This document shows positions 1 through 64,000 of a stretch of DNA of 64,000 bases, piece by piece; position 1 is the first letter of the stretch; the number at the start of each line of letters is the position of its first letter. Below the pieces are notes generated by a model that saw nothing but the letters and a program-made list of their open reading frames with translations, was not told the DNA's origin and did not search any database. Both the position numbers and the translations under genes were made by a program. The DNA comes from Limnomonas spitsbergensis (taxonomy: Eukaryota > Chlorophyta > Chlorophyceae > Chlamydomonadales), in the NCBI GenBank assembly GCA_037349105.1, contig JAYJMM010000106.1, positions 2,170,001 through 2,234,000 of the forward strand. The letters are read 5' to 3'.

Positions 1-459
1 TATGCCTATAGGAAGGTTTGCCGTGGATGGGATCGAAAACGTTTGCCAATGACCTGGAGAGTCCAAGGTGTGCACGTGCCTGTCATGGAAAGGAAATTAT
101 TCTGCCATGCTCCCCTGCCCCCTAGAGCGACTTTGATATTGTCGATGTGCATGCACAGTGCAGTAAATTGCGCTCCCGGAGCAGAGCATTGGTTATTAGA
201 CTCCCCACTTCATTGAAAGCCAGGAGGGATGGGGGTAAGTCCATGCGGCACATTCAGAGGGGGGGGGGTGCATGGGTTGGGGAACGCCTGGCGCTGCAAG
301 CACTGCTGATTTGGTGTCCAACAATAGGCTGCTTCGTGTTTTTCTGTTCTGTTCCACATTGGACTAGGGGAGGCTGCATGTGTTGCATCATTTGTATCAT
401 CTATTAGCTGGCTCAGCCCACTAATTCTTATGTTGCTTGCTCAGAATTTTCATGCTCCG
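1..459. other. No gene recognised at left edge
   Basis: I see no splice-bounded or conserved reading frame here. A short open frame at 147-407 has no recognisable motif and is interrupted by low-complexity G runs. The sequence is of mixed composition, unlike the repeat-rich DNA that follows. Confidence 0.5.
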
Positions 460-720
460 GGACTCAGTCATTTTTGGCCGGGCCCGGGCAGTGTTGCGAT
501 ATTGACCAGGCCCGGTCGTTTTTGACCGGGCCCGGTCATTTAAAGCGATTGTGACCAGGCCCGGTCATTTAAAGCGATTGTGACCGGGCCCGGTCGTTTT
601 TGACCGGCCAAGTCGTTTTTGACCAAAAATGACCGGGCCCGGCCAAAATAACTCCGGGCCCGGTCATTGTTGCGATATTGGCCGGGCGCGGTCATTATTG
701 GCCGTGCCCGGGCAATTTCG
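460..720. repeat. Array of GGGCCCGGTC palindromes
   Basis: About ten copies of a GGGCCCGGTC / GACCGGGCCC palindrome are spaced by short A/T-rich linkers such as GTTTTTGACC and ATTTAAAGCGATTGTGACC. Because the core is self-complementary, single strands could fold into many alternative hairpins. It is visible directly in the sequence; no function is known. Confidence 0.8.
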
Positions 721-744
721 ACTGATTTTACAGGGCCTAGTCAA

Positions 745-1165
745 AAATGAACAGTCCCGGCCCAATACCGGCCCAATACCGGCCCAATACCGGCCCAATA
801 CCGGCCCAATACCGGCCCTACCGCCCCTTACCGGCCCTACCGCCCTTACCGGCCCCTACCGGTCTACCGGCCCAATACCGGCCTACCGGCCCTTACCGGG
901 CACATACCGGCCCTTACCGGCCCTACCGGCCAAAGACGCCCCTTACCGGCCCTTACCGGGCCCATACCGGCCCTTACGAGCCAAATACCAGGCCTTACCG
1001 GCCCTTCCCGGTCCTTACCGGCCCTACCGGCCCTACCGGCCCCTACCGGGCACACACCGCCCCCCCTACCGGCCCTTACCGGCCCCTACCGGCCCTTACC
1101 CCCCTACCGGGTGGTACAGCCCATACCGGGCGTTACAGGCCCTCACTTGGCACATACAGGCCCTG
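745..1165. repeat. CCGGCCC(A/T)A(T)A minisatellite, 10-11 bp
   Basis: Dozens of tandem copies of CCGGCCCAATA drift into CCGGCCCTTA and CCGGCCCCTA variants. Reading frames through it give only Pro/Tyr/Arg/Thr/Gly tandem peptides on either strand, so I treat those as repeat artefacts rather than proteins. Confidence 0.9.
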
Positions 1166-1707
1166 GCGTAAGAGCCGCGCATACCATGCATGATTCCCCA
1201 TTGAGCCTTGTCCATATAGACGTTTTATCGATCACCGAACAATGGCCATACAGAGAGTTGACTGATCATGAAATTAGAGATTTCCAACACCTCCCGGTAT
1301 ACGGACCAGTATATGACATTGGTGTGGATTGCTGGTCTTAAACCACCGATCATCGCAAGAGCCCATTGATTTCGGGACCTTCATTTTGTAATAAGCGACT
1401 ACTTTTAATCCCTGTGGGAATTGAGATTATTGTTGGTCGTCGAGCATTTCTATATTCGAGAAGACAACACGTGTAAGGTAAGTTCTATTTGTCTATGGGT
1501 CATCAGGCCCCTGCGAGACCATCGCGCTCAGGTGCATATCTCCCTATTTTAACCTGGGTTGTTGCAACAAAGCCCCACTGATGCACTACATGGCGCGATA
1601 TATATTTCGCGCGCGACTGGTTAAGTCGGGCAGGCTCGCCCTAGCGACTCACGCCATATCTATTAGCTCTGTTAGGGCCAGCATTAGAAGATCTTTGTAC
1701 CGGCACC

Positions 1708-3456
1708 ATGCCTCCAGCTGCCCTGTATACCAGTCCCCCCCCGGTCTTGTGCAGGCTCCCTGCCTCCTCTCCATGCAAGAGCAATATACCCCATTACATG
1801 TCCCATGTGCAGATGGCTAACCAACAGCAGCATGCCCCGAGCCTGGTCCCACCTGCAGCTGGTGCCCTGCCAAATCCTGCCATTGCTCAAGAGCCCTTGG
1901 CAACAGCCCCCCATAGGCAGGGAGGACCTTCGGGGGCGGCCCGCCAGGCACAGGGGGATCTGCCCCCTGCCAACCCCTCTGCCCAGGTTCAGCCCAGCGC
2001 AGCAAAGTCTGCTGGCATCCACCGCCCCCTGCACCAGGCCCCTCCATCAGCCCTCCCTGGGGTACAGGCCCTGCCCAGGCCCAACCCAGCGTCTGCCTCT
2101 CACGGGCTGCCCACCCAAAACTGGACGATCGCTCCCCCCTCACAAGACAACTTCAGGCAAACAGTGGGCAATCTCGAACTGGTGTGGGATCAAATTCTCA
2201 ACCAGGTAAAGTCTCGAGGGAAAGGACAGGGTCCTCATGTGATGGGGGGATGGAATATGTTCTTAACGACAGGCAGTATATTGGAATAGCCTAATGCGTC
2301 CTTCACCTGTGTCCAGCTTTGAAACTCCTGCTGAACCAATTGTCCGGTCTCTCCTTTAGTTTGGGCAGTACGCAATTGACAAATGACATTTGCCTTGGTG
2401 TTTACCACTGGCAAATGTTATTTGTCCATTGCATACTGCCCAAACCAAGGTACATACCGGACACTTAGTTCAGCGGGTGCTTCAAAGCGGACACAGATGA
2501 AGGACACATTAGGCTAATGCCTTGTAATAGGTTGTCCAGCGCGTTAACATACCGACAGGCTGTACATCACGTGTCCAGCTTGGAAACTCCTGCTCAACCA
2601 ATTGTCCGATTGCCCTTGCTTGGGCAGTATTCTGATGTGGGGGGCCAGCGTATGCCGTCTCCCAGTAAAAAATATTGCTTCTTATTATATATCCTTTCCT
2701 TCTTGCAGAACCAGGCTCTGCTTGATGAGAACGGTGCCCTGGCCAGCCAGCTGGTGGAGGCTGGCGCTCTTACAGCGTCTTTGCATGATCAGCTGAAGAG
2801 ATCAGAAGAAGCGGCTACTGGCCATAAAGCCCGGATTGCAATGCAGGTTGCGCAACTGCGAACCTTTACGGATAACTACCTGGAACAGATGTCTGAATTG
2901 ACGGATCTTCAAGAACGGTACAAGCAACTTGAAAGGGCTATGCAGATTCAGGGGGAGGAGATGCGGCAGCAAACTGCAGCCGTCGTGGCTGAGTGGAAAG
3001 CTAAGGCAGACGGGGCTGAGAAGGTAACATACCCAACCATCATGTGCATCAACCCCCTCCCCCCCAACGGTTCTTGAATGATAGGTTCCAGACATGAATG
3101 AAAGATAGGTGTGTGGGCGGATGATGGGGGGTGATTCAATGTATGATGAGCACAAGGGGGCACGATGTGAACCAACCCTACATGAATTGTTGGGGAAATG
3201 GTTACAAGAAATTTTCATCCCCCAATCTTTGCAGGCAGCTAAGGACCAGTGCGAAGGGTTCTTGTCCTGGGCAAAGGACATGACAGCCTGGGCCAGAAAC
3301 ATACCTGCCCACCCGCCCCCAGCCATGATTCCACTTCCGGCCTTCATGGCCGCTTTCGGCAGTGATGTGGGGGGCACGTCCCCAGGCAGCCCTTCCCATG
3401 GCAGACAGGAAGGCCATGTGTACAGCAGCACAGAAGCCGCAGCAGGGGGGGTGTAG
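1708..3456 (+). CDS. Three-exon gene, Pro/Ala-rich and coiled-coil protein, function unknown
   Basis: Exons 1708-2205, 2709-3023 and 3235-3456 join in phase 0 at GT-AG sites (donors GTAAAG and GTAACA; acceptors CTTGCAG and TTTGCAG) to give 344 residues. The start has a good context (CACCATGCC). Residues 1-166 are Pro/Ala/Gln-rich and low in complexity. Residues 167-271 are rich in Glu, Gln, Leu and Ala with heptad-like spacing (for example LQERYKQLERAMQIQGEEM), so they probably form a long coiled coil. The C-terminal 73 residues contain AKDQCEGFLSWAKDMTAWAR and a Pro-rich tail. I do not recognise the family; a structural or scaffold protein, or a mobile-element Gag-like protein, are both possible. 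Exon 2 is the strongest part. A foldback element sits in intron 1. Confidence 0.5.
2289..2514. mobile_element. 226-bp foldback/MITE-like element in intron 1
   Basis: Two arms of about 104 bp are inverted repeats of each other (left 2289-2394, right about 2411-2514) with a short centre, so nearly the whole element folds on itself. The ends read GCCTAATG and CATTAGGC. The bases outside (AATA on the left, TAAT on the right) fit a TA or 3-bp target duplication but are too short to prove it. A third, partial copy of an arm lies at about 2567-2635. There is no transposase, so it would be non-autonomous. Confidence 0.75.
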
Positions 3457-4465
3457 ACTATGAGACGGCCAGGGGGAAGCCTTCCTAGTAACCATGGTAA
3501 CCAGGCAGCCTAGTAAGCTTTACCATGGGCTACCACGTGCCTAGTAAGCTATACCATGGTCGCTTTTCCCCTACCATGATACAAGGCGAGCTATCATGGT
3601 ACCGCGACCTTGGCATTGAACTTGGTATGCATCACCGGATCACGACTTTGCAGCTAACTTAGAAGTCTACATCCCTTATTGCCCAATATGTACTCGTCAC
3701 CACACGGTTGTCGTTGATATATTACCTAGGTTGTGCTTTACGACGCCTGCAGGGGTCATCGGCATGCAACCTTGCTCGTCCCTCTGATTTACCTCCCACC
3801 GCGCATGTGCAATGTCGTCAACTTGTGATTGACCCTACCTCTTGCTTCGAGGACCACATACACCTATTCTAACTCTGCGACCAGGTGACCAACAGTCAAT
3901 TTCGCACCGCTGGAAAATCAAATAAGTAAAGTAGGCTTTCGAATGATTGTTTGACACCATGTAAACAACGAGCTTGATACTATGCTCGTCATGGCTAGAA
4001 GTTGAGAGAGCGGGAGTGTGACGACAGAGATAGGTGGTCGCGTATGCGCACATACGCGTATTTTTATTAATATGATAGTGCGCAATGCCATTAATTGCCA
4101 TTCCTGGGTGGCCGACCTTCTTGTTTGTTCTCTGGATGGAGTTCACACAATTCGCACCCCGATATAGACATGAAATTCCATGTCTATATCCCAATACCAG
4201 GCCGTACCCTGGTACCCTGTTTGCTACATCGGCGATGCCACATCTTTGCTTGTTTCATTTAAATAAAGTAAACAAGCCGTTGCCCGTTGCATCACGTCAC
4301 ACCGGTACCCAATTGTTTACTTCTTGATCATGTGATAGTCGATGTTTCTCGTCGGACGAGGCAGCGTGGCTCAGGATATACCGATTCACGAGTACCGGTA
4401 AAGCAATTCCGAGTCGGAAGTACCGGTGGCCATCGATATCCCCCCAGACAGCTGCTTGGATATCC
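3457..4465. other. No supported gene; small local repeats
   Basis: The stretch begins with a short cluster of CCATGG-containing direct repeats (GTAAGCTTTACCATGG and GTAAGCTATACCATGG, 3480-3600). The remainder is of mixed composition, without conserved frames or good splice-bounded open frames. Confidence 0.5.
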
Positions 4466-5209
4466 ATGTCGTATGCATGTGCTCAGCATGGGCATGGCGC
4501 CATGGCCCCAGTGTGGATTGGCAGGCTTGCCCGTGGCTCAAAGGGCACCATCACCCTCCTAGACGTCTACCTCGCATATGCAGTGGCAGCCTCGGCTATG
4601 ACCACTCTTCCCCGGAGCAAGGAGGGTGACTCCGTCATGCTGGCCAGCCAAGGCCGACCCATCATCACACCAGGGGCTCACGCACGTAGCATGGGCTTCT
4701 CCCCCCTTACCAAAGAGGCCCATGCTTCGATCGTCACACGCTGCAGTTTAATGATCATTCCCCCGGCAAAAGCACACCCTCGCCCCACTTATCACAGCAA
4801 CGCCACATTCGCCCATGTGGCGGCTGGGTCCTCCAAACGCCCCCTGTCCTCCATGCCCTCTGCCCCCCCAGGCCCCCCCAGCCCCTACGTAGGGGGGCAG
4901 CAGCCAGGCCCCTAACCCCCTGCCCGCCCCCCCTCCCCATCCCTGGGGGGGCAGTTTCCCCTGGAAGGGGGGGCTGCACCAGCCAGCTTTACAGCCCCAG
5001 CCACCGCCTCCCCCGGGGCACTGCCGGGGGTGCCCCTGGAGGGGGATGTACCTTCCAACCAGGCAGGCTCAGCCTTGGCTGCTCCCTCCTCCTCTTCGGT
5101 GGATGCCGAGTTCTCCCGCTTCGCCACTCATCTGATGTTGTACTGCCAGGAAATTGCACCTGCGGGAGTTTTCTTTTCTCTTGATGCCCCCAGGGGGGAT
5201 GTCCCATAA
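4466..5209 (+). pseudogene. Unrecognised coding segment with in-frame stop
   Basis: A frame with gene-like composition runs 4466-4915 (contains WIGRLARGSKGTITLLDVYL) and ends at a TAA inside a C-rich run. The same frame resumes at about 4955, after a possible acceptor GGGGGGCAG, and runs to a TAA at 5207-5209; this part is Ala/Ser/Pro-rich and includes AEFSRFATHLMLYCQEIAPA. Either a short intron removes the stop or the gene is broken. I recognise no domain. It may belong with the 5556-6091 segment or with the coiled-coil gene upstream, but splice phases do not settle this. Confidence 0.3.
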
Positions 5210-5555
5210 CGTATCATATTCCTATGGAGTTACAGCCAGAACACACACGTCGCAGTGTGTTATGAGCCGCTCTCACACCTGGCGCATTATGTTGATGGGT
5301 TAGCCACTCGTCGCGGATGGAGCCTTGGGTAAGTCTTGGGGGGCAATGAGGTCTTTGTGGTGACCATCACCAATGCTGTGAGGGAAACATGGGCAGTTAA
5401 ATTGGTGATACTGATTGAAACAGGAAGTTGTGTTAAGAGCTCTTATGCCATGCCCCCAGGCTAAGACATATTTATAATAGTCTATAATAGAATTTGACCC
5501 TATTGTCTTTCTGCGTAACATTCCTAACAACCCAATCTCATTACTGCCCCCCCAG

Positions 5556-6091
5556 ATGCAACTTTGCAACAGTGCCTGACAGCATACCACCAGGCCCTGC
5601 AGGGCCTTCCAGGTTATGATGCCCCCCCCCCCCAGATACAGCGGGTGGAAGTGAATGAAGCCTGGGGGGACGACACCCCCAGAAACGCCCCCAGCTGCTG
5701 GCGCAGCCTCCTGGCAGCCCACTTCATGGCCGTATATGGTGCAGCAGGGTTCCGGTTGGCAGACATCAGCCAGCCTCTGGACGAGCGGAAGCTTATGCTG
5801 GGGATCTCCTACCTGGCTATGGGAGCGCATGGAAAATACTCGCGGAATCTTCTGCAAATGGCCCAGGACCTGGCTGATGGGGTGCAGCTTGCAGGGGGCG
5901 TCCTTTCCTCCGCCATGAGCCCCCCTACCTCTCTGGACACCGTCTGTGCAATGGGGGATGTGTGGAACACTGGGCTGCGCCTGCTAACCCTGCCTCTGCA
6001 AGACCTCGTGGCCCGGACAAGGCCACCCAGAAATGGTGACAAAATCTGCCCAGAAGTGTGTCACTTCTGGCCTTTTATCGATTCTTCATAA
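5556..6091 (+). CDS. Unrecognised terminal exon-like open frame
   Basis: After a strong acceptor (TTACTGCCCCCCCAG, exon from 5556) an open frame of about 178 codons runs to TAA at 6089-6091. It has globular-protein composition, with segments such as LQQCLTAYHQALQGLPGY, FMAVYGAAGFRLADISQPLD and ISYLAMGAHGKYSRNLLQMA. It looks largely alpha-helical. I do not recognise the family. A short hairpin (CAGAAGTG..CACTTCTG, about 6050-6070) overlaps its last codons. It could be the 3' exon of an expressed gene or a capsid-like piece of a retroelement; no reverse transcriptase or integrase is visible nearby. Confidence 0.4.
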
Positions 6092-6892
6092 ATATAATGC
6101 ATCCTTCAAATCCTCATGGTTGCCCCAAAAGGACCGGCCGTGTAAGCGTCTTTTGTCGGATCGGGAGGGAAATAAACTTATGGCTTAGAGGGGGAAGGAG
6201 AGATACATGATGCCAAAAGGAGAAGGAAAATACCCCAACCCCCAAAAGGAAGTCTTGCGATTCCCCAGCCCGTGTATATCCTAGCCCTCAACCAAGCAAA
6301 GAGTGCAGCCACTAGTTTGTCCGTGACTTGTCTTGCTGCAGCAGCAGAGCGTCGATGTTGAAGATGCGCAAAGCCTCTCCAGCAATCTGAGCGCAACCTG
6401 CTGAAAGACCTGCATACGGGTGGGTCAAGGGCGTCTATTTATATGGGTGTGAACTACAACAATCACTGGTGACTACATGAGGTCACTGGGTGACCTCATT
6501 AACTCAGGAATGATTATTTTACTGCGCACCAATACACCTTTTGGGGTGCTGCCACACGGCCACCACTGGGCCGATTGGGACCAAACCTTAACCGGCCGAT
6601 TGGTCCAAGCATCAGGGCTTGCTGCGCCAGCCCCTCACGGCCGTGGACTGCAATGTAGCTGAAGCGCGCTTCTAAAAACACTGGCAATCATATTGCTTCC
6701 TCCCCTCCTGCTCCCTCCCATTCGGTATATTGCGTCCTCCCCTTCTGCTCCCTCCCATTTGACATACTGCTTCCTTTCATCCCCAAGTGCTCCCCTCACC
6801 AGGCAGTGATGACAGCTCGCACGCATCATGTCACATGACTACATGAGTTCACACCCAAAAGGCAGTGGTTGACGTTGTGAAGTCATACTGCT

Positions 6893-7290
6893 TCATGCTG
6901 CCTCCCTTCCTGCTACCCCCTTTCTGCTTCCTCCCTTTCTGCTTCCTCCCTTCCTGCTTCCTCCCTTCCTGCTTCCTCCCTTCCTGCTTCCTCCCTTCCT
7001 GCTTCCTACCTTCCTGCTTCCTACCTTTCTGCTTCCTTCCTTCCTGCTTCCTCCCTTCCTGCTTCCTACCTGCCTCTTCCTTCCTACCTTCCTCATGCTT
7101 CCTCCCTGCCTCCTGCTTCCTCCCTGCCTCCTGCTTCCTCCCATCCTGCTTCCTCCCTTCTTGCTTCCTCCCTTCTTGCTTCCTCCCTTCTTGCTTGCTC
7201 CCTTCTTGCTTCCTCCCTTCTTGCTTCCGCCCATTCGGCACTGCCTCCTCCCTTCCTGCTTCCTCCCATTCGGAATATTGCTTCCTTTCC
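6893..7290. repeat. 15-bp polypyrimidine minisatellite
   Basis: About 25 copies of CTTCCTCCCTTCCTG-type units form a strand-biased pyrimidine tract of nearly 400 bp. It generates long Lys/Gly/Ser/Arg frames on the minus strand and Phe/Leu/Pro/Cys frames on the plus strand; these are shadows. Mirror-type polypyrimidine tracts can form triplex DNA (established knowledge); whether this one does is unknown. Confidence 0.9.
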
Positions 7291-7419
7291 CAAAGAAGTG
7301 CCCCCCTCACCGGGTAATGCTGACAGCTCGCAGGCATTCAGCCACATGGCGTCCATTGCGTCATCGCCGGCCACTGGCTCCTGATGGCGGTCTGTGGCCA
7401 GTGCAGCAACCTTGGGAGG

Positions 7420-8290
7420 GTTGAGCAGGGAGGGTAGAGCAGGGAGGGCAGGCAAGAAAATGAGAGACATTAAGCTTAATCGGGAAGGGAGGGTGGGGAG
7501 AAACGGGAGTGTTGAGCAGGGACGGCAGGTAAGACTGGGCGGTCAAAAATCTTGACAGGGAAGGGAGGGTAGAGAGGACTGGGGGGGTAGAGCAGGGAGT
7601 GTAGGCAAGATAGGGAGGGGCAAACACCTTAGTAGGGCTGAAGAGGTCATAGGGGCCCTGGGGGGCAGGACTCGTATATCTAGACAGGGACTCACTGGTA
7701 GCGGAGAGTAGAGGAAGCGTAGAGGGAGTTCCGAGCGCGGAGTTGAGGGTAGACGAGTAGTCGGAGGGTTGACTGAGGGGGGACTAGGTGCTAACGAAGG
7801 TAGACTGCTCGAGACTAGAGATTTGATAGTGGGACAGTCAGGTATTGAGTCTAATGGATTGATCTCGTCAGAGACTTCCCGATAACTAGCAGAGCTCGCT
7901 TATAAGGGAGGTGCAGGGTTTAACCTGTGAGGGTTCTGGTCTGGGCTTGCCAGGCGACCCTGCAGCTTCCGTATCGGTGTGTAAGCGCCGATAACGTAAT
8001 AAGCTAGGTTGCGTTAGCGCTGGTAATTCTGGGGCACTGGTTGGATGACCATTACAAGGGCAGCAGGGGGGGGGTACAAATAGTGGGGAGAACAAGAGCC
8101 TCAATCTGGCAGGGAGGGCAGAGCAGAGAGGGCATGCAATACTGGGAGGGGCAACGACCTTAATAGGGTAGGTAGGGTGGGGAGGACAGGGAGGGTACAG
8201 CAGGCATGACAGAGAGGGACAACAACTTTGATAGGGCAGGGAGGGCGGAGTACAGCAGGGAGGGCAGGCCGGGCAGGAAATCTTCTAACA
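7420..8290. repeat. Purine-rich AGGGAGGG/GGGCAGG degenerate repeats
   Basis: Two clusters (about 7420-7640 and 8100-8290) contain repeated blocks like AGCAGGGAGGGCAGGCAAGA on a roughly 50-bp period, separated by unrelated sequence. No coding potential is supported. Confidence 0.6.
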
Positions 8291-8441
8291 CCCGAATCCC
8301 CATGACATCCATGCATCAACCACAATCCGTCCTGAATTCAATGTGTGTTCTGTGTGTGTTCGTGTGTCTGCAGGTTCCCGAAACCCAAAACCCTACACAC
8401 GTAGTTCAACGGGTGCAGGGTACGAGGTTTATGGAACCTGC

Positions 8442-8489
8442 TTAACCCTTCAGTCTGAGCCACCGTGCGTTGTCAGAAGCCACTGTCAC
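8442..8489 (-). CDS. Nudix gene exon 5, tentative terminal exon
   Basis: In phase with exon 4, after GTGGAG| the frame reads VTVASDNARWLRLKG and stops (TAA at 8444-8442). ASDNARWLRL resembles the SDxARW motif near the C-terminus of many Nudix proteins. The acceptor is weak and the protein would be short after this motif, so the real ending could differ. Confidence 0.4.
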   Translation of the reverse strand: MTVASDNARWLRLKG

Positions 8490-11400
8490 CTCCACAGAGA
8501 GTAAGAAAGAAAACTAGGTCCTGCATGGACGTGCGGGTTAAGGAAACAGTGCGGCCTGGGCCGAGGCCGCCTCACGTCCGCCACCACAATCAACTCCACA
8601 GAAAAAGAAAGAATCTAGGCCCCGCAGGGAGGTGAGTGTTAAGGAAACAGTGCGGCATGGGCCGAGGCCGCCTCACGTCAGCCACCACAATCAACTCCAC
8701 AGAAAAAGAAAGAAACTAGGCCCCGCAGGGAGGTGAGTGTTAAGGAAACAGTGCGACATGGGCCGAGGCCACCTCACGTCAGCAACCATGGTCGCCTCTG
8801 CAAAGAAGGAAATAAAACTATGCCCCGCAGGGCCCCCGCAGGGACATGAGGGTTAAGGAAACAGTGCGGCATGGGCCGAGGCCACCTCACGTCAGCCACC
8901 ATGGTCGCGTCCACAGAGTAAGAAAGAAGTTTAAGGAAAATTTGTTGCGCGGGCCGAGGCCGCCTCATGTCAGCCACCATGGCCGCGTCCACAGAGTAAG
9001 AAAGAAAACTAGGCCCCGCAGGGACATGAGGGTTAAGGAGACAGTGCGGCATGGGCCGAGGCTGCCTCATGTCAGCCACCACAGTCACTTCCACACATGT
9101 ATGGTTTGAGGGACTCCACAACCCTAAACCCAAAGCTACGGTACATCGTCAGCGCCCACGCCCAACTCCACGATGCAGTAGTGTCACTTGATCTGCCCGT
9201 CCTTTTGGCAGCTTGGGCGGTGAGGGTTCAGGGAACGGTCTTAGTCCCTTCACCCCGAACCCCATAAAACCTAAGACAGCGTTCACGTCCACGATGTAGT
9301 TGGTTTTGAGGGATTGAGTAGCAGTAGCACCACTTGCTCCGCCTATCCTCTTGGCAGAAATAGGGATGAGGGTTAAGGGAATGTCCTTTGCCCTTGACCT
9401 TTAGCGCCACATAACCCACAACAGCGTTCACCGCAAATATGCAGCACGGTAGTGCCACTTGATCCGACTGTCATTTTGGCAGCTTGGGAGTTAGTTGAGG
9501 GTTCAGGGTACTTCCTAGGCCCTTTACCCTTTATCCCTCAAAACCCACTAAGCGTTCACCTGAACGATGCAGTAATGCCACTTAATCCACACCCTCTTGG
9601 TAGCTTGGGGGTTCAGGGAATGATTGAAGCCCTTTGCCCTTAATCCCAAAACCCCACTACAGCGTTCACCTCAACGCTTCAGTCGTGCCACTTAATCTGC
9701 CCGACCTCGTGGCAGTGATAGGGATGAGGGTTCAAGAAACGTTCCTAAGGCCCTGAACCCTTAACCCCACAACTCCCACTAGTTCACCTGCAGGATGCAG
9801 TGTTGCCTCTTGATCCGCCCCTTCTTGGCAGCTTGGGGGGTGAGGGTGCTTCCCAGGCCCTGAAACCTCAAACCCCACATACCCCACAACAGAGTTCAGT
9901 TACACGATACAGTCGTGCCACTGGATCCGCCCGTCCTCCTCGCAGGTTGGGCGTTGAGGGTTCAGGGAATTCCTAGGCCCTAAAACCCGAACCCCTAAAA
10001 CCCTCTACAGCTTTCACCTCGGCAATCCAGTAGTGCCACTTGATTTGATCACTCTTGGAAGCCTGGAGGTTGAGGGATCAAGTAACTATTCTAGGCCCTT
10101 CACCTTAACCCCTCAAAACCCACTACAGCGCACACCTCCACGATGCAGTAGTGCCACTTGATGCGTCCGTCCTCTTGCTGGTTTTCCCGATGGATCGAAT
10201 CGGCCGCAGCAAAAGCCGTAGGACGGGACAGGTTTGAGCTCCAGAACTAAAAAAGGAAGCAGCAGCAACAGCAGCAGCAACAACATTTTCAACAAAAAGG
10301 GCGACAGAGGGCGTCTTGCATGGCCTGCAATTCATTTGCATGCAGACAAAAGAAGAGAAAGGCAGGCAGACGGGCTGGACTGAACATCCGCCTGCACGTG
10401 TTACGAAGATTGATACAAAGCTACAATTAGACGCCTGCTGGAAATAAAATCTGCTTGCACCTTTCACCCAGATTACTATTAAGCTAATATTAGCCACCGT
10501 ATTTCCCCTCCTAAACGCTAAACCATAAATCCTAAATCATTGACCACCGTATTTCCTCTCTTAAACCCTAAACCATTGGCCACATTTGGTACCCACATTT
10601 GGTACAGGAGTGTGCCCGTCTCCTTAACCCTCACCCACCAACCACTTAACCCACCTGCTGCTAGGGTGTGTCTGGTGAGCTCCTCAACCGCTCCCCCGCT
10701 CCCTTTTGGCGTACGGCCTGTTAATGCATTAATTCTGATACCCATCTCCTTAACCCTCACACCCCAAAGCACCACCCCCACCCCTGCTGAGGTGCGCCTG
10801 GTGAGCTTCCCAACTGCTTCCCCGCTCCCCTCAGATGTCCTGCCCATCATTCTAGTTAACCCTGCTCGTCTCCTTATCCCTCAACCCTCAACCACCAATT
10901 CGACCTGCAGCTGGGGTGTACCTGCTGAGCTGCCAACCACTTTCCGCTCCCTGTACTGCCCGGTGGACTGCTTGAAGACCATCTGCTTGCACCCAGATTC
11001 ATAAAAACTACCATTCAATGATACACCATCACGACCTGTCCCACCCCCTCCATACCAAAGCGTGAGGCCGCCCTGGGCCCCAAATTTAATTCTTGGTGGA
11101 GGACCGAGGCGGGCCTCGGGTGCCCAGAGGGCCCCTGAGCTAGGCCGATCTAGAGACGACCCTGGGCCGAAGCAGTCTTCCTGAATACGCAGAATGTGTT
11201 TTTATTATGATAAGAAACTATTCTTTCAAATCTAGCCCGGTCTAAGAAGGTCAATTCCCGACCCGGGCACCATTACATTGGCCACCGTGTTTTTCTCCAG
11301 TTAACCTAGAACCGCAACCCTTAACCCTCAATAACCAACCTCACCTGCAGCTGGGGTGCGCCTGGTGAGCTGTCAACCGCTCCCCCGGGTGCACTGCCTG

Positions 11401-14239
11401 GTGTACTGCCTGTCGATGTGTTTATTCTGATGCCAGTCTCTTCCATGACTTCACGTACAGCACAGCGCTCCATGGTCTCTCCTACTCGGCAGCACAGCAG
11501 GGAGGGCAAAATAATCGAAGTAGGCTGATTCAGCAGGAAATATGCATTGTCTTAGGATACAGGCGGTGCCCTGCTGCTTTGGCCACCGACCATAGCCAGG
11601 CTAGCCAAAGATTGGTTCCATCCGTTCAGAACTAAACATTTCGACTGTAAAATGCCATTCACGATCGATCATAAATTAATAACTACCATCACTCTCTAAC
11701 AACCTTCAAATCTAGGGAGGGAAATGCATCAAAGGCATTTCAGGAGTAAAGCACTGAAAGAGCCTTGAGACAAGTGCAATAAAGAGCACAACTCACCTAG
11801 CTCGAGACTGCCCCCGGGGAATGACCATTTGCCCTTGTCCGGCTCTTTGCCACGCTTGATAAGGAGCACCTGGGGTGTGAACAAGTACATGCAGTGTGGA
11901 CATGGGGTTGGGCGGCCGGCCTCACACCTTGTTAAGTCCAAAGAAAAGAAAAGTGTGGACATACGGGGTTATAAGCTTTTCAGTGCGCACCAGTGTCTTT
12001 CCTGTTCCTGCTGACCATCTCCCTAAAAAGGAAGCAAGAAATGGCATGATCCGGTCGCCACGGCACAGGTTTAGCTGGATCATACAACAAGGGTTTAGCT
12101 GGATCATACAACAAGGGTAGCTGGATCATACAACAAGGGTAGCTGGATCATACAACGAGGGTTTAGCTGGATCATACAACAAGGGTAGCTGGATCATACA
12201 ACAAGGGTAGCTGGATCATACAACAAGGGTTTAGCTGGATCATACAACAAGGGTAGCTGGATCATACAACAAGGGTTTAGCTGGATCATACAACAAGGGT
12301 AGCTGGATCATACAACAAGGGTAGCTGGATCATACAACGAGGGTTTAGCTGGATCATACAACAAGGGTAGCTGGATCATACAACAAGGGTTTAGCTGGAT
12401 CATACAACAAGGGTTTAGCTGGATCATACAACAAGGGTAGCTGGATCATACAACAAGGGTTTAGCTGGATCATACAACAAGGGTAGCTGGATCATACAAC
12501 AAGGGTTTAGCTGGATCATACAACAAGGGTAGCTGGATCATACAACAAGGGTAGCTGGATCATACAACGAGGGTTTAGCTGGATCATACAGCAAGGGTAG
12601 CTGGATCATACAACAAGGGTTTAGCTGGATCATACAACAAGGGTAGCTGGATCATACAACAAGGGTAGCTGGATCATACAACGAGGGTTTAGCTGGATCA
12701 TACAACAAGGGTAGCTGGATCATACAACAAGGGTTTAGCTGGATCATACAACGAGGGAAGCACAATACAGCTCGATACGGCACAGGTTTACCTGGGTTGT
12801 GCAGCCACAGTAACCTTTGTGGCAGCACCGGGAAATCGGGAATCATCATCCAGCACGGGGCTGTGAGAGCGTGGCAATACTGTGACGGCGTGGCTCCCTA
12901 GCATGGCTGGGGCCGATAAAATTGCTGCGAACTTGCCATCAAGGTCAAAGAAGTTGGGCCCGGCAATCACCACCCCACTTCGGGCTGGTAGGGCATGGCG
13001 CTGCAGTGTAGCATGGGCCCAGGCCTTGTCTACCATTCCGTTACCATTCCGTCGCGTAATATCCGCAAATCATTATCAAGCTTGGGGCTGTGACGGCATG
13101 AATACCAAGGGTTGAAACCAGTGCTGTGCCGATAACGGTCCTTACGGTGGCTGAATTACGTAGCTGAGTTTCAGTCACGGTAATTGTAATGCCAATACAG
13201 CTACTTTTATCAGTCAGGGACCGTAATTACTTGCACGATTTCTGAATTACAGCGCAACTGCACCGCACTGGGTGGAACACAGCTGAGACAATGGAGACCA
13301 AGCATTGACCGGCCTGCGGCCGGTGGCTTGAGCAACCATGGTAGCAACTAGCAAGATATTACATATATCATGATACTGTACGATACGATACAGCACAGTT
13401 TTAGCCGGATCGTACTAGTGAGTCAGCACGATACAGCGCGGTACGGCACAGGTTTAGCTGGATTGCGCTACCATGCAAGCAGCAGGCCTTGCTGTACCAT
13501 GCCCTGCCGGCTGTAGCTGAAATGTAGCTTAAGCACAATGGATTAACCTGTGTGATACCTGGGGCTGTGGGGTGTTGATGCTGAGGGCCTGAACACTTTA
13601 GCCGGACTGGGCTACCATGCAAGCAGCAGGGCTTGCTGCACCAGGCCTTGCTGTACCATGCCCTGCCGGCTGTAGCCGAAATGTAGCTTAAGCACAATGG
13701 ATTAACCTGTGTGATACCTGGGGCTGTGGGGGTGTTAATGCTGAGGGCCTGAACGCTAGGACGCCTACTCCCACCCTGGGCTGATGCGGGTACGCCCTGC
13801 CGGACGGGGAGAGGGCTGGGCTGTAGCTGGAATGTAGCTGAAGCACACTGCAGTGACCAGTGTGACAGTTTCATACCTGGGGTTTTGAGGGCGTTGATGC
13901 CGAGGGCCTGAAGACAACGACGCCTACGCCCACCCTGGGCTGATCCGGGTACGCCTTGCCGGACGGGGAGAGGGCCTGCGGTCCACTTGAGGGCGATGCA
14001 GCGGAGGACTCGGCTGCTCTTGTAAGAAATGGATTCACGGGTGGCCGGCCACTGGTAGCTCTGCGCCCGCTGGCATCGGTCATCCCGGTGTGCGGGGCCG
14101 CATGGCTGATGGTGTGGGTGAGAGTTGGGTTCGGGGAGATGCTGCCTGGCATCGCTCCGAAGCTGCGAGGTATGGAGCACGCTGTGGCATGGCTGGAAGT
14201 TACCCATTGACGGAGTGCCGAGGAGCTTAGGCGCAGCAT
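8442..14239 (-). CDS. Nudix hydrolase, probably organelle-targeted
   Basis: Five exons on the minus strand (13877-14239, 11797-11869, 11345-11481, 10136-10246, 8442-8489) join in matching phase to 243 residues. The Nudix box GX5EX7REUXEEXGU is complete at residues 141-163 (SLELGE then REVMEETGI) and is split by an intron after G146. It is preceded by RVGVGVVVF and VLLIKRGKEPDKGKWSFPGG and followed by GRIKWHYCIVE, as in ADP-ribose pyrophosphatase-like members. The family hydrolyses nucleoside diphosphates linked to another group, using Mg2+ held by the box glutamates; the substrate cannot be read from sequence. Residues 1-54 lack acidic residues and are Ser/Arg/Thr-rich, so a plastid or mitochondrial transit peptide is likely. 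The gene lies head-to-head with the reductase gene. Exons 1-4 are firm; the short last exon is tentative. Confidence 0.88.
8515..9110 (-). repeat. About seven tandem copies related to Nudix exon 5 edge and a dispersed repeat
   Basis: Units of about 85-120 bp contain GTGGCTGACGTGAGG, GGCCTCGGCCCATGCCGCAC and TGTTTCCTTAACC (minus strand). The first part resembles the start of the tentative exon 5; the second part recurs singly at about 45195-45300, 47950-48010, 48335-48420, 49410-49500 and 53350-53425. The array therefore mixes an exon-edge copy with a dispersed family. Confidence 0.7.
9140..10110 (-). repeat. Ladder of about eight decayed copies of Nudix exon 4 donor edge
   Basis: On the minus strand each roughly 110-140 bp unit carries a diverged version of GATCAAGTGGCACTACTGC followed by ATCGTGGAGGTG and then CCTAAACCCT-like filler. 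Copies lie near 9175, 9310, 9450, 9575, 9680, 9800, 9910 and 10030. Only the copy at 10136-10180 keeps an intact frame with the rest of the exon. Confidence 0.85.
10136..10246 (-). CDS. Nudix gene exon 4
   Basis: 111 bp, acceptor TTTTTTAG|TTCTGG, donor GTGGAG|GTGTGC (phase 0). It encodes RPTAFAAADSIHRE..DGRIKWHYCIVE, the conserved post-box strands of Nudix proteins. Its 3' half is the parent of the echo ladder at 9140-10110. Confidence 0.85.
10525..11000 (-). repeat. Three decayed copies of Nudix exon 3 3' half
   Basis: Blocks near 10610-10720, 10735-10850 and 10860-10980 match the exon 3 end (minus strand ATCAGAATNAANNCATNNAC, GGAGCGGTTGA, CAGCTGCAGG). The clearest translates partly as GIRINALTGRTPKGSGGAVE beside the true GIRINTSTGSTPGSAPGGAV. 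The catalytic half of the exon is not copied. Confidence 0.8.
11345..11481 (-). CDS. Nudix gene exon 3
   Basis: 137 bp, acceptor CGAGTAG|GAGAGACC, donor CTGCAG|GTGAGG (phase 0). It encodes ETMERCAVREVMEETGI, the catalytic helix of the Nudix box, then a Gly/Ser/Pro-rich loop unusual in length for the family; the true donor could lie a little earlier. Confidence 0.85.
11797..11869 (-). CDS. Nudix gene exon 2
   Basis: 73 bp, acceptor ACACCCCAG|GTGCTC, donor CTAG|GTGAGT (phase 1). It encodes VLLIKRGKEPDKGKWSFPGG and the first glycines of the Nudix box. Confidence 0.9.
12066..12758. repeat. 22/24-bp minisatellite in Nudix intron 1
   Basis: About 30 near-identical units of AGCTGGATCATACAACAAGG, with or without an extra TT, in an irregular long/short order. 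Copies are very alike, so expansion is recent or homogenised. Confidence 0.95.
13121..13271. mobile_element. MITE-like element, CAGTGCTGTGC family
   Basis: The ends CCAGTGCTGTGC and GCACCGCACTGG are imperfect inverted repeats. The interior (GCTGAGTTTCAGTCAC, GCTACTTTT, GATTTCTGAATTAC) recurs at 45822-46018 and 49180-49342. Three dispersed copies with matching ends support a non-autonomous DNA transposon; CAGTG termini are common among hAT elements (family knowledge). Confidence 0.7.
13500..13835 (-). repeat. Two decayed copies of Nudix exon 1 donor edge
   Basis: Blocks ending near 13560 and 13720 repeat the exon 1 end on the minus strand (TTCAGGCCCTCNGCATNAAC then CCCCAGGTAT). The copy at 13715-13830 extends back through the strand encoding PDQPRVGVG. 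Both keep a GT donor and lie downstream of the true one in the intron. Confidence 0.85.
13877..14239 (-). CDS. Nudix gene exon 1
   Basis: 121 codons from ATG at 14239-14237 to donor CCCCAG|GTATGA (phase 0). It encodes the presumed transit peptide, a Ser/Ala/Pro linker and the first Nudix strand (YPDQPRVGVGVVVF), then a short insert before exon 2. This ATG is chosen because the Arg/Ser-rich, acid-free stretch begins here; an upstream in-frame ATG at 14386 would add 49 residues with no recognisable feature. Confidence 0.85.
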
Positions 14240-14628
14240 AGCAGCGTTCGCCTTCGGTAGCACCCTGCGCTCTTTGTCCACCCCATGCGTCCACACTCCT
14301 CCACGATGCTTCCACACTCGAAATCTCGGGTATCTTTCCGAACATGCAAGGCTAGATCCGCGATCGTGATCGACACCTAAGATCAAGAAAATACTGCACT
14401 AAATTCATATTAGTGAAACTCGAAGCTAATTGACAGTTTTACGGTTTGGTCGATCGGCTGGTTGATATCTTGGCGGTCTACCTAGTACAGCACCCATCGA
14501 TCTAGCAGGTTCGCGCTTGCAATGATCGCAACACGTTTTGAGATACCGCGCCATGATAACGATCTCTGTCGTCGTGGAGCGCTCTCCGATTGTTACTTGC
14601 CAGCTCCCACCCCCGCGCGCCGTGCAGG
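14240..14628. promoter_or_regulatory. Shared head-to-head promoter region
   Basis: Only 389 bp separate the start codons of the Nudix gene (minus) and the reductase gene (plus), so both promoters and 5' leaders must lie here or overlap the genes. No convincing TATA box or named operator is visible. That the two genes are co-regulated is inference. Confidence 0.6.
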
Positions 14629-14779
14629 ATGGCGATTCCTCAGCGCATGGGCTTCATCGGTGCGGGTCAGATGGCGGAGGCGCTGGCTCGTGGATTCATG
14701 AACAAGGGTATCATCACCGGCAGTCAGATCAGCTGCTCTGACCCCTTCCCGCCTCGCAATGAGCTCTTCAAGTCTTTCG
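14629..14779 (+). CDS. proC (P5CR): P5CR exon 1
   Basis: ATG to donor TTTCG|GTGAGT (phase 1). It encodes the NAD(P)H-binding GxGxxx motif. Confidence 0.95.
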
Positions 14780-17700
14780 GTGAGTGCTGGGCAGCGACGA
14801 CTGCGCCACGAGCGCAGGGGCGTGTCAGGGTGGGGGAGCCGGGGAGGAAAGTATACATGGCTCCCCACTCGTATGTAATGGTCCTTAAAACCTCCTTAGA
14901 CTGTGAAACAGCTGGCTCGATGCTATATCTCCCCCGGCCGTTCTTGGGGCGTAAAGCCAATACCTGTAAATGGGTGTGGGTTGGTGCCATATAAGTGTGG
15001 AGCCCACCCTCCCTTTTAGCCATCTAGACGTCCGTTGAGTTCTGAAGCATCGATAGCTAACCACCAATGCACTGTTACCTGCGCCCCTGTCCAGCTGGAC
15101 CTTTCGGCGAGCCCATGCCTCGCCTGTTGGCGCCGCTGCCATCATCCCCATGCAGCATGTTGGATTGGCATCTGCAAGATTTAAACAAATATTCTCATCT
15201 GCAAGATTCCAATGAAATATCCTCAGTGCACCCGCGTACCTGCAGCTCTGCTCCGTTAAACCTTCGGGATCTTTCCCATGCAGCTTGTGGCATGCCATGC
15301 GCATGCCCCAATGATGGATGTGCGTTTTAGAGCCCCCCCCCCCCCCTTGACACTCATGTCACGGTTTTCAGCCCCTTCAGGCGCCAACCCCTGACTCAAT
15401 ACCGATGTCGCGGTTTCAACTCCTCTCAGGTGCCCCCCCCAACTAATCACTGATGTTCTTTTCTGCCACCCATTCAAGTGCCCCCCCCACACACACACAC
15501 ACACACTCAACACCGATGTTGTTCTCTGCCCCCCCTTCAGGTGCAACGCCCTACGAATCTAACATTGATGTCGCCAACCACAGCGACGTCATCTTCATTT
15601 CAGTCAAGCCCCAGTACGTTTCAGTGGTGCTCAAGGAGCTGCGGCCGGTGCTTAAACCCAACCAGCTCATTGTCTCCATCGCGGCGGGCATCACAATAGA
15701 AACGTGAGAAAGGGGTGTAAGGGTTAGGGTTAGGCGGGTCAAGCCTCAGTAGGTTCCAGTGGCACACTAAAAACGTGTGAAATTAGTGTTGGGTCAGGGT
15801 CAAGCGGGGTTATGGTTAGGGTTGGGGTCAAGCGGGTCAAGCCCCAGTTAGTCCCGCCGGTGCTCCAAGAGCTGCAGTCTGCGCTACACAACCAGCTCAA
15901 GAAACTTCATTGGGTGTAAGGGTTAGGGTTAAGAGTTTTTTTCCCTGTGACTCAGCTTCATGTCAGCTGCGACCTGACCTCTGGTGGAAGGCTTCATTTG
16001 TGGCCAGCCATGCCGCTTTGGCCACCAGTCACAGGCAAGACTAGGTTTAGCCCCAACCAGTCCTTTGGCGGCTGCAGAGCGGCCTGCGTAAGGTGGGCTT
16101 ATTGCCGGAAAAAATATGCTGTTTAGGATTGAGGATTTACGGATGAGCCCCAGAAGGTCCCGGTGGTGTTTAAGGATCTGCACTTTGTGCCCAAGCCCAC
16201 CAAACTCGTTGTCTTAATTGCTGCTGGCATCGCTCAATGGGCGTGAGCGAGGTTGAGGGCAGTGCTTTTGTATAAGGCGAGTGGTGGCCATTGGCGACCA
16301 GTAGGCCGAGTCGGAAGGGAAGTCTGATTGGCGATTTCAGCCCAGCCATTCGCGGGAAGGAGCTGGCTCGCTGTAGTGCCCACCTCCACACTTTTCACAC
16401 CGCTGGCTCATAGGAAACCAAGTCTGGATTTTGAAATCAGAAACACAGGTTAAGGGTTTGGGTCAAGCCCCAGTCCATTTCATTGGTGCTCCCTCTGGAT
16501 GTGGAGGCCTGGCTCTCAATTGTATATATTTTGTGTGACTCAGCAGCATGTCAGCTACACTCTGGCTGCTGGCCGGACACCCGTTTGTGGCCAGAATTGC
16601 CGATGAGGTCATCTATTGCAGGCCTGACCAGTTTTCCCCCTAATTGGGCCTTTGACGGCCGCTGGGCGGCCTGCCAAAGTTGAACTTGTAGCAAAAAGAA
16701 GAAACACTGCTGGCCGTCCCTCTCGCATCGACCGGCTCGGCCACATGTCAGCTACACTCAGGCTGCTGGACATCCCTCTCGTATCGCCCCTGATCCCTTG
16801 CATGTGATTGCCCTTGCCTCTCAGGCTGTTAGATGGTGCAGGCCCGGAGGCACGTGTGATCTGCTTGATGACCAATCGCAACTCGTAGTTTGTGCCCTTC
16901 GTTTTTTCTTATTTGTTTCTTATTTGTTTCTTATTTGTTTCTTATTTGTTTCTTATTTGTGCCCTTGTGCCTTTTTTTGGCCCCCGATTTTTGGCCCCCT
17001 GGTACTCCTTTGCTTGCATTCCCTTTGCTGGCGTTTGAACGCGACAGGCCCGGATGAGCGTGTCATCTGTGGGACGCCCAATCACAATTTGTCATCCCCA
17101 GCCCTTTATAAGCAACGGATCTGTTACGGGTACTTATTTGCAAGCTCTTGTACTTATTTCCCTCTCGCTTTGCTAACTTTTGAAAGCGGCAGGTCTGGAT
17201 GCAAACATGATACGCGTGCTGCTTTATCACAATTTGTCATCCCACCTCTTCATTGGCACCGGATCTGTTATTTGTACTCTTTTGCTTGCATTCCCTGTCA
17301 ATTTGCTAACCTTTGAAAAGGACAGGCCCGGATGCGTACGTGATCCGTGTGTTGCTTTATCACAATTTGTAATGCCCAGCTGTTCATTTGTGAATTCCCT
17401 TTCGTTTTACAGGCTTTTGAAAGCGGCAGGCCCGGACGCACGAGTGATCCGCGTCATGCCCAACACGCCCTGCCTGGTGGGAGAGGTGGCCGCCGCCATG
17501 TGCCTTGGAGGCAAGGTGAGATCTAGATCTAGTGTGGCCATGCGTCTAGGAAGCAAGGTAAGATCTAGATATAGTATGGCCATGTGCCTCATGGACAGGG
17601 CAAGCTCTATATATGGGCAAGCCCAGTGCTTCAGAAGCAATGGCGGATCTGGTTCGGCCTTGTTCCTTGGGGGCAAGATGAGATCCAGATATGTGACGGC

Positions 17701-20516
17701 CTTTGCTTCGGAGGCAAGGTGAGATCTAGATCTGGGATATGGCCATGTGCCTGGGAAAATATCCATGCAGGTCCCTCATTACGAGCTCTCTAATCTGAAT
17801 TGGAACGTGAATTGAAGTGGACAATTAAACAAAATTGGCCCTCCTCAAATTTAAGGCAAACCTGTGACCCATGCGCAGGCGGATGGAGGCGATGAGAAGC
17901 TGGTTCGCCTGCTGTTCGAGGCAGTAGGCAAGGTAGGAATGGACCGATGTACAGGAGTTAGGGATCACTGTGTATTTCTTGGTACACTTAAGCTACATGG
18001 TACGCCTCAGCTACAAAGTGCGCTTCAGCTACATGGCTAACTTAAGCTACATGGTACGCCTCAGCTACCAAGTACGCTTCAGCTACATGGCCAATGGCTG
18101 GGATGGAGGGGTTTTCGCAGTCTGCTTGTTTCTTGGGCCCCCAGCCAGAGGCGGGTCAAGGTTTGGTCCCCATTGTCCCAGGAGTGGCTGCCCAACAAGA
18201 TTCCTGAGGTATTATGCGGCACACTACGACACCGCCCATATCGATCTGGATATCAGTCAATGTTTAAAAACAAACACTGCTATGGATACTGGTATGGATA
18301 CTGGTATGGATACTGGTATGGATACTGGTATGGATACTGGTATGGATACTGGTATGGATACTGGTATGGATACTGGTATGGATACTGGTACGGATGGGTT
18401 GTCCGTTGTTCTGCTGCCTCGTGATGGTATGGATACAGCATGGCAACATGAGGTTTTAATACACTTTCTCTTTGTAACAGTATGATGCTGCCAAGCGTGA
18501 CTTCCTCGGACCATCATCGCATAACAGCATGTAACTGCTGGGTGTAACTTCCCTGTAATCGCGGATCTGCACTGTTGGGGAGAATCTGCTGTCAGCGGTT
18601 ACGGGCCTGTCGGATAGCGGGCCTGCTTATATCGTCCCCAAGATTTTGTAACAGCATGTAACTGCCAACATAACTTCCCCGTAACCACAGATCTGCACTG
18701 TTGAGGAGAATCTGCTGTCAGCAGTTACGGGCCTGTCGGGTCACGGGCCTGCCAAAATCTGCAGATCTGCACTGTTGGGGAAAACCTGCTGTCAGCGGTT
18801 ATGGGCTTGTCGGGTCACGGGCCTGCCAAAATCTTCCCCATGATTTTGTAACAGCATGTAACTGCCGGATGTAACTTCCCTGTAAACGCAGATCTACACT
18901 GTTGGGGAGAACCTGCTGTCAGCCGTCACGGGCCTGTCGGGGAGCGGGCCTGCCTACATCTTCCTCATGATTGAGGGGCTGTCAGATGGAGGCGTGAGGG
19001 CAGGTGGGAGGGAAGGGGTCCTCATCAGCGTTATTCTGAATGCAGTTTGGCTACAATTCAGCTACATCACGGGCCCATGGCCTTGCGGCCCGACTGTATT
19101 GAACCCTGCTGCTTAGGCTTGAGGACCAAGGCCAGTTCAGATTTTTCGTCCCCGTTGACTTAGTGATGGCCGCCCGGGCGGCCCCCGAGAGGTGGTTAGG
19201 TGCACACTGAAAGTAGGAACTTCTTTCCTCTGAGGGGCTATCAGACAGGAGTGGAAAGCCGTTTGAGGGGTTTTTTCTTTCAAATATTGGTACCATACCC
19301 CCCTTGCCTGCGGGTCTTCCAGAGGCGTGAGGGCCGGTGTCGGGGGTTGTCTTGGCACAGACATGTCGGGTTATGTTATACAATACTGTTGTCTTTTTCA
19401 AAAAATATGATATTTGAACCCCCTTGCCTGCAGGTCTGCCTCATGTCTTGTTATTTTGAGTAGCGTGAATCCTACCCCACTGGCCTGCGGGTCTGCCTCC
19501 TACTTTTGGGTGCTTCAGCTACAATTCGGCTACATCACGGCCTACAGGAGTACAAATGTGCTGCCGTGTAGAGGTATGGATCTGTTGAGTAACATGCACT
19601 TCAACCCCTCTGGCCTGCAGGCCTGCCTCGTGACATCGCGACGGCCCTGGCCGCCCAGACGGTGCTCGGCTCGGCCAAGATGGTGCTGGAGACTGGGAAG
19701 CACCCAGGCCAGCTGAAAGACATGGTGACGTCACCAGGAGGGACCACCATAGCAGGTGTGTAGAGCTGAGTAACCTAAACCTTAGTCCACCATTGCAGGT
19801 GTGCTGCACAGAGTAGCCCTTAACCCTGAACCCTAATCCGTTAACCCTAAAGCCTTTAGACAGGGAGCACCTGGGCCAGCTGAAGAGCATGGTGACCTCA
19901 CCAGGAGGGACCACCATTGCAAGTGTGCTGCACAGAGTAGCCCAAAGCCCTAAACCCTAGAGACAGGTGTGTTGTTCAGAGTAACCCTGAACCCTTGTCA
20001 ACCATTGTTGCTGAAGTACCCTTCAATGAGCGCCATACCTCCCTCCCTCACGTGTCCAACCCCTGGAGAACAGATTAGGCTGGGATGTAGCTGAATTGTA
20101 GCTGAAGTACACCTTCCTTCCTCAGGTGTCCACTCCCTGGAGAAAATATTAGGTTGTGATGTAGCTGAATGGTAGCTGAAGTATACCCCCCTCCCTCAGG
20201 TCTCCACTCCCTGAAGAACAGATAAGGCTGTGATGTAGCTGAGGTGTAGTTGACGCATACCTCCCTCCCTCCGATGTCCACTCCCTGTAGAACAGATAAG
20301 GCTGCAATGTAGCTGAATTGTAGCTGAAATATACCCCCCTCCCTCAGGTGTCCACTCCCTGGAGAACAGATTAGGCTGTGATGTAGCTGAGTTGTAGCTG
20401 ACGCATACCTCCCTCCCTCAGGTGTCCACTCCTTGGAGAACAGTGGCGTCAGGGCTGCGTTCATGAACGCGGTGATGGCCGCGACCAACAGGGCCGACGA
20501 GCTGTCCAAGCTTTGA
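14629..20516 (+). CDS. proC (P5CR): Pyrroline-5-carboxylate reductase, seven exons
   Basis: Exons 14629-14779, 15541-15703, 17413-17515, 17879-17932, 18892-19003, 19621-19755 and 20422-20516 join in phase to exactly 270 residues, the usual length. The enzyme reduces 1-pyrroline-5-carboxylate to proline with NAD(P)H, the last step of proline synthesis. Visible motifs: Rossmann glycine motif [11 protein letters not shown] (8-18), ISVKPQ (70-75), RVMPNTP (118-124), [10 protein letters not shown] (170-179) and the C-terminal P5CR signature starting [18 protein letters not shown] (223-240), which crosses the exon 6/7 boundary. The ATG at 14629 places the Rossmann strand at the normal distance and gives no transit peptide, so the enzyme is probably cytosolic. 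AATAAA at 20635-20640 may serve polyadenylation. All motif residues are intact despite heavily duplicated introns. Confidence 0.97.
15340..15540 (+). repeat. Three acceptor-side echoes of P5CR exon 2
   Basis: Blocks starting near 15378, 15428 and 15473 each read (C/T)TCA(G/A)G(T/C)GCC.. then TCAATACCGATGTC-like sequence, matching the exon 2 start TTCAGGTGCAACGCC..AACATTGATGTC. Two keep an AG acceptor. A (CA)n run sits in the last copy. Confidence 0.7.
15541..15703 (+). CDS. proC (P5CR): P5CR exon 2
   Basis: Acceptor CCCCTTCAG|GTGCAACG, donor GAAAC|GTGAGA (phase 2). It encodes [18 protein letters not shown] and ISVKPQ. Echoes occur on both sides. Confidence 0.95.
15725..16500 (+). repeat. Four donor-side echoes of P5CR exon 2
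   Basis: Diverged copies of GTCAAGCCCCAGTACGTTTC and downstream exon sequence occur near 15738, 15837, 16143 and 16463. The copy at 16143-16250 runs through GCTGCTGGCATC to GGGCGTGAG, matching the exon end and its GTGAG donor. Between them are pieces of a dispersed repeat. Confidence 0.8.
16826..17400 (+). repeat. Four acceptor-side echoes of P5CR exon 3
   Basis: Copies near 16827, 17030, 17180 and 17303 each contain an edge like TTTGAAAGCGGCAGGCCCGG followed by GTGATCCGCGT-like sequence, then diverge into CACAATTTGTCAT filler shared among the copies. The intact version is the exon at 17413. Confidence 0.88.
17413..17515 (+). CDS. proC (P5CR): P5CR exon 3
   Basis: Acceptor TTTTACAG|GCTTTTGA, donor GGCAAG|GTGAGA (phase 0). 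It encodes [19 protein letters not shown] and the following VGEVAAAM helix. Confidence 0.95.
17516..17765 (+). repeat. About four donor-side echoes of P5CR exon 3
   Basis: Repeated blocks of GCCNTGNNCTNGGAGGCAAG followed by GTGAGATCTAGATCTAG recreate the exon 3 end with its donor (near 17550, 17650-17680, 17700-17725 and 17740). At least two keep GTAAG or GTGAG. Confidence 0.85.
17879..17932 (+). CDS. proC (P5CR): P5CR exon 4, 54 bp
   Basis: Acceptor TGCGCAG|GCGGAT, donor GGCAAG|GTAGGA. It encodes [18 protein letters not shown], a small exon of 18 codons in phase 0 at both ends. Confidence 0.92.
18280..18392 (+). repeat. 12-bp tandem repeat GATACTGGTATG
   Basis: About nine near-perfect copies in P5CR intron 4. 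The unit is a multiple of three, so several frames stay open (Met-Asp-Thr-Gly repeats); not a protein. Confidence 0.95.
18555..18850 (+). repeat. Three acceptor-side echoes of P5CR exon 5
   Basis: Copies near 18564, 18690 and 18760 contain GCAGATCTGCACTGTTGGGG, AATCTGCTGTCAGCGGTTAC and GGGCCTGTCGG..GGGCCTGC. They match the first 80-85 bases of exon 5, then diverge before the IFLMIEGL part. Each is preceded by GTAACAGCATGTAACTGC-type sequence shared with the real intron end. Confidence 0.9.
18892..19003 (+). CDS. proC (P5CR): P5CR exon 5
   Basis: Acceptor AAACGCAG|ATCTACAC, donor GGGCAG|GTGGGA (phase 1). It encodes [20 protein letters not shown]. Three decayed copies of its 5' half lie just upstream. 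Confidence 0.93.
19290..19520 (+). repeat. Three acceptor-side echoes of P5CR exon 6
   Basis: Near 19303, 19420 and 19480 the sequence CCC(C/A)(C/T)TTGCCTGCNGGTCTNCC repeats the exon 6 junction TCTGGCCTGCAG|GCCTGCCTCGTG. The copy at 19420 keeps CTGCAG|GTCTGCCTCATG. Confidence 0.8.
19621..19755 (+). CDS. proC (P5CR): P5CR exon 6
   Basis: Acceptor GGCCTGCAG|GCCTGC, donor ATAGCAG|GTGTGT (phase 1). It encodes [19 protein letters not shown] and most of the P5CR signature. Confidence 0.95.
19756..19990 (+). repeat. Donor-side echoes of P5CR exon 6
   Basis: Near 19783 the block ACCATTGCAGGTGTG repeats the exon end. At 19858-19935 a longer copy preserves GGGCCAGCTGAAGAGCATGG and GGAGGGACCACCATTGC, then AAGTGTG in place of the donor. 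CTGCACAGAGTAG is shared by the copies. Confidence 0.88.
20040..20421 (+). repeat. Five acceptor-side echoes of P5CR exon 7, about 78-bp period
   Basis: CCTCCCTCAGGTGTCCACTC and CCTGGAGAACAG recur at about 20048, 20122, 20197, 20270 and 20344 before the true site at 20411. Each copy contains polypyrimidine tract, AG and about the first 20 coding bases, then GATTAGGCTGTGATGTAGCT filler. Confidence 0.95.
20422..20516 (+). CDS. proC (P5CR): P5CR exon 7, terminal
   Basis: Acceptor CCTCCCTCAG|GTGTCCAC to stop TGA at 20514-20516. It encodes [20 protein letters not shown] and the end of the dimerisation region. Confidence 0.95.
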
Positions 20517-20801
20517 GATGAATCCCTCCAATAAAGGATCCTCCACAGCCTACCGCCCGTCTGTTGGGAGGGTTGAAGCAGACTACGCACGGGCCTATCG
20601 GCTCCCGCCCGGCAGGGTTGAGCGGCTGGCTGGTAATAAAGTTGTTGTTGTTGTCGTGTTTTGCCGGGATGTGCAGACGCACCATACCCATCATGGTCTA
20701 AGCAGATGCCCAGCAAATATAGGAGTGCCTAGGTCATGCCGTTCCCGTAGGGAACTAGATATGAACGTTGCCCTCGAGTGGGCAACTGCTCCTAACTGTG
20801 A

Positions 20802-21698
20802 ATGACGTTACACCTCTGGACCCTGCTCAAAAGGCTCGGCTGCAAGGGCGCCCAACTGTTTGGTGTCGGTGGACGGCAGGGCATCAAAAGCAACCATGCC
20901 CATGATGTTTACGCACACGGGCCCTTTTGAAAGGCTCGGTCGCGTGGGCGACCAACTGTCAATAACGTTACACCTCTGGGCCCGCTCAAAGCTCGGCCGC
21001 GTGGGCGCCCAACTGTCAATAACGTTACACCTCTGGGCCCGCTCAAAGCTCGGCCGCGTGGGCGCCCAACTGTTCAGGAGGGAGAAAGGAAGAAACTTCA
21101 AGGAAGAGGGGGGGGAAAGGAACAAAAGGAGAGGCCGGGAAGGCAAAGAAGATCAAGTCCGACACCTGAGTTCCACTAGAGCTCACGGGCCCTTGTGAAA
21201 AGGCTCGGTCGCGTGGGCGACCAACTGTGAAGTTGCTATCAGGAGAAGAAAGAAATAGAAGAACACACAAGAGAAGGAACTGATCTCTCCCAACCAAGAA
21301 AGTGTTTCGGCGCTGTGAACGATCCTCGCCCCTACAGAGGCAAGGCCTGAATAAGCAACACATGAACAGCAAGGAAAAGATCAGAGAAAGAGAACCTCTG
21401 GAAAAGAACCTCTCTCCCTCCAAAGAAAAGAAACGAATTTCCCCTGTCGCCAAGAAACTAGCCCTCAACGTACTCATAAATATCGTCTATAAAAGCGGGA
21501 GGGCTAGGATCTGGACGGGCTGGGGCTCTTCAGATTTGCTTCGAGACTTTCTTTACTTGGGAGGGGGGGTCTATTCCTTCTCTTTTTCGTCTGTTTCTTA
21601 TCTTTCTCCCCTGGCCGTTCGTTTCTTTCCCTCCCCCCTGACAGTTGGGCGCCGACGCGGCGGGGCCTTTTGACGATGGCTCAGAGGTGCAATGTCAT
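20802..21698. mobile_element. Foldback-like element with multiplied terminal repeats
   Basis: The left end (ATGACGTTACACCTCTGG ... GGGCGCCCAACTG) and the right end (CAGTTGGGCGCC ... CAGAGGTGCAATGTCAT) are inverted repeats of about 60 bp. The left terminal block is repeated in tandem about four more times (to about 21230), each with GCTCGG(C/T)CGCGTGGGCG. A related block occurs at 27880-27945. There is no transposase. Tandem arrays inside terminal inverted repeats are typical of foldback elements; the class is inference. Confidence 0.65.
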
Positions 21699-21992
21699 GA
21701 GTCCATTACCATGCTTGGAGAAGTTGATACCAACCATAGCATAGCATATAATATTACTCATGTTATATGATACGGAGGCCCAAAACACCATATCATGCTA
21801 TAATATTACACTAGATGGCGAGATGTCTGTGTATTCCTTTCGCTGTCCTTATTTCCAGCCTTCAGGAATTCAGTATTTTTCTATATTTAAAGGAATGATC
21901 ATACGTGCTGTATTGGTACCTGTTATAGATACGGGGACCCCCGGGGTCACTCCACCTTTGGTGGAGGAGACCCTGGGTAACCCTTCGAATAA

Positions 21993-22050
21993 AATTGGGG
22001 TCCCAGACGGTAATGCGCGTGTTGCGCTTCTACCGCCTGGGACCCCAATT
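21993..22050. repeat. Near-perfect hairpin, 19-20 bp stem
   Basis: AATTGGGGTCCCAGACGGTA and TACCGCCTGGGACCCCAATT are inverted copies with one mismatch, around an 18-bp loop. It could be a small palindrome, the remnant of an inverted element, or a structured RNA; no more can be said. Confidence 0.8.
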
Positions 22051-23851
22051 CTTGTGTGTCTCTTCAATTACTTCAATGTATCCCTCATTTTCCCGACTTC
22101 CTCTGTGGACCTACTCCATGAAAGAAAGTCAGAGTCCCCATTATAAAAAAAGTGAATTTACCGATGCCAAAGAACCCCACCCTCGCGCCTAAATCCAAAA
22201 GAAAGCTGCTGTGTAAATGCGTTACCTGTAAATGTAAGACTACGCCACAATGCTCACATGAATTCGTCATGCAATACATTGCTTACAACATATCAACTGC
22301 ATGGTTTCACTGAATGTTGGGCTGAATAGCAACATCTAGAACTGTGCTTGTGTTTGCGGAGCCGCCTACCCCCGCATGCCCAGGGCATGCATGACGTACG
22401 GCATGATATTAATACCACATTTACGATGCGAATCGACCGTTTTCACATGGATACTGCAAAGGCTTAGCTATCTTCTCAATCAGATGCTTATAAAAAAATG
22501 GACCTCCTCAAAAGTGCCCTTTTGGCGAGACGACATGCCTCCCTGTTTTGCCTTCCTATAACACATCCTCCCTCGGGGCCAAAAACAATTTTAAGACCAG
22601 GTTGGGAACCCTTTCGTCATGCTGTACAGCTTTGGATGATGTAAACATTTTTGCTTTTTGCCACCCCTCTCGCTCCCGCCCCGCAAAAAGAGCAGCTGGG
22701 CGCGCCTTTTTGAGCAGGGCCCAAAAGTGTGAAGTCATGTTAAATATGCTCTAATCCGCACCTATCGGCCCAGGCAACTATTTTCATGGACGTTGGAATT
22801 TCTGAAAGTTCCAACATTCAAGTTGCACGCTACATAAAAACCAGGTTACCGAAGAAGTGCTAACAGAGCCACAAAGGTTAGTACGCAAGGCAGGAGGCGA
22901 GCTGCATTGCAGCTGTTCAGCTCGGTAAACCTGATGAAGGATACAAATGCAGTCCACTATCTACACAGTCTGAGACGTCCACTTTCAAGTTGATAGTGGA
23001 TTCTTTTGCTGTGACTTTACAAGGTGTGAGACCGGCCGCCAAACCCTAGAAACCTGAGTCGCTGACACACAATAAACAGCCCGGGTGCGCAAGGGGCCCT
23101 CTTCGACAGCTGAATAAAGGCTAGCGGGAGCAGGAAAGGCACACGAACAACAAAAACTAGTGGATGCATCATTCATTGAAAGTTTCAACAAATGATGCAC
23201 TTGGGATGTCCCGCCAGGCGCCCCTTCCGTATGGCGGTCTTTATTTTGCCCAGCTTTATAATTGTAGTTAATGAATGTAGGTAATTATTGTAGGTATTAT
23301 TTGTAGACGCGCAAGAAAGTGTGACCGACTGAACTAATGGTTACGGTAGTAAAACTTGGCCTCGAGACCATACGCATACGTCTAAAAATAAAAAGCCTCG
23401 GGGCTTCAAATCGAAAGGGGAGGGAGCATCGCAGCAAATTGTTTTACCCAGAAAAAATCGTAGAGATGTTGCCATGAAGTGTGCGCAGAGCGACTCGGAC
23501 ACTTTTATCTGGCTCCAGAAATGTCGAATGTGAGGCGGAGCAGGTCCGAATGTACGACCCGCAAACTGCCGCGACTGCACGAGGCAGACTAGGTAATAGT
23601 GATACGTTGCGATGCCACACCTTGAATGCTCCAATCAGCATCCAGCGTTATGACTAGTTGACAAAGCTAGATTGGTCGAGGACGGACTGCGGACTGCTGT
23701 GGAGCATGCGGAGGATCACGTCGAATCATTCACGTGATCGGGCTTAGAGGCATCAATACTTCAAAATTGCTCAACACTACATAGCGTACCTCAGAGCATA
23801 TTTCGGGACGCTGTGTGAGGCGTGGACGTGGTGCACACGCGATTCCAGAAA

Positions 23852-23881
23852 ATGAAGATGTCGGGAGCTGCGGAGGCGGAG
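23852..23881 (+). CDS. Possible first exon of ankyrin gene
   Basis: ATG at 23852 (or 23858) reads MKMSGAAEAE to a strong donor GAG|GTACGT in phase 0, which would splice in phase to 26111. The size and acetylation-friendly Met-Ser start are plausible, but ten codons are weak evidence and transcripts are needed to support it. Confidence 0.25.
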
Positions 23882-24893
23882 GTACGTAGCCTGAATGGAT
23901 GGATGGGGGTTAATGGGGGCCGGGCAGCCTACCCATCCTATGCGCGGTGCACGAGTCATCGCTTCATCGCTGTTAATTTCAATGTGCTAATAAGCTGTGC
24001 CATCGATAGGGACTTTGGTGCACAAAACCGTCCATCGGCGAATAGAGACGACGCTTCTAGCCCACAATTGGCAGAATCCACACATACACGCATCCCGAGC
24101 TATCTTGCAGTACCCATACCACAGTACAGAGTTCATAATGTTTTCACTGTAGTCGCGAATATGCATGGGGTTCCTCGCGCTGCCGCATGGGTGCATGCAC
24201 GAATGGCGCAGCACAGCCAAATGCATGCATGCATCTCGAGCTATCATGCGCCATGCGGCACCCATACCACACTGCTGTAGCTATAAAATCCATAATTTTT
24301 CAAATCCACGAATGCGCGTGGGTTCAGAAACAGTTGTGTGTCTTCAACTCGAGATTCTTGTCCCAAATCTGTTGTCATTTAACTCTGGGTCAGGGCCAAG
24401 TCCAATCAGGCAATGTTATGAGTGCCGATGTTCGAGTCGACAAATCTACAACTGGCCTCAAAGCCACTCAGGCCTACAAACTGAAAATAAATTCGGAAGT
24501 CAATATAACTATGTAAGCAAGGTCAATATTCACGAGAGGCAAGTTCTGGCCAAGTCAGGGAGTCCCCAATATGCATAAAAGAGAAACCGGCATGCAAAGG
24601 ATGAGATATGCTGAGGATGAGACATGCAGATGACCACTGACTAGCGGTCGGCCCCCACGTTTTGGCTGCATCCTCCCAGTGCTGAATGGCCTTGGCGAAG
24701 GGAAGGGTGGCCAAACTAAATGTGCCACACAGCGAAAAGGCCCCTTTCTGTTTCCAGTCAGGCATTTTTTCTCTTTCTGTCATGAATTATCATGGCCTCA
24801 TTTGTGGCCTCGGGCCATTTATGGCCGAAAAAGAATACTATGCTCGACCTCTCTTTCGGGGCAAGCAGGCTGCAAGCAAGCTCGTGTGAGTAC

Positions 24894-25518
24894 ATTCATC
24901 CCATTCATCCCATGCATCCCATGCATCCCATTCATCCCATTCATCCCATGCATCCCATGCATCCCATGCATCCCATTCATCCCATGCATCCCATGCATCC
25001 CATGCATCCCATGCATCCCATTCATCCCATGCATCCCATGCATCCCATGCATCCCATGCATCCCATTCATCCCATACATCCCATTCATCTCATGCATCCC
25101 ATTCATCCCATGCATCCCATGCATCCCATGCATCCCATGCATCCCATGCATCCCATGCATCCCATTCATCCCATGCATCCCATTCATCCCATGCATCCCA
25201 TGCATCCCATTCATCCCATGCATCCCATTCATCCCATGCATCCCATGCATCCCATTCATCTCATGCATCCCATGCATCCCATGCATCCCATTCATCTCAT
25301 GCATCCCATGCATCCCATGCATCCCATACATCCCATGCATCCCATGCATCCCATGCATCCCATACATCCCATACATCCCATGCATCCCATGCATCCCATG
25401 CATCCCATGCATCCCATGCATCCCATGCATCCCATGCATCCCATGCATCCCATGCATCCCATGCATCCCATGCATCCCATGCATCCCATGCATCCCATGC
25501 ATCCCATGCATCCCATGC
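24894..25518 (+). repeat. 9-bp satellite CATCCCATG/CATCCCATT
   Basis: About 69 copies of a 9-bp unit, mostly CATCCCATG with interspersed CATCCCATT and rare CATCTCATG. The 3' third is nearly pure CATCCCATG. It produces open Ile-Pro-Cys, His-Pro-Met and Gly-Met-His frames, all artefacts. Confidence 0.97.
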
Positions 25519-26110
25519 AATGGTAGCAGTGCATTTTGTACTTGGCATGTGCTACCGGGACAGCATTCATCCAATCTGCCTGGCCTTCAATGGGCACGCA
25601 CCGCTGATCAGCAGCTGATGACAGCAAGGACGAAGCCAAGCACAGCATGGAAGAATAAATAAATAATGGCTATGGCGCAGACGTATCCTGTACGGGAAGG
25701 TCTGTCCCTCGGGATCGCCTGCACCTAGGGATTCGTTAATACGCACGAAGGATTGGAAACCTTACATAGGTCTCATGGCGCGGATACAGCTCCTGACCCA
25801 CGCTTCTTTTTGTTTTTTCGAGGGGGTATTAAATGTTTCTACCTGTCCAGGAGGTGGGTCTTCCAGCCCAGATGGAGAATAACTTGCACATTCCAGAGGA
25901 AGGAAAGAGATCAGGAAGAGGCAGAGTCCCCGTAACACTCAGGTCAACTATGTCTTTCATTGTCACAGTCCAAGGGGAGCGCAGATTTTTTTTTTATACT
26001 ATATAAAAAACCATACGCGGTAAATAATACAAAAAAATACCATACTGTTCACCGTAAATAATATAATAGGACACCATATAAATGATGTGTCGTCCCTCAT
26101 CCTATTGCAG

Positions 26111-26524
26111 CGCTTCCCTCGCTTCGGGATGAATCTCAGGCAAGCAACCTGGGGGAGGCCCCTCCCCGATGCTGGCGTGGCGGCCCTCATTTGGGCCGTA
26201 AGCACCGGGCATGCCTCCGTGGTTAAAGAGGTGCTGACTCAGCAGCAGCAGATGGCAGCCACCGCTGTCGCCTCCCCCTCTGGAGCTGAAGCGAACGGCG
26301 GTGCTGCCGGCGCTGCAGCTGCTTCAAGAGCTGCAACTGCGGCGTCCAGTGGACCTGCTGCTGATGTAGATGCTGCTGCGGCGGCGGCGGCTGCTGCGGC
26401 GGCGGTGCTGCCGGCACCGTTGCGCCCGCCCCTCGCGAACAGACCCAGCAGCATCCAGGGCAGCACGCGTGGTGGCACTGCCCTCCATGCTGCTGTCCGG
26501 AAGGGCTCCATTCCAATCATCAAG
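26111..26524 (+). CDS. Ankyrin gene exon 1 (first firm exon)
   Basis: Acceptor CTATTGCAG|CGCTTC, donor ATCAAG|GTAAGT. It encodes VAALIWAVSTGHASVVKEVL, a long Gln/Ala-rich low-complexity insert and GGTALHAAVRKGSIPIIK. An ATG at 26087 lies in frame just before the acceptor, so this could also be the true first exon. Confidence 0.8.
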
Positions 26525-29500
26525 GTAAGTCACTTAGTCCTCCCTCCCAGAGTTATATTTTTTAGGGGCTTGGCTGCAGGTCAGCTGCACTTCAGCATCC
26601 AGCACCTCCCGGCCAGAGGCCCCATGCATGACCAGCCACGCTGATTGGGCCTGTGTCTGACTGTCTGTAGGCCGGTCAGGGTTTGCTCCCAAGGCTCAGG
26701 GTTTGCTCCCAGGGCTCAGGGTTTGCTCCCAAGGCTCAGGGTTTGCTCCCAAGCAGGCTTTTGGGGGCCTTCTGGGCGGCCCGTTAAGATAGACTGATAC
26801 GGTAACCGAAAAAACAACCAACTTTCCCTCTCTCTATGGTACCTCACCGAGTGCTACGGCCGAATGGGCAACTTCCTCAATCCACGCCTCAGGGCGTATC
26901 GTTTATTTATTTATATATTCCCTCTTTCTCTGGGCCTGCCTATGGCCATTGCATGCGGCTTGTTGTGGAAAAGGTACACGCCCTGAGACCTGAGACCTGA
27001 GACCTGAGACCTGAGACCTGAGACCTGAGACCTGAGACCTGAGACCTGAGACCTGAGACCTGAGACCTGAGACCTGAGACCTGAGACCTGAGACCTGAGA
27101 CCTGAGACCTGAGGCCCAGACATTCAACTCAACCTGCGACCTGCAGGCTCTGCTGGAGGCTGGAGCTTCAGTGGATGCCAAGGATGCATTGGGGCGGACG
27201 CCGCTCCACGTGGCGGCTGCTACCAATCAGGCGGTAGGGGTCCTCGAGGAGCTGCGGAATGCTCATGCTAGCCTGCTGCTCCGTGATAGTGCGGGTGAGT
27301 GAATGTTACAGATTGATGCAAACACAAAGTGCTAGTGGAGCTGTGGAACGCCCAGGCTGCACCGTGACAGTGCAGGTGATTGGATACATCAATGAATAGA
27401 TGCGCAAGCAAGTGCGTGGATTGAGGAAGCCGCCCATTTTGGCTGGAGCATTCTTTTTACGATGCCCCCCAAGGCAGATTATCGACCAAATCTCTTAATT
27501 TCTCTCTGGAAACTGGCGTTGGCAATGGATAATTAGTCTTGTCATGGATCCCTCAACCCCAAACTACGTTAATTTTGAGGGAAGGCGAAGAATTGGACAG
27601 TGAAGTGAGTGGATGTTACAACATACCGTAGACATACGCACGCTTAGTCCTTTATCGAAAGTGCCAGCATGCACCTCCAGGACGGTGCAGTCAAGCAAAT
27701 GAATAAATAGGCATGGAAACAAGTGCATGGATCAAGGAAGCCACCCATTTTGGCGGAAGCATGGGACATGGCCGCCATGGCATAAAGTGATAACTGATAA
27801 GGTGAGTGGATGTTACAGCGTAGACATGACCTCACAAAGTACTTTTTGACAGTGCGAGCCTGCTGCTCCAGGACCATGCAAGTCAATGACGTTACGCCTC
27901 TGGACCCTGCTTAAATAATCTCCCCCGTGAGGGCGCCTAACATAGAAGTTGGTAGAAGGAAACTAAAGGCAAGAGGGGAGAGGGAAGAAACAGAGGAGCA
28001 CACAGATGGAAAATAACCCCCTCCACGCCCCAAAAGGAAAGTAATTTTGACGTTTCCCCGCCCACGGGCTACCTTCCCACCAGCCTACTTGCCCCAACTA
28101 TAATTTGATTGGCATCACTACGGGACCCTGCAGGAAAGTCGCCTCTCCACGCCGCGTGTGCCACCGGAGCGATGGAAGCTGCTCGGCAGCTGCTGATGAT
28201 GGGCGCTGACCCCTTGGAGCTGGACAGCCAGGGGAACCTGCCCGCACACCTAACCGTCACATCAAAGAGGCCTGATGGGCTGCTCGACCTGCGCCAGCTG
28301 CTCGGCATGCAGGCAGAAAGCATCAACACACAGAACTTGTGAGCCAGCTAGGGGTGACCGGATGAGGGGGGTGGAGCCTTACCGGATAAGACCTCAATTG
28401 AGCGCTTGGGGCCACGTTGGGCCTTTTGGTGGGGCCTGCGGTGATGGGTTCTCCCTCAGGTCCACTGCTTGACCCCAAACCCTAAACCCTAAACCCCAGG
28501 CCTGCTGCTTAACCCCATACCCCCAAAACCTGACCCTATCACCCTCAATGAGTGAGCAAGCGATGGGTGGCATTGCTGACCCTCCCATGTCTGCTGCCTT
28601 TTCCGTTTCTTGGCTACAGGGCAGATGTGCAAATGCTGTAGCTCAGTTTTGTGGTTTAGGCAAATTGGGACCAAACATCGACCGGCCTACGACTGGCGCC
28701 CAAGGCAGCATGGCTTACCTCACCTGGGGCCACAATGTAGCTATCGTGTAGCTGGCATGTAGCTGAGTCACGAAAATAGCACTGTTGATGGTCACCAGCA
28801 GAGAGAGGGACGACACGGCACCCAACTGCCGTCCTTTTATATGGTATTGGTGCTATCGTTGTCGCATCGATCTTTAATCTGCATGCTAATGTTATTATTA
28901 CATATTATGATAGTCCCATGGAGTATCTGGGCCCTGCCTCTCTCGTCCGCTGGGTTTCAAATTCCGAGGTCTTTGAAATCTGCGCCTGGCGGATCCAGGC
29001 GGATCTCTCGTCACCAGCATGGCCGATGTGGAAATGAGTCACCATGCCCTGCTAGCGCAGTCTGTTGTGTGGAAACAAGTATGAACTCACGTTAGAAGGG
29101 CATGGTCCCATCCAGGGGTTCAACATGTGGACAAGAAAGTCCTCCATACCCTGTACACTTGCGACCTTTCCACACTTCTATGAGGGTCTGGCTCCCTACA
29201 TTTGCTATCAAAAAGACCCTGACCCTGCTGCAAATTGTGTAAAACCCGAGCATTTTAGCCTCAGATGGCGCCCCTCGAACCCCTGAACCCTCTAACATGT
29301 TATCTATCTCTCCCTCCTTCTACTTTCTTCTCCTTCTTTACTTCTTCTCCTCACCCCTGAATCTACAGGCACGGAGAGACTCTGCTGCACCTGGCTGCCA
29401 AGTCGGGCAATGCAGACATCCTGGCCAGGCTGCTCAAGGTAAAGGGCGTCCGGCTTGACCTTCCTGACAAGGACGGATGGCTGCCGGTGCACAGTGCGGC

Positions 29501-32500
29501 ACACGCATGCGACACTGCCGCACTCCGCTGCCTGGCCAAAGCCTCAGGAGACCACATCAGCGCACGCGAGGCCGCGCCACGCCACCGGACGCCGCTGCAG
29601 CTGGCAGCGGAAGCTCCGCACGTCGTGGCGGTGCGCCGCATCGCGACGCTGGCTGATCTGGCCGAGCTCGGCGCCGATGTCCGCGCGGCCGACGCCGCCG
29701 GCGTCACTACTCTCCACGTCTGCGCCGCCGGCGACCTTGCCGCGGAGACGACGCTGCTCCTTCACCGGCTGGGTGCCGATCTGCTCGCTTCTGACCAGCG
29801 CGGGAACTCGCCGCTGCACTGCGCGGCGCAGCGTGGCCACGTGCAGCAGATGGCCACCCTCATGCTGTGCCACTGCTGGGATCAGCAGGCAGGCGCAGCC
29901 TCTGCAGGGGGTCCTAAACCCTCAGTCATGGACGCTAAGCCCTCGCTGGCTCTTTTGGGCAGCCCGCTGCTTCAGGCCTGGGACGCGCTGGAGTGTACTG
30001 CGGAGGAACTGGCGGCGAAGTACTACCACGGTGACGCCTTCAAACAGGCTCTGCTCAGTGCTGACGAGGCGTGGCAGGTCTGGGAGGCGCAGAGAAACGG
30101 CAGGAGCGGAGACGATGCTGCGAGGTCAGCTGCTGTCGCGACTCTGTCCTCCGAAGGGTTATCTGCCCTTGGCAGTGACCTCCTCTTGGCTGCCCCGGAG
30201 ACAATCCACCAGTTCGTCCAGCTGGGCATGTTGGAAGCTGCTAAGAAGCTGTTTAACACACCCGAAGACAGCAGCGAGGAGTCCACCGCAGTTGTAGTGG
30301 ACGAAGGCGCGGCGCCACGGCCCGACCACAAAGCGCAGCTGCTATCTACGCCGGAGGAGTTCCATGGCTGGCTTCCCCTGCACGCTGCCGCACAGCGGGG
30401 CAATTCGGCGATGGTTCAGCTGCTGCTCAAGCACGGCGCCGGCTGCAATGAGCTCGGCAAGGTGTGGCCGATGCCTCCGCTGCTGCTGGCGGTGCAGGCC
30501 GGCAGCGCGCCCACCTGCAAGGCCTTGCTGCAGGCCGGAGCGCGAGCCGACCCTGCCTTGCCGGTCGCCTGCCTGCCTCCGCTGCACGTTGCGGCACGTG
30601 AGGGCTTCCTCGACATCATCGAGTTTCTGCTGGAGGCCAAGGCCGACGTCCGGCGCCGCTGCTGCGACGGCCTTACGCCGCTCATGATGTCCGCAGCCGA
30701 GCACCGCGTCGCGGCAGCGGAAGCGCTGCTCGCCGCTTCCCCATCAGCGGTCAATGACCAAGACAATGCCGGGCGCACGGCCCTGCACCACGCGCTGCTG
30801 GACCCGGGACACACACCGCTATCCCTCGTAGCTCTGCTGATCAAGGCGGGCTCGGCGCCCGACCACTTGGACCGGACCGGCTGCTCCGCGCTGCATCTGG
30901 CCGTCAGGAACCGCAGGACACCGCCGGAGCTGGTGGCGACGTTGGTCCGGGCTGCCGCTGAAAAGGGCTCCGCCAGCCTGGACATTGTCGCGCTGATGAA
31001 GGTGTGTTCTTGGGAAGTGGGAGTAGCTGAAGGGGCTTTTTACCACAGCACGGTTAGCCCAGTACCCTGGTAACCCCAATACCCTGGTAACCCCAATACC
31101 CTGGTAACCCCAATACCCTGGTAACCCCAATACCCTGGTAACCCCAGTACCCTGGTAACCCCAGTACCCTGGTAGCCCCAGTACCCTGGTAACCCCAGTA
31201 CCCTGGTAACCCCAGTACCCTGGTAACCCCAATACCCTGGTAACCCCAGTACCCTGGTAGCCCCAGTACCTGGTAACCCCAGTACCCTGGTAGCCCCAGT
31301 ACCCTGGTAGCCCCAATACCCTGGTAACCCCAATACCCTGGTAACCCCAGTACCCTGGTAACCCCAGTACCCTGGTAACCCCAGTACCCTGGTAGCCCCA
31401 GTACCCTGGTAGCCCCAGTACCCTGGTAACCCCAGTACCCTGGTAACCCCAGTACCCTGGTAACCCCAATACCCTGGTAACCCCAGTACCCTGGTAACCC
31501 CAGTACCCTGGTAGCCCCAGTACCTGGTAACCCCAGTACCCTGGTAGCCCCAGTACCCTGGTAGCCCCAATACCCTGGTAACCCCAGTACCCTGGTAACC
31601 CCAATACCCTGGTAACCCCAGTACCCTGGTAACCCCAGTACCCTGGTAACCCCAGTACCCTGGTAACCCCAGTACCCTGGTAACCCCAGTACCCTGGTAA
31701 CCCCAGTACCCCGGTTACCCCAGTACCCCGGTAACCCCAGTACCCTGGTAACCCCAGTACCCTGGTAACCCCAGTACCCTGGTAACCCCAGTACCCTGGT
31801 AGCCCCAGTACCCTGGTAACCCCAGTACCCTGGTGACCCCAGTACCCTGGTAGCCCCAGTACCCTGGTAACCCCAGTACCCTGGTAACCCCAGTACCCTG
31901 GTAGCCCCAGTTAGGTTAACCCCAGGAAGTTTAACATTAACCAGCCATATTCATATTAGGCGCAGCGCTGAGGGAGATTCAAGAGTTTGAGCCCTTAGCT
32001 ACAACCCCTAGCAGGTACCCCTGACCACTGAACCCTAATCCCCTGAACCCTCAACCGTATCCCCCCTAGACCCTAAAACCGAATCCCCCCAATCCTAAAC
32101 CCTCATCCTAAATCCCCTCAAACCCTAATCCTTAAATCCGAGGCCCGCGAGCCCCCTGAATCACGAACCCTAACCCTGGGCTTGTTATCAGTATTCATGC
32201 AGGCAGTAACTCCTGTCGTACTTCCTCAACACCACGTTTTCCGCATCTTATTCCTTTCCACATTTGCAGGTAACCACTGTATCCTAATCCCCCTGAATCC
32301 CAGCCCTTAAACTCCCACCCTGAGCCTGTCTCCATTCTTCATGCAGGCATCAACCCCTGCCGTTCATCCTGAAAATCCACGTTTTTTTGCGTCTTCTATC
32401 TTTCATTCAAGTGGCCGTCGCAGCTGGGAACATTTACCCCTACCCACTGTATCCTAATACTTCCCTGAATCATAAACCCCAAGCCACTGAACCCTAACCT

Positions 32501-35500
32501 TCTGAACCCCAGCCCCTTCACCCCAAACCCTTACTCTGAGCCTGTCACAATTATTCATGCAGGTGGCATTGGGAGCATTGCAGTGCTGGCAGTGCTCTCA
32601 GAGGTGGGCGGGGTACCCCTAACCACTGCAGCCTAATCCCCCCAACCCTAAACCCTGAACCCTGCACATTTCAGCGCTGACTATGTTCTCTGAGGTCGGT
32701 GGGGTACCCCTAACTACTCAACCCTAATCCCCCCAACCCCAACCCCTAACATATACCCCTAACCACTAAACCCTAATCCTCCCAACCCCAACCCCCAACA
32801 TATACCCCTAACCACTAAACCCTAATCTCCCCAACCCCAACCCCAACCCCTGGCCCTGATTCCGACGTCATTATTTCTTTCATCCAGTCGGCCGTTGCAG
32901 CAGGGAATATTGCAGTGCTGGCATTGCTCTCCGAGGTGGGCGGGGTACCCGCTGCTGCCACCGCTGCCGCTGCGTCCTCAGACAAGTCCGCTTCTCTCCT
33001 GAAGGTTTCCTCTTTGGACCTCTACGACAGTCTCAGGGCAGCGCTGCTCTCCGGAAGCTTGGCTGCAGCCACGCTGGCCATACATGTGGTGGCTGCTGCG
33101 GGGCTGGACCTCAACCACTTGTACCGCTCAGAAGTCTTCCCCAGCTGCCCGCTGCACCTGGTCTGCAGGTACTTATTTAAATATTTAAATTATTTGATTA
33201 AATTATTGACTGGCACCGTCTATTTTTATTTCTTTTTTACATCTTAATATGTACCGTAGTTATAATCCTAAACCCTACACCCTAAACCCTACTACCCTAC
33301 ACCCCTTCTGGATTCATAATGACCTAAAACCCTTAAATTTCGCTAAAATCCCTCAACCCATCACTAAACCCATCACCCTGAACCCCTAATCATTCATAAG
33401 AAACATAGTGCACCTGGCGGCTTCCTTTCTTTAACTTAATGTTTACCCAAGTTGAACTGAATGTTCACTGAAGTTGAACTAAACGTTTACTTAAGATAGG
33501 AACCCACCTGGTGCACTGGGAAGGCTAGCATGCTCTGCAAGCACATTCTTACTTCTGTAATGGCGTGGCCTGTCTTGGCTCTGGCCCTCATACCTCCAGA
33601 TGTACAGAGCACCCGTGCAATGGATTCACCCTTCCACACCTTTGTACCAAATGGAGTGTGGACTGGGGAAGTGTGGACCCTGCCCTGGCCCACCTGACCA
33701 ACAGGATGTTGCTACCGGAACATCCTTCCCTTGAAGATGGCCATCCATTGCCCCACTGTGGGATTGTGCTAAAACTGCATTCTGAACCCTAATACCAATG
33801 CCTGAAACAAACCTAAACCCCAATCCCACCATTCCAAAAAAATCTCCATAACCTCCACGCCCCCACTTTCATACCCCCCGCACCCTCCCACCACCACATG
33901 ATTACCTCCCATAGTCTCCCTTCCGCCATCACACATGTACAGCATTTCTGTTCCATGACTTAGCCACAAGTCAGCTGCACTCCGGCCGCTTGCCGGAAGC
34001 CCTTTTTGCGGCCAGCCTTGCTGCTTTGGTCACCAGTTGCAGGCCGGTCCAAGTTTGGTCCCAATTTGGCCTATGACGGCTGCTGGGCAGCCTGTTGAAG
34101 TCATGCTTGTAGCCGCGGACTTGTAAAATGTAACATTGCACATATGCCCCTCGCACAGCCCCGATATCACAAAACCCCCTACCCCGTACCTCCCGGCCAC
34201 CACCTTCCTACCCCCCTAAACCTTAACCCTGACCCCCCAGGCGTAAAAATATTATGATAGCTCCAGCCATGATCCAGGCACTGATCTCCAGCGGGGCGAG
34301 CGTCGATAGCTTGGACGCCCAAGGCCGCACACCCCTGCACATGGCGGTATCTTTCGGCCACATTCCAATTGTGAGGTTGCATGGTGGTTGCATGGTGGTT
34401 GCATGGCGGTTGCATGGTGGTGGCTGCAAGATGGCTTTACGTGGGGATGGCTGGATATTTTCCCCTGCTCTCAACTCATCCTTGTGCTCCCTGTTTTGCC
34501 AACAGCCTGTGCACTGTCCACAATTATTGTTCTTTGTCAGTTGGTGCCCACCAGTCCTCTCTTAAAATGCGCAGCTAACACAGGTTGGGGTCCAGGGTTG
34601 CGTGCTTCGCCAACTGCACCAGTGCTTTAGAGTTCACGCAATTGCTAACGGCATGACTTGCGACTCCTCGCAGGTGGTGTCCCTGCTGGGCCATGGCGCA
34701 TCCCTCAACATGCAGGACTGCCGCGGAGACACCGCTCTCATGGGCATAACGCACAACACGAAGGGGTGCTCTGTGCGCCTCTTGAAGCTGCTCCTAGATG
34801 GCGGTGCCGACGTCGACGTGCGCAACAAGGCCGGCTACACGCCGTCCATGATCGCCGCGTCGCACGGCGACCTGCTTCAGCTCCAGGGCCTGCACAGGGC
34901 GCGTGCGGACCTGATGTCCCCGCGGGGACTCAAGGGTGAGTCGGTGCTCTCGCTGGCTGCTGCCGGAAGTCACTCTGCAGTAGCTGCATGGCTTCTGAGC
35001 CCCGCTGCTAAGCGCCTCCAGCAGCCGGGAGCCGGTGCGTCGGCAGTAGCCGCCGACGTCCCCCCCCTCATCAGCAACGCTGCCGCAGCCAGGCTGCTGC
35101 TTCAGGACAAGAACAGCGACGGACGGACGGCGATGGACGCGGCCGTGGATGCTGGCAATATAGAGGTGTGCCGCGTGCTGCTGGAGTCACCGGCCAGCCA
35201 GCTGGCCACTACCAGCATCCCCGTCCACTACAAGACGGCGGCGGCTGCATCAGCGCCAGCCGTGTCAGATCCAATCAGATCCGGCCAGATCCGAACCGGT
35301 TCAGATCTACTACCAGCTGCTGCTGCTGCTGCTACTGGAAAGGCTTTGGTGGAGTTATCTAGCCTACATGCATTCCCGAAAGGCGAGGGAGCTGAGCATG
35401 GCGACGCTGCCAGTGGCGCATCTCCCCTGGCTGCCCATGCTGCTGCTGCCGCTGTTGCAGGCTCCCCCACCATATCAGCTCGAGGAACACCAGAGCCACC

Positions 35501-38500
35501 AGCAGAAGGACAGCTCCGACCGCAGCCGAAACCAAAGCCGAAGCCGCCGCAGCTGCGGTTCGTGGACTCCGTGGATGGCTTTGGCGCGAGCCTGCTGATG
35601 CGGGCGGTGGCACGGCGGCGTAGCCTGCCGCTTGTGGAGCTGTTCCTGAAGCACGAGGCCGACGTAAACTACCGCACACCCGAGGGCATGACAGCGCTGC
35701 ACTATGCAGTGCAGCATCGCAAACCCCAGGTGTGAGGGTGTCCCTTAACCCTTAACCCTAAACCCTAAACCCTAAACCCTAAACCCTAAACCCTGAACCC
35801 TCAACTCTTAAACCTAAACCCCTTAACCCTTAACCCTCATGTACCATCAGACACGGGGGAGTTTCCGCCAAAACCCTGAAGCCGCAAGCCTTAACCCCCA
35901 ACCCTTAACCCTCCATCCCAGAAATGAGCCACATAGGTGGTTAGCACGTTCTGTTTCATTTGACTGGCAGGTTTTGATCCCTGTTACGGGTGGTGTTAGG
36001 GAGTGGGCCTGGCGGGAATATACCACAGCACCTGCTTCTCAGGAAGCGCGTCCATGCCGCCTCCATCACCCCTCACCACGGGAATCATCAAGATCATGCA
36101 AGCCATTCAAGTTAGGTCACTCATTCCAGCTCGTGCCACTTATGCCAGCTCATCAAGCCAGCTCATCCAACTCACGCCACTCATGCCAGCTCATCAAGCC
36201 AGCTCATCCAACTCATGCCACTTATGCCAGCTCATATGCCACTCATGCCAGCTCATCAAGCCAGCTCATCCAACTCATGCCACTCATACCAGCTCATAAT
36301 GCCGGCTCATCCAACTCATGTCACTTATGCCAGCTCACCAAGCCAGCTCATCCAACTCATGTCACTTATGCCAGCTCACCAAGCCAGCTCATCCAACTCA
36401 TGCCACTCATACCAGCTCATAATGCCGGCTCATCCAACTCATGTCACTTATGCCAGCTCACCAAGCCAGCTCATCCAACTCATGTCACTTATGCCAGCTC
36501 ACCAAGCCAGCTCATCCAACTCATGCCACTCATGCCAGCTCGCCAAGCCAGCTCATCCAATTCATGCCACTTATGACAGCTCGTCCAACTCATGCCACTC
36601 ATACCAGCTCATGCCACTTACAGTGATCTCGCCCATGCAGATTGTCAGTGCGCTCCTAGCCGCAGGCGCCCACGTGGATGCAATCCACCAAGGCATCGGC
36701 CTCACACCCTTGCACATGGCGGCAGGGCAATGCTACTTCATCCCAAGCGAGGAGAAGGAAGCAGCAGCACAGGTCTTAGGCAAAGATCTGGAGGGCAGCC
36801 ATGTTAAAGATGCCTCTGAACAAGAGTCGGACGAGTCAGACGACAACGGCATGGACCAGGATAAGAGAAACGAGAGGGTGCTTGGCATGCTGAAGGACGT
36901 GCACATGGACAGGAGCCCGGTGACGGCGACCGTGCTGCTGCTGCTGCGGGCGGGCGCTGACGTCATGGCGCGGTCCAATAAGGGCTCCACTGCTTTCGAG
37001 ATCAGGTGAGACCCTTAACCCTAGAGCCTTAACCCTTGAACCTTAAACCTTAACCCTAAACCCTTAGCCCTGCGGGTGGGCGCAAACGTCATGGCGCTCT
37101 CCAAGAAGGGCTCCACTGCTTTCAATATTAGGTGATATCCTAAGCCCTATAACCTTAACACTTAACCCTAAGTGCTTAACCTCAGAACACGCAACCCACC
37201 CAACCCACCCAACCCACCCAAACCACCCACCCAACCCACCCAACCCACCCAACCCAACCCAACCCAACCCAACCCAACCCGACCCGACCCGACCCAACCC
37301 AACCCAACCCACCCAACCCAACCCAACCCAACCAACCCAACCCAACCCAGCCCAACCCAACCCATCTCAGGAAACGGACGAATATGAAGGACGTTGTGAC
37401 CCAGCTTCTTGACCATGCCATGTCGGGCTTCCAGAGCGCTGCGGAACGCGGCGACATTGCGTTCATGAAAGAGATTGTCAGCCGGAAGGACGGCTTCATC
37501 AGCGTCAACCAGTGCAACGCACGCGGATGCAGCGCGCTACACACGGTACTGGGGGGGTATGCGCTGGTCATGTGCGATATGGGCTGTTGCGCTGTGCTGT
37601 AATTGTCATACGTCATGCAGTAGGTGTTATGCGTTATGCAGTACGTGTTACGCGTTATGCAGTTCGTGTTAGGCGTTATGCAGTACGTGTTAGGCGTTAT
37701 GCAGTACGTGTTAGGCGTTATGCAGTACGTGTTATACGTTATGCAGTACGTGTTATGCGTTATGCACTACGTGTTATGCGTTATGTAGTACGTGTTATAC
37801 GTTGTGCAGTACGCAACAGTGTTATGCGCTATGGGGTGGCGCTGTGCCTTACATGGCAGTATACTACGGTACGCGGTATAAGGTAGTAGTTTTCCTTGTT
37901 ATGGGGCTGTACAGTGTGTCTTAGGGCGGTACGGGGTTGTACAGTGCGACATGGGGCGGTACTGGGTTGTGCAGTGCGACATGGGGCAGTACCGGGTGAA
38001 CTTTGTGGCATGGGGCCGTATGGGGCAGTACAATGCAACATGTCGCGGTACAGGGCTGTACAGTGTGGTATGGGGCGGTACGGGGCTGTACAATGCGACA
38101 TGAGGCAGCACGGGGTTGAACTTTGTGGCATGGGGCAGTACGGGGGGGTACAATGCGACATGAGGCGGTGCAGGGCTGTACAGTGCGGCATGGGGCGGTA
38201 CGGGGCTGTGCAGTGCGACATGGAGCGGTGCAGGGCTGCACAGTGCAGCATGGGGCGGTACGGGGCTGTACAGTGCGACATGGGGCGGTACGGGGTTGTA
38301 CAGTGCAACATGGGGCGGTACGGGGCTGTACAGTGCGGCATGGGGCGGTACGGGGTTGTGCAGTGCGGCATGGGGCGGCACAGGGTTGAACTTTGTGACA
38401 TGGGGCTGTACGGGGCGGTATAGTGCAACATGGGGCTGTACAGTGCGGCATGGGGCGGTATGGGGCAGGGCAAAGAACCACTCAAAAGTCCCCTGGGCCT

Positions 38501-41500
38501 CCTCCCTGCCACTGAACACGGCCAGGCATCGGCTGCGGGGCGCACGGACGTGGTCCAGTGGATGATCGAGCATTTCGGAGTGGAGGTTGACGTGAACCTG
38601 CGGGACCTGTCGCGGAGCCGTACCGCCCTGCATGAGGCCGCGGAGAAAGGACACCCTGAGGTGCTGGCGATGCTCCTAGGCGCGGGAGCTGACCCGGAGG
38701 CCGTGGATAAGGAGCGGTTCACGCCGCTGCTGCTTGCCGCGGGCGGAAACAAGGTGGACTGCGTCACGTTGATCATCCAGGTGGGCTGGCAGGACCTAGT
38801 GCGAACCGACATTTAAAAAGAAACCGACATTCAAAAAGGAAAGGAACCAGCATTCAAAAAGAAAAGATACTGACATTCAGGAAACGCAAGCTGCCGCAGT
38901 CTAACAAGGGATTAGGGCTTAGGGCCTATACCCTTAACCCAAACCCTTAACCCTTACACAGGAAACGCAAGCCGCAGTAGCCTAACAAGGGATTAGGGCT
39001 TAGGGCCTTTACCCTTAACCCCAACCCTTGACTCTTACACAGGAAACGCAAGCCGCCGTAGCCTAACAAGGGATTAGGGTTTAGGGCCTTTACCCTCAAC
39101 CCAAAACCTTAACCCTTAAACAGGAAACGCAAGCCGCCGTAGCCTAACAAGGGATTAGGGCTCAGGGCCTTTACCCTTAACCCAAACCCTTAACCCTTAC
39201 ACAAGAAACGCAAGCCGCCGTAGCCTTACAAGGGATTAGGGCTCAGGGCCTTTACCCTTAACCCAAACCCTTGACTCTTACACAGGAAACGCAAGCCGCC
39301 GTAGCCTAACAAGGAATTAGATCTTAGGGCTTTTACCCTTAACCCAAATCCTTAACCCTTACACAGGAAACACAAGCCGCCGTAGCCTAACTAGCTAGCC
39401 ATTGCTTCTGCTGGATGGTGGTTGTGCGGATGTGGCTATGACACGGATGTGTATGTTCCCCTAACTTTCCGGGGGGGGGGGTAGATTTTGGTGACCTACA
39501 CCCTAAACCCTATTCCCTTAACTTCCCTGAGGTGTTTAGGGTTAAATGACTTGAAATATAAACCCAGTTTTTTTACCTCTCCTGGAGGTTGAGGCGTAGC
39601 CTTATGCTGTTCTGTCAGGTCAAAGTTATGCAGGGCTGGCCGAAACGATACGCATGCAAGTAGGCTATTCTTACCGCAACAGTCATTTGGAACACATCAT
39701 TTATGATTTCAAAATTGCTGCCGCTGCTGGCTCAGGGTTGGCATTGGGGTATGGAATTACAATTTCCAAATGGCTGCAGCTACTGGCTCACAGGTTTACA
39801 AGGTGGTATTGGCCATATGTCATACCAGCCCGGACTGGGCACCCCTCAGCCGAACAGAAGCAGCTTTTCCCCCGGCTGAAGAAGCTGCCCCGCAGCTGCC
39901 AGCGGCCCGCTTGGACCAAACCTGGACAGGCCTACGACTAGTGACCTAAGTGACATGGCTTGCCGCAATCAAGGCCTCAGGCAATAGGCTGGAGTGTAGC
40001 TGACATGCAGCTGAGACATGAAAAATATACATTGAAAATAAGCCCTGCCTCATGAGACCGCCCTGCCCCACACATATTGGACATCAGCCCTGCCCCACAC
40101 ATATTGGACATCAGCCCTGCTCCACACATATTGGACATCAGCCCTGCCCCACACATATTGGACATCAGCCCTGCTCCACACATATTGGACATCAGCCCTG
40201 CCCCACACATATTGGACATCAGCCCTGCACCACACATATTGGACATCAGCCCTGCACCACACATATTGGACATCAGCCCTGCACCACACATATTGGACAT
40301 CAGCCCTGCACCACACATATTGGACATCAGCCCTGCCCCACACATATTGGACATCAGCCCTGCCCCACACATATTGGACATCAGCCCTGCTTCACACATA
40401 TTGGACATCAGCCCTGCCCCACACATGTTTGACATCAGCCCTGCTCCACACATATTGGACATCAGCCCTGCTCCACACATATTGGACATCAGCCCTGCAC
40501 CACACATATTGGACATCAGCCCTGCACCACACATATTGGACATCAGCCCTGCTCCACACATATTGGACATCAGCCCTGCCCCACACATATTGGACATCAG
40601 CCCTGCCCCACACATGTTGGACATCAGCCCTGCTCCACACATATTGGACATCAGCCCTGCTCCACACATATTGGACATCAGCCCTGCCCCACACATATTG
40701 GACATCAGCCCTGCCCCACACATATTGGACATCAGCCCTGCCCCACACATATTGGACATCAGCCCTGCTCCACACATATTGGACATCAGCCCTGCCCCAC
40801 ACATATTGGACATCAGCCCTGCTCCACACATATTGGACATCAGCCCTGCCCCACACATATTGGACATCAGCCCTGCACCACACATATTGGACATCAGCCC
40901 TGCACCACACATATTGGACATCAGCCCTGCACCACACATATTGGACATCAGTCCTGCACCACACATATTGGACATCAGCCCTGCCCCACACATATTGGAC
41001 ATCAGCCCTGCCCCACACATATTGGACATCAGCCCTGCTTCACACATATTGGACATCAGCCCTGCCCCACACATGTTTGACATCAGCCCTGCTCCACACA
41101 TATTGGACATCAGCCCTGCTCCACACATATTGGACATCAGCCCTGCACCACACATATTGGACATCAGCCCTGCACCACACATATTGGACATCAGCCCTGC
41201 TCCACACATATTGGACATCAGCCCTGCCCCACACATATTGGACATCAGCCCTGCCCCACACATGTTGGACATCAGCCCTGCTCCACACATATTGGACATC
41301 AGCCCTGCTCCACACATATTGGACATCAGCCCTGCCCCACACATATTGGACATCAGCCCTGCACCACACATATTGGACATCAGCCCTGCCCCACACATAT
41401 TGGACATCAGCCCTGCTCCACACATATTGGACGTCAGCCCTGCCCCACACATATTGGACATCAGCCCTGCACCACACATATTGGACATCAGCCCTGCCCC

Positions 41501-44500
41501 ACACATATTGGACATCAGCCCTGCCCCACACATGTTGGACATCAGCCCTGCTCCACACATATTGGACATCAGCCCTGCCCCACACATATTGGACATCAGC
41601 CCTGCCCAACACATATTGGACATCAGCCCTGCCCCACACATATTGGACATCAGCCCTGCTTCACACATATTGGACATCAGCCCTGCCTGCCCCACACATG
41701 TTGGACATCAGCCCTGCTTCACACATATTGGACATCAGCCCTGCCCCACACATGTTGGACATCAGCCCTGCTCCACACATATTGGACATCAGCCCTGCCC
41801 CACACATATTGGACATCAGCCCTGCCCCACACATGTTGGACATCAGCCCTGCTCCACACATATTGGACATCAGCCCTGCCCCACACATATTGGACATCAG
41901 CCCTGCCCAACACATATTGGACATCAGCCCTGCCCCACACATATTGGACATCAGCCCTGCTTCACACATATTGGACATCAGCCCTGCCTGCCCCACACAT
42001 GTTGGACATCAGCCCTGCTTCACACATATTGGACATCAGCCCTGCCCCACACATGTTGGACATCAGCCCTGCTCCACACATATTGGACATCAGCCCTGCC
42101 CCACACATATTGGACATCAGCCCTGCCCAACACATATTGGACATCAGCCCCGCCCCACACATATTGGACATCAGCCCTGCTTCACACATATTGGACATCA
42201 GCCCTGCCCCACACATATTGGACATCAGCCCTGCTTCACACATATTGGACATCAGCCCTGCCCCACACATATTGGACATCAGCCCTGCCCCACACATATT
42301 GGACATCAGCCCTGCACCACACATATTGGACATCAGCCCTGCCCCACACATATTGGACATCAGCCCTGCCCAACACATATTGGACATCAGCCCTGCCCAA
42401 CACATATTGGACATCAGCCCCGCCCCACACATATTGGACATCAGCCCTGCTTCACACATATTGGACATCAGCCCTGCCCCACACATATTGGACATCAGCC
42501 CTGCTTCACACATATTGGACATCAGCCCTGCCCCACACATATTGGACATCAGCCCTGCCCCACACATATTGGACGTCAGCCCTGCTCCACACATATTGGA
42601 CATCAGCCCTGCACCACACATATTGGACATCAGCCCTGCCCCACACATATTGGACATCAGCCCTGCTCCACACATATTGGACATCAGCCCTGCCCCACAC
42701 ATATTGGACATCAGCCCTGCACCACACATATTGGACGTCAGCCCTGCTCCACACATATTGGACATCAGCCCTGCTCCACACATATTGGACATCAGCCCTG
42801 CCCCACACATATTGGACATCAGCCCTGCACCACACATATTGGACAGCAGCCCTGCCCCACACATATTGGACATCAGCCCTGCACCACACATATTGGACAT
42901 CAGCCCTGCCCCACACATATTGGACATCAGCCCTGCCCCACACATATTGGACATCAGCCCTGCTTCACACATATTGGACATCAGCCCTGCCTGCCCCACA
43001 CATATTGGACGTCAGCCCTGCTCCACACATATTGGACATCAGCCCTGCACCACACATATTGGACATCAGCCCTGCCCCACACATATTGGACATCAGCCCT
43101 GCTCCACACATATTGGACATCAGCCCTGCCCCACACATATTGGACATCAGCCCTGCCCCACACATATTGGACATCAGCCCTGCACCAGACATATTGGACA
43201 TCAGCCCTGCACCACACATATTGGACATCAGCCCTGCTCCACACATATTGGACATCAGCCCTGCCCCACACATATTGGACATCAGCCCTGCCCCACACAT
43301 GTTGGACATCAGCCCTGCTCCACACATATTGGACATCAGCCCTGCTCCACACATATTGGACATCAGCCCTGCCCCACACATATTGGACATCAGCCCTGCA
43401 CCACACATATTGGACATCAGCCCTGCCCCACACATATTGGACATCAGCCCTGCTCCACACATATTGGACGTCAGCCCTGCCCCACACATATTGGACATCA
43501 GCCCTGCACCACACATATTGGACATCAGCCCTGCCCCACACATATTGGACATCAGCCCTGCCCCACACATGTTGGACATCAGCCCTGCTCCACACATATT
43601 GGACATCAGCCCTGCCCCACACATATTGGACATCAGCCCTGCCCAACACATATTGGACATCAGCCCTGCCCCACACATATTGGACATCAGCCCTGCTTCA
43701 CACATATTGGACATCAGCCCTGCCTGCCCCACACATGTTGGACATCAGCCCTGCTTCACACATATTGGACATCAGCCCTGCCCCACACATGTTGGACATC
43801 AGCCCTGCTCCACACATATTGGACATCAGCCCTGCCCCACACATATTGGACATCAGCCCTGCCCCACACATGTTGGACATCAGCCCTGCTCCACACATAT
43901 TGGACATCAGCCCTGCCCCACACATATTGGACATCAGCCCTGCCCAACACATATTGGACATCAGCCCTGCCCCACACATATTGGACATCAGCCCTGCTTC
44001 ACACATATTGGACATCAGCCCTGCCTGCCCCACACATGTTGGACATCAGCCCTGCTTCACACATATTGGACATCAGCCCTGCCCCACACATGTTGGACAT
44101 CAGCCCTGCTCCACACATATTGGACATCAGCCCTGCCCCACACATATTGGACATCAGCCCTGCCCAACACATATTGGACATCAGCCCCGCCCCACACATA
44201 TTGGACATCAGCCCTGCTTCACACATATTGGACATCAGCCCTGCCCCACACATATTGGACATCAGCCCTGCTTCACACATATTGGACATCAGCCCTGCCC
44301 CACACATATTGGACATCAGCCCTGCCCCACACATATTGGACATCAGCCCTGCACCACACATATTGGACATCAGCCCTGCTCCACACATATTGGACATCAG
44401 CCCTGCTCCACACATATTGGACATCAGCCCTGCTTCACACATATTGGACATCAGCCCTGCACCACACATATTGGACATCAGCCCTGCTTCACACATATTG

Positions 44501-47500
44501 GACATCAGCCCTGCACCACACATATTGGACATCAGCCCTGCCCAACACATATTGGACATCAGCCCTGCTCCACACATATTGGACATCAGCCCTGCCCCAC
44601 ACATATTGGACATCAGCCCTGCCCCACACATATTGGACATCAGCCCTGCTCCACACATATTGGACATCAGCCCTGCTCCACACATATTGGACATCAGCCC
44701 TGCCCCACACATATTGGACATCAGCCCTGCTTCACACATATTGGACATCAGCCCTGCCCCACACATATTGGACATCAGCCCTGCCCCACACATATTGGAC
44801 ATCAGCCCTGCCCCACACATATTGGACATCAGCCCTGCACCACACATATTGGACATCAGCCCTGCCCCACACATATTGGACATCAGCCCTGCCCCACACA
44901 TATTGGACAACAGCCTTGCCCCACACATATTGGACATCAGCCCTGCTCCACACATATTGGACATCAGCCCTGCCCCACACATATTGGACATCAGCCCTGC
45001 TCCACACATATTGGACATCAGCCCTGCTCCACACATATTGGACATCAGCCCTGCTCCACACATATTGGACATCAGCCCTGCACCACACATATTGTTTTGG
45101 TGTGGCTATAGGATGTCAAGCGAGCGCCTCTCCAGCTGCTTGCACCCGCAGTTTTTTTTTCTGGGGGGCACTCCCGCTGCATGGAATGGCCAGTGATTCT
45201 CTTACGAAAGAAAGAAAGCTACGCCCCGTGAGAGTTCAGGAAACAGCGCCGCCTGGGCCAAAGCCACATCTGAGCCGTTACCGTTGATTCTTTTAGTCGA
45301 TACTGGGCGCGACTTGTACTGAAGCATGGTATTGAGCTATTACCGGCTGTTGAGTCAAAGTGCATTCACCGCTGAGGACAAAAAACAATATGAAAACTGC
45401 GTAACATGCATGAGGATCTGCATTTTTGAGCCTGCAACGTGCCTCAGGGGAATTCCAGTACAGTACAGTACACAAAAATGGAATACCAAAAGCACTGAAA
45501 TAATCACCAGGAATGGCCAGCGAGCTCTCATCACTGAATGGGAGTTTGCATGATGCCCTAGGGTGGGGGTTAAGGGTTTGAACCCTACCTGTAAATCTCA
45601 CCACTATTTTCTGATCCTCAGGCTGCCTGCGAGGCTGCAAAGCTCTTCCCGGTGCTGAGGCATGCCCTCCCCAACGGCGACAACGTTCTGCACATTGCGG
45701 CCATGAAGGGCTTCAGCAACCTGCTGCAACTGCTGATCCCTCGGTTCACCTCTTCAGACGAGCGGCTGCAGGTGAGGCCGGCAGCCCCTGTAGCAGTTTC
45801 ATCCAGTTTCATGCAGTTTCATGCAGTGCTGTGCCGAGTACGGTCTTACGGTGGAGCACCATATGGACTGAAAGGACCGTGGCTGAGTGGCTGAGTGGCT
45901 AAATTATGGAGCTGAGTTTCAGTCACATTAATTTCAAGGCAGGCTCAGCTACTTTTACCGATAAGGGGGCGGAATCACGCATACAATTTCTGAATTACGG
46001 CACAATTGCGCAATGCACGTCTTATTGCACATCAGAATAGCTGGAGCAGGCTGCTGGGCAGGAGGGATTCTTTTAGTGCCATTCCGAATTGCTTTTGGTT
46101 ACCAGAAACAGCGAGATGTGACGGAGTTCTCTGTGAAGAGCGCGCCGCAGGCGCCAAAATGTTCCCAATCCTGGATTCGTCAATTTTCGTTACCGCGCTA
46201 CTGAACCTCGGCTTTGCCAAATTTACTGTTTGGTTACCACTTTGGTAACCAGTAAAAGAATCCCTGCTGCGTGGCCGCCACTGGGCTGATGCAAAACTCT
46301 CTTTGACTGGCCACTAGCCCCTTGCAGGAATACATTTGAAGCACTCTAAATGATGTCCACTGGCCTGCAGAGGAAACGGTCGGCTTGCCCTGAAATGTGT
46401 CCCACACTGTCAAGCTTGATGTGCTGCTAGGCCCTACCTCCTGGCCATTAGCCACGAGTCTCACAAACACATTTGAAGCTCCCTAAATGTTGTCCACTGG
46501 CCTGCAGAGGGACCGGTAGATGAACCCTGAAATGTATTGAATCAATCATACTGCCGCATTCGAGGTTGGCCTAGTTTAGGGTTAAAAGGGTTGAGGGTCT
46601 AAAACCTAAATCCTTAACCCAAAATGATATGCACTGTTGCACTGGGCTGCAGGTTAACAGGTAGATTCGAGCCTGCAATGTATTGAATCGATCATACCGC
46701 AGCATTCGAGGTTGGCCTTCATGGCATAGGAAGGAAGGAAGGAAGCAAGGAGGGCTTATATGTGGGTTGATCATTGGTTATCCACGCAAACACAGGGTCC
46801 GTCCGCATCGTTTGCTGTTTCGAGTGTGATGGCTAGACCTGGCTAGACCTTCTTTTATTTATTTATTTCTTTCTTTATTTTCTTTCTTTATTTCTCTCCC
46901 TAAACCTGGCATGACATAGCTTCCTTACTTTACTTATGTAGTGCCTGAACCTGTTTACGGGCACATGTCCCATGCATCAAATGTGATGCTCTGTTGGACT
47001 GTAAAAAATTCACAGCTTCTTTACGTAACTTATATTTACATATTTCTTTACTGCCTGCCCTCTCTTCAAGTGGCTGCTGGAAGGATTCCGAGTTGCTGAA
47101 GGAGCACTTGTCTTACCAACATGGCGATCATGATTCTCTTACGAATCCCTCACCCCCAAACAAGGTTAATTATCAGAGAAGGCGACTCCTGCCTCACTAC
47201 CGCAGCTTCCTTGCATTGCTATTTACTCAATTATTTACTGCCTGGCCCTTTCCCAAATGCTTCTGGGATGATTCATAATTGCTTGAGGAACACTCCTCCC
47301 TGCCCACCACTGCACCTCCCCACAGCCCACCACTGCACCTCCACACAGCCCACCATTGCACCGCCACACAGCCCACCACTGCACCTCCCTACAGCCCACC
47401 ACTGCACCTCCCCACAGCCCACCACTGCACCTCCTCACAGCCCACCACTGCACCTCCCCACAGCCCACCACTGCACCTCCCCACAGCCCACCACTGCACG

Positions 47501-50500
47501 TCCTCACAGCCCACCACTGCACCTCCCCACTGCCCACCACTGTACCTCCCCACTGCCCACCACTGCACTTCCCCACAGCCCACCACTGCACCTCCCCACA
47601 GCCCACCAATGCACCTACCCACACACCTCCCCACAGTCCACCACTGCACCTCCCCACAGCCCACCACTGCACCTCCCCGCACACCTCCCCACAGCCCACC
47701 AATGCACCTACTCACACACCTCCCCACAGCCCACCACTGCACCTCCCCACAGCCCACCACTGTACCTCCTCACAGCCCACCACTGCACCTCCCCGCACAC
47801 CTCCCCACAGCCCACCACTGCACCTATCCGCACACCTCCCCACAGCCCACCACTGCACCTACCCGCACACCTCCCCACAGCCCACCACTTCACCTCCCCG
47901 CACACCTCCCCACAGCCCACCACTGCACCTCCCTCCTTTCCTGAACCGTAAAGGTTTGGATGTGGCTTTGGCCCAAGCTGTGCTGTTTTCTTAACTCTCA
48001 CGCATACCATGAGAAAAGCTTTCTTCCTCTCCCAAACAGGAGCTCATCAGCAAGCATAACCAAGTCAGTGCGACTCCACTTGACCCCAGGCTTGAGGCTG
48101 GAGGGTTAGTGTTTAATGTTACACCCTGAACCGCTAGGCCTCAGGCTTGAGGCTCGAGGGTTAGGGTTTATGGTTGTACCCTGGCCTGCTAGGCTTGAGG
48201 CTAATGGGTCAGGGTTGAAGGTGGCCACTAGGCCCTAGGTTTGAGGCTAACATGACATTCTGCCCCTGCTGCCCAACCTCTGACCCCCTACCCCGTCTGC
48301 AACAGGAGCTCCTCAGCATACGTAACCAAGCCAGCGCGACTCCGCTGTGGCTTCGGCCCAGGCTGCGCTGTTTCCTTAACTCTCGCGCCCCTCATGAGAC
48401 AACGCTTTCTTCCCTTCCTGACCAGGAGCTCATCAGCAAACGTAACCAGGCCCATGCAACTCCACTCTGGCTCGCGATGTGTTCTGACGACGTCGCGTGC
48501 GTTCGTCTGCTGATGCGCGTCAGCAACGCAGCCGCGCTGGAGGCCCCGTTGTCCTTCTCCGACAGCTCTCCGATCATGTGGGCGGTCACGCACCAGCACA
48601 CCGACCTCGCGATGGAGCTCCTGCGCATGGAGAATAGCCTCGTCAGCGCGCGGTACGCGGATGGGAAGACCCTGCTGGTGAGCGCTAGCAGAAGATTTCT
48701 GAATCCCTCAACCCCAACCCTAAACCCTTAACCCCTGAAACCCCTGAATCCCTTAACTCCAGCCCTTAACCCTTAAGTCTGAACCTCAAGCGGCAGTTGA
48801 GGCTTACGGGTTAGGGTTGTTTGCGTGAGACTGTTACGCACAAGGAAGCAGCAATGCAGGCAGGCAAGTCAGCTTACTTGAAGTTATGCTTCGGGAGTCA
48901 AACCCAACTCCGAATATCTCGTAGGTAGAGATGACTAAGGGCAACCAGCCAGCACCAGGACTTCCAGTACGTTTCCCCCGGATGAAGACAGAGCCATAGC
49001 CCTGTCTGCTCCCAGTATTAATGATGCAAGCAGTACATGGCTACGGAGCTACAGTATTAGGGCTTAGAACCTTACATTTTGTACCCTGACCCACTAGGCC
49101 CCAGGCTTCCTGGAGGCTTGCCCCAGGCATGCCTCTGGCTGCCCTGACCCACTAGGCTTGCCTGAGGCTAGCAGGGTTTTCTGACCAGTGCTGCACCAAA
49201 AAAGGTTCTTACAGTGGCTGAATCACGTAGCTGAGTTTCAGGCACCGTATTTTCAAGGCGAATTCGGCTACTTTTCCGAGTAAGGGACTGTAATGACTTG
49301 TCCCCGATTTCTGAATTACGGCAAAATCGCTGAGCACTGATTCTGACCCTTATGCCCAACCTATGCCCCACCGACCTTGCAGCTTATCCCCTGATCTCCT
49401 TGACCCTTCAACAAGATGAAAGCTAGGCCCTTCTAGGGCATGGAGGTTAAGGAAACGAGCAGCTTGGGGCCCTAGCCACCTCTGCGTCGTTACCATTCAG
49501 CTGACCCTTCAGCTGAACCTTCCGCTTCTCCTCCTCTGGCCCCTTGACTTGCAGCACACGGCAGCCTAAACCCCTAACCCAAAACCCTTGACTCGCAGCG
49601 TATGGCAGCTTAAACCCTCAATCCTTAACCCCAAACCCTTGGCTCGCAGCATACGGCAGCCAGCATGGGCCATGTCGAGATGATACGGTTGATGCTGACT
49701 CGCATCAAAGCCGTGGATGCGGTGGACTGCGACAGCTCCACGCCGCTGCACTTGGCGGCCGCTGCCGGCCACCTGGAGGTGGCAGGGCTGTTGCTGGAAC
49801 ACGGGTGAGCTCTAGGGAGCTGAGCGCCGACCGGTTTTTGATGCCAGCATGAAAATTATGACAAGGGGGGGGCAATGTGGGAATAGCACCTGCATGGCTC
49901 CAGCCATCTGAAAACATATGAAGGTCTGCAAAAAGAGGGGAAGGCCTGCAAAGAAAGGGGACAGGCCTGACAAAAGAGGGGATGTCTGGGGAAATGAGAG
50001 AAAGGCCCTAAACGAGGGAAAGGCCGGATTAAGAGGGAAAGCCCTGACGAAAGAGAGAAAGGCCGAAAAAGAGAGAGAGGCCTGAAATGAGCGAAAAGTA
50101 TATATAGAGAGAGAGGCCTGAAAAGAGGGAAAAGTCTATGAAGAGAGAGAGGCCTGAAAATAGCAAGGTTAGAGCATAGTAATGCAGAAACCTGAAGGAT
50201 TTGGGGGCTAAAAGAGTGTAAATGCTCGATCGTAACCATAAACCCCTATATGGGATGTAAAGGAGCTAAGCTCGTGAAAGACCTTCAGTCGGAGAAGTTT
50301 TGCCTCTTACGTCTGAGCTTGAATCTCCTCTTACTTTCCAGCCCACACACCCTTACCTCCGCTTTAGCTTCTGATGCTCCCCGGTACCCTGGAGCACCCC
50401 TTCGGCCAGCGGCTATGGGGCTTTTCACTGCGCTCCTAACCGTCAATTTGTCCCCTCTGAAAACTTGCGAGTCGTCTGCGGTTCAGTGCTAGCAGATTTA

Positions 50501-53500
50501 TGTTTGCTCCGAAACCGGCCCGCCCGACACTGGTTACACTTTCTGAGGGCAGGACCCTCTACCGAACAGTGAACTGCATGTGCAAGCTTGAGGAGTAGGA
50601 TACTAGGATGGCCGCTGTTCAATGCGCCGACTTTTCTGACGGACGTGTTCATTCAACTCTTTATAAACGGGCAGTGATGATACTGTAGTCTCAAACTGAT
50701 TATATCTTGGAGACTAATGCCAATCTGAGCCTCCCAAAAGATGGAAAATCTAAAAAGAGAGAGAGGCCTGAAAAGAGGGAAAAGTCCATTTAAGAGAGAG
50801 AGGCCTGAAAAAGAGGGAACGATCAGAATAGTTTGACTCAAACATTATCAAAAGGCCCCCTAGGACCCTGAACATCACCAGAGGTGTCTTTTGTGCACCG
50901 AACTACCTGAACCCTAAACCCTAAACCCTAAACCCTAGGGTTAAGGTGGTTTGGTGGGCCGGGTGGTGGGTTAAGGCTAAGGGTTAAACCCTTAATCCTT
51001 TACCCTTCACACGAAACCGCCACCCGGCCGTCGTGCGGCCACCATTAGGCGCAGATGATTTATCGGTATTTTTAACGCACTAAACTGATTTGGGTTGGGT
51101 TGCTGCCCCCCCCCCCCAGGTTCGCGCTGCCTTGCCCCTTCGAAACGACCTAAAGTGGTTGCGTTCGCTTTGCAGCAACGAGCAAACTACCTCCGGGGCA
51201 CCGCCGTGTAGCCCTAACTTAGCCGATGTAAAACAAACCTGGACTGGTCTATAGCCTGTATGTACTAATATTTAATGCCCCGGATCGGGTGCACGCACAA
51301 TATCTATGGACCATGCTGTAGGCAGGTGATATGTTACGGTACCGTAAAATGTGATAGGGTCCGCGCACCCCTGCTTAGAACTAATATATGAAATTCGTTG
51401 CGCATGCAAAGAGTACCCTACTCTTTCTTTCTTCTTCTGCGCATGCGCAGCTGGATTTTATGGTTAGTGCCGGAAACACTACTCCACGCCCCCCCCCAAA
51501 TAGTCGTTACGGTACCGTAAAACGGGTTTAACTCTGCTATTAATTAATTATTTTGGAGGTGCGCGGAGTACATGCGCGATAGAAAAAATAATAGCAAAAA
51601 GTGTGCGCGACCGGTCAGGCATGGACCAAAACAACCATTTCGGGGGTGCGCGGAGTAGTTTTTCCGTAACGACCATCAAAAAACTAGCGCGCGACTGATT
51701 GATTCGACATCGATTCGACATCCATTCACTGATTGTTGACCGTGTACTGTTCTTTCAAACTAGGGATTTGATTGAGTTGACTGTACGTAGTGGCTATAAG
51801 CGCTGCGCGCAGTTGAGTAAACGACAGTCACTAAGAGTGCTGCGCGGTGTTTAGCTAAATGTTTCGGACCGGCTGCGCGGTAAAGCAAATGACTATTTAA
51901 AAACAAATCAGCTGCGCGTGCGCGGAGTAGGGTATTTTTTTGCTGCCCGACGAATTTGATATAATTATTCCGAATCGGGGTGCTCGGACCCTATACCGTT
52001 TTACGGTAATTATTATTCTGTCTCGAATCGAAATTCCCCGATCCTAATTGACTTAATCATTTTCGGTCACCGCATGACTGAAACTCGGCTCTGAGGAATT
52101 ATTTGCTTGGATCCCACTTTGGTTACTCGACTGTAACCAGTGCAACCACTAGAACAATCCCTGCCTGCAGCGCTTATCGCTCGTGCCGCGTCCGTCGGGC
52201 GCGAATGTGGCTACGGCGTCAAGTTGCGTTTTTCAGTAATCTCCATACCCAAGTATGCCGTAGCTTTATCTGTCTTTCTGCGGGGGGCGCCGTGTAGCCA
52301 AAGTTAGGCCGATGTAGACCAGACCAGTGTTTCTTTTTCGGCTACGAGTCTTCCTAAGGCAGGCCGCCCAGGGGCCACCACGGGATCGATGAGGCTAAAA
52401 CCTAGACCGGCCTACGGCTGGCGGCCAAAGCATCATGACTGGCTACAAATGGGGCCTCCGGCCAGAGGTGGGCATGTAGCTGACATGTAGCTGACATGTA
52501 GCTGACATGTAGCTGAGTCACGAAAAATAAACACTGGGACCAGGCCCGGACCGGCATATGGCCGGCGACCATGCTGCATGGCTTGCCTCTCAAAACCCTC
52601 AAAGCTGTATCCCGTGATGTCGTAATTTAAATCTGAAGCCAGCTGAAAAGAGAAGTGTGCTGGTGGCCATGTCCCACGCTTCGGCCAAAATGGGTGGCTC
52701 ACCTTTCTTACGCATTTGCTTACGTATCTTAACCGCCACCCGGCTGTCAAGCAGCCACTATGAGGCGGATAATTTCTGGGTATATTTAACGCACTAAATT
52801 TGCTTTCGTATCGAATTCTTTATTTAATTGTGCTGGCGCACAGGGCTTATTTTTACGCATTTGCTTACCGTACCTTATTGCGTATCTATTTGTGTATTTA
52901 ATTGTGCTAATGCACAGGGCTTCTTTTACGTACTTGCTAACCTTATTATGTATACCATATATTTATTTATTTATTTAATTGTGCTGGTGCACAGGGCTGC
53001 GGTGGACCGCAGAGACAAGTCAGCTTGGACCCCGCTGTGCTACGCAGCTGCAAAGGTAAATGAATAGGGTGTTTGTTAAATAAATAGGGTATTTGTTAAA
53101 TGAATGAAGTATTTGTTAAATTAATACGGTATTTATTGAAGGAATGGGGTGTTTTTGAAATGAAACGGGTATTTATTAAAGGAATAGGGCATTTATTAAA
53201 ACAATAGGATATTAATTAAAAAACTGCATTATTCAGGCATGGGATGCAGCTCAAGATGGGGGGGAATGTGTGAATGTTTTGTGTGTTCAAACAATGGGGG
53301 CCCTCCCACTCTGCTTTGTTGATGACGGGTGGTGATATGGTGGTGCCCACCAGAAGAACAAAGAAGGCTGCGCCCTACTAGGATGTGGGGGTTCAGGAAA
53401 CAGCACAGCTTGGGGCCGTAGGAGTTTAGGTTTAGGGGTTTGGCCCCCATTGTGAGGGTTCGGGATTTAGGGTTCGGCCACCATACCCTCTGTGGTCACC

Positions 53501-56500
53501 ACCGACCCAAAGTATCCCACCATACAGTAGATTTCATTTGTCTTCCCTCGGGTATAAAACAGCTATTCATTTTAATGCTGCCCTCATAGCCAATGATCGG
53601 CCAAAACTCTTAATATTTCTGGCTGGAAGCTGGCGTCAACAATTGATAAGTAGTAGATGCATGGATCCCTCAACCCAAAACAACGTTATTTATGAGGGAA
53701 GGCAAAGCAAATTTACTGGTACTGAAAAGCCCAAGATATTTACTGGTACTGATAAGATATTTACTGGTACTGACCAGATATTTACTGGTACTGATAAGAT
53801 ATTAACTGAAAAGCCCAAGATATTTACTGGTACTGATAAGATATTTACTGGTACTGACCAGATATTTACTGGTACTGATAAGATATTTACTGAAAAGCCC
53901 AAGATATTAACTGGTACTGATAAGATATTTACTGGTACTGACCAGATATTTACTGGTACTGACCAGATATTTACTGGTACTGATAAGATATTTACTGAAA
54001 AGCCCAAGCTATTTACTGGTACTGACCAGATATTTACTGAAAAGCCCAAGATATTTACTGGTACTGATACGATATTTACTGAAAAGCCCAAGATATTTAC
54101 TGGTACTGATAAGATATTTACTGAAAAGCCCAAGATATTTTCTGGTACTGGTACGATATTTACGGGTACTGATAAGATATTTACTGGTAATGACCAGATA
54201 TTTACTGGTACTGATAAGATATTTACTGAAAAGCCCAAGATATTTTCTGGTACTGATACGATATTTACGGGTACTGACCAGATATTTACTGGTACTGACC
54301 AGATATTTACTGAAAAGCCCAAGATATGTACTGGTACTGATAAGATATTTACTGAAAAGCCCAAGATATTTACTGGTACTGACCAGATATTTACTGAAAA
54401 GCCCAAGATATTTACTGGTACTGATAAGATATTTACTGGTACTGATAAGATATTTACTGGTACTGACCAGATATTTACTGGTACTGATAAGATATTTACT
54501 GGTACTGACCAGATATTTACTGGTACTGACCAGATATTTACTGGTAAAGAAGAGCCCAAGATATGGTGGTACCCACCATACCCATCAACCCTCAACAGCC
54601 CACAGTGCAGCCAGAAAGTCCATCAGGCCGTAAGGCTATATTAAAATGCAAGCATGTGTGCTGCTGAGCTGTCCTCATCACACCGGATGCTGTCAATTAG
54701 GAATACTAAAATACAGCACGTTTTAAATTAAACCCTAAATCCTTAACCCTAGCCCACCCACCCACAGGGGCACGCGTGCGTGGTCCCGCTTTTGCTAAAC
54801 CAAGCAAATAAGGAATACCAAACCCTACTCGTTAACCCCCCCCCCCCCCCCCATAGGAGCAGGAGGGTATGGTCACACAGCCACTACTGCTTCTGCTGCC
54901 AATAAGGATACTGGACCCTAATCAAGAAACCCTAAACCCTAACTTCACAGGCGCACGCGGGTGTGGTTACGCTTCTTCTAAGCCGCGGTGCCAACGCCAA
55001 CCACAGCACCAACACCGGCCACGGCCCGCTGCATCTTTATACTGGACCCTAATCATGAAACCCTTAACCCTAATTATGAAACCCTGGACATTAAACCAAA
55101 ACCTCACAGGCGCACGCGGGCGTGGTTACGCTCCTGCTGAGCTGCGGTGCCAGCGCCAACCACAGCACCAACACCGGCCACCGCCCGCTGCATCTTGCCG
55201 CCATGTGCGGCAGCGAGACCGTCTGCGGGCTGCTGCTCGGCTCCGGAGCCAAACTGTGGTCCAAGACCCACTCCATGGCCACCGCACTGCACATCGCGGC
55301 CTCCAAGGGCCTGCCCTCACTGGTGGAGATTCTAATGAAGGCGGACGGCAGTCTCGGCAAGAGTAGTGGCAAGGGTGGCGGCGGTGGCGGAAACGATGGA
55401 GGCTTGCTCGAGGCAGCTGGTGCTGCTTCATTCGGGGCAAAGCTGTCCTCCTCCGAGGAGGATGCCGCGAAGAGCGCCGCCGGCGCCAGTGCCGTGAATG
55501 GCGCTGCTGGCACCAGTGCTGTGAATGACGGTGTTGCTGCAGATTCCGCCAGGGGCAGTGTCGGCACCTTCAGCCGCAAAATTATTGTGAAGGACAACGT
55601 GGGCGTCAACACGCGGGCGCAAAAGGGCCGGACGCCTCTTCATTGCGCCGCGATTGCAGGCGACCTGCCCACTGCACAGGTCTGGCCTGGCTGGGTAGTT
55701 ATTAAACTAAATAGTGAATAATGCAAGCGCCGTATCGTACCATATCTGGCCTGGCTGGGTAGTTACTTAAGTATTCAGTTCGTGGTTTAATGGTACATGT
55801 GGATCTTAACTATTTAGTAAAATTTACATGTGTCTCTTAGCGATTTAGTTCATGGTGCATGCGCCGTATCGTACCATATGGGGCCTGGCTGTGTAGGTAT
55901 TCAGTTAAGAGACACACGTACCCTCACCGGTATCGTACCGTGCCCCCTTCATTATGCTGGCCACACCATGCACCGCGATTGCGAGAGACCCGCCCACTGC
56001 ACAGGTCAGGCCTGGCTGGGTAGTTATCAAATTATTGAGTACATGGCGCATGGCGCATGGTGCATGGTGCATGGAGAGTTCATGGTGCATGTGTCTCTGA
56101 ACTATTTAGTGAATAGTACATGCGCCGTATCGTACCACATTGGGCCTGGCTGTGTAAGTATTCAGTCAAGAGACACACGTACCCTCACCGGCATGGTGCC
56201 GTGCTCCCTGCATTATATGCTAAACCATGCATGTATCATACAGGGCCTGGCTGTGTAGTTGTGAGATATTTGGCCATTTATTGGTATCTTTGCATCCCCG
56301 GTGGGCTCAGTGGTACGAAGCTGATTGGCAGGCTACCATGAGGATTTTCTGCCAGGCTTCATTAACTATGATGTTTACGGTAAAAACATTTTGCGCTTCG
56401 TTAAAAGTGCCCCCGCTTTATGTCGTGAGCGGGCATGAAGAGGGGATCCTACTTTGGGATATAATTGCATTGGGTTGAGCGGTGCCTGACACGCCTCCTG

Positions 56501-59500
56501 CTTTGGCGGCGTGCGTAGTCTTTCTCTCTTTCCGTATGCTTTGCATTATACTGGCGCCATACCATGAGCCGTATCGTACCACATGCTGATACTGTACCAT
56601 TCCATGCCATCCTCTGATCCTTATCCTGCCCTTTGATGATCCCCTCAACCCTGAACCCTAAACCCTACACCCTCATCCTCCCCTCTGATGAACCCCTCGA
56701 AACTATATAATCTACACCCTCAACCTCTACTCTGCTGATCCCCTCTAAACCCTACACCCTACACCCTACACCTTTATCTCCCCTGTGATGGTCCCCTCTA
56801 AACATTTAACCCTACACCCTACACCCTACACCCTCATCCTCCCCTCTGATGATCCCATCTACACCCTACACCCTACACCCTACACCCTACACCCTCATCC
56901 TCCCCTCTGATGATCCCTTCTAAACCTTGCACCCTACACCCTACACCCTTATCTCCCATCTGGTGATCCCCTATAAACCCTACACCCCAGGGTAGTGACG
57001 CCGGGGCCGGCGCCGGGGAACATGGGCCGAAGGCCCATTTTTCCCGGCCATCTTGTGCCCTCCCTCCCCTCCCCTGCAAAATGGGGGTTTGGCCGACTCT
57101 GCCCCCGGCGTCAACCGGGGGGGGTCTAATATTTGCACGACTCTCTACGGCTAAATACATAATTGAAATGACGACTATTGACTCAGATAGCGATATGCAG
57201 ATTATGCTTGCCGCTGAAGTGATAACAGACCCCCCATCCGCGGGAGGACTGCATGCTCCATGCTGCCCAGCACATGCCCAGTCCGCGACGGACTTTGTGT
57301 TTTAGCTTGCCAACGCGGCCACTACTGGAACCTTAATACATTGCTGTGGATAGGTCTTGCAAAGGCGCTTCTTTTGATATGTGATATGTGACAAACATGC
57401 GAAGGTTCGGTTCCGATAAGCCACGCTTGCACAAACTTAAAAGCTTCGCAACATGACGCGGTGCGGAACATGTATCGCATGTTCCCACGGGTATTTCCAA
57501 GCGAGGACGGTCTCGTGCAAGCAACATACAAGCACATTCAACATTCAGAAAGGCGGACTAAGAAAGTCGTAAGAAAAAAATTGTAAACGAAAAGTGTGGG
57601 GGAAAATAGTCCACACCTGCCGGCCATTTTCAGACCCCCCGGCCAGCGCAGCCGGCCTAAGAAACATACCCAGCCCGGTAAAAACCGGCCATCTGGCTGA
57701 CCCCGGTCACTACCCTGCTACACCCTATACCCTACACCCTCATCCTCCTCTCTGATGATCCCCTCTACACCCTACACCCTACACCCTACACCCTATACCC
57801 TACTCCCCATACCCTCATCTCCCCTTTGATGATCCCCTGTAAACCCTCATCCCTATACCCTAAACCCTCATCTCCCCTCTGATGATGCCCTCTAAACCCT
57901 AAACCTTAAACAATACACCCTCATCCTTTCCTCTGATGATCTCCTCTACACCCTTAACCCTACACCCTAATCTCCAGCCCCTGCTCCTCCTCTGCCACAG
58001 GTCTTGATGATGTATGGCGCCGATCCCACCCTCCAAGATCACTATGACAAGAGACCTGACCAGCTGGCTCTGTCGTCAGCATCCGCCTCCGAATCAGCCG
58101 TCTCCAGCAGCAGCCCAGACAGCACGGCTCCCGAGGGTGCGGTCACCCAGGAGGGCCGGGAGGCACGAGATAAGGTGCGACTGAAGAAGGGGAGAAGAAA
58201 AGGGGACAGGATGGGACAGGGAGGGGACCAGGGGACGATAGGAGGGAGGAGAGGATTTCTCCCCTCTGTCGTCAGCAGCGCCTCGGAACCAGCCGTCGGC
58301 ATCTGAATCAGCAGTCTCCAGCAGTAGCCCAGAAGGCACGGCCCCTGAGGGCGCTGCAGCCCAAGAAGGCAGGGAGGCACGAGATAAGGTGCAGCTAAAA
58401 AGGGAAGAAGAAAAGGGGACAGGGCGGGACAGGGAGGGGACCAGGGGAACGATAGGAGGGAGGAAGGGCCTCATCCCCTCTGTCGTTAGCAGCAGCCTCT
58501 GAATCAGCAGTCTCAAACATCAGCCCAGAAGGCAAGGTTCCCTAGGGTGCTGCAGCCCAGGCAGGCAGGGAGGCACGAGATAAGGTGAGACCTTACAGAC
58601 ATGGTAGCTCGATACGGCGCGACACTGCATGAATTTGACAGGAGGAAATAAATCAAGTGCACATACATTGTACGCAAGACCCATATACCGGTACGGTTTA
58701 CGGTTTACGGAACCTGTATATTCGGTTTATGGGCCATATACAGCATACGGGACAATAAGATACGTCGGCTACGTCAAGGCGGGGAGGCTCCCAGCCACCG
58801 AATCCTCCCCCCGACGTAATTTGCCCCCCTTCCGGCCACGCCCACCCCCGGCAGGCCGTAGCCGACGTATCTTATTATCACATTATGATAATATGAAAAA
58901 GCCCCGTGCTGTCCAAATGGTCCACACTGCCGGCTATGCTCAGATCCCCTGGCCTTGGCCGGCCAAAATAAATCCCTAGGTTGGAAGAACGCCAAGGGGC
59001 CTGTCACTTAGGGGGTCGGACGAGTCCCCCAACTACCGCAGTAGACCCTTGGGATGGGGTCTTTCCCCGCGAAAAGTTTCACTGGCGTCCAGGACTTCGG
59101 GTCTTTCCCCGCGAAAAGTTTCACTGGCGTCCAGGACTTCAGCTCTTTTAAAAACAAAATGAAACTTCGCTTTTTTTTGCTGTCAAACTTTTTGTGCGGA
59201 AAGGCTCCGTTTCGGCCGACCCTCCTGTTTGGGGGGACTCGTCCAACCCCCCAAGTGGCAGGCCCCTTAGAACACCGGCCACTCGGCTGACCCCTGTGAC
59301 GTAAATAAGTTTTCGGGTAGTGTGCACTATGGATCTTATTCTGCGATCCAATTTTTGTTGCGCTATTTTTGCAGAGGTTGCGCAGCGGGCCACATATGCC
59401 CCCTCACACTTATTTTGCTTGTTTCTCCATAGTGACTGGGCAGATGGCCTCGTGCCTGCTCGCATTATGTGCTGCTCTGTTGTATTTGCTCATACCCTGA

Positions 59501-62500
59501 ATCCCTAAACCATAACCTTATGCCAATTAGTGTGCACTATTTGTTGGGCCCATGTGGCCCTGTTGCACTATTTGTTGGGCCCATGTGGCCCTGTTGCACT
59601 ATTTGTTGGGCCCATGTGGCCCTGTTGCACTATTTGTTGGGCCCATGTGGCCCTGTTGCACTATTTGTTGGGCCCATGTGGCCCTGTTGCACTATTTGTT
59701 GGGCCCATGTGGCCCTGTTGCACTATTTGTTGGGCCCATGTGGCCCTGTTGCACTATTTGTTGGGCCCATGTGGCCCTGTTGCACTATTTGTTGGGCCCA
59801 TGTGGCCCTGTTGCACTATTTGTTGGGCCCATGTGGCCCTGTTGCACTATTTGTTGGGCCCATGTGGCCCTGTTGCACTATTTGTTGGGCCCATGTGGCC
59901 CTGTTGCACTATTTGTTGGGCCCATGTGGCCCTGTTGCACTATTTGTTGGGCCCATGTGGCCCTGTTGCACTATTTGTTGGGCCCATGTGGCCCTGTTGC
60001 ACTATTTGTTGGGCCCATGTGGCCCTGTTGCACTATTTGTTGGGCCCATGTGGCCCTGTTGCACCATGTTTATTTCGCCATGTGGCCATTCTTGTTGCGA
60101 TGTTGTTGCAGTGCTTGAGCAGCGGGGTCTTATGCCCCCATGCTCCTTTCTGTTGCTCTGGTTTTGTAGCGCCCGTGCAGCGGTCTGTCATGTTTGGTAG
60201 CCTATTTGTGTTGCCCTGTCTTTGCTGCGCCTGGTCTGTGGACCCTCATGCCCGCTAGCCCATTTGTGTTGCTCTGTATTCCTGCGTCTGGGCAGTGGGC
60301 ATTGTATTCTACATGTTTGGGCAAGCGGGCCGGAGGGCCCACCGCTCAAACACAAGAAAGCAAGGCAACACAAATGGGGTACGTTAGCAAGCCATATAGA
60401 AGATTTTGCATTTTTTATATTTGGTGCCAGAATGCCGCCGCTCCGGTGCTCCGCGCAGGTTTTTATATTTGGTGCTGGTGCGCCGGTGCTCCGCGCAGGT
60501 GCTCCTGTGCTCCGCGCCGGTTTTTATATCTGGCGCCGGAATGCCGGTGCTACAGGTGCTCCGCGCATCTCCCAAAATAGTTGTTACTTACCTCGTTAAT
60601 TACCGGTATTATTCTGTCGCGCACCACTCGGCACACCTCAAAAATCAATTCATTAAACGTCAATTAGTCAAACCGGTTTATGGTGTAATTACTTGTCTGC
60701 CTGTTTGCGGTGCCTGGCCCTTGTAAAAACAAGTGTTGGGTAGATGCACTGACCCACTGACGGTTTGAACAACATAAACAACATCATTTCCCAAGCCACG
60801 GCAGCCATGTCCCATGCCATGGCCAATGGGCGGCTTTCTTAATTCATGCACTTCATTGCGTGTTTACTTATCTATTAATGTATTCATTTCCCAAGCTCCC
60901 AACGACTCGCATTTCAGGAGCTGAGCGAAAGCATGGTCCGGGCCCAGCACGTGGCCACATTCCTGGAGAGCATGTCGGTGGGCGTGGTGGCTGCGGCGGC
61001 TCACGGCGACGCCTGGAAGATCGACGACTTGGTCGATTCAGGAGCAGTTTGCAACGGCATGGACTGGCAGGGGTACACTGCGCTGGGACGAGCGGCCGAG
61101 GGGGGCTTTTTCGAGGTGGGATGGGTGACAAGGAGGGGTATTATTTAATTTTTTTCCTTGGGATTCAGATATATGTATGAATGCTTGAGCGGCCAGGCGG
61201 ATGGTTATGGATCCTTGGACGACCAAGGGAGGTGAGATGGCTGCCAGGAGGGGTACAGGTCTTTGTGCAGCCAAGGGAGGTGGGATGGCTGCCAGGAGGG
61301 GTACTAGTCTTTGTGCAACCAGGGGAGGCGTGATGGCTGCCAGGAGGGGTACGGGTCTTTGTGCTACGAGGGGAGGTGGGATGGCTGCCAGGAGGGGTAC
61401 AAGTCTTTGTGCTACGAGGGGAGGTGGGATGGCTGCCAGGAGGGGTACAGGTCTTTGTGCAACCAGGGGAGGTGGGATGGCTGCCAGGAGGGGTACGGGT
61501 CTTTGTGCTACGAGGGGAGGTGGGATGGCTGCCAGGAGGGGTACGGGTCTTTGTGCAGCCAAGGGAGGTGGGATGGCTGCCAGGAGGGGTACAGTTCCTT
61601 GTGCAACCAGGGGAGGTGTGATGGCTGCTAAGAGGGGTACAGGTCCTTTAATAACCAAGGACCACCCTTGTGCGACCAGGGGAGGTGTGATGGCTGCTAA
61701 GAGGGGTACAGGTCCTTTAATAACCAAGGACCACCCTTGTACAACCAGGGGAGGTGTGATGGCTGCTAAGAGGGGTACGGGTCCTTTAATAACCAAGGAC
61801 CACCCTTGTGCGACCAGGGGAGGTGTGATGGCTGCTAAGAGGGGTACAGGTCCTTTAATAGCCAAGGACCACCCTTGTGCAACCAGGGGAGGTGTGATGG
61901 CTGCTAAGAGGGGTACGGGTCCTTTAATAGCCAAGGACCACCCTTGTGCAACCAGGGGAGGTGTGATGGCTGCTAAGAGGGGTACGGGTCCTTTAATAAC
62001 CAAGGACCACCCTTGTGCGACCAGGGGAGGTGTGATGGCTGCTAAGAGGGGTACAGGTCCTTTAATAACCAAGGACCACCCTTGTGCGACCAGGGGAGGT
62101 GTGATGGCTGCTAAGAGGGGTACAGGTCCTTTAATAACCAAGGACCACCCTTGTGCGACCAGGGGAGGTGTGATGGCTGCTAAGAGGGGTACAGGTCCTT
62201 TAATAACCAAGGACCACCCTTGTGCGACCAGGGGAGGTGTGATGGCTGCTAAGAGGGGTACGGGTCCTTTAATAACCAAGGACCACCCTTGTGCGACCAG
62301 GGGAGGTGTGATGGCTGCTAAGAGGGTACGGGTCCTTTAATAGCCAAGGACCACCCTTGTGCGACCAGGGGAGGCGTGATGGCTGCTAAGAGGGGTACAG
62401 GTCCTTTAATAACCAAGGACCACCCTTGTGCGACCAGGGGAGGTGTGATGGCTGCTAAGAGGGGTACGGGTCCTTTAATAACCAAGGACCACCCTTGTGC

Positions 62501-63938
62501 GACCAGGGGAGGTGTGATGGCTGCTAAGAGGGGTACAGGTCCTTTAATAACCAAGGACCACCCTTGTGCAACCAGGGGAGGTGTGATGGCTGCTAAGAGG
62601 GGTACAGGTCCTTTAATAACCAAGGACCACCCTTGTGCAACCAGGGGAGGTGTGATGGCTGCTAAGAGGGGTACAGGTCCTTTAATAGCCAAGGACCACC
62701 CTTGTGCGACCAGGGGAGGTGTGATGGCTGCTAAGAGGGGTACAGGTCCTTTAATAACCAAGGACCACCCTTGTGCAACCATGGGAGGTGTGATGGCTGC
62801 TAAGAGGGGTACGGGTCCTTTAATAACCAAGGACCACCCTTGTGCGACCAGGGGAGGTGTGATGGCTGCTAAGAGGGGTACAGGTCCTTTAATAGCCAAG
62901 GACCACCCTTGTGCGACCAGGGGAGGTGTGATGGCTGCTAAGAGGGGTACAGGTCCTTTAATAACCAAGGACCACCCTTGTGCAACCAGGGGAGGTGTGA
63001 TGGCTGCTAAGAGGGGTACAGGTCCTTTAATAACCAAGGACCACCCTTGTGCGACCAGGTGACATTCAATTATATAAATAAATACACAAAGTATTTATGT
63101 TCCATCTGACAGATCCCCGTCTGGAATCGCGTAAGGCACCAAGGGGCCTGTCACTTAGGGAGGCGGATGAGTCCCCAAAAACAAGGGTTTTCGGCCGGGA
63201 CGGAGCCTTTACCCGTGGAAAGTTCGACAGTAAAAATAGCAAAGTTCACTTTCGTATGAAAAAGCTTATGTCCTGGACGCCAGTAAGACCTTTCGCGGGG
63301 AAAGACCACATCCCTGCGATCGACTGCCGTTGTCGTGGGACTCGTCCGACCCCCTTAGTGACAGGCCCCCCCTTAGTGCACCACCGTCACTGGCACTCAG
63401 TAATTAATGACGGGAGTCGTGGCCCATGCTTCGGCCAAAATGGGCAGCTGCCTTAATCCACACAATTGCTTGCGTATACATTTTTTAAAATATAATAATT
63501 AATTAAATCCAGCGGTATATTTTTTTGCAAACACCTGTCCCATGCATCACATTCCTAACTGCTCCAAAATTCCACACTCAATCAAACCCTCTTTCCCTTT
63601 TTACCGGGTCGACCATACACCCTAAACCCTCTTTCCCTTTTTACCAGGTCAACCATAAACCTTAAACCCTTTCCCCTTTTTCTTTTGCAGTGGGTGGGTG
63701 CAATTGGCGGAGCTGATGATCCGAAAATTCCACACTCAAGAAAAACCTAAACCCTAAATTCCACACTCAATAAACACTCTTTCCCTTTTTCTTTTGCCGA
63801 TGTTGTGCAGCTGGCGGAGCTGCTGATCCGAAAGTACGGCTGCAATCCGAATCAAGTCGATGCCAAAGGACGGACCCCGTTGATGCTAGCTGCGGCCGGA
63901 GGCCGCATCGACTTTGTCCTCATGATGCAACGACACGA
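26111..63938 (+). CDS. Giant ankyrin-repeat protein gene, 18 visible exons, incomplete 3' end
   Basis: Eighteen exons join at GT-AG sites with matching phases at every junction, giving about 2,117 residues over 37.8 kb. Ankyrin signatures recur throughout: GRTPLHVAA, GETLLHLAAKSGNADI, GNSPLHCAAQRGH, GRTALHHAL, GRTPLHMAVSFGHIPI, GMTALHYAV, RTALHEAAEKGHPEVLAML, STPLHLAAAAGHLEV and GRTPLMLAAAGGRIDFV. I count well over 20 repeats. Non-repeat inserts include an Ala-rich run (residues about 75-110), an acidic Glu/Asp/Ser segment in exon 8 and a Gly/Ser linker in exon 15. No membrane segment, kinase or channel domain is visible, so a protein-binding scaffold is the best guess. The start is uncertain and the gene runs off the right edge. 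Introns make up about 83% and consist mainly of tandem repeats and small transposons. Confidence 0.88.
26680..26760 (+). repeat. 20-bp tandem repeat in ankyrin intron 1
   Basis: Four copies of CTCAGGGTTTGCTCCCAAGG, inside a fragment of the dispersed GCAGGCCGGTC family. Confidence 0.85.
26984..27112 (+). repeat. 7-bp tandem repeat GACCTGA
   Basis: About 18 perfect copies of GACCTGA end 35 bp before exon 2. The true acceptor region (GCGACCTGCAG) contains GACCTG, so the array may have arisen from the acceptor-side sequence. Confidence 0.92.
27147..27294 (+). CDS. Ankyrin gene exon 2
   Basis: Acceptor GACCTGCAG|GCTCTG, donor GTGCG|GTGAGT (phase 1). It encodes ALLEAGASVDAKDALGRTPL and HVAAATNQAVGVLEEL. 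Donor-side echoes lie at about 27330-27380 and 27845-27880. Confidence 0.9.
28134..28338 (+). CDS. Ankyrin gene exon 3
   Basis: Acceptor GACCCTGCAG|GAAAGT, donor GAACTT|GTGAGC (phase 2). It encodes KSPLHAACATGAMEAARQLL and MMGADPLELDSQGNLPAHL. Confidence 0.9.
29369..31001 (+). CDS. Ankyrin gene exon 4, largest exon
   Basis: 1,633 bp, acceptor AATCTACAG|GCACGG, donor ATGAAG|GTGTGT (phase 0). About ten ankyrin units are visible, including GETLLHLAAKSGNADILARL, GNSPLHCAAQRGHVQQM and GWLPLHAAAQRGNSAMVQLL, with a non-repeat stretch near the middle (QAWDALECTAEELAAKYYHG). Confidence 0.95.
31054..31912 (+). repeat. 17-bp satellite CCCCAGTACCCTGGTAA
   Basis: About 50 copies with A/G variants at two sites, directly after exon 4 in intron 4. 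The unit contains a TACC..GGTA dyad. It gives Gly/Tyr/Trp minus-strand frames (artefacts). Confidence 0.97.
32195..32720 (+). repeat. Acceptor-side echoes of ankyrin exon 5
   Basis: Copies near 32408 (GTGGCCGTCGCAGCTGGGAA), 32563 (GCATTGCAGTGCTGGCAGTG, CTCAGAGGTGGGCGGGGTAC) and 32675 (TCTCTGAGGTCGGTGGGGTA) repeat the exon 5 start. TTCATGCAGGCA at 32197 and 32340 may be older remnants. Each is followed by CCCTAACC-type filler. Confidence 0.88.
32888..33168 (+). CDS. Ankyrin gene exon 5
   Basis: Acceptor TTTCATCCAG|TCGGCC, donor GTCTGCAG|GTACTT (phase 2). It encodes AVAAGNIAVLALLSEVGGV, an Ala/Ser linker and a repeat ending CPLHLVCR. Confidence 0.88.
33955..34110. mobile_element. Dispersed repeat, GCAGGCCGGTCCAAGTTTGG family
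   Basis: Blocks with GTCAGCTNCACTC, GCNGGCCGG, GTTTGGTCCCAATTTGG and GACGGCTGCTGGGCAGCCTG recur at about 15950-16115, 16535-16690, 28600-28780 (reversed), 39790-40040 (reversed) and 52325-52536 (reversed). The last is bounded by inverted ends, so this is probably a MITE family. Confidence 0.65.
34241..34370 (+). CDS. Ankyrin gene exon 6
   Basis: Acceptor GACCCCCCAG|GCGTAA, donor CCAATT|GTGAGG (phase 0). It encodes LISSGASVDSLDAQGRTPLH and MAVSFGHIPI. The donor-proximal intron expands GTTGCATGGTG in tandem. Confidence 0.9.
34674..35729 (+). CDS. Ankyrin gene exon 7
   Basis: 1,056 bp, acceptor ACTCCTCGCAG|GTGGTG, donor CCCCAG|GTGTGA (phase 0). Repeats at both ends (LLGHGASLNMQDCRGDTALM; FLKHEADVNYRTPEGMTALH) flank an Ala/Pro/Lys-rich spacer with PKPKPKPPQLRF. 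Telomere-type repeats begin within 30 bp of the donor. Confidence 0.92.
35749..35845 (+). repeat. Interstitial CCCTAAA telomere-type repeats
   Basis: Six perfect CCCTAAA units (from about 35757) with flanking variants (CCCTTAA, CCCTGAA). Shorter runs occur in almost every intron of all three genes, for example 28480-28500 and 50905-50940. Variant units far outnumber perfect ones, so these are not a chromosome end. Confidence 0.9.
36110..36625 (+). repeat. Tandem repeat, CCAGCTCATCCAACTCATGC type
   Basis: Units of about 39-60 bp built from CCAGCTCATCAAGCCAGCTC, ATCCAACTCATG and CCACTCATGC fill the intron just before exon 8. Frames through it are artefacts. Confidence 0.88.
36641..37005 (+). 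CDS. Ankyrin gene exon 8
   Basis: Acceptor GCCCATGCAG|ATTGTC, donor GATCAG|GTGAGA (phase 2). It encodes LLAAGAHVDAIHQGIGLTPL, an acidic linker (EQESDESDDNGMDQDKRNER) and LLLLRAGADVMARSNKGSTA. A decayed copy of its 3' end lies at 37073-37135. Confidence 0.9.
37187..37366 (+). repeat. AACCC / CCACCC simple repeat
   Basis: A C-rich 5-bp array (CCCAA, CCCAC) forms the polypyrimidine tract region directly before exon 9; purine-rich on the other strand. Confidence 0.93.
37371..37545 (+). CDS. Ankyrin gene exon 9
   Basis: Acceptor CCATCTCAG|GAAACG, placed at the end of an AACCC array; donor CACACG|GTACTG (phase 0). It encodes FQSAAERGDIAFMKEIVSRK and CNARGCSALHT. Confidence 0.85.
37605..37815 (+). 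repeat. 21-bp tandem repeat, GTTATGCAGTACGTGTTA type
   Basis: About ten copies of a unit containing GTTATGCAGTACGTGTTA in intron 9. Confidence 0.92.
37900..38470 (+). repeat. 30-bp tandem repeat, GGGGCGGTACGGGGCTGTAC type
   Basis: About 19 copies including ACAGTGCGACATGGGGCGGT. The unit is a multiple of three, keeping long frames open on both strands; not a protein. Confidence 0.93.
38526..38780 (+). CDS. Ankyrin gene exon 10
   Basis: Acceptor ACACGGCCAG|GCATCG, donor ATCCAG|GTGGGC (phase 0). It encodes GRTDVVQWMIEHFGVEVDVN and RTALHEAAEKGHPEVLAMLL, the best consensus repeat in the protein. Confidence 0.92.
38870..39400 (+). repeat. Seven copies of an ~80-bp acceptor-like unit
   Basis: Each unit has TTACACAGGAAACGCAAGCC, GCCGTAGCCTAACAAGG, GATTAGGGCTTAGGGCC and CCTTAACCC. 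The CAG|GAAACGC edge looks like an acceptor with the start of an exon (Glu-Thr-Gln-Ala-Ala-Val-Ala then stop). The parent exon is not identifiable, so it may have died. Confidence 0.85.
39345..39455 (+). other. Possible small or decayed exon between exons 10 and 11
   Basis: One frame reads LLLLDGGCADVAMTRM just before a GTATGT donor-like site (about 39450), which is ankyrin-like. No acceptor gives a phase compatible with exons 10 and 11, and an upstream in-frame TAG is close. It may be a dead exon or part of an alternative form. Confidence 0.25.
40045..45094 (+). repeat. 27-bp satellite, about 187 copies, with higher-order structure
   Basis: The unit includes CACACATATTGGACATCAGC and CCTGCCC. 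Variation sits at a few positions (CCCCAC, CTCCAC, CACCAC, TTCACAC; ATATT or ATGTT). Variant order repeats at about 648 bp (40389 versus 41037) and about 2,039 bp (the CCTGCCTGCC insertions at about 41690 and 43729, 41990 and 44029). Because 27 is a multiple of three, five of six frames stay open for kilobases; these are not proteins. Confidence 0.97.
45622..45771 (+). CDS. Ankyrin gene exon 11
   Basis: Acceptor GATCCTCAG|GCTGCC, donor CTGCAG|GTGAGG (phase 0 both sides). It encodes LPNGDNVLHIAAMKGFSNLL. The preceding intron is 6.8 kb and holds the 27-bp satellite. Confidence 0.9.
45822..46018. mobile_element. MITE-like element, CAGTGCTGTGC family, copy 2
   Basis: Starts CAGTGCTGTGCCGA and ends GGCACAATTGCGCAATGC, with interior GCTGAGTTTCAGTCAC and GATAAGG..AATTTCTGAATTACGG as in 13121-13271. 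It lies 50 bp past exon 11. Confidence 0.65.
46320..46720 (+). repeat. Degenerate tandem repeat, about 110-170 bp
   Basis: Three blocks contain CACTGGCCTGCAGAGG(A/G)(A/C)C or CACTGGGCTGCAGG, then CCTGAAATGTATTGAATC and CATTCGAGGTTGGCCT. No gene is seen here. Confidence 0.75.
47285..47935 (+). repeat. 21-bp satellite CCCACAGCCCACCACTGCACCT-type
   Basis: About 30 units of AGCCCACCACTGCACCTCCCC, with CACACCTCCCC insertions in the 3' half. Open Pro/His/Thr-rich frames are artefacts. Confidence 0.95.
48035..48420 (+). repeat. Two acceptor-side echoes of ankyrin exon 12
   Basis: CAGGAGCTCATCAGCAAGCA at 48039 and CAGGAGCTCCTCAGCATACG at 48303 repeat the exon 12 junction at 48423. Both continue through GCGACTCCGCT-like coding sequence before diverging. 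The second fuses to a TGGCTTCGGCCCAGGCTGCG dispersed block. Confidence 0.93.
48426..48677 (+). CDS. Ankyrin gene exon 12
   Basis: Acceptor CCTGACCAG|GAGCTC, donor CTGCTG|GTGAGC (phase 0). It encodes ATPLWLAMCSDDVACVRLLM and SSPIMWAVTHQHTDLAMELL. Confidence 0.9.
49180..49342. mobile_element. MITE-like element, CAGTGCTGTGC family, copy 3
   Basis: Starts CCAGTGCTGCACC and ends AATCGCTGAGCACTG, interior as in the other two copies. Ends are imperfect inverted repeats (CAGTGCT). Confidence 0.68.
49550..49649 (+). repeat. Two acceptor-side echoes of ankyrin exon 13
   Basis: CTTGACTTGCAGCACACGGC (49546) and CTTGACTCGCAGCGTATGGC (49588) precede the true CTTGGCTCGCAGCATACGGC (49639). Each keeps an AG acceptor and CAGC, then switches to CTAAACCCCTAACCC filler. 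Confidence 0.92.
49650..49804 (+). CDS. Ankyrin gene exon 13
   Basis: Acceptor GGCTCGCAG|CATACG, donor CACGG|GTGAGC (phase 2). It encodes TAASMGHVEMIRLMLTRI and STPLHLAAAAGHLEVAGLLL. Confidence 0.92.
49920..50170. repeat. Purine-rich AGAGAGAGGCCTGAAAA repeats
   Basis: About ten units of about 24-28 bp with AGGCCTGAAAAGAGGGAAA. The same motif returns at 50750-50820. No coding content. Confidence 0.85.
51340..52008. mobile_element. 669-bp element with 20-bp terminal inverted repeats
   Basis: Left end TACCGTAAAATGTGATAGGG and right end CCCTATACCGTTTTACGGTA are inverted with three mismatches; inversion continues into TCCGCGCACCCC / GGGGTGCTCGGA. The inside is A/T-richer and has no transposase frame. 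Motifs GGTACCGTAAAAC and GTGCGCGGAGTA also recur inside. A target duplication is not clear. Confidence 0.72.
52325..52536. mobile_element. 212-bp MITE with CAGTGTTT ends
   Basis: CAGTGTTTCTTTTTCG at the left and CGAAAAATAAACACTG at the right are inverted with one mismatch. Inside, GTAGCTGACAT is tandemly repeated four times and GACCGGCCTACGGCTGGCGG links it to the dispersed family at 33955. CAGTG ends and small size fit a non-autonomous hAT-like element (inference). Confidence 0.75.
52828..52994 (+). repeat. Two acceptor-side echoes of ankyrin exon 14
   Basis: TTAATTGTGCTGGCGCACAG|GGCTTA (52824-52848) and TTAATTGTGCTAATGCACAG|GGCTTC (52898-52922) precede the true TTAATTGTGCTGGTGCACAG|GGCTGC. 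Only the first few exon bases are retained. Confidence 0.9.
52995..53055 (+). CDS. Ankyrin gene exon 14, 61 bp
   Basis: Acceptor GTGCACAG|GGCTGC, donor GCAAAG|GTAAAT. It encodes AAVDRRDKSAWTPLCYAAAK and exactly completes the repeat begun in exon 13. Confidence 0.85.
53056..53222 (+). repeat. Donor-proximal tandem repeat after exon 14
   Basis: Seven or eight units of about 22-24 bp, AAATGAATAGGGTATTTGTT type. The first overlaps the exon 14 donor (AAAG|GTAAATGAATAGGGTG), so the array seems to grow from the donor sequence. Confidence 0.82.
53705..54562 (+). repeat. 21-bp satellite with two interleaved unit types
   Basis: About 41 units, of type ATATTTACTGGTACTGATAA(G) or ATATTTACTGAAAAGCCCAA(G). 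The order of types is irregular but locally repeated. All-frame openness gives Phe-Thr-Gly-Thr-Asp-Lys-Ile peptides; artefact. Confidence 0.96.
54760..55108 (+). repeat. Three acceptor-side echoes of ankyrin exon 15
   Basis: Copies at about 54765 (CACAGGGGCACGCGTGCGTG), 54852 (CATAGGAGCAGGAGGGTATG) and 54945 (TCACAGGCGCACGCGGGTGT). The last retains some 85 coding bases including AACCACAGCACCAACACCGG and GCCCGCTGCATCTT. It has a TAA (CTTCTAAGC) where the real exon has a Ser codon. Confidence 0.93.
55110..55679 (+). CDS. Ankyrin gene exon 15
   Basis: Acceptor CCTCACAG|GCGCAC, donor GCACAG|GTCTGG (phase 0). It encodes HAGVVTLLLSCGASANHST, TALHIAASKGLPSLVEIL, a Gly/Ser/Ala linker (about 90 residues) and GRTPLHCAAIAGDLPTAQ. 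Confidence 0.92.
55680..56255 (+). repeat. Donor-side echoes of ankyrin exon 15
   Basis: At 55975-56040 CCGCGATTGCGAGAGACCCG, CCCACTGCACAGGTCAGGCC and TGGCTGGGTAGTTAT repeat the exon end plus donor. Intron-only pieces (CTGGCCTGGCTGGGTAGTTA; GCGCCGTATCGTACCA) recur around 55745, 55860, 56120 and 56240. Confidence 0.9.
56640..57990 (+). repeat. CCCTACA tandem repeats, split by an inserted element
   Basis: ACACCCTACACCCTCATC and CTCCCCTCTGATGATCCC blocks repeat on either side of the element at 56988-57717. CCCTACA is a one-base relative of the telomere-type CCCTAAA. Confidence 0.9.
56988..57717. mobile_element. 730-bp hAT-like non-autonomous transposon with 8-bp target duplication
   Basis: Ends CAGGGTAGTGAC and GTCACTACCCTG are perfect 12-bp inverted repeats, continued by CCGGGG-rich inner matches. 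The flanks are identical 8-mers CTACACCC (56980-56987 and 57718-57725). 8-bp duplications and CAGGG ends fit hAT elements. The target is itself a CTACACCC-type repeat, so the duplication could be coincidence. No transposase frame is seen inside. Confidence 0.82.
58001..58174 (+). CDS. Ankyrin gene exon 16
   Basis: Acceptor TGCCACAG|GTCTTG, donor GATAAG|GTGCGA (phase 0). It encodes VLMMYGADPTLQDHYDKRPD and a Ser/Glu-rich tail. The later echo at 58584 has a better donor (GTGAGA), so the exon end could vary. Confidence 0.8.
58175..58590 (+). repeat. Two donor-side echoes of ankyrin exon 16
   Basis: Units of about 205-215 bp repeat GTCGTCAGC..GCCTC..GAATCAGC, CAGCAG(C/T)AGCCCAGA, GGGAGGCACGAGATAAGGTG and part of the intron. 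The last copy (58584) has a GTGAGA donor better than the true GTGCGA. Only the first copy is in frame with the protein. Confidence 0.92.
58754..58876. mobile_element. 123-bp MITE with perfect 20-bp inverted ends
   Basis: AATAAGATACGTCGGCTACG at the left is exactly reverse-complementary to the last 20 bp. The interior is C/G-rich. The target duplication is not clear. Confidence 0.8.
58994..59268. mobile_element. 275-bp MITE, AAGGGGCCTGTCACTT family, copy 1
   Basis: AAGGGGCCTGTCACTTAGGG and the inverted end CAAGTGGCAGGCCCCTT, with GACGAGTCCCCC inside both ends, define inverted repeats of about 38 bp. Flanks AGAACGCC and AGAACACC match at 7 of 8 bases, fitting an 8-bp target duplication. GGTCTTTCCCCGCGAAAAGT is duplicated inside. 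Confidence 0.8.
59530..60066 (+). repeat. 31-bp satellite, 17 copies
   Basis: Seventeen almost identical units of TTGGGCCCATGTGGCCCTGT plus TGCACTATTTG. Near identity over more than 500 bp points to recent expansion. GGGCCCATGTGGCCC contains a dyad. Confidence 0.97.
60415..60570 (+). repeat. Degenerate repeat, GGTGCTCCGCGCAGG type
   Basis: Three or four units combining TTTTTATATTTGGTGCC, GAATGCCG and GGTGCTCCGCGCAGG. Followed by unannotatable DNA up to exon 17. Confidence 0.75.
60918..61115 (+). CDS. Ankyrin gene exon 17
   Basis: Acceptor GCATTTCAG|GAGCTG, donor TTCGAG|GTGGGA (phase 0). It encodes a helical stretch (SESMVRAQHVATFLESM) and GYTALGRAAEGGFFE. Confidence 0.88.
61116..61620 (+). 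repeat. 48-bp satellite starting at exon 17 donor
   Basis: About eight units with GGAGGTGGGATGGCTGCCAG and GAGGGGTAC. The exon 17 donor region reads GAGGTGGGATGGGTGACAAG then GAGGGGTA, closely matching the unit, so the array looks seeded from that splice site. GAGGTGGGAT-type donors recur in every unit. Confidence 0.9.
61621..63058 (+). repeat. 69-bp satellite, about 21 copies
   Basis: The unit is the 48-bp one plus 21 bp (CCTTTAATAACCAAGGACCAC region), with TGCCAGGAGG changed to TGCTAAGAGG. 69 is a multiple of three, so long frames stay open on both strands; not a protein. Confidence 0.95.
63141..63374. mobile_element. 234-bp MITE, AAGGGGCCTGTCACTT family, copy 2
   Basis: Starts AAGGGGCCTGTCACTTAGGG and ends TTAGTGACAGGCCCCCCCTT, with GATGAGTCCCC / GGGACTCGTCC inside. 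The interior is a reversed relative of copy 1 (shared CCTTTCGCGGGGAAAGACC, TGTCCTGGACGCCAGT). Flanks AAGGCACC and AGTGCACC match at 6 of 8 bases. Confidence 0.8.
63683..63810 (+). repeat. Acceptor-side echo of ankyrin exon 18
   Basis: At 63683-63730 TTTTTCTTTTGCAG is followed by a diverged edge, then TTGGCGGAGCTGATGATCCG, matching CTGGCGGAGCTGCTGATCCG of the exon. It then switches to AAATTCCACACTCAA filler. Confidence 0.92.
63811..63938 (+). CDS. Ankyrin gene exon 18, last visible
   Basis: Acceptor TTGTGCAG|CTGGCG, donor CACGA|GTACGT (phase 2). It encodes ELLIRKYGCNPNQVDAKGRT and PLMLAAAGGRIDFVLMMQRH. The protein must continue past the window. Confidence 0.88.
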
Positions 63939-64000
63939 GTACGTGTTTGACTGGTTTGGGGGGAATAAAGAGGGTTTAGGGGTAAAACGAGTGTGTGGCT

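Follow-up and report, generated by a model that had tools for sequence, protein, structure and literature searches.

Partial Copies of Exon Edges in the Introns of Limnomonas spitsbergensis as Probable By-Products of Pervasive Short Tandem Duplication

Genes and Repeats of the Window

The stretch of DNA analysed here, referred to below as the window, covers 64,000 nucleotides of the Limnomonas spitsbergensis genome (assembly GCA_037349105.1, contig JAYJMM010000106.1, positions 2,170,001 to 2,234,000). The pyrroline-5-carboxylate reductase (P5CR) gene lies on the plus strand (14629..20516), is given by an exact splice solution, and carries a P5CR_dimer Pfam match. Its seven exons (14629-14779, 15541-15703, 17413-17515, 17879-17932, 18892-19003, 19621-19755, and 20422-20516) are separated by introns that are all GT-AG, and the P5CR of Chlamydomonas eustigma showed 79% identity to the window protein when compared with a query that contained two typing slips. 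On the minus strand, a Nudix gene was modelled with three exons (11797-11869, 11345-11481, and 10136-10246). The match to Pfam PF00293 comprises residues 1-64 of the joined translation, i.e., the first two modelled exons; the third was placed solely by its open frame and splice sites, and the bounds of a presumed last exon (8440-8489, minus strand) were inferred by eye.

A long ankyrin-repeat gene with 15 modelled exons (ANK1 to ANK15) occupies 26319..63938 of the plus strand, several of its exon bounds being weak. Pfam backs four of these exons (ANK4, 8, 10, and 13), with a weak match for ANK8, and the ankyrin HMM was seeded with eight sequences, three of which were junk from unoriented loci. 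Nudix and ankyrin bounds without Pfam backing were chosen by open frame and splice score, and ANK5, 7, 9, and 12, which the HMM did not match, were selected visually among the open frames. No strong splice site stands behind the ends of ANK3, ANK6, ANK15, and the last Nudix exon, or behind the start of ANK5, and the acceptors of ANK1, 10, and 14 are weak.

Several other repeats were recorded in the window. A 27-bp minisatellite of about 186 units with 94% matches lies within an ankyrin intron (40060-45094; TRF), further large arrays were reported by TRF at 61597-63059, 31058-31911, and 24893-25519, and a 31-bp array of 17.2 units at 59533-60064 (TRF) shows 100% matches and is therefore probably recent. 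Palindrome-like TGACCGGGCCCGGTCA units cluster with mixed periods at 467-642 (TRF), and similar translated frames on opposite strands at 59008-59403 and 63082-63456, compared by eye, suggest a related repeat. Relative to the expectation from three shuffles of 60 kb, the telomere-like heptamer CCCTAAA is over-represented both in the window (35 vs. 4.3 expected) and in the sample of loci L009-L048 described below (54 vs. 15.0); the corresponding values for TTTAGGG are 7 vs. 3.2 and 54 vs. 12.0.

Echoes of Exon Edges in the Window

An earlier note on this DNA claimed that the introns around most exons hold decayed partial copies of the adjacent exon edge that span the splice junction. Such copies, referred to here as echoes, were sought with queries consisting of an exon edge plus 25 bp of intron, compared with the adjoining intron or flank of 26 exons at a score cut of at least 20. 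At least one echo was found on 20 of the 52 exon sides, with 51 copies altogether, whereas inverted (0/52) and shuffled (0/52) queries gave none and the top control score was 18.5, so the echoes are real. Copies holding at least 12 bp of exon occurred on 19 sides and at 16 of the 26 exons, counts that include the marginal, low-complexity ANK9. In a first pass over the P5CR exons, the listed copies scored 25-75, compared with 18.5 for the best inverted match, at most 15.5 for non-adjacent introns of the gene, and at most 16.5 for shuffles.

In the P5CR gene (plus strand), the 3′ edge of exon 2 has three copies (15836-15927, 16146-16252, and 16457-16491, with scores of 33, 39, and 25). Four copies of the 5′ edge of exon 3, made up of 47-54 exonic and 18-24 intronic bp apiece, lie at 16803..17355, and the nearest stands head-to-tail with the exon in a 104-bp unit. 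These four upstream copies agree with the earlier claim; on the downstream side, where about four had been counted, we found three copies of the 3′ edge (17541..17745, scores 21-31). The 5′ part of exon 5 recurs three times at 18540..18845, with 81, 94, and 81 bp of the 112-bp exon, the third copy being without the junction, and the last 66 bp of exon 6 together with the donor side recur at 19858..19946 with 82% identity. A 74-bp tandem array of 5.5 units (20034..20443; TRF and window scan) runs into exon 7, its last unit stopping 22 bp into the exon and its aligned span equalling the unit. It supplies the five upstream echoes that had been described, at a measured period of 74 bp and not at the spacing of 78 bp given before.

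The Nudix gene (minus strand) carries, according to the window scan, three copies of the 3′ edge of exon 11345-11481 at 10623..10974 and eight copies of the 3′ edge of exon 10136-10246 at 9159..10044, where TRF reported a period of 230 (9494-10041); eight is also the number of downstream copies claimed for a Nudix exon. Three upstream copies of the 5′ edge of the presumed last exon (scores 21.5-23; also TRF) fall, with the exon included, within 8440..9009, and TRF placed a 101-bp array at 8486-8901.

In the ankyrin gene (plus strand), the window scan yielded one copy of the 3′ edge of ANK2 (27147-27294) at 27329..27385. Copies of 5′ edges were found for ANK5 (about 32880-33168, its start being arbitrary and the edge presumed), with three at 32390..32709, for ANK12 (48426-48677), with two at 48015..48352, for ANK13 (49650-49804), with two at 49541..49609 that hold just 11-12 bp of exon each, and for ANK15 (from 63811), with one at 63677..63726. 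The last 62 bp of ANK8 (36641-37005) and the donor side recur in a 126-bp unit at 37070..37156 (TRF and scan). ANK14 (55110-55679) has two copies of its 5′ edge at 54760..55037, one of them 90% identical with 87 bp of exon, as well as a copy of its last 46 bp plus the donor side at 55960..56027. The ankyrin exons with echoes are ANK2, 5, 8, 9, 12, 13, 14, and 15 in the numbering of the present model, which could not be paired one by one with the exon numbers used before.

Echoes in a Sample of Conserved Genes

The genome sample comprised 40 loci from this genome that contain HSP70 or kinesin exons (L009-L048). Their 177 exon matches included 137 adjacent pairs, for which a splice search limited to GT donors gave 105 solutions, and 95 introns in 35 loci passed the score cut. 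Exon-only queries of 50 bp had a copy in the adjoining intron at 6/95 donor and 10/95 acceptor edges (12/95 introns), and inverted (0/95 and 0/95) and shuffled (0/570) queries had none. In the same test, edges from other loci matched in 1/950 and 3/950 comparisons, 4/1,900 in all, and exon middles had a copy in 1 of 29 cases. Junction-spanning queries, applied to introns of at least 120 bp, revealed copies at 33/188 sample edges (controls: one inverted, one shuffled) and at 22/46 window edges (one inverted, none shuffled). Given these two proportions, the echo pattern extends past the window, yet among these conserved genes it is found at a minority of edges, with the window being rich in it. 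The statement that most exons are affected fits the window and fails for the sample, by the exon-only count of introns as well as by the junction-spanning count of edges.

The sample is limited to two gene families, and its introns (median 366 bp over the 105 solutions) are shorter than the mean of 788 bp published for L. spitsbergensis (excerpted text of PMC11228838). The two families may stand for the whole genome.

Form and Decay of the Copies

Copies of 5′ edges lie upstream and copies of 3′ edges downstream of their exons, as had been described; wrong-side matches numbered 0/54 and 0/54 in the genome sample. The statement that complete exons are not copied was likewise confirmed, with a single weak exception among 54 sample exons and none among 20 window exons. 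Edges with junction-spanning copies numbered 27 in the sample and 21 in the window. Of these 48 edges, 27 have their nearest copy in head-to-tail arrangement, with an aligned span that covers at least 0.8 of the unit, and at the other 21 the layout is not cleanly tandem; the median distance of the nearest copy is 126 bp (quartiles 81 and 191 bp). The copies are direct, and inverted matches remain at the control level. In the window, echoes differ from the exon edge by 9-29%, except for one 24-bp match without exon.

The differences are not spread evenly over codons. In the 80 of 111 spanning copies with a known frame, a set that excludes Nudix and ankyrin copies, exon-echo mismatch was 0.148, 0.121, and 0.238 at codon positions 1, 2, and 3, and the third position had the higher mismatch in 27 and the lower in 7 of 35 arrays. 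This concentration at third positions is what would be expected of a constrained exon and an unconstrained, drifting echo. The P5CR echoes hold 42 silent codon differences and 77 amino acid changes; at these 77, the residue commoner among 80 of the 120 listed relatives stands in the exon 69 times and in the echo 6 times, with two ties, the ladder copies not being independent. Copies within a ladder share their history, and copy counts do not equal event counts. Identity was 0.827 on the intron side and 0.817 on the exon side, with 45 copies leaning one way and 46 the other. Intron-side identity is thus not lower than exon-side identity, contrary to the simplest clock, perhaps because local alignment trims the poor part of the intron. 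Among 18 near-perfect two-copy arrays, 8 gave negative microhomology values and therefore do not represent simple two-copy events, and the other 10 gave 0-18 bp. These 18 candidates give too small a set of young two-copy duplications with readable breakpoints for the mutational mechanism to be identified.

Comparisons of paralogues show arrays in one copy of a gene that are absent from the other. An intron of 180 bp in L022 measures 748 bp in its paralogue L023, which has seven extra 59-bp units where L022 has none; each consists of approximately the last 38 bp of the exon plus the donor position, with GT in the first two units and an altered dinucleotide in the later ones. L044 has eight extra, near-identical 89-bp units that each comprise 49 exonic bp and what looks like a GC donor, whereas the neighbouring paralogue L045 has no extra units and a GT donor at that edge. 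In these kinesin neighbours, the apparent GC donor of L044 lies at about 3511 and the GT donor of L045 at 3315 (gene orientation), and the edge is present nine times. This pair falls outside the count of 42 paralogous edges, because only GT donors were modelled; in that count, copies were present in both paralogues at 1 edge, in one only at 5, and in neither at 36.

Splice Junctions and the Background of Duplication

Local direct copies, scored on 50-bp segments, were found in the sample for 25.7% of 759 intron, 26.6% of 3,727 unannotated, and 6.0% of 521 exon segments, and in the window for 58.3% of 779 intron and 7.1% of 113 exon segments; window introns are richer in local duplication than sample introns (58% vs. 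26%). Matches elsewhere, determined for each segment against one random 3-kb piece of an unrelated locus, amounted to 0.5-1.2% for intron and unannotated segments and to 7.1% for sample exons, the latter because of paralogues. Inverted local matches reached 1.2-6.5% for intron and unannotated segments and 0-6.5% over all classes.

Splice junctions are no hotspot. Each real junction was matched with random points of the same intron (pseudo-junctions) in introns of at least 300 bp, those of the window being shorter than 3,000 bp; in the unmatched version, which also started at 300 bp, longer window introns had yielded no pseudo-junctions. At a depth of 25 bp, copies were found at 14/102 real junctions of the sample vs. 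a mean of 16.6 and at 11/38 of the window vs. 13.1. The respective values were 8/102 vs. 16.3 and 6/35 vs. 10.4 at 45 bp, 4/102 vs. 15.7 and 3/34 vs. 9.6 at 65 bp, and 0/87 vs. 11.6 and 1/25 vs. 6.8 at 95 bp, and a tighter score cut left the picture unchanged. A sliding profile over introns of at least 500 bp stayed at 0.30-0.40 from 300 bp on the intron side up to the junction and dropped to 0.05-0.10 at 60-100 bp on the exon side. In the same introns, 177 of 765 interior 50-bp segments had a local copy, compared with 16 of 190 exon edges. On the evidence of the matched depth series, the outer exon edge behaves like intron DNA with respect to duplication: the outer 50 bp of exons are duplicated about as often as introns, and deeper exon far less.

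The idea that exon edges are special is therefore not borne out by the junction profile, by the pseudo-junction tests, or by the comparison of edges with interiors. Copies are no more frequent at junctions than elsewhere in the intron, an outcome that the earlier note had named as refuting its idea, and the results favour the simpler alternative that the earlier note had itself offered, namely ubiquitous tandem duplication that becomes visible where an exon provides a reference. A mechanism that prefers exon edges, such as transcription- or splicing-coupled breakage or RNA-templated repair, could be suspected from the striking ladders at many window exons, from the majority of copies crossing the junction, and from values of 0.35-0.48 at 20-120 bp inside the acceptor vs. 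0.29-0.48 deeper (introns of at least 500 bp), a slight rise at best. We give it very little credence, since real junctions have no surplus over matched points of the same introns, edges are copied more rarely than intron interiors, and unannotated flanks are duplicated at a similar rate. The level profile and the pseudo-junction tests disfavour it.

Fate of the Copied Splice Sites

GT was kept in 42 of 49 copied donors and AG in 40 of 60 copied acceptors, with retention elsewhere in the copies of 0.66 for 389 other GT dinucleotides and of 0.67 for exon-side dinucleotides generally. Many copied sites are also strong: scores exceed the 5th percentile of true sites for 29 of the 44 donors and 24 of the 40 acceptors. 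Both the high retention of GT and the strength of the sites would suit functional echoes, whether as decoy splice sites under selection, as alternative exons, or as regulatory arrays. The raw surplus of retained donors is suggestive, but it is not significant once copies are clustered by edge: in identity-matched, edge-bootstrapped comparisons, the difference was +0.151 per copy for donors (CI -0.057 to 0.310) and +0.001 for acceptors (CI -0.125 to 0.135), and no purging of copied splice sites was detected by this approach among donors or acceptors. Clean unit lengths are not multiples of three in 17 of 27 cases, which is the level of chance. With the 77 amino acid vs. 42 silent codon changes in the P5CR echoes, and with arrays present in one paralogue and absent from the other, a functional role of the echoes appears very unlikely.

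Still less can be said for an assembly or polishing artefact, which the repeat-rich genome might invite but which is hardly credible for window echoes 9-29% diverged from the exon edge and for junction-spanning copies recurring at 27 sample and 21 window edges, in an assembly that the excerpted text of PMC11228838 describes as made from PacBio reads with an L50 of 32.9 kb, exceeding the array length. Mobile elements, introner-like or other, inserted with exon fragments are just as implausible, given that edges of other loci match in 4/1,900 comparisons, that matches of intron and unannotated segments in one random 3-kb piece of another locus stay at 0.5-1.2%, and that inverted matches are at the control level.

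Proposed Origin and Significance

Echoes are very probably by-products of pervasive short tandem duplication that acts without regard to splice sites and is filtered by selection. Non-coding DNA would undergo such duplication at a high rate, with units mostly of about 50-200 bp and arrays sometimes of 5-9, and replication slippage or a similar copying error may provide the mutational step. When a duplicated stretch straddles a junction, its extra copy would end up within the intron. Provided that splicing relies on the exon-proximal site, this copy would be spliced out at little cost. Duplications deeper in the exon would be removed by selection. The spare copy, presumably near-neutral, would then drift while the exon remains constrained. 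The persistence of duplications at exon edges is thus probably explained by the loss of the spare copy in splicing. The earlier proposal that introns grow by tandem duplication across exon edges, with the exon kept, is upheld in part by the codon asymmetry, the residue comparison in P5CR, the head-to-tail layout, and the paralogue arrays; its element of edge targeting is not.

More speculatively, the process might operate as a one-way ratchet, in which exon-edge duplications carry practically no cost, build up, and account for a measurable share of the intron lengthening in this lineage, a possibility that we regard as real but rather doubtful. The duplications would be free because splicing takes the exon-proximal site among many decoys, and the nine equivalent apparent GC donors of L044 would represent such near-identical decoys. 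If the ratchet were true, every echo would amount to a fossil open to dating, its counterpart in the exon being kept in place by selection.

For the preferred explanation, pervasive short tandem duplication filtered by selection, exon edges are constrained references that may be used to count, polarise, and date an otherwise hidden intron turnover. Arrays of identical or near-identical decoy splice sites offer a natural test of splice-site choice.

Comparison with Known Systems

No description of systematic exon-edge copies was found in searches of one open-access library, which does not prove that the pattern is undescribed, and the Haematococcus genome papers, in the excerpts available, contain nothing on such copies. 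In the modelled introns, echo units consist of an exon edge and the flanking sequence of an existing intron.

Minisatellite (VNTR) arrays are built of head-to-tail units of tens to hundreds of bp, and their copy number varies among relatives. Echo arrays share both properties, as their units are direct and head-to-tail and their copy number differs between paralogues. Unlike in minisatellites, the final unit enters a coding exon, so that selection preserves one unit, which can act as a reference. Tandem exon duplication, which leads to mutually exclusive exons, also copies exon sequence locally; unlike there, the copying of a complete exon with both splice sites is confined here to 1/54 sample and 0/20 window exons. 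Internal gene duplication, as Gao and Lynch reportedly described it in 2009, involves short exonic and intronic segments in tandem. The echoes resemble it in that the copied segment stays in the same gene, in the adjacent intron, and differ from it in that the segments cross existing junctions, form ladders of up to 8 copies, and enlarge existing introns.

It is established that segments are tandemly duplicated inside genes and that such events play a part in intron gain (excerpted text of PMC4974935, citing Rogers 1989, Hellsten 2011, and Gao and Lynch 2009). As in the potato RdRp case of 2011, as outlined there (PMC4974935), the duplicated segment takes in exon sequence together with splice signals; unlike in that case, an existing intron lengthens in our models and no new intron arises. 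Introners, in the excerpted account of PMC9860276, are copies of one element in many genes. The echoes share with them a lineage-specific gain of intron sequence but are local and not dispersed, with 0.5-1.2% of intron and unannotated segments matching one random 3-kb piece of another locus and with 4/1,900 matches to the edges of other loci. The echoes represent a known kind of event at high density, in which the selective filter mimics a process directed at exon edges.
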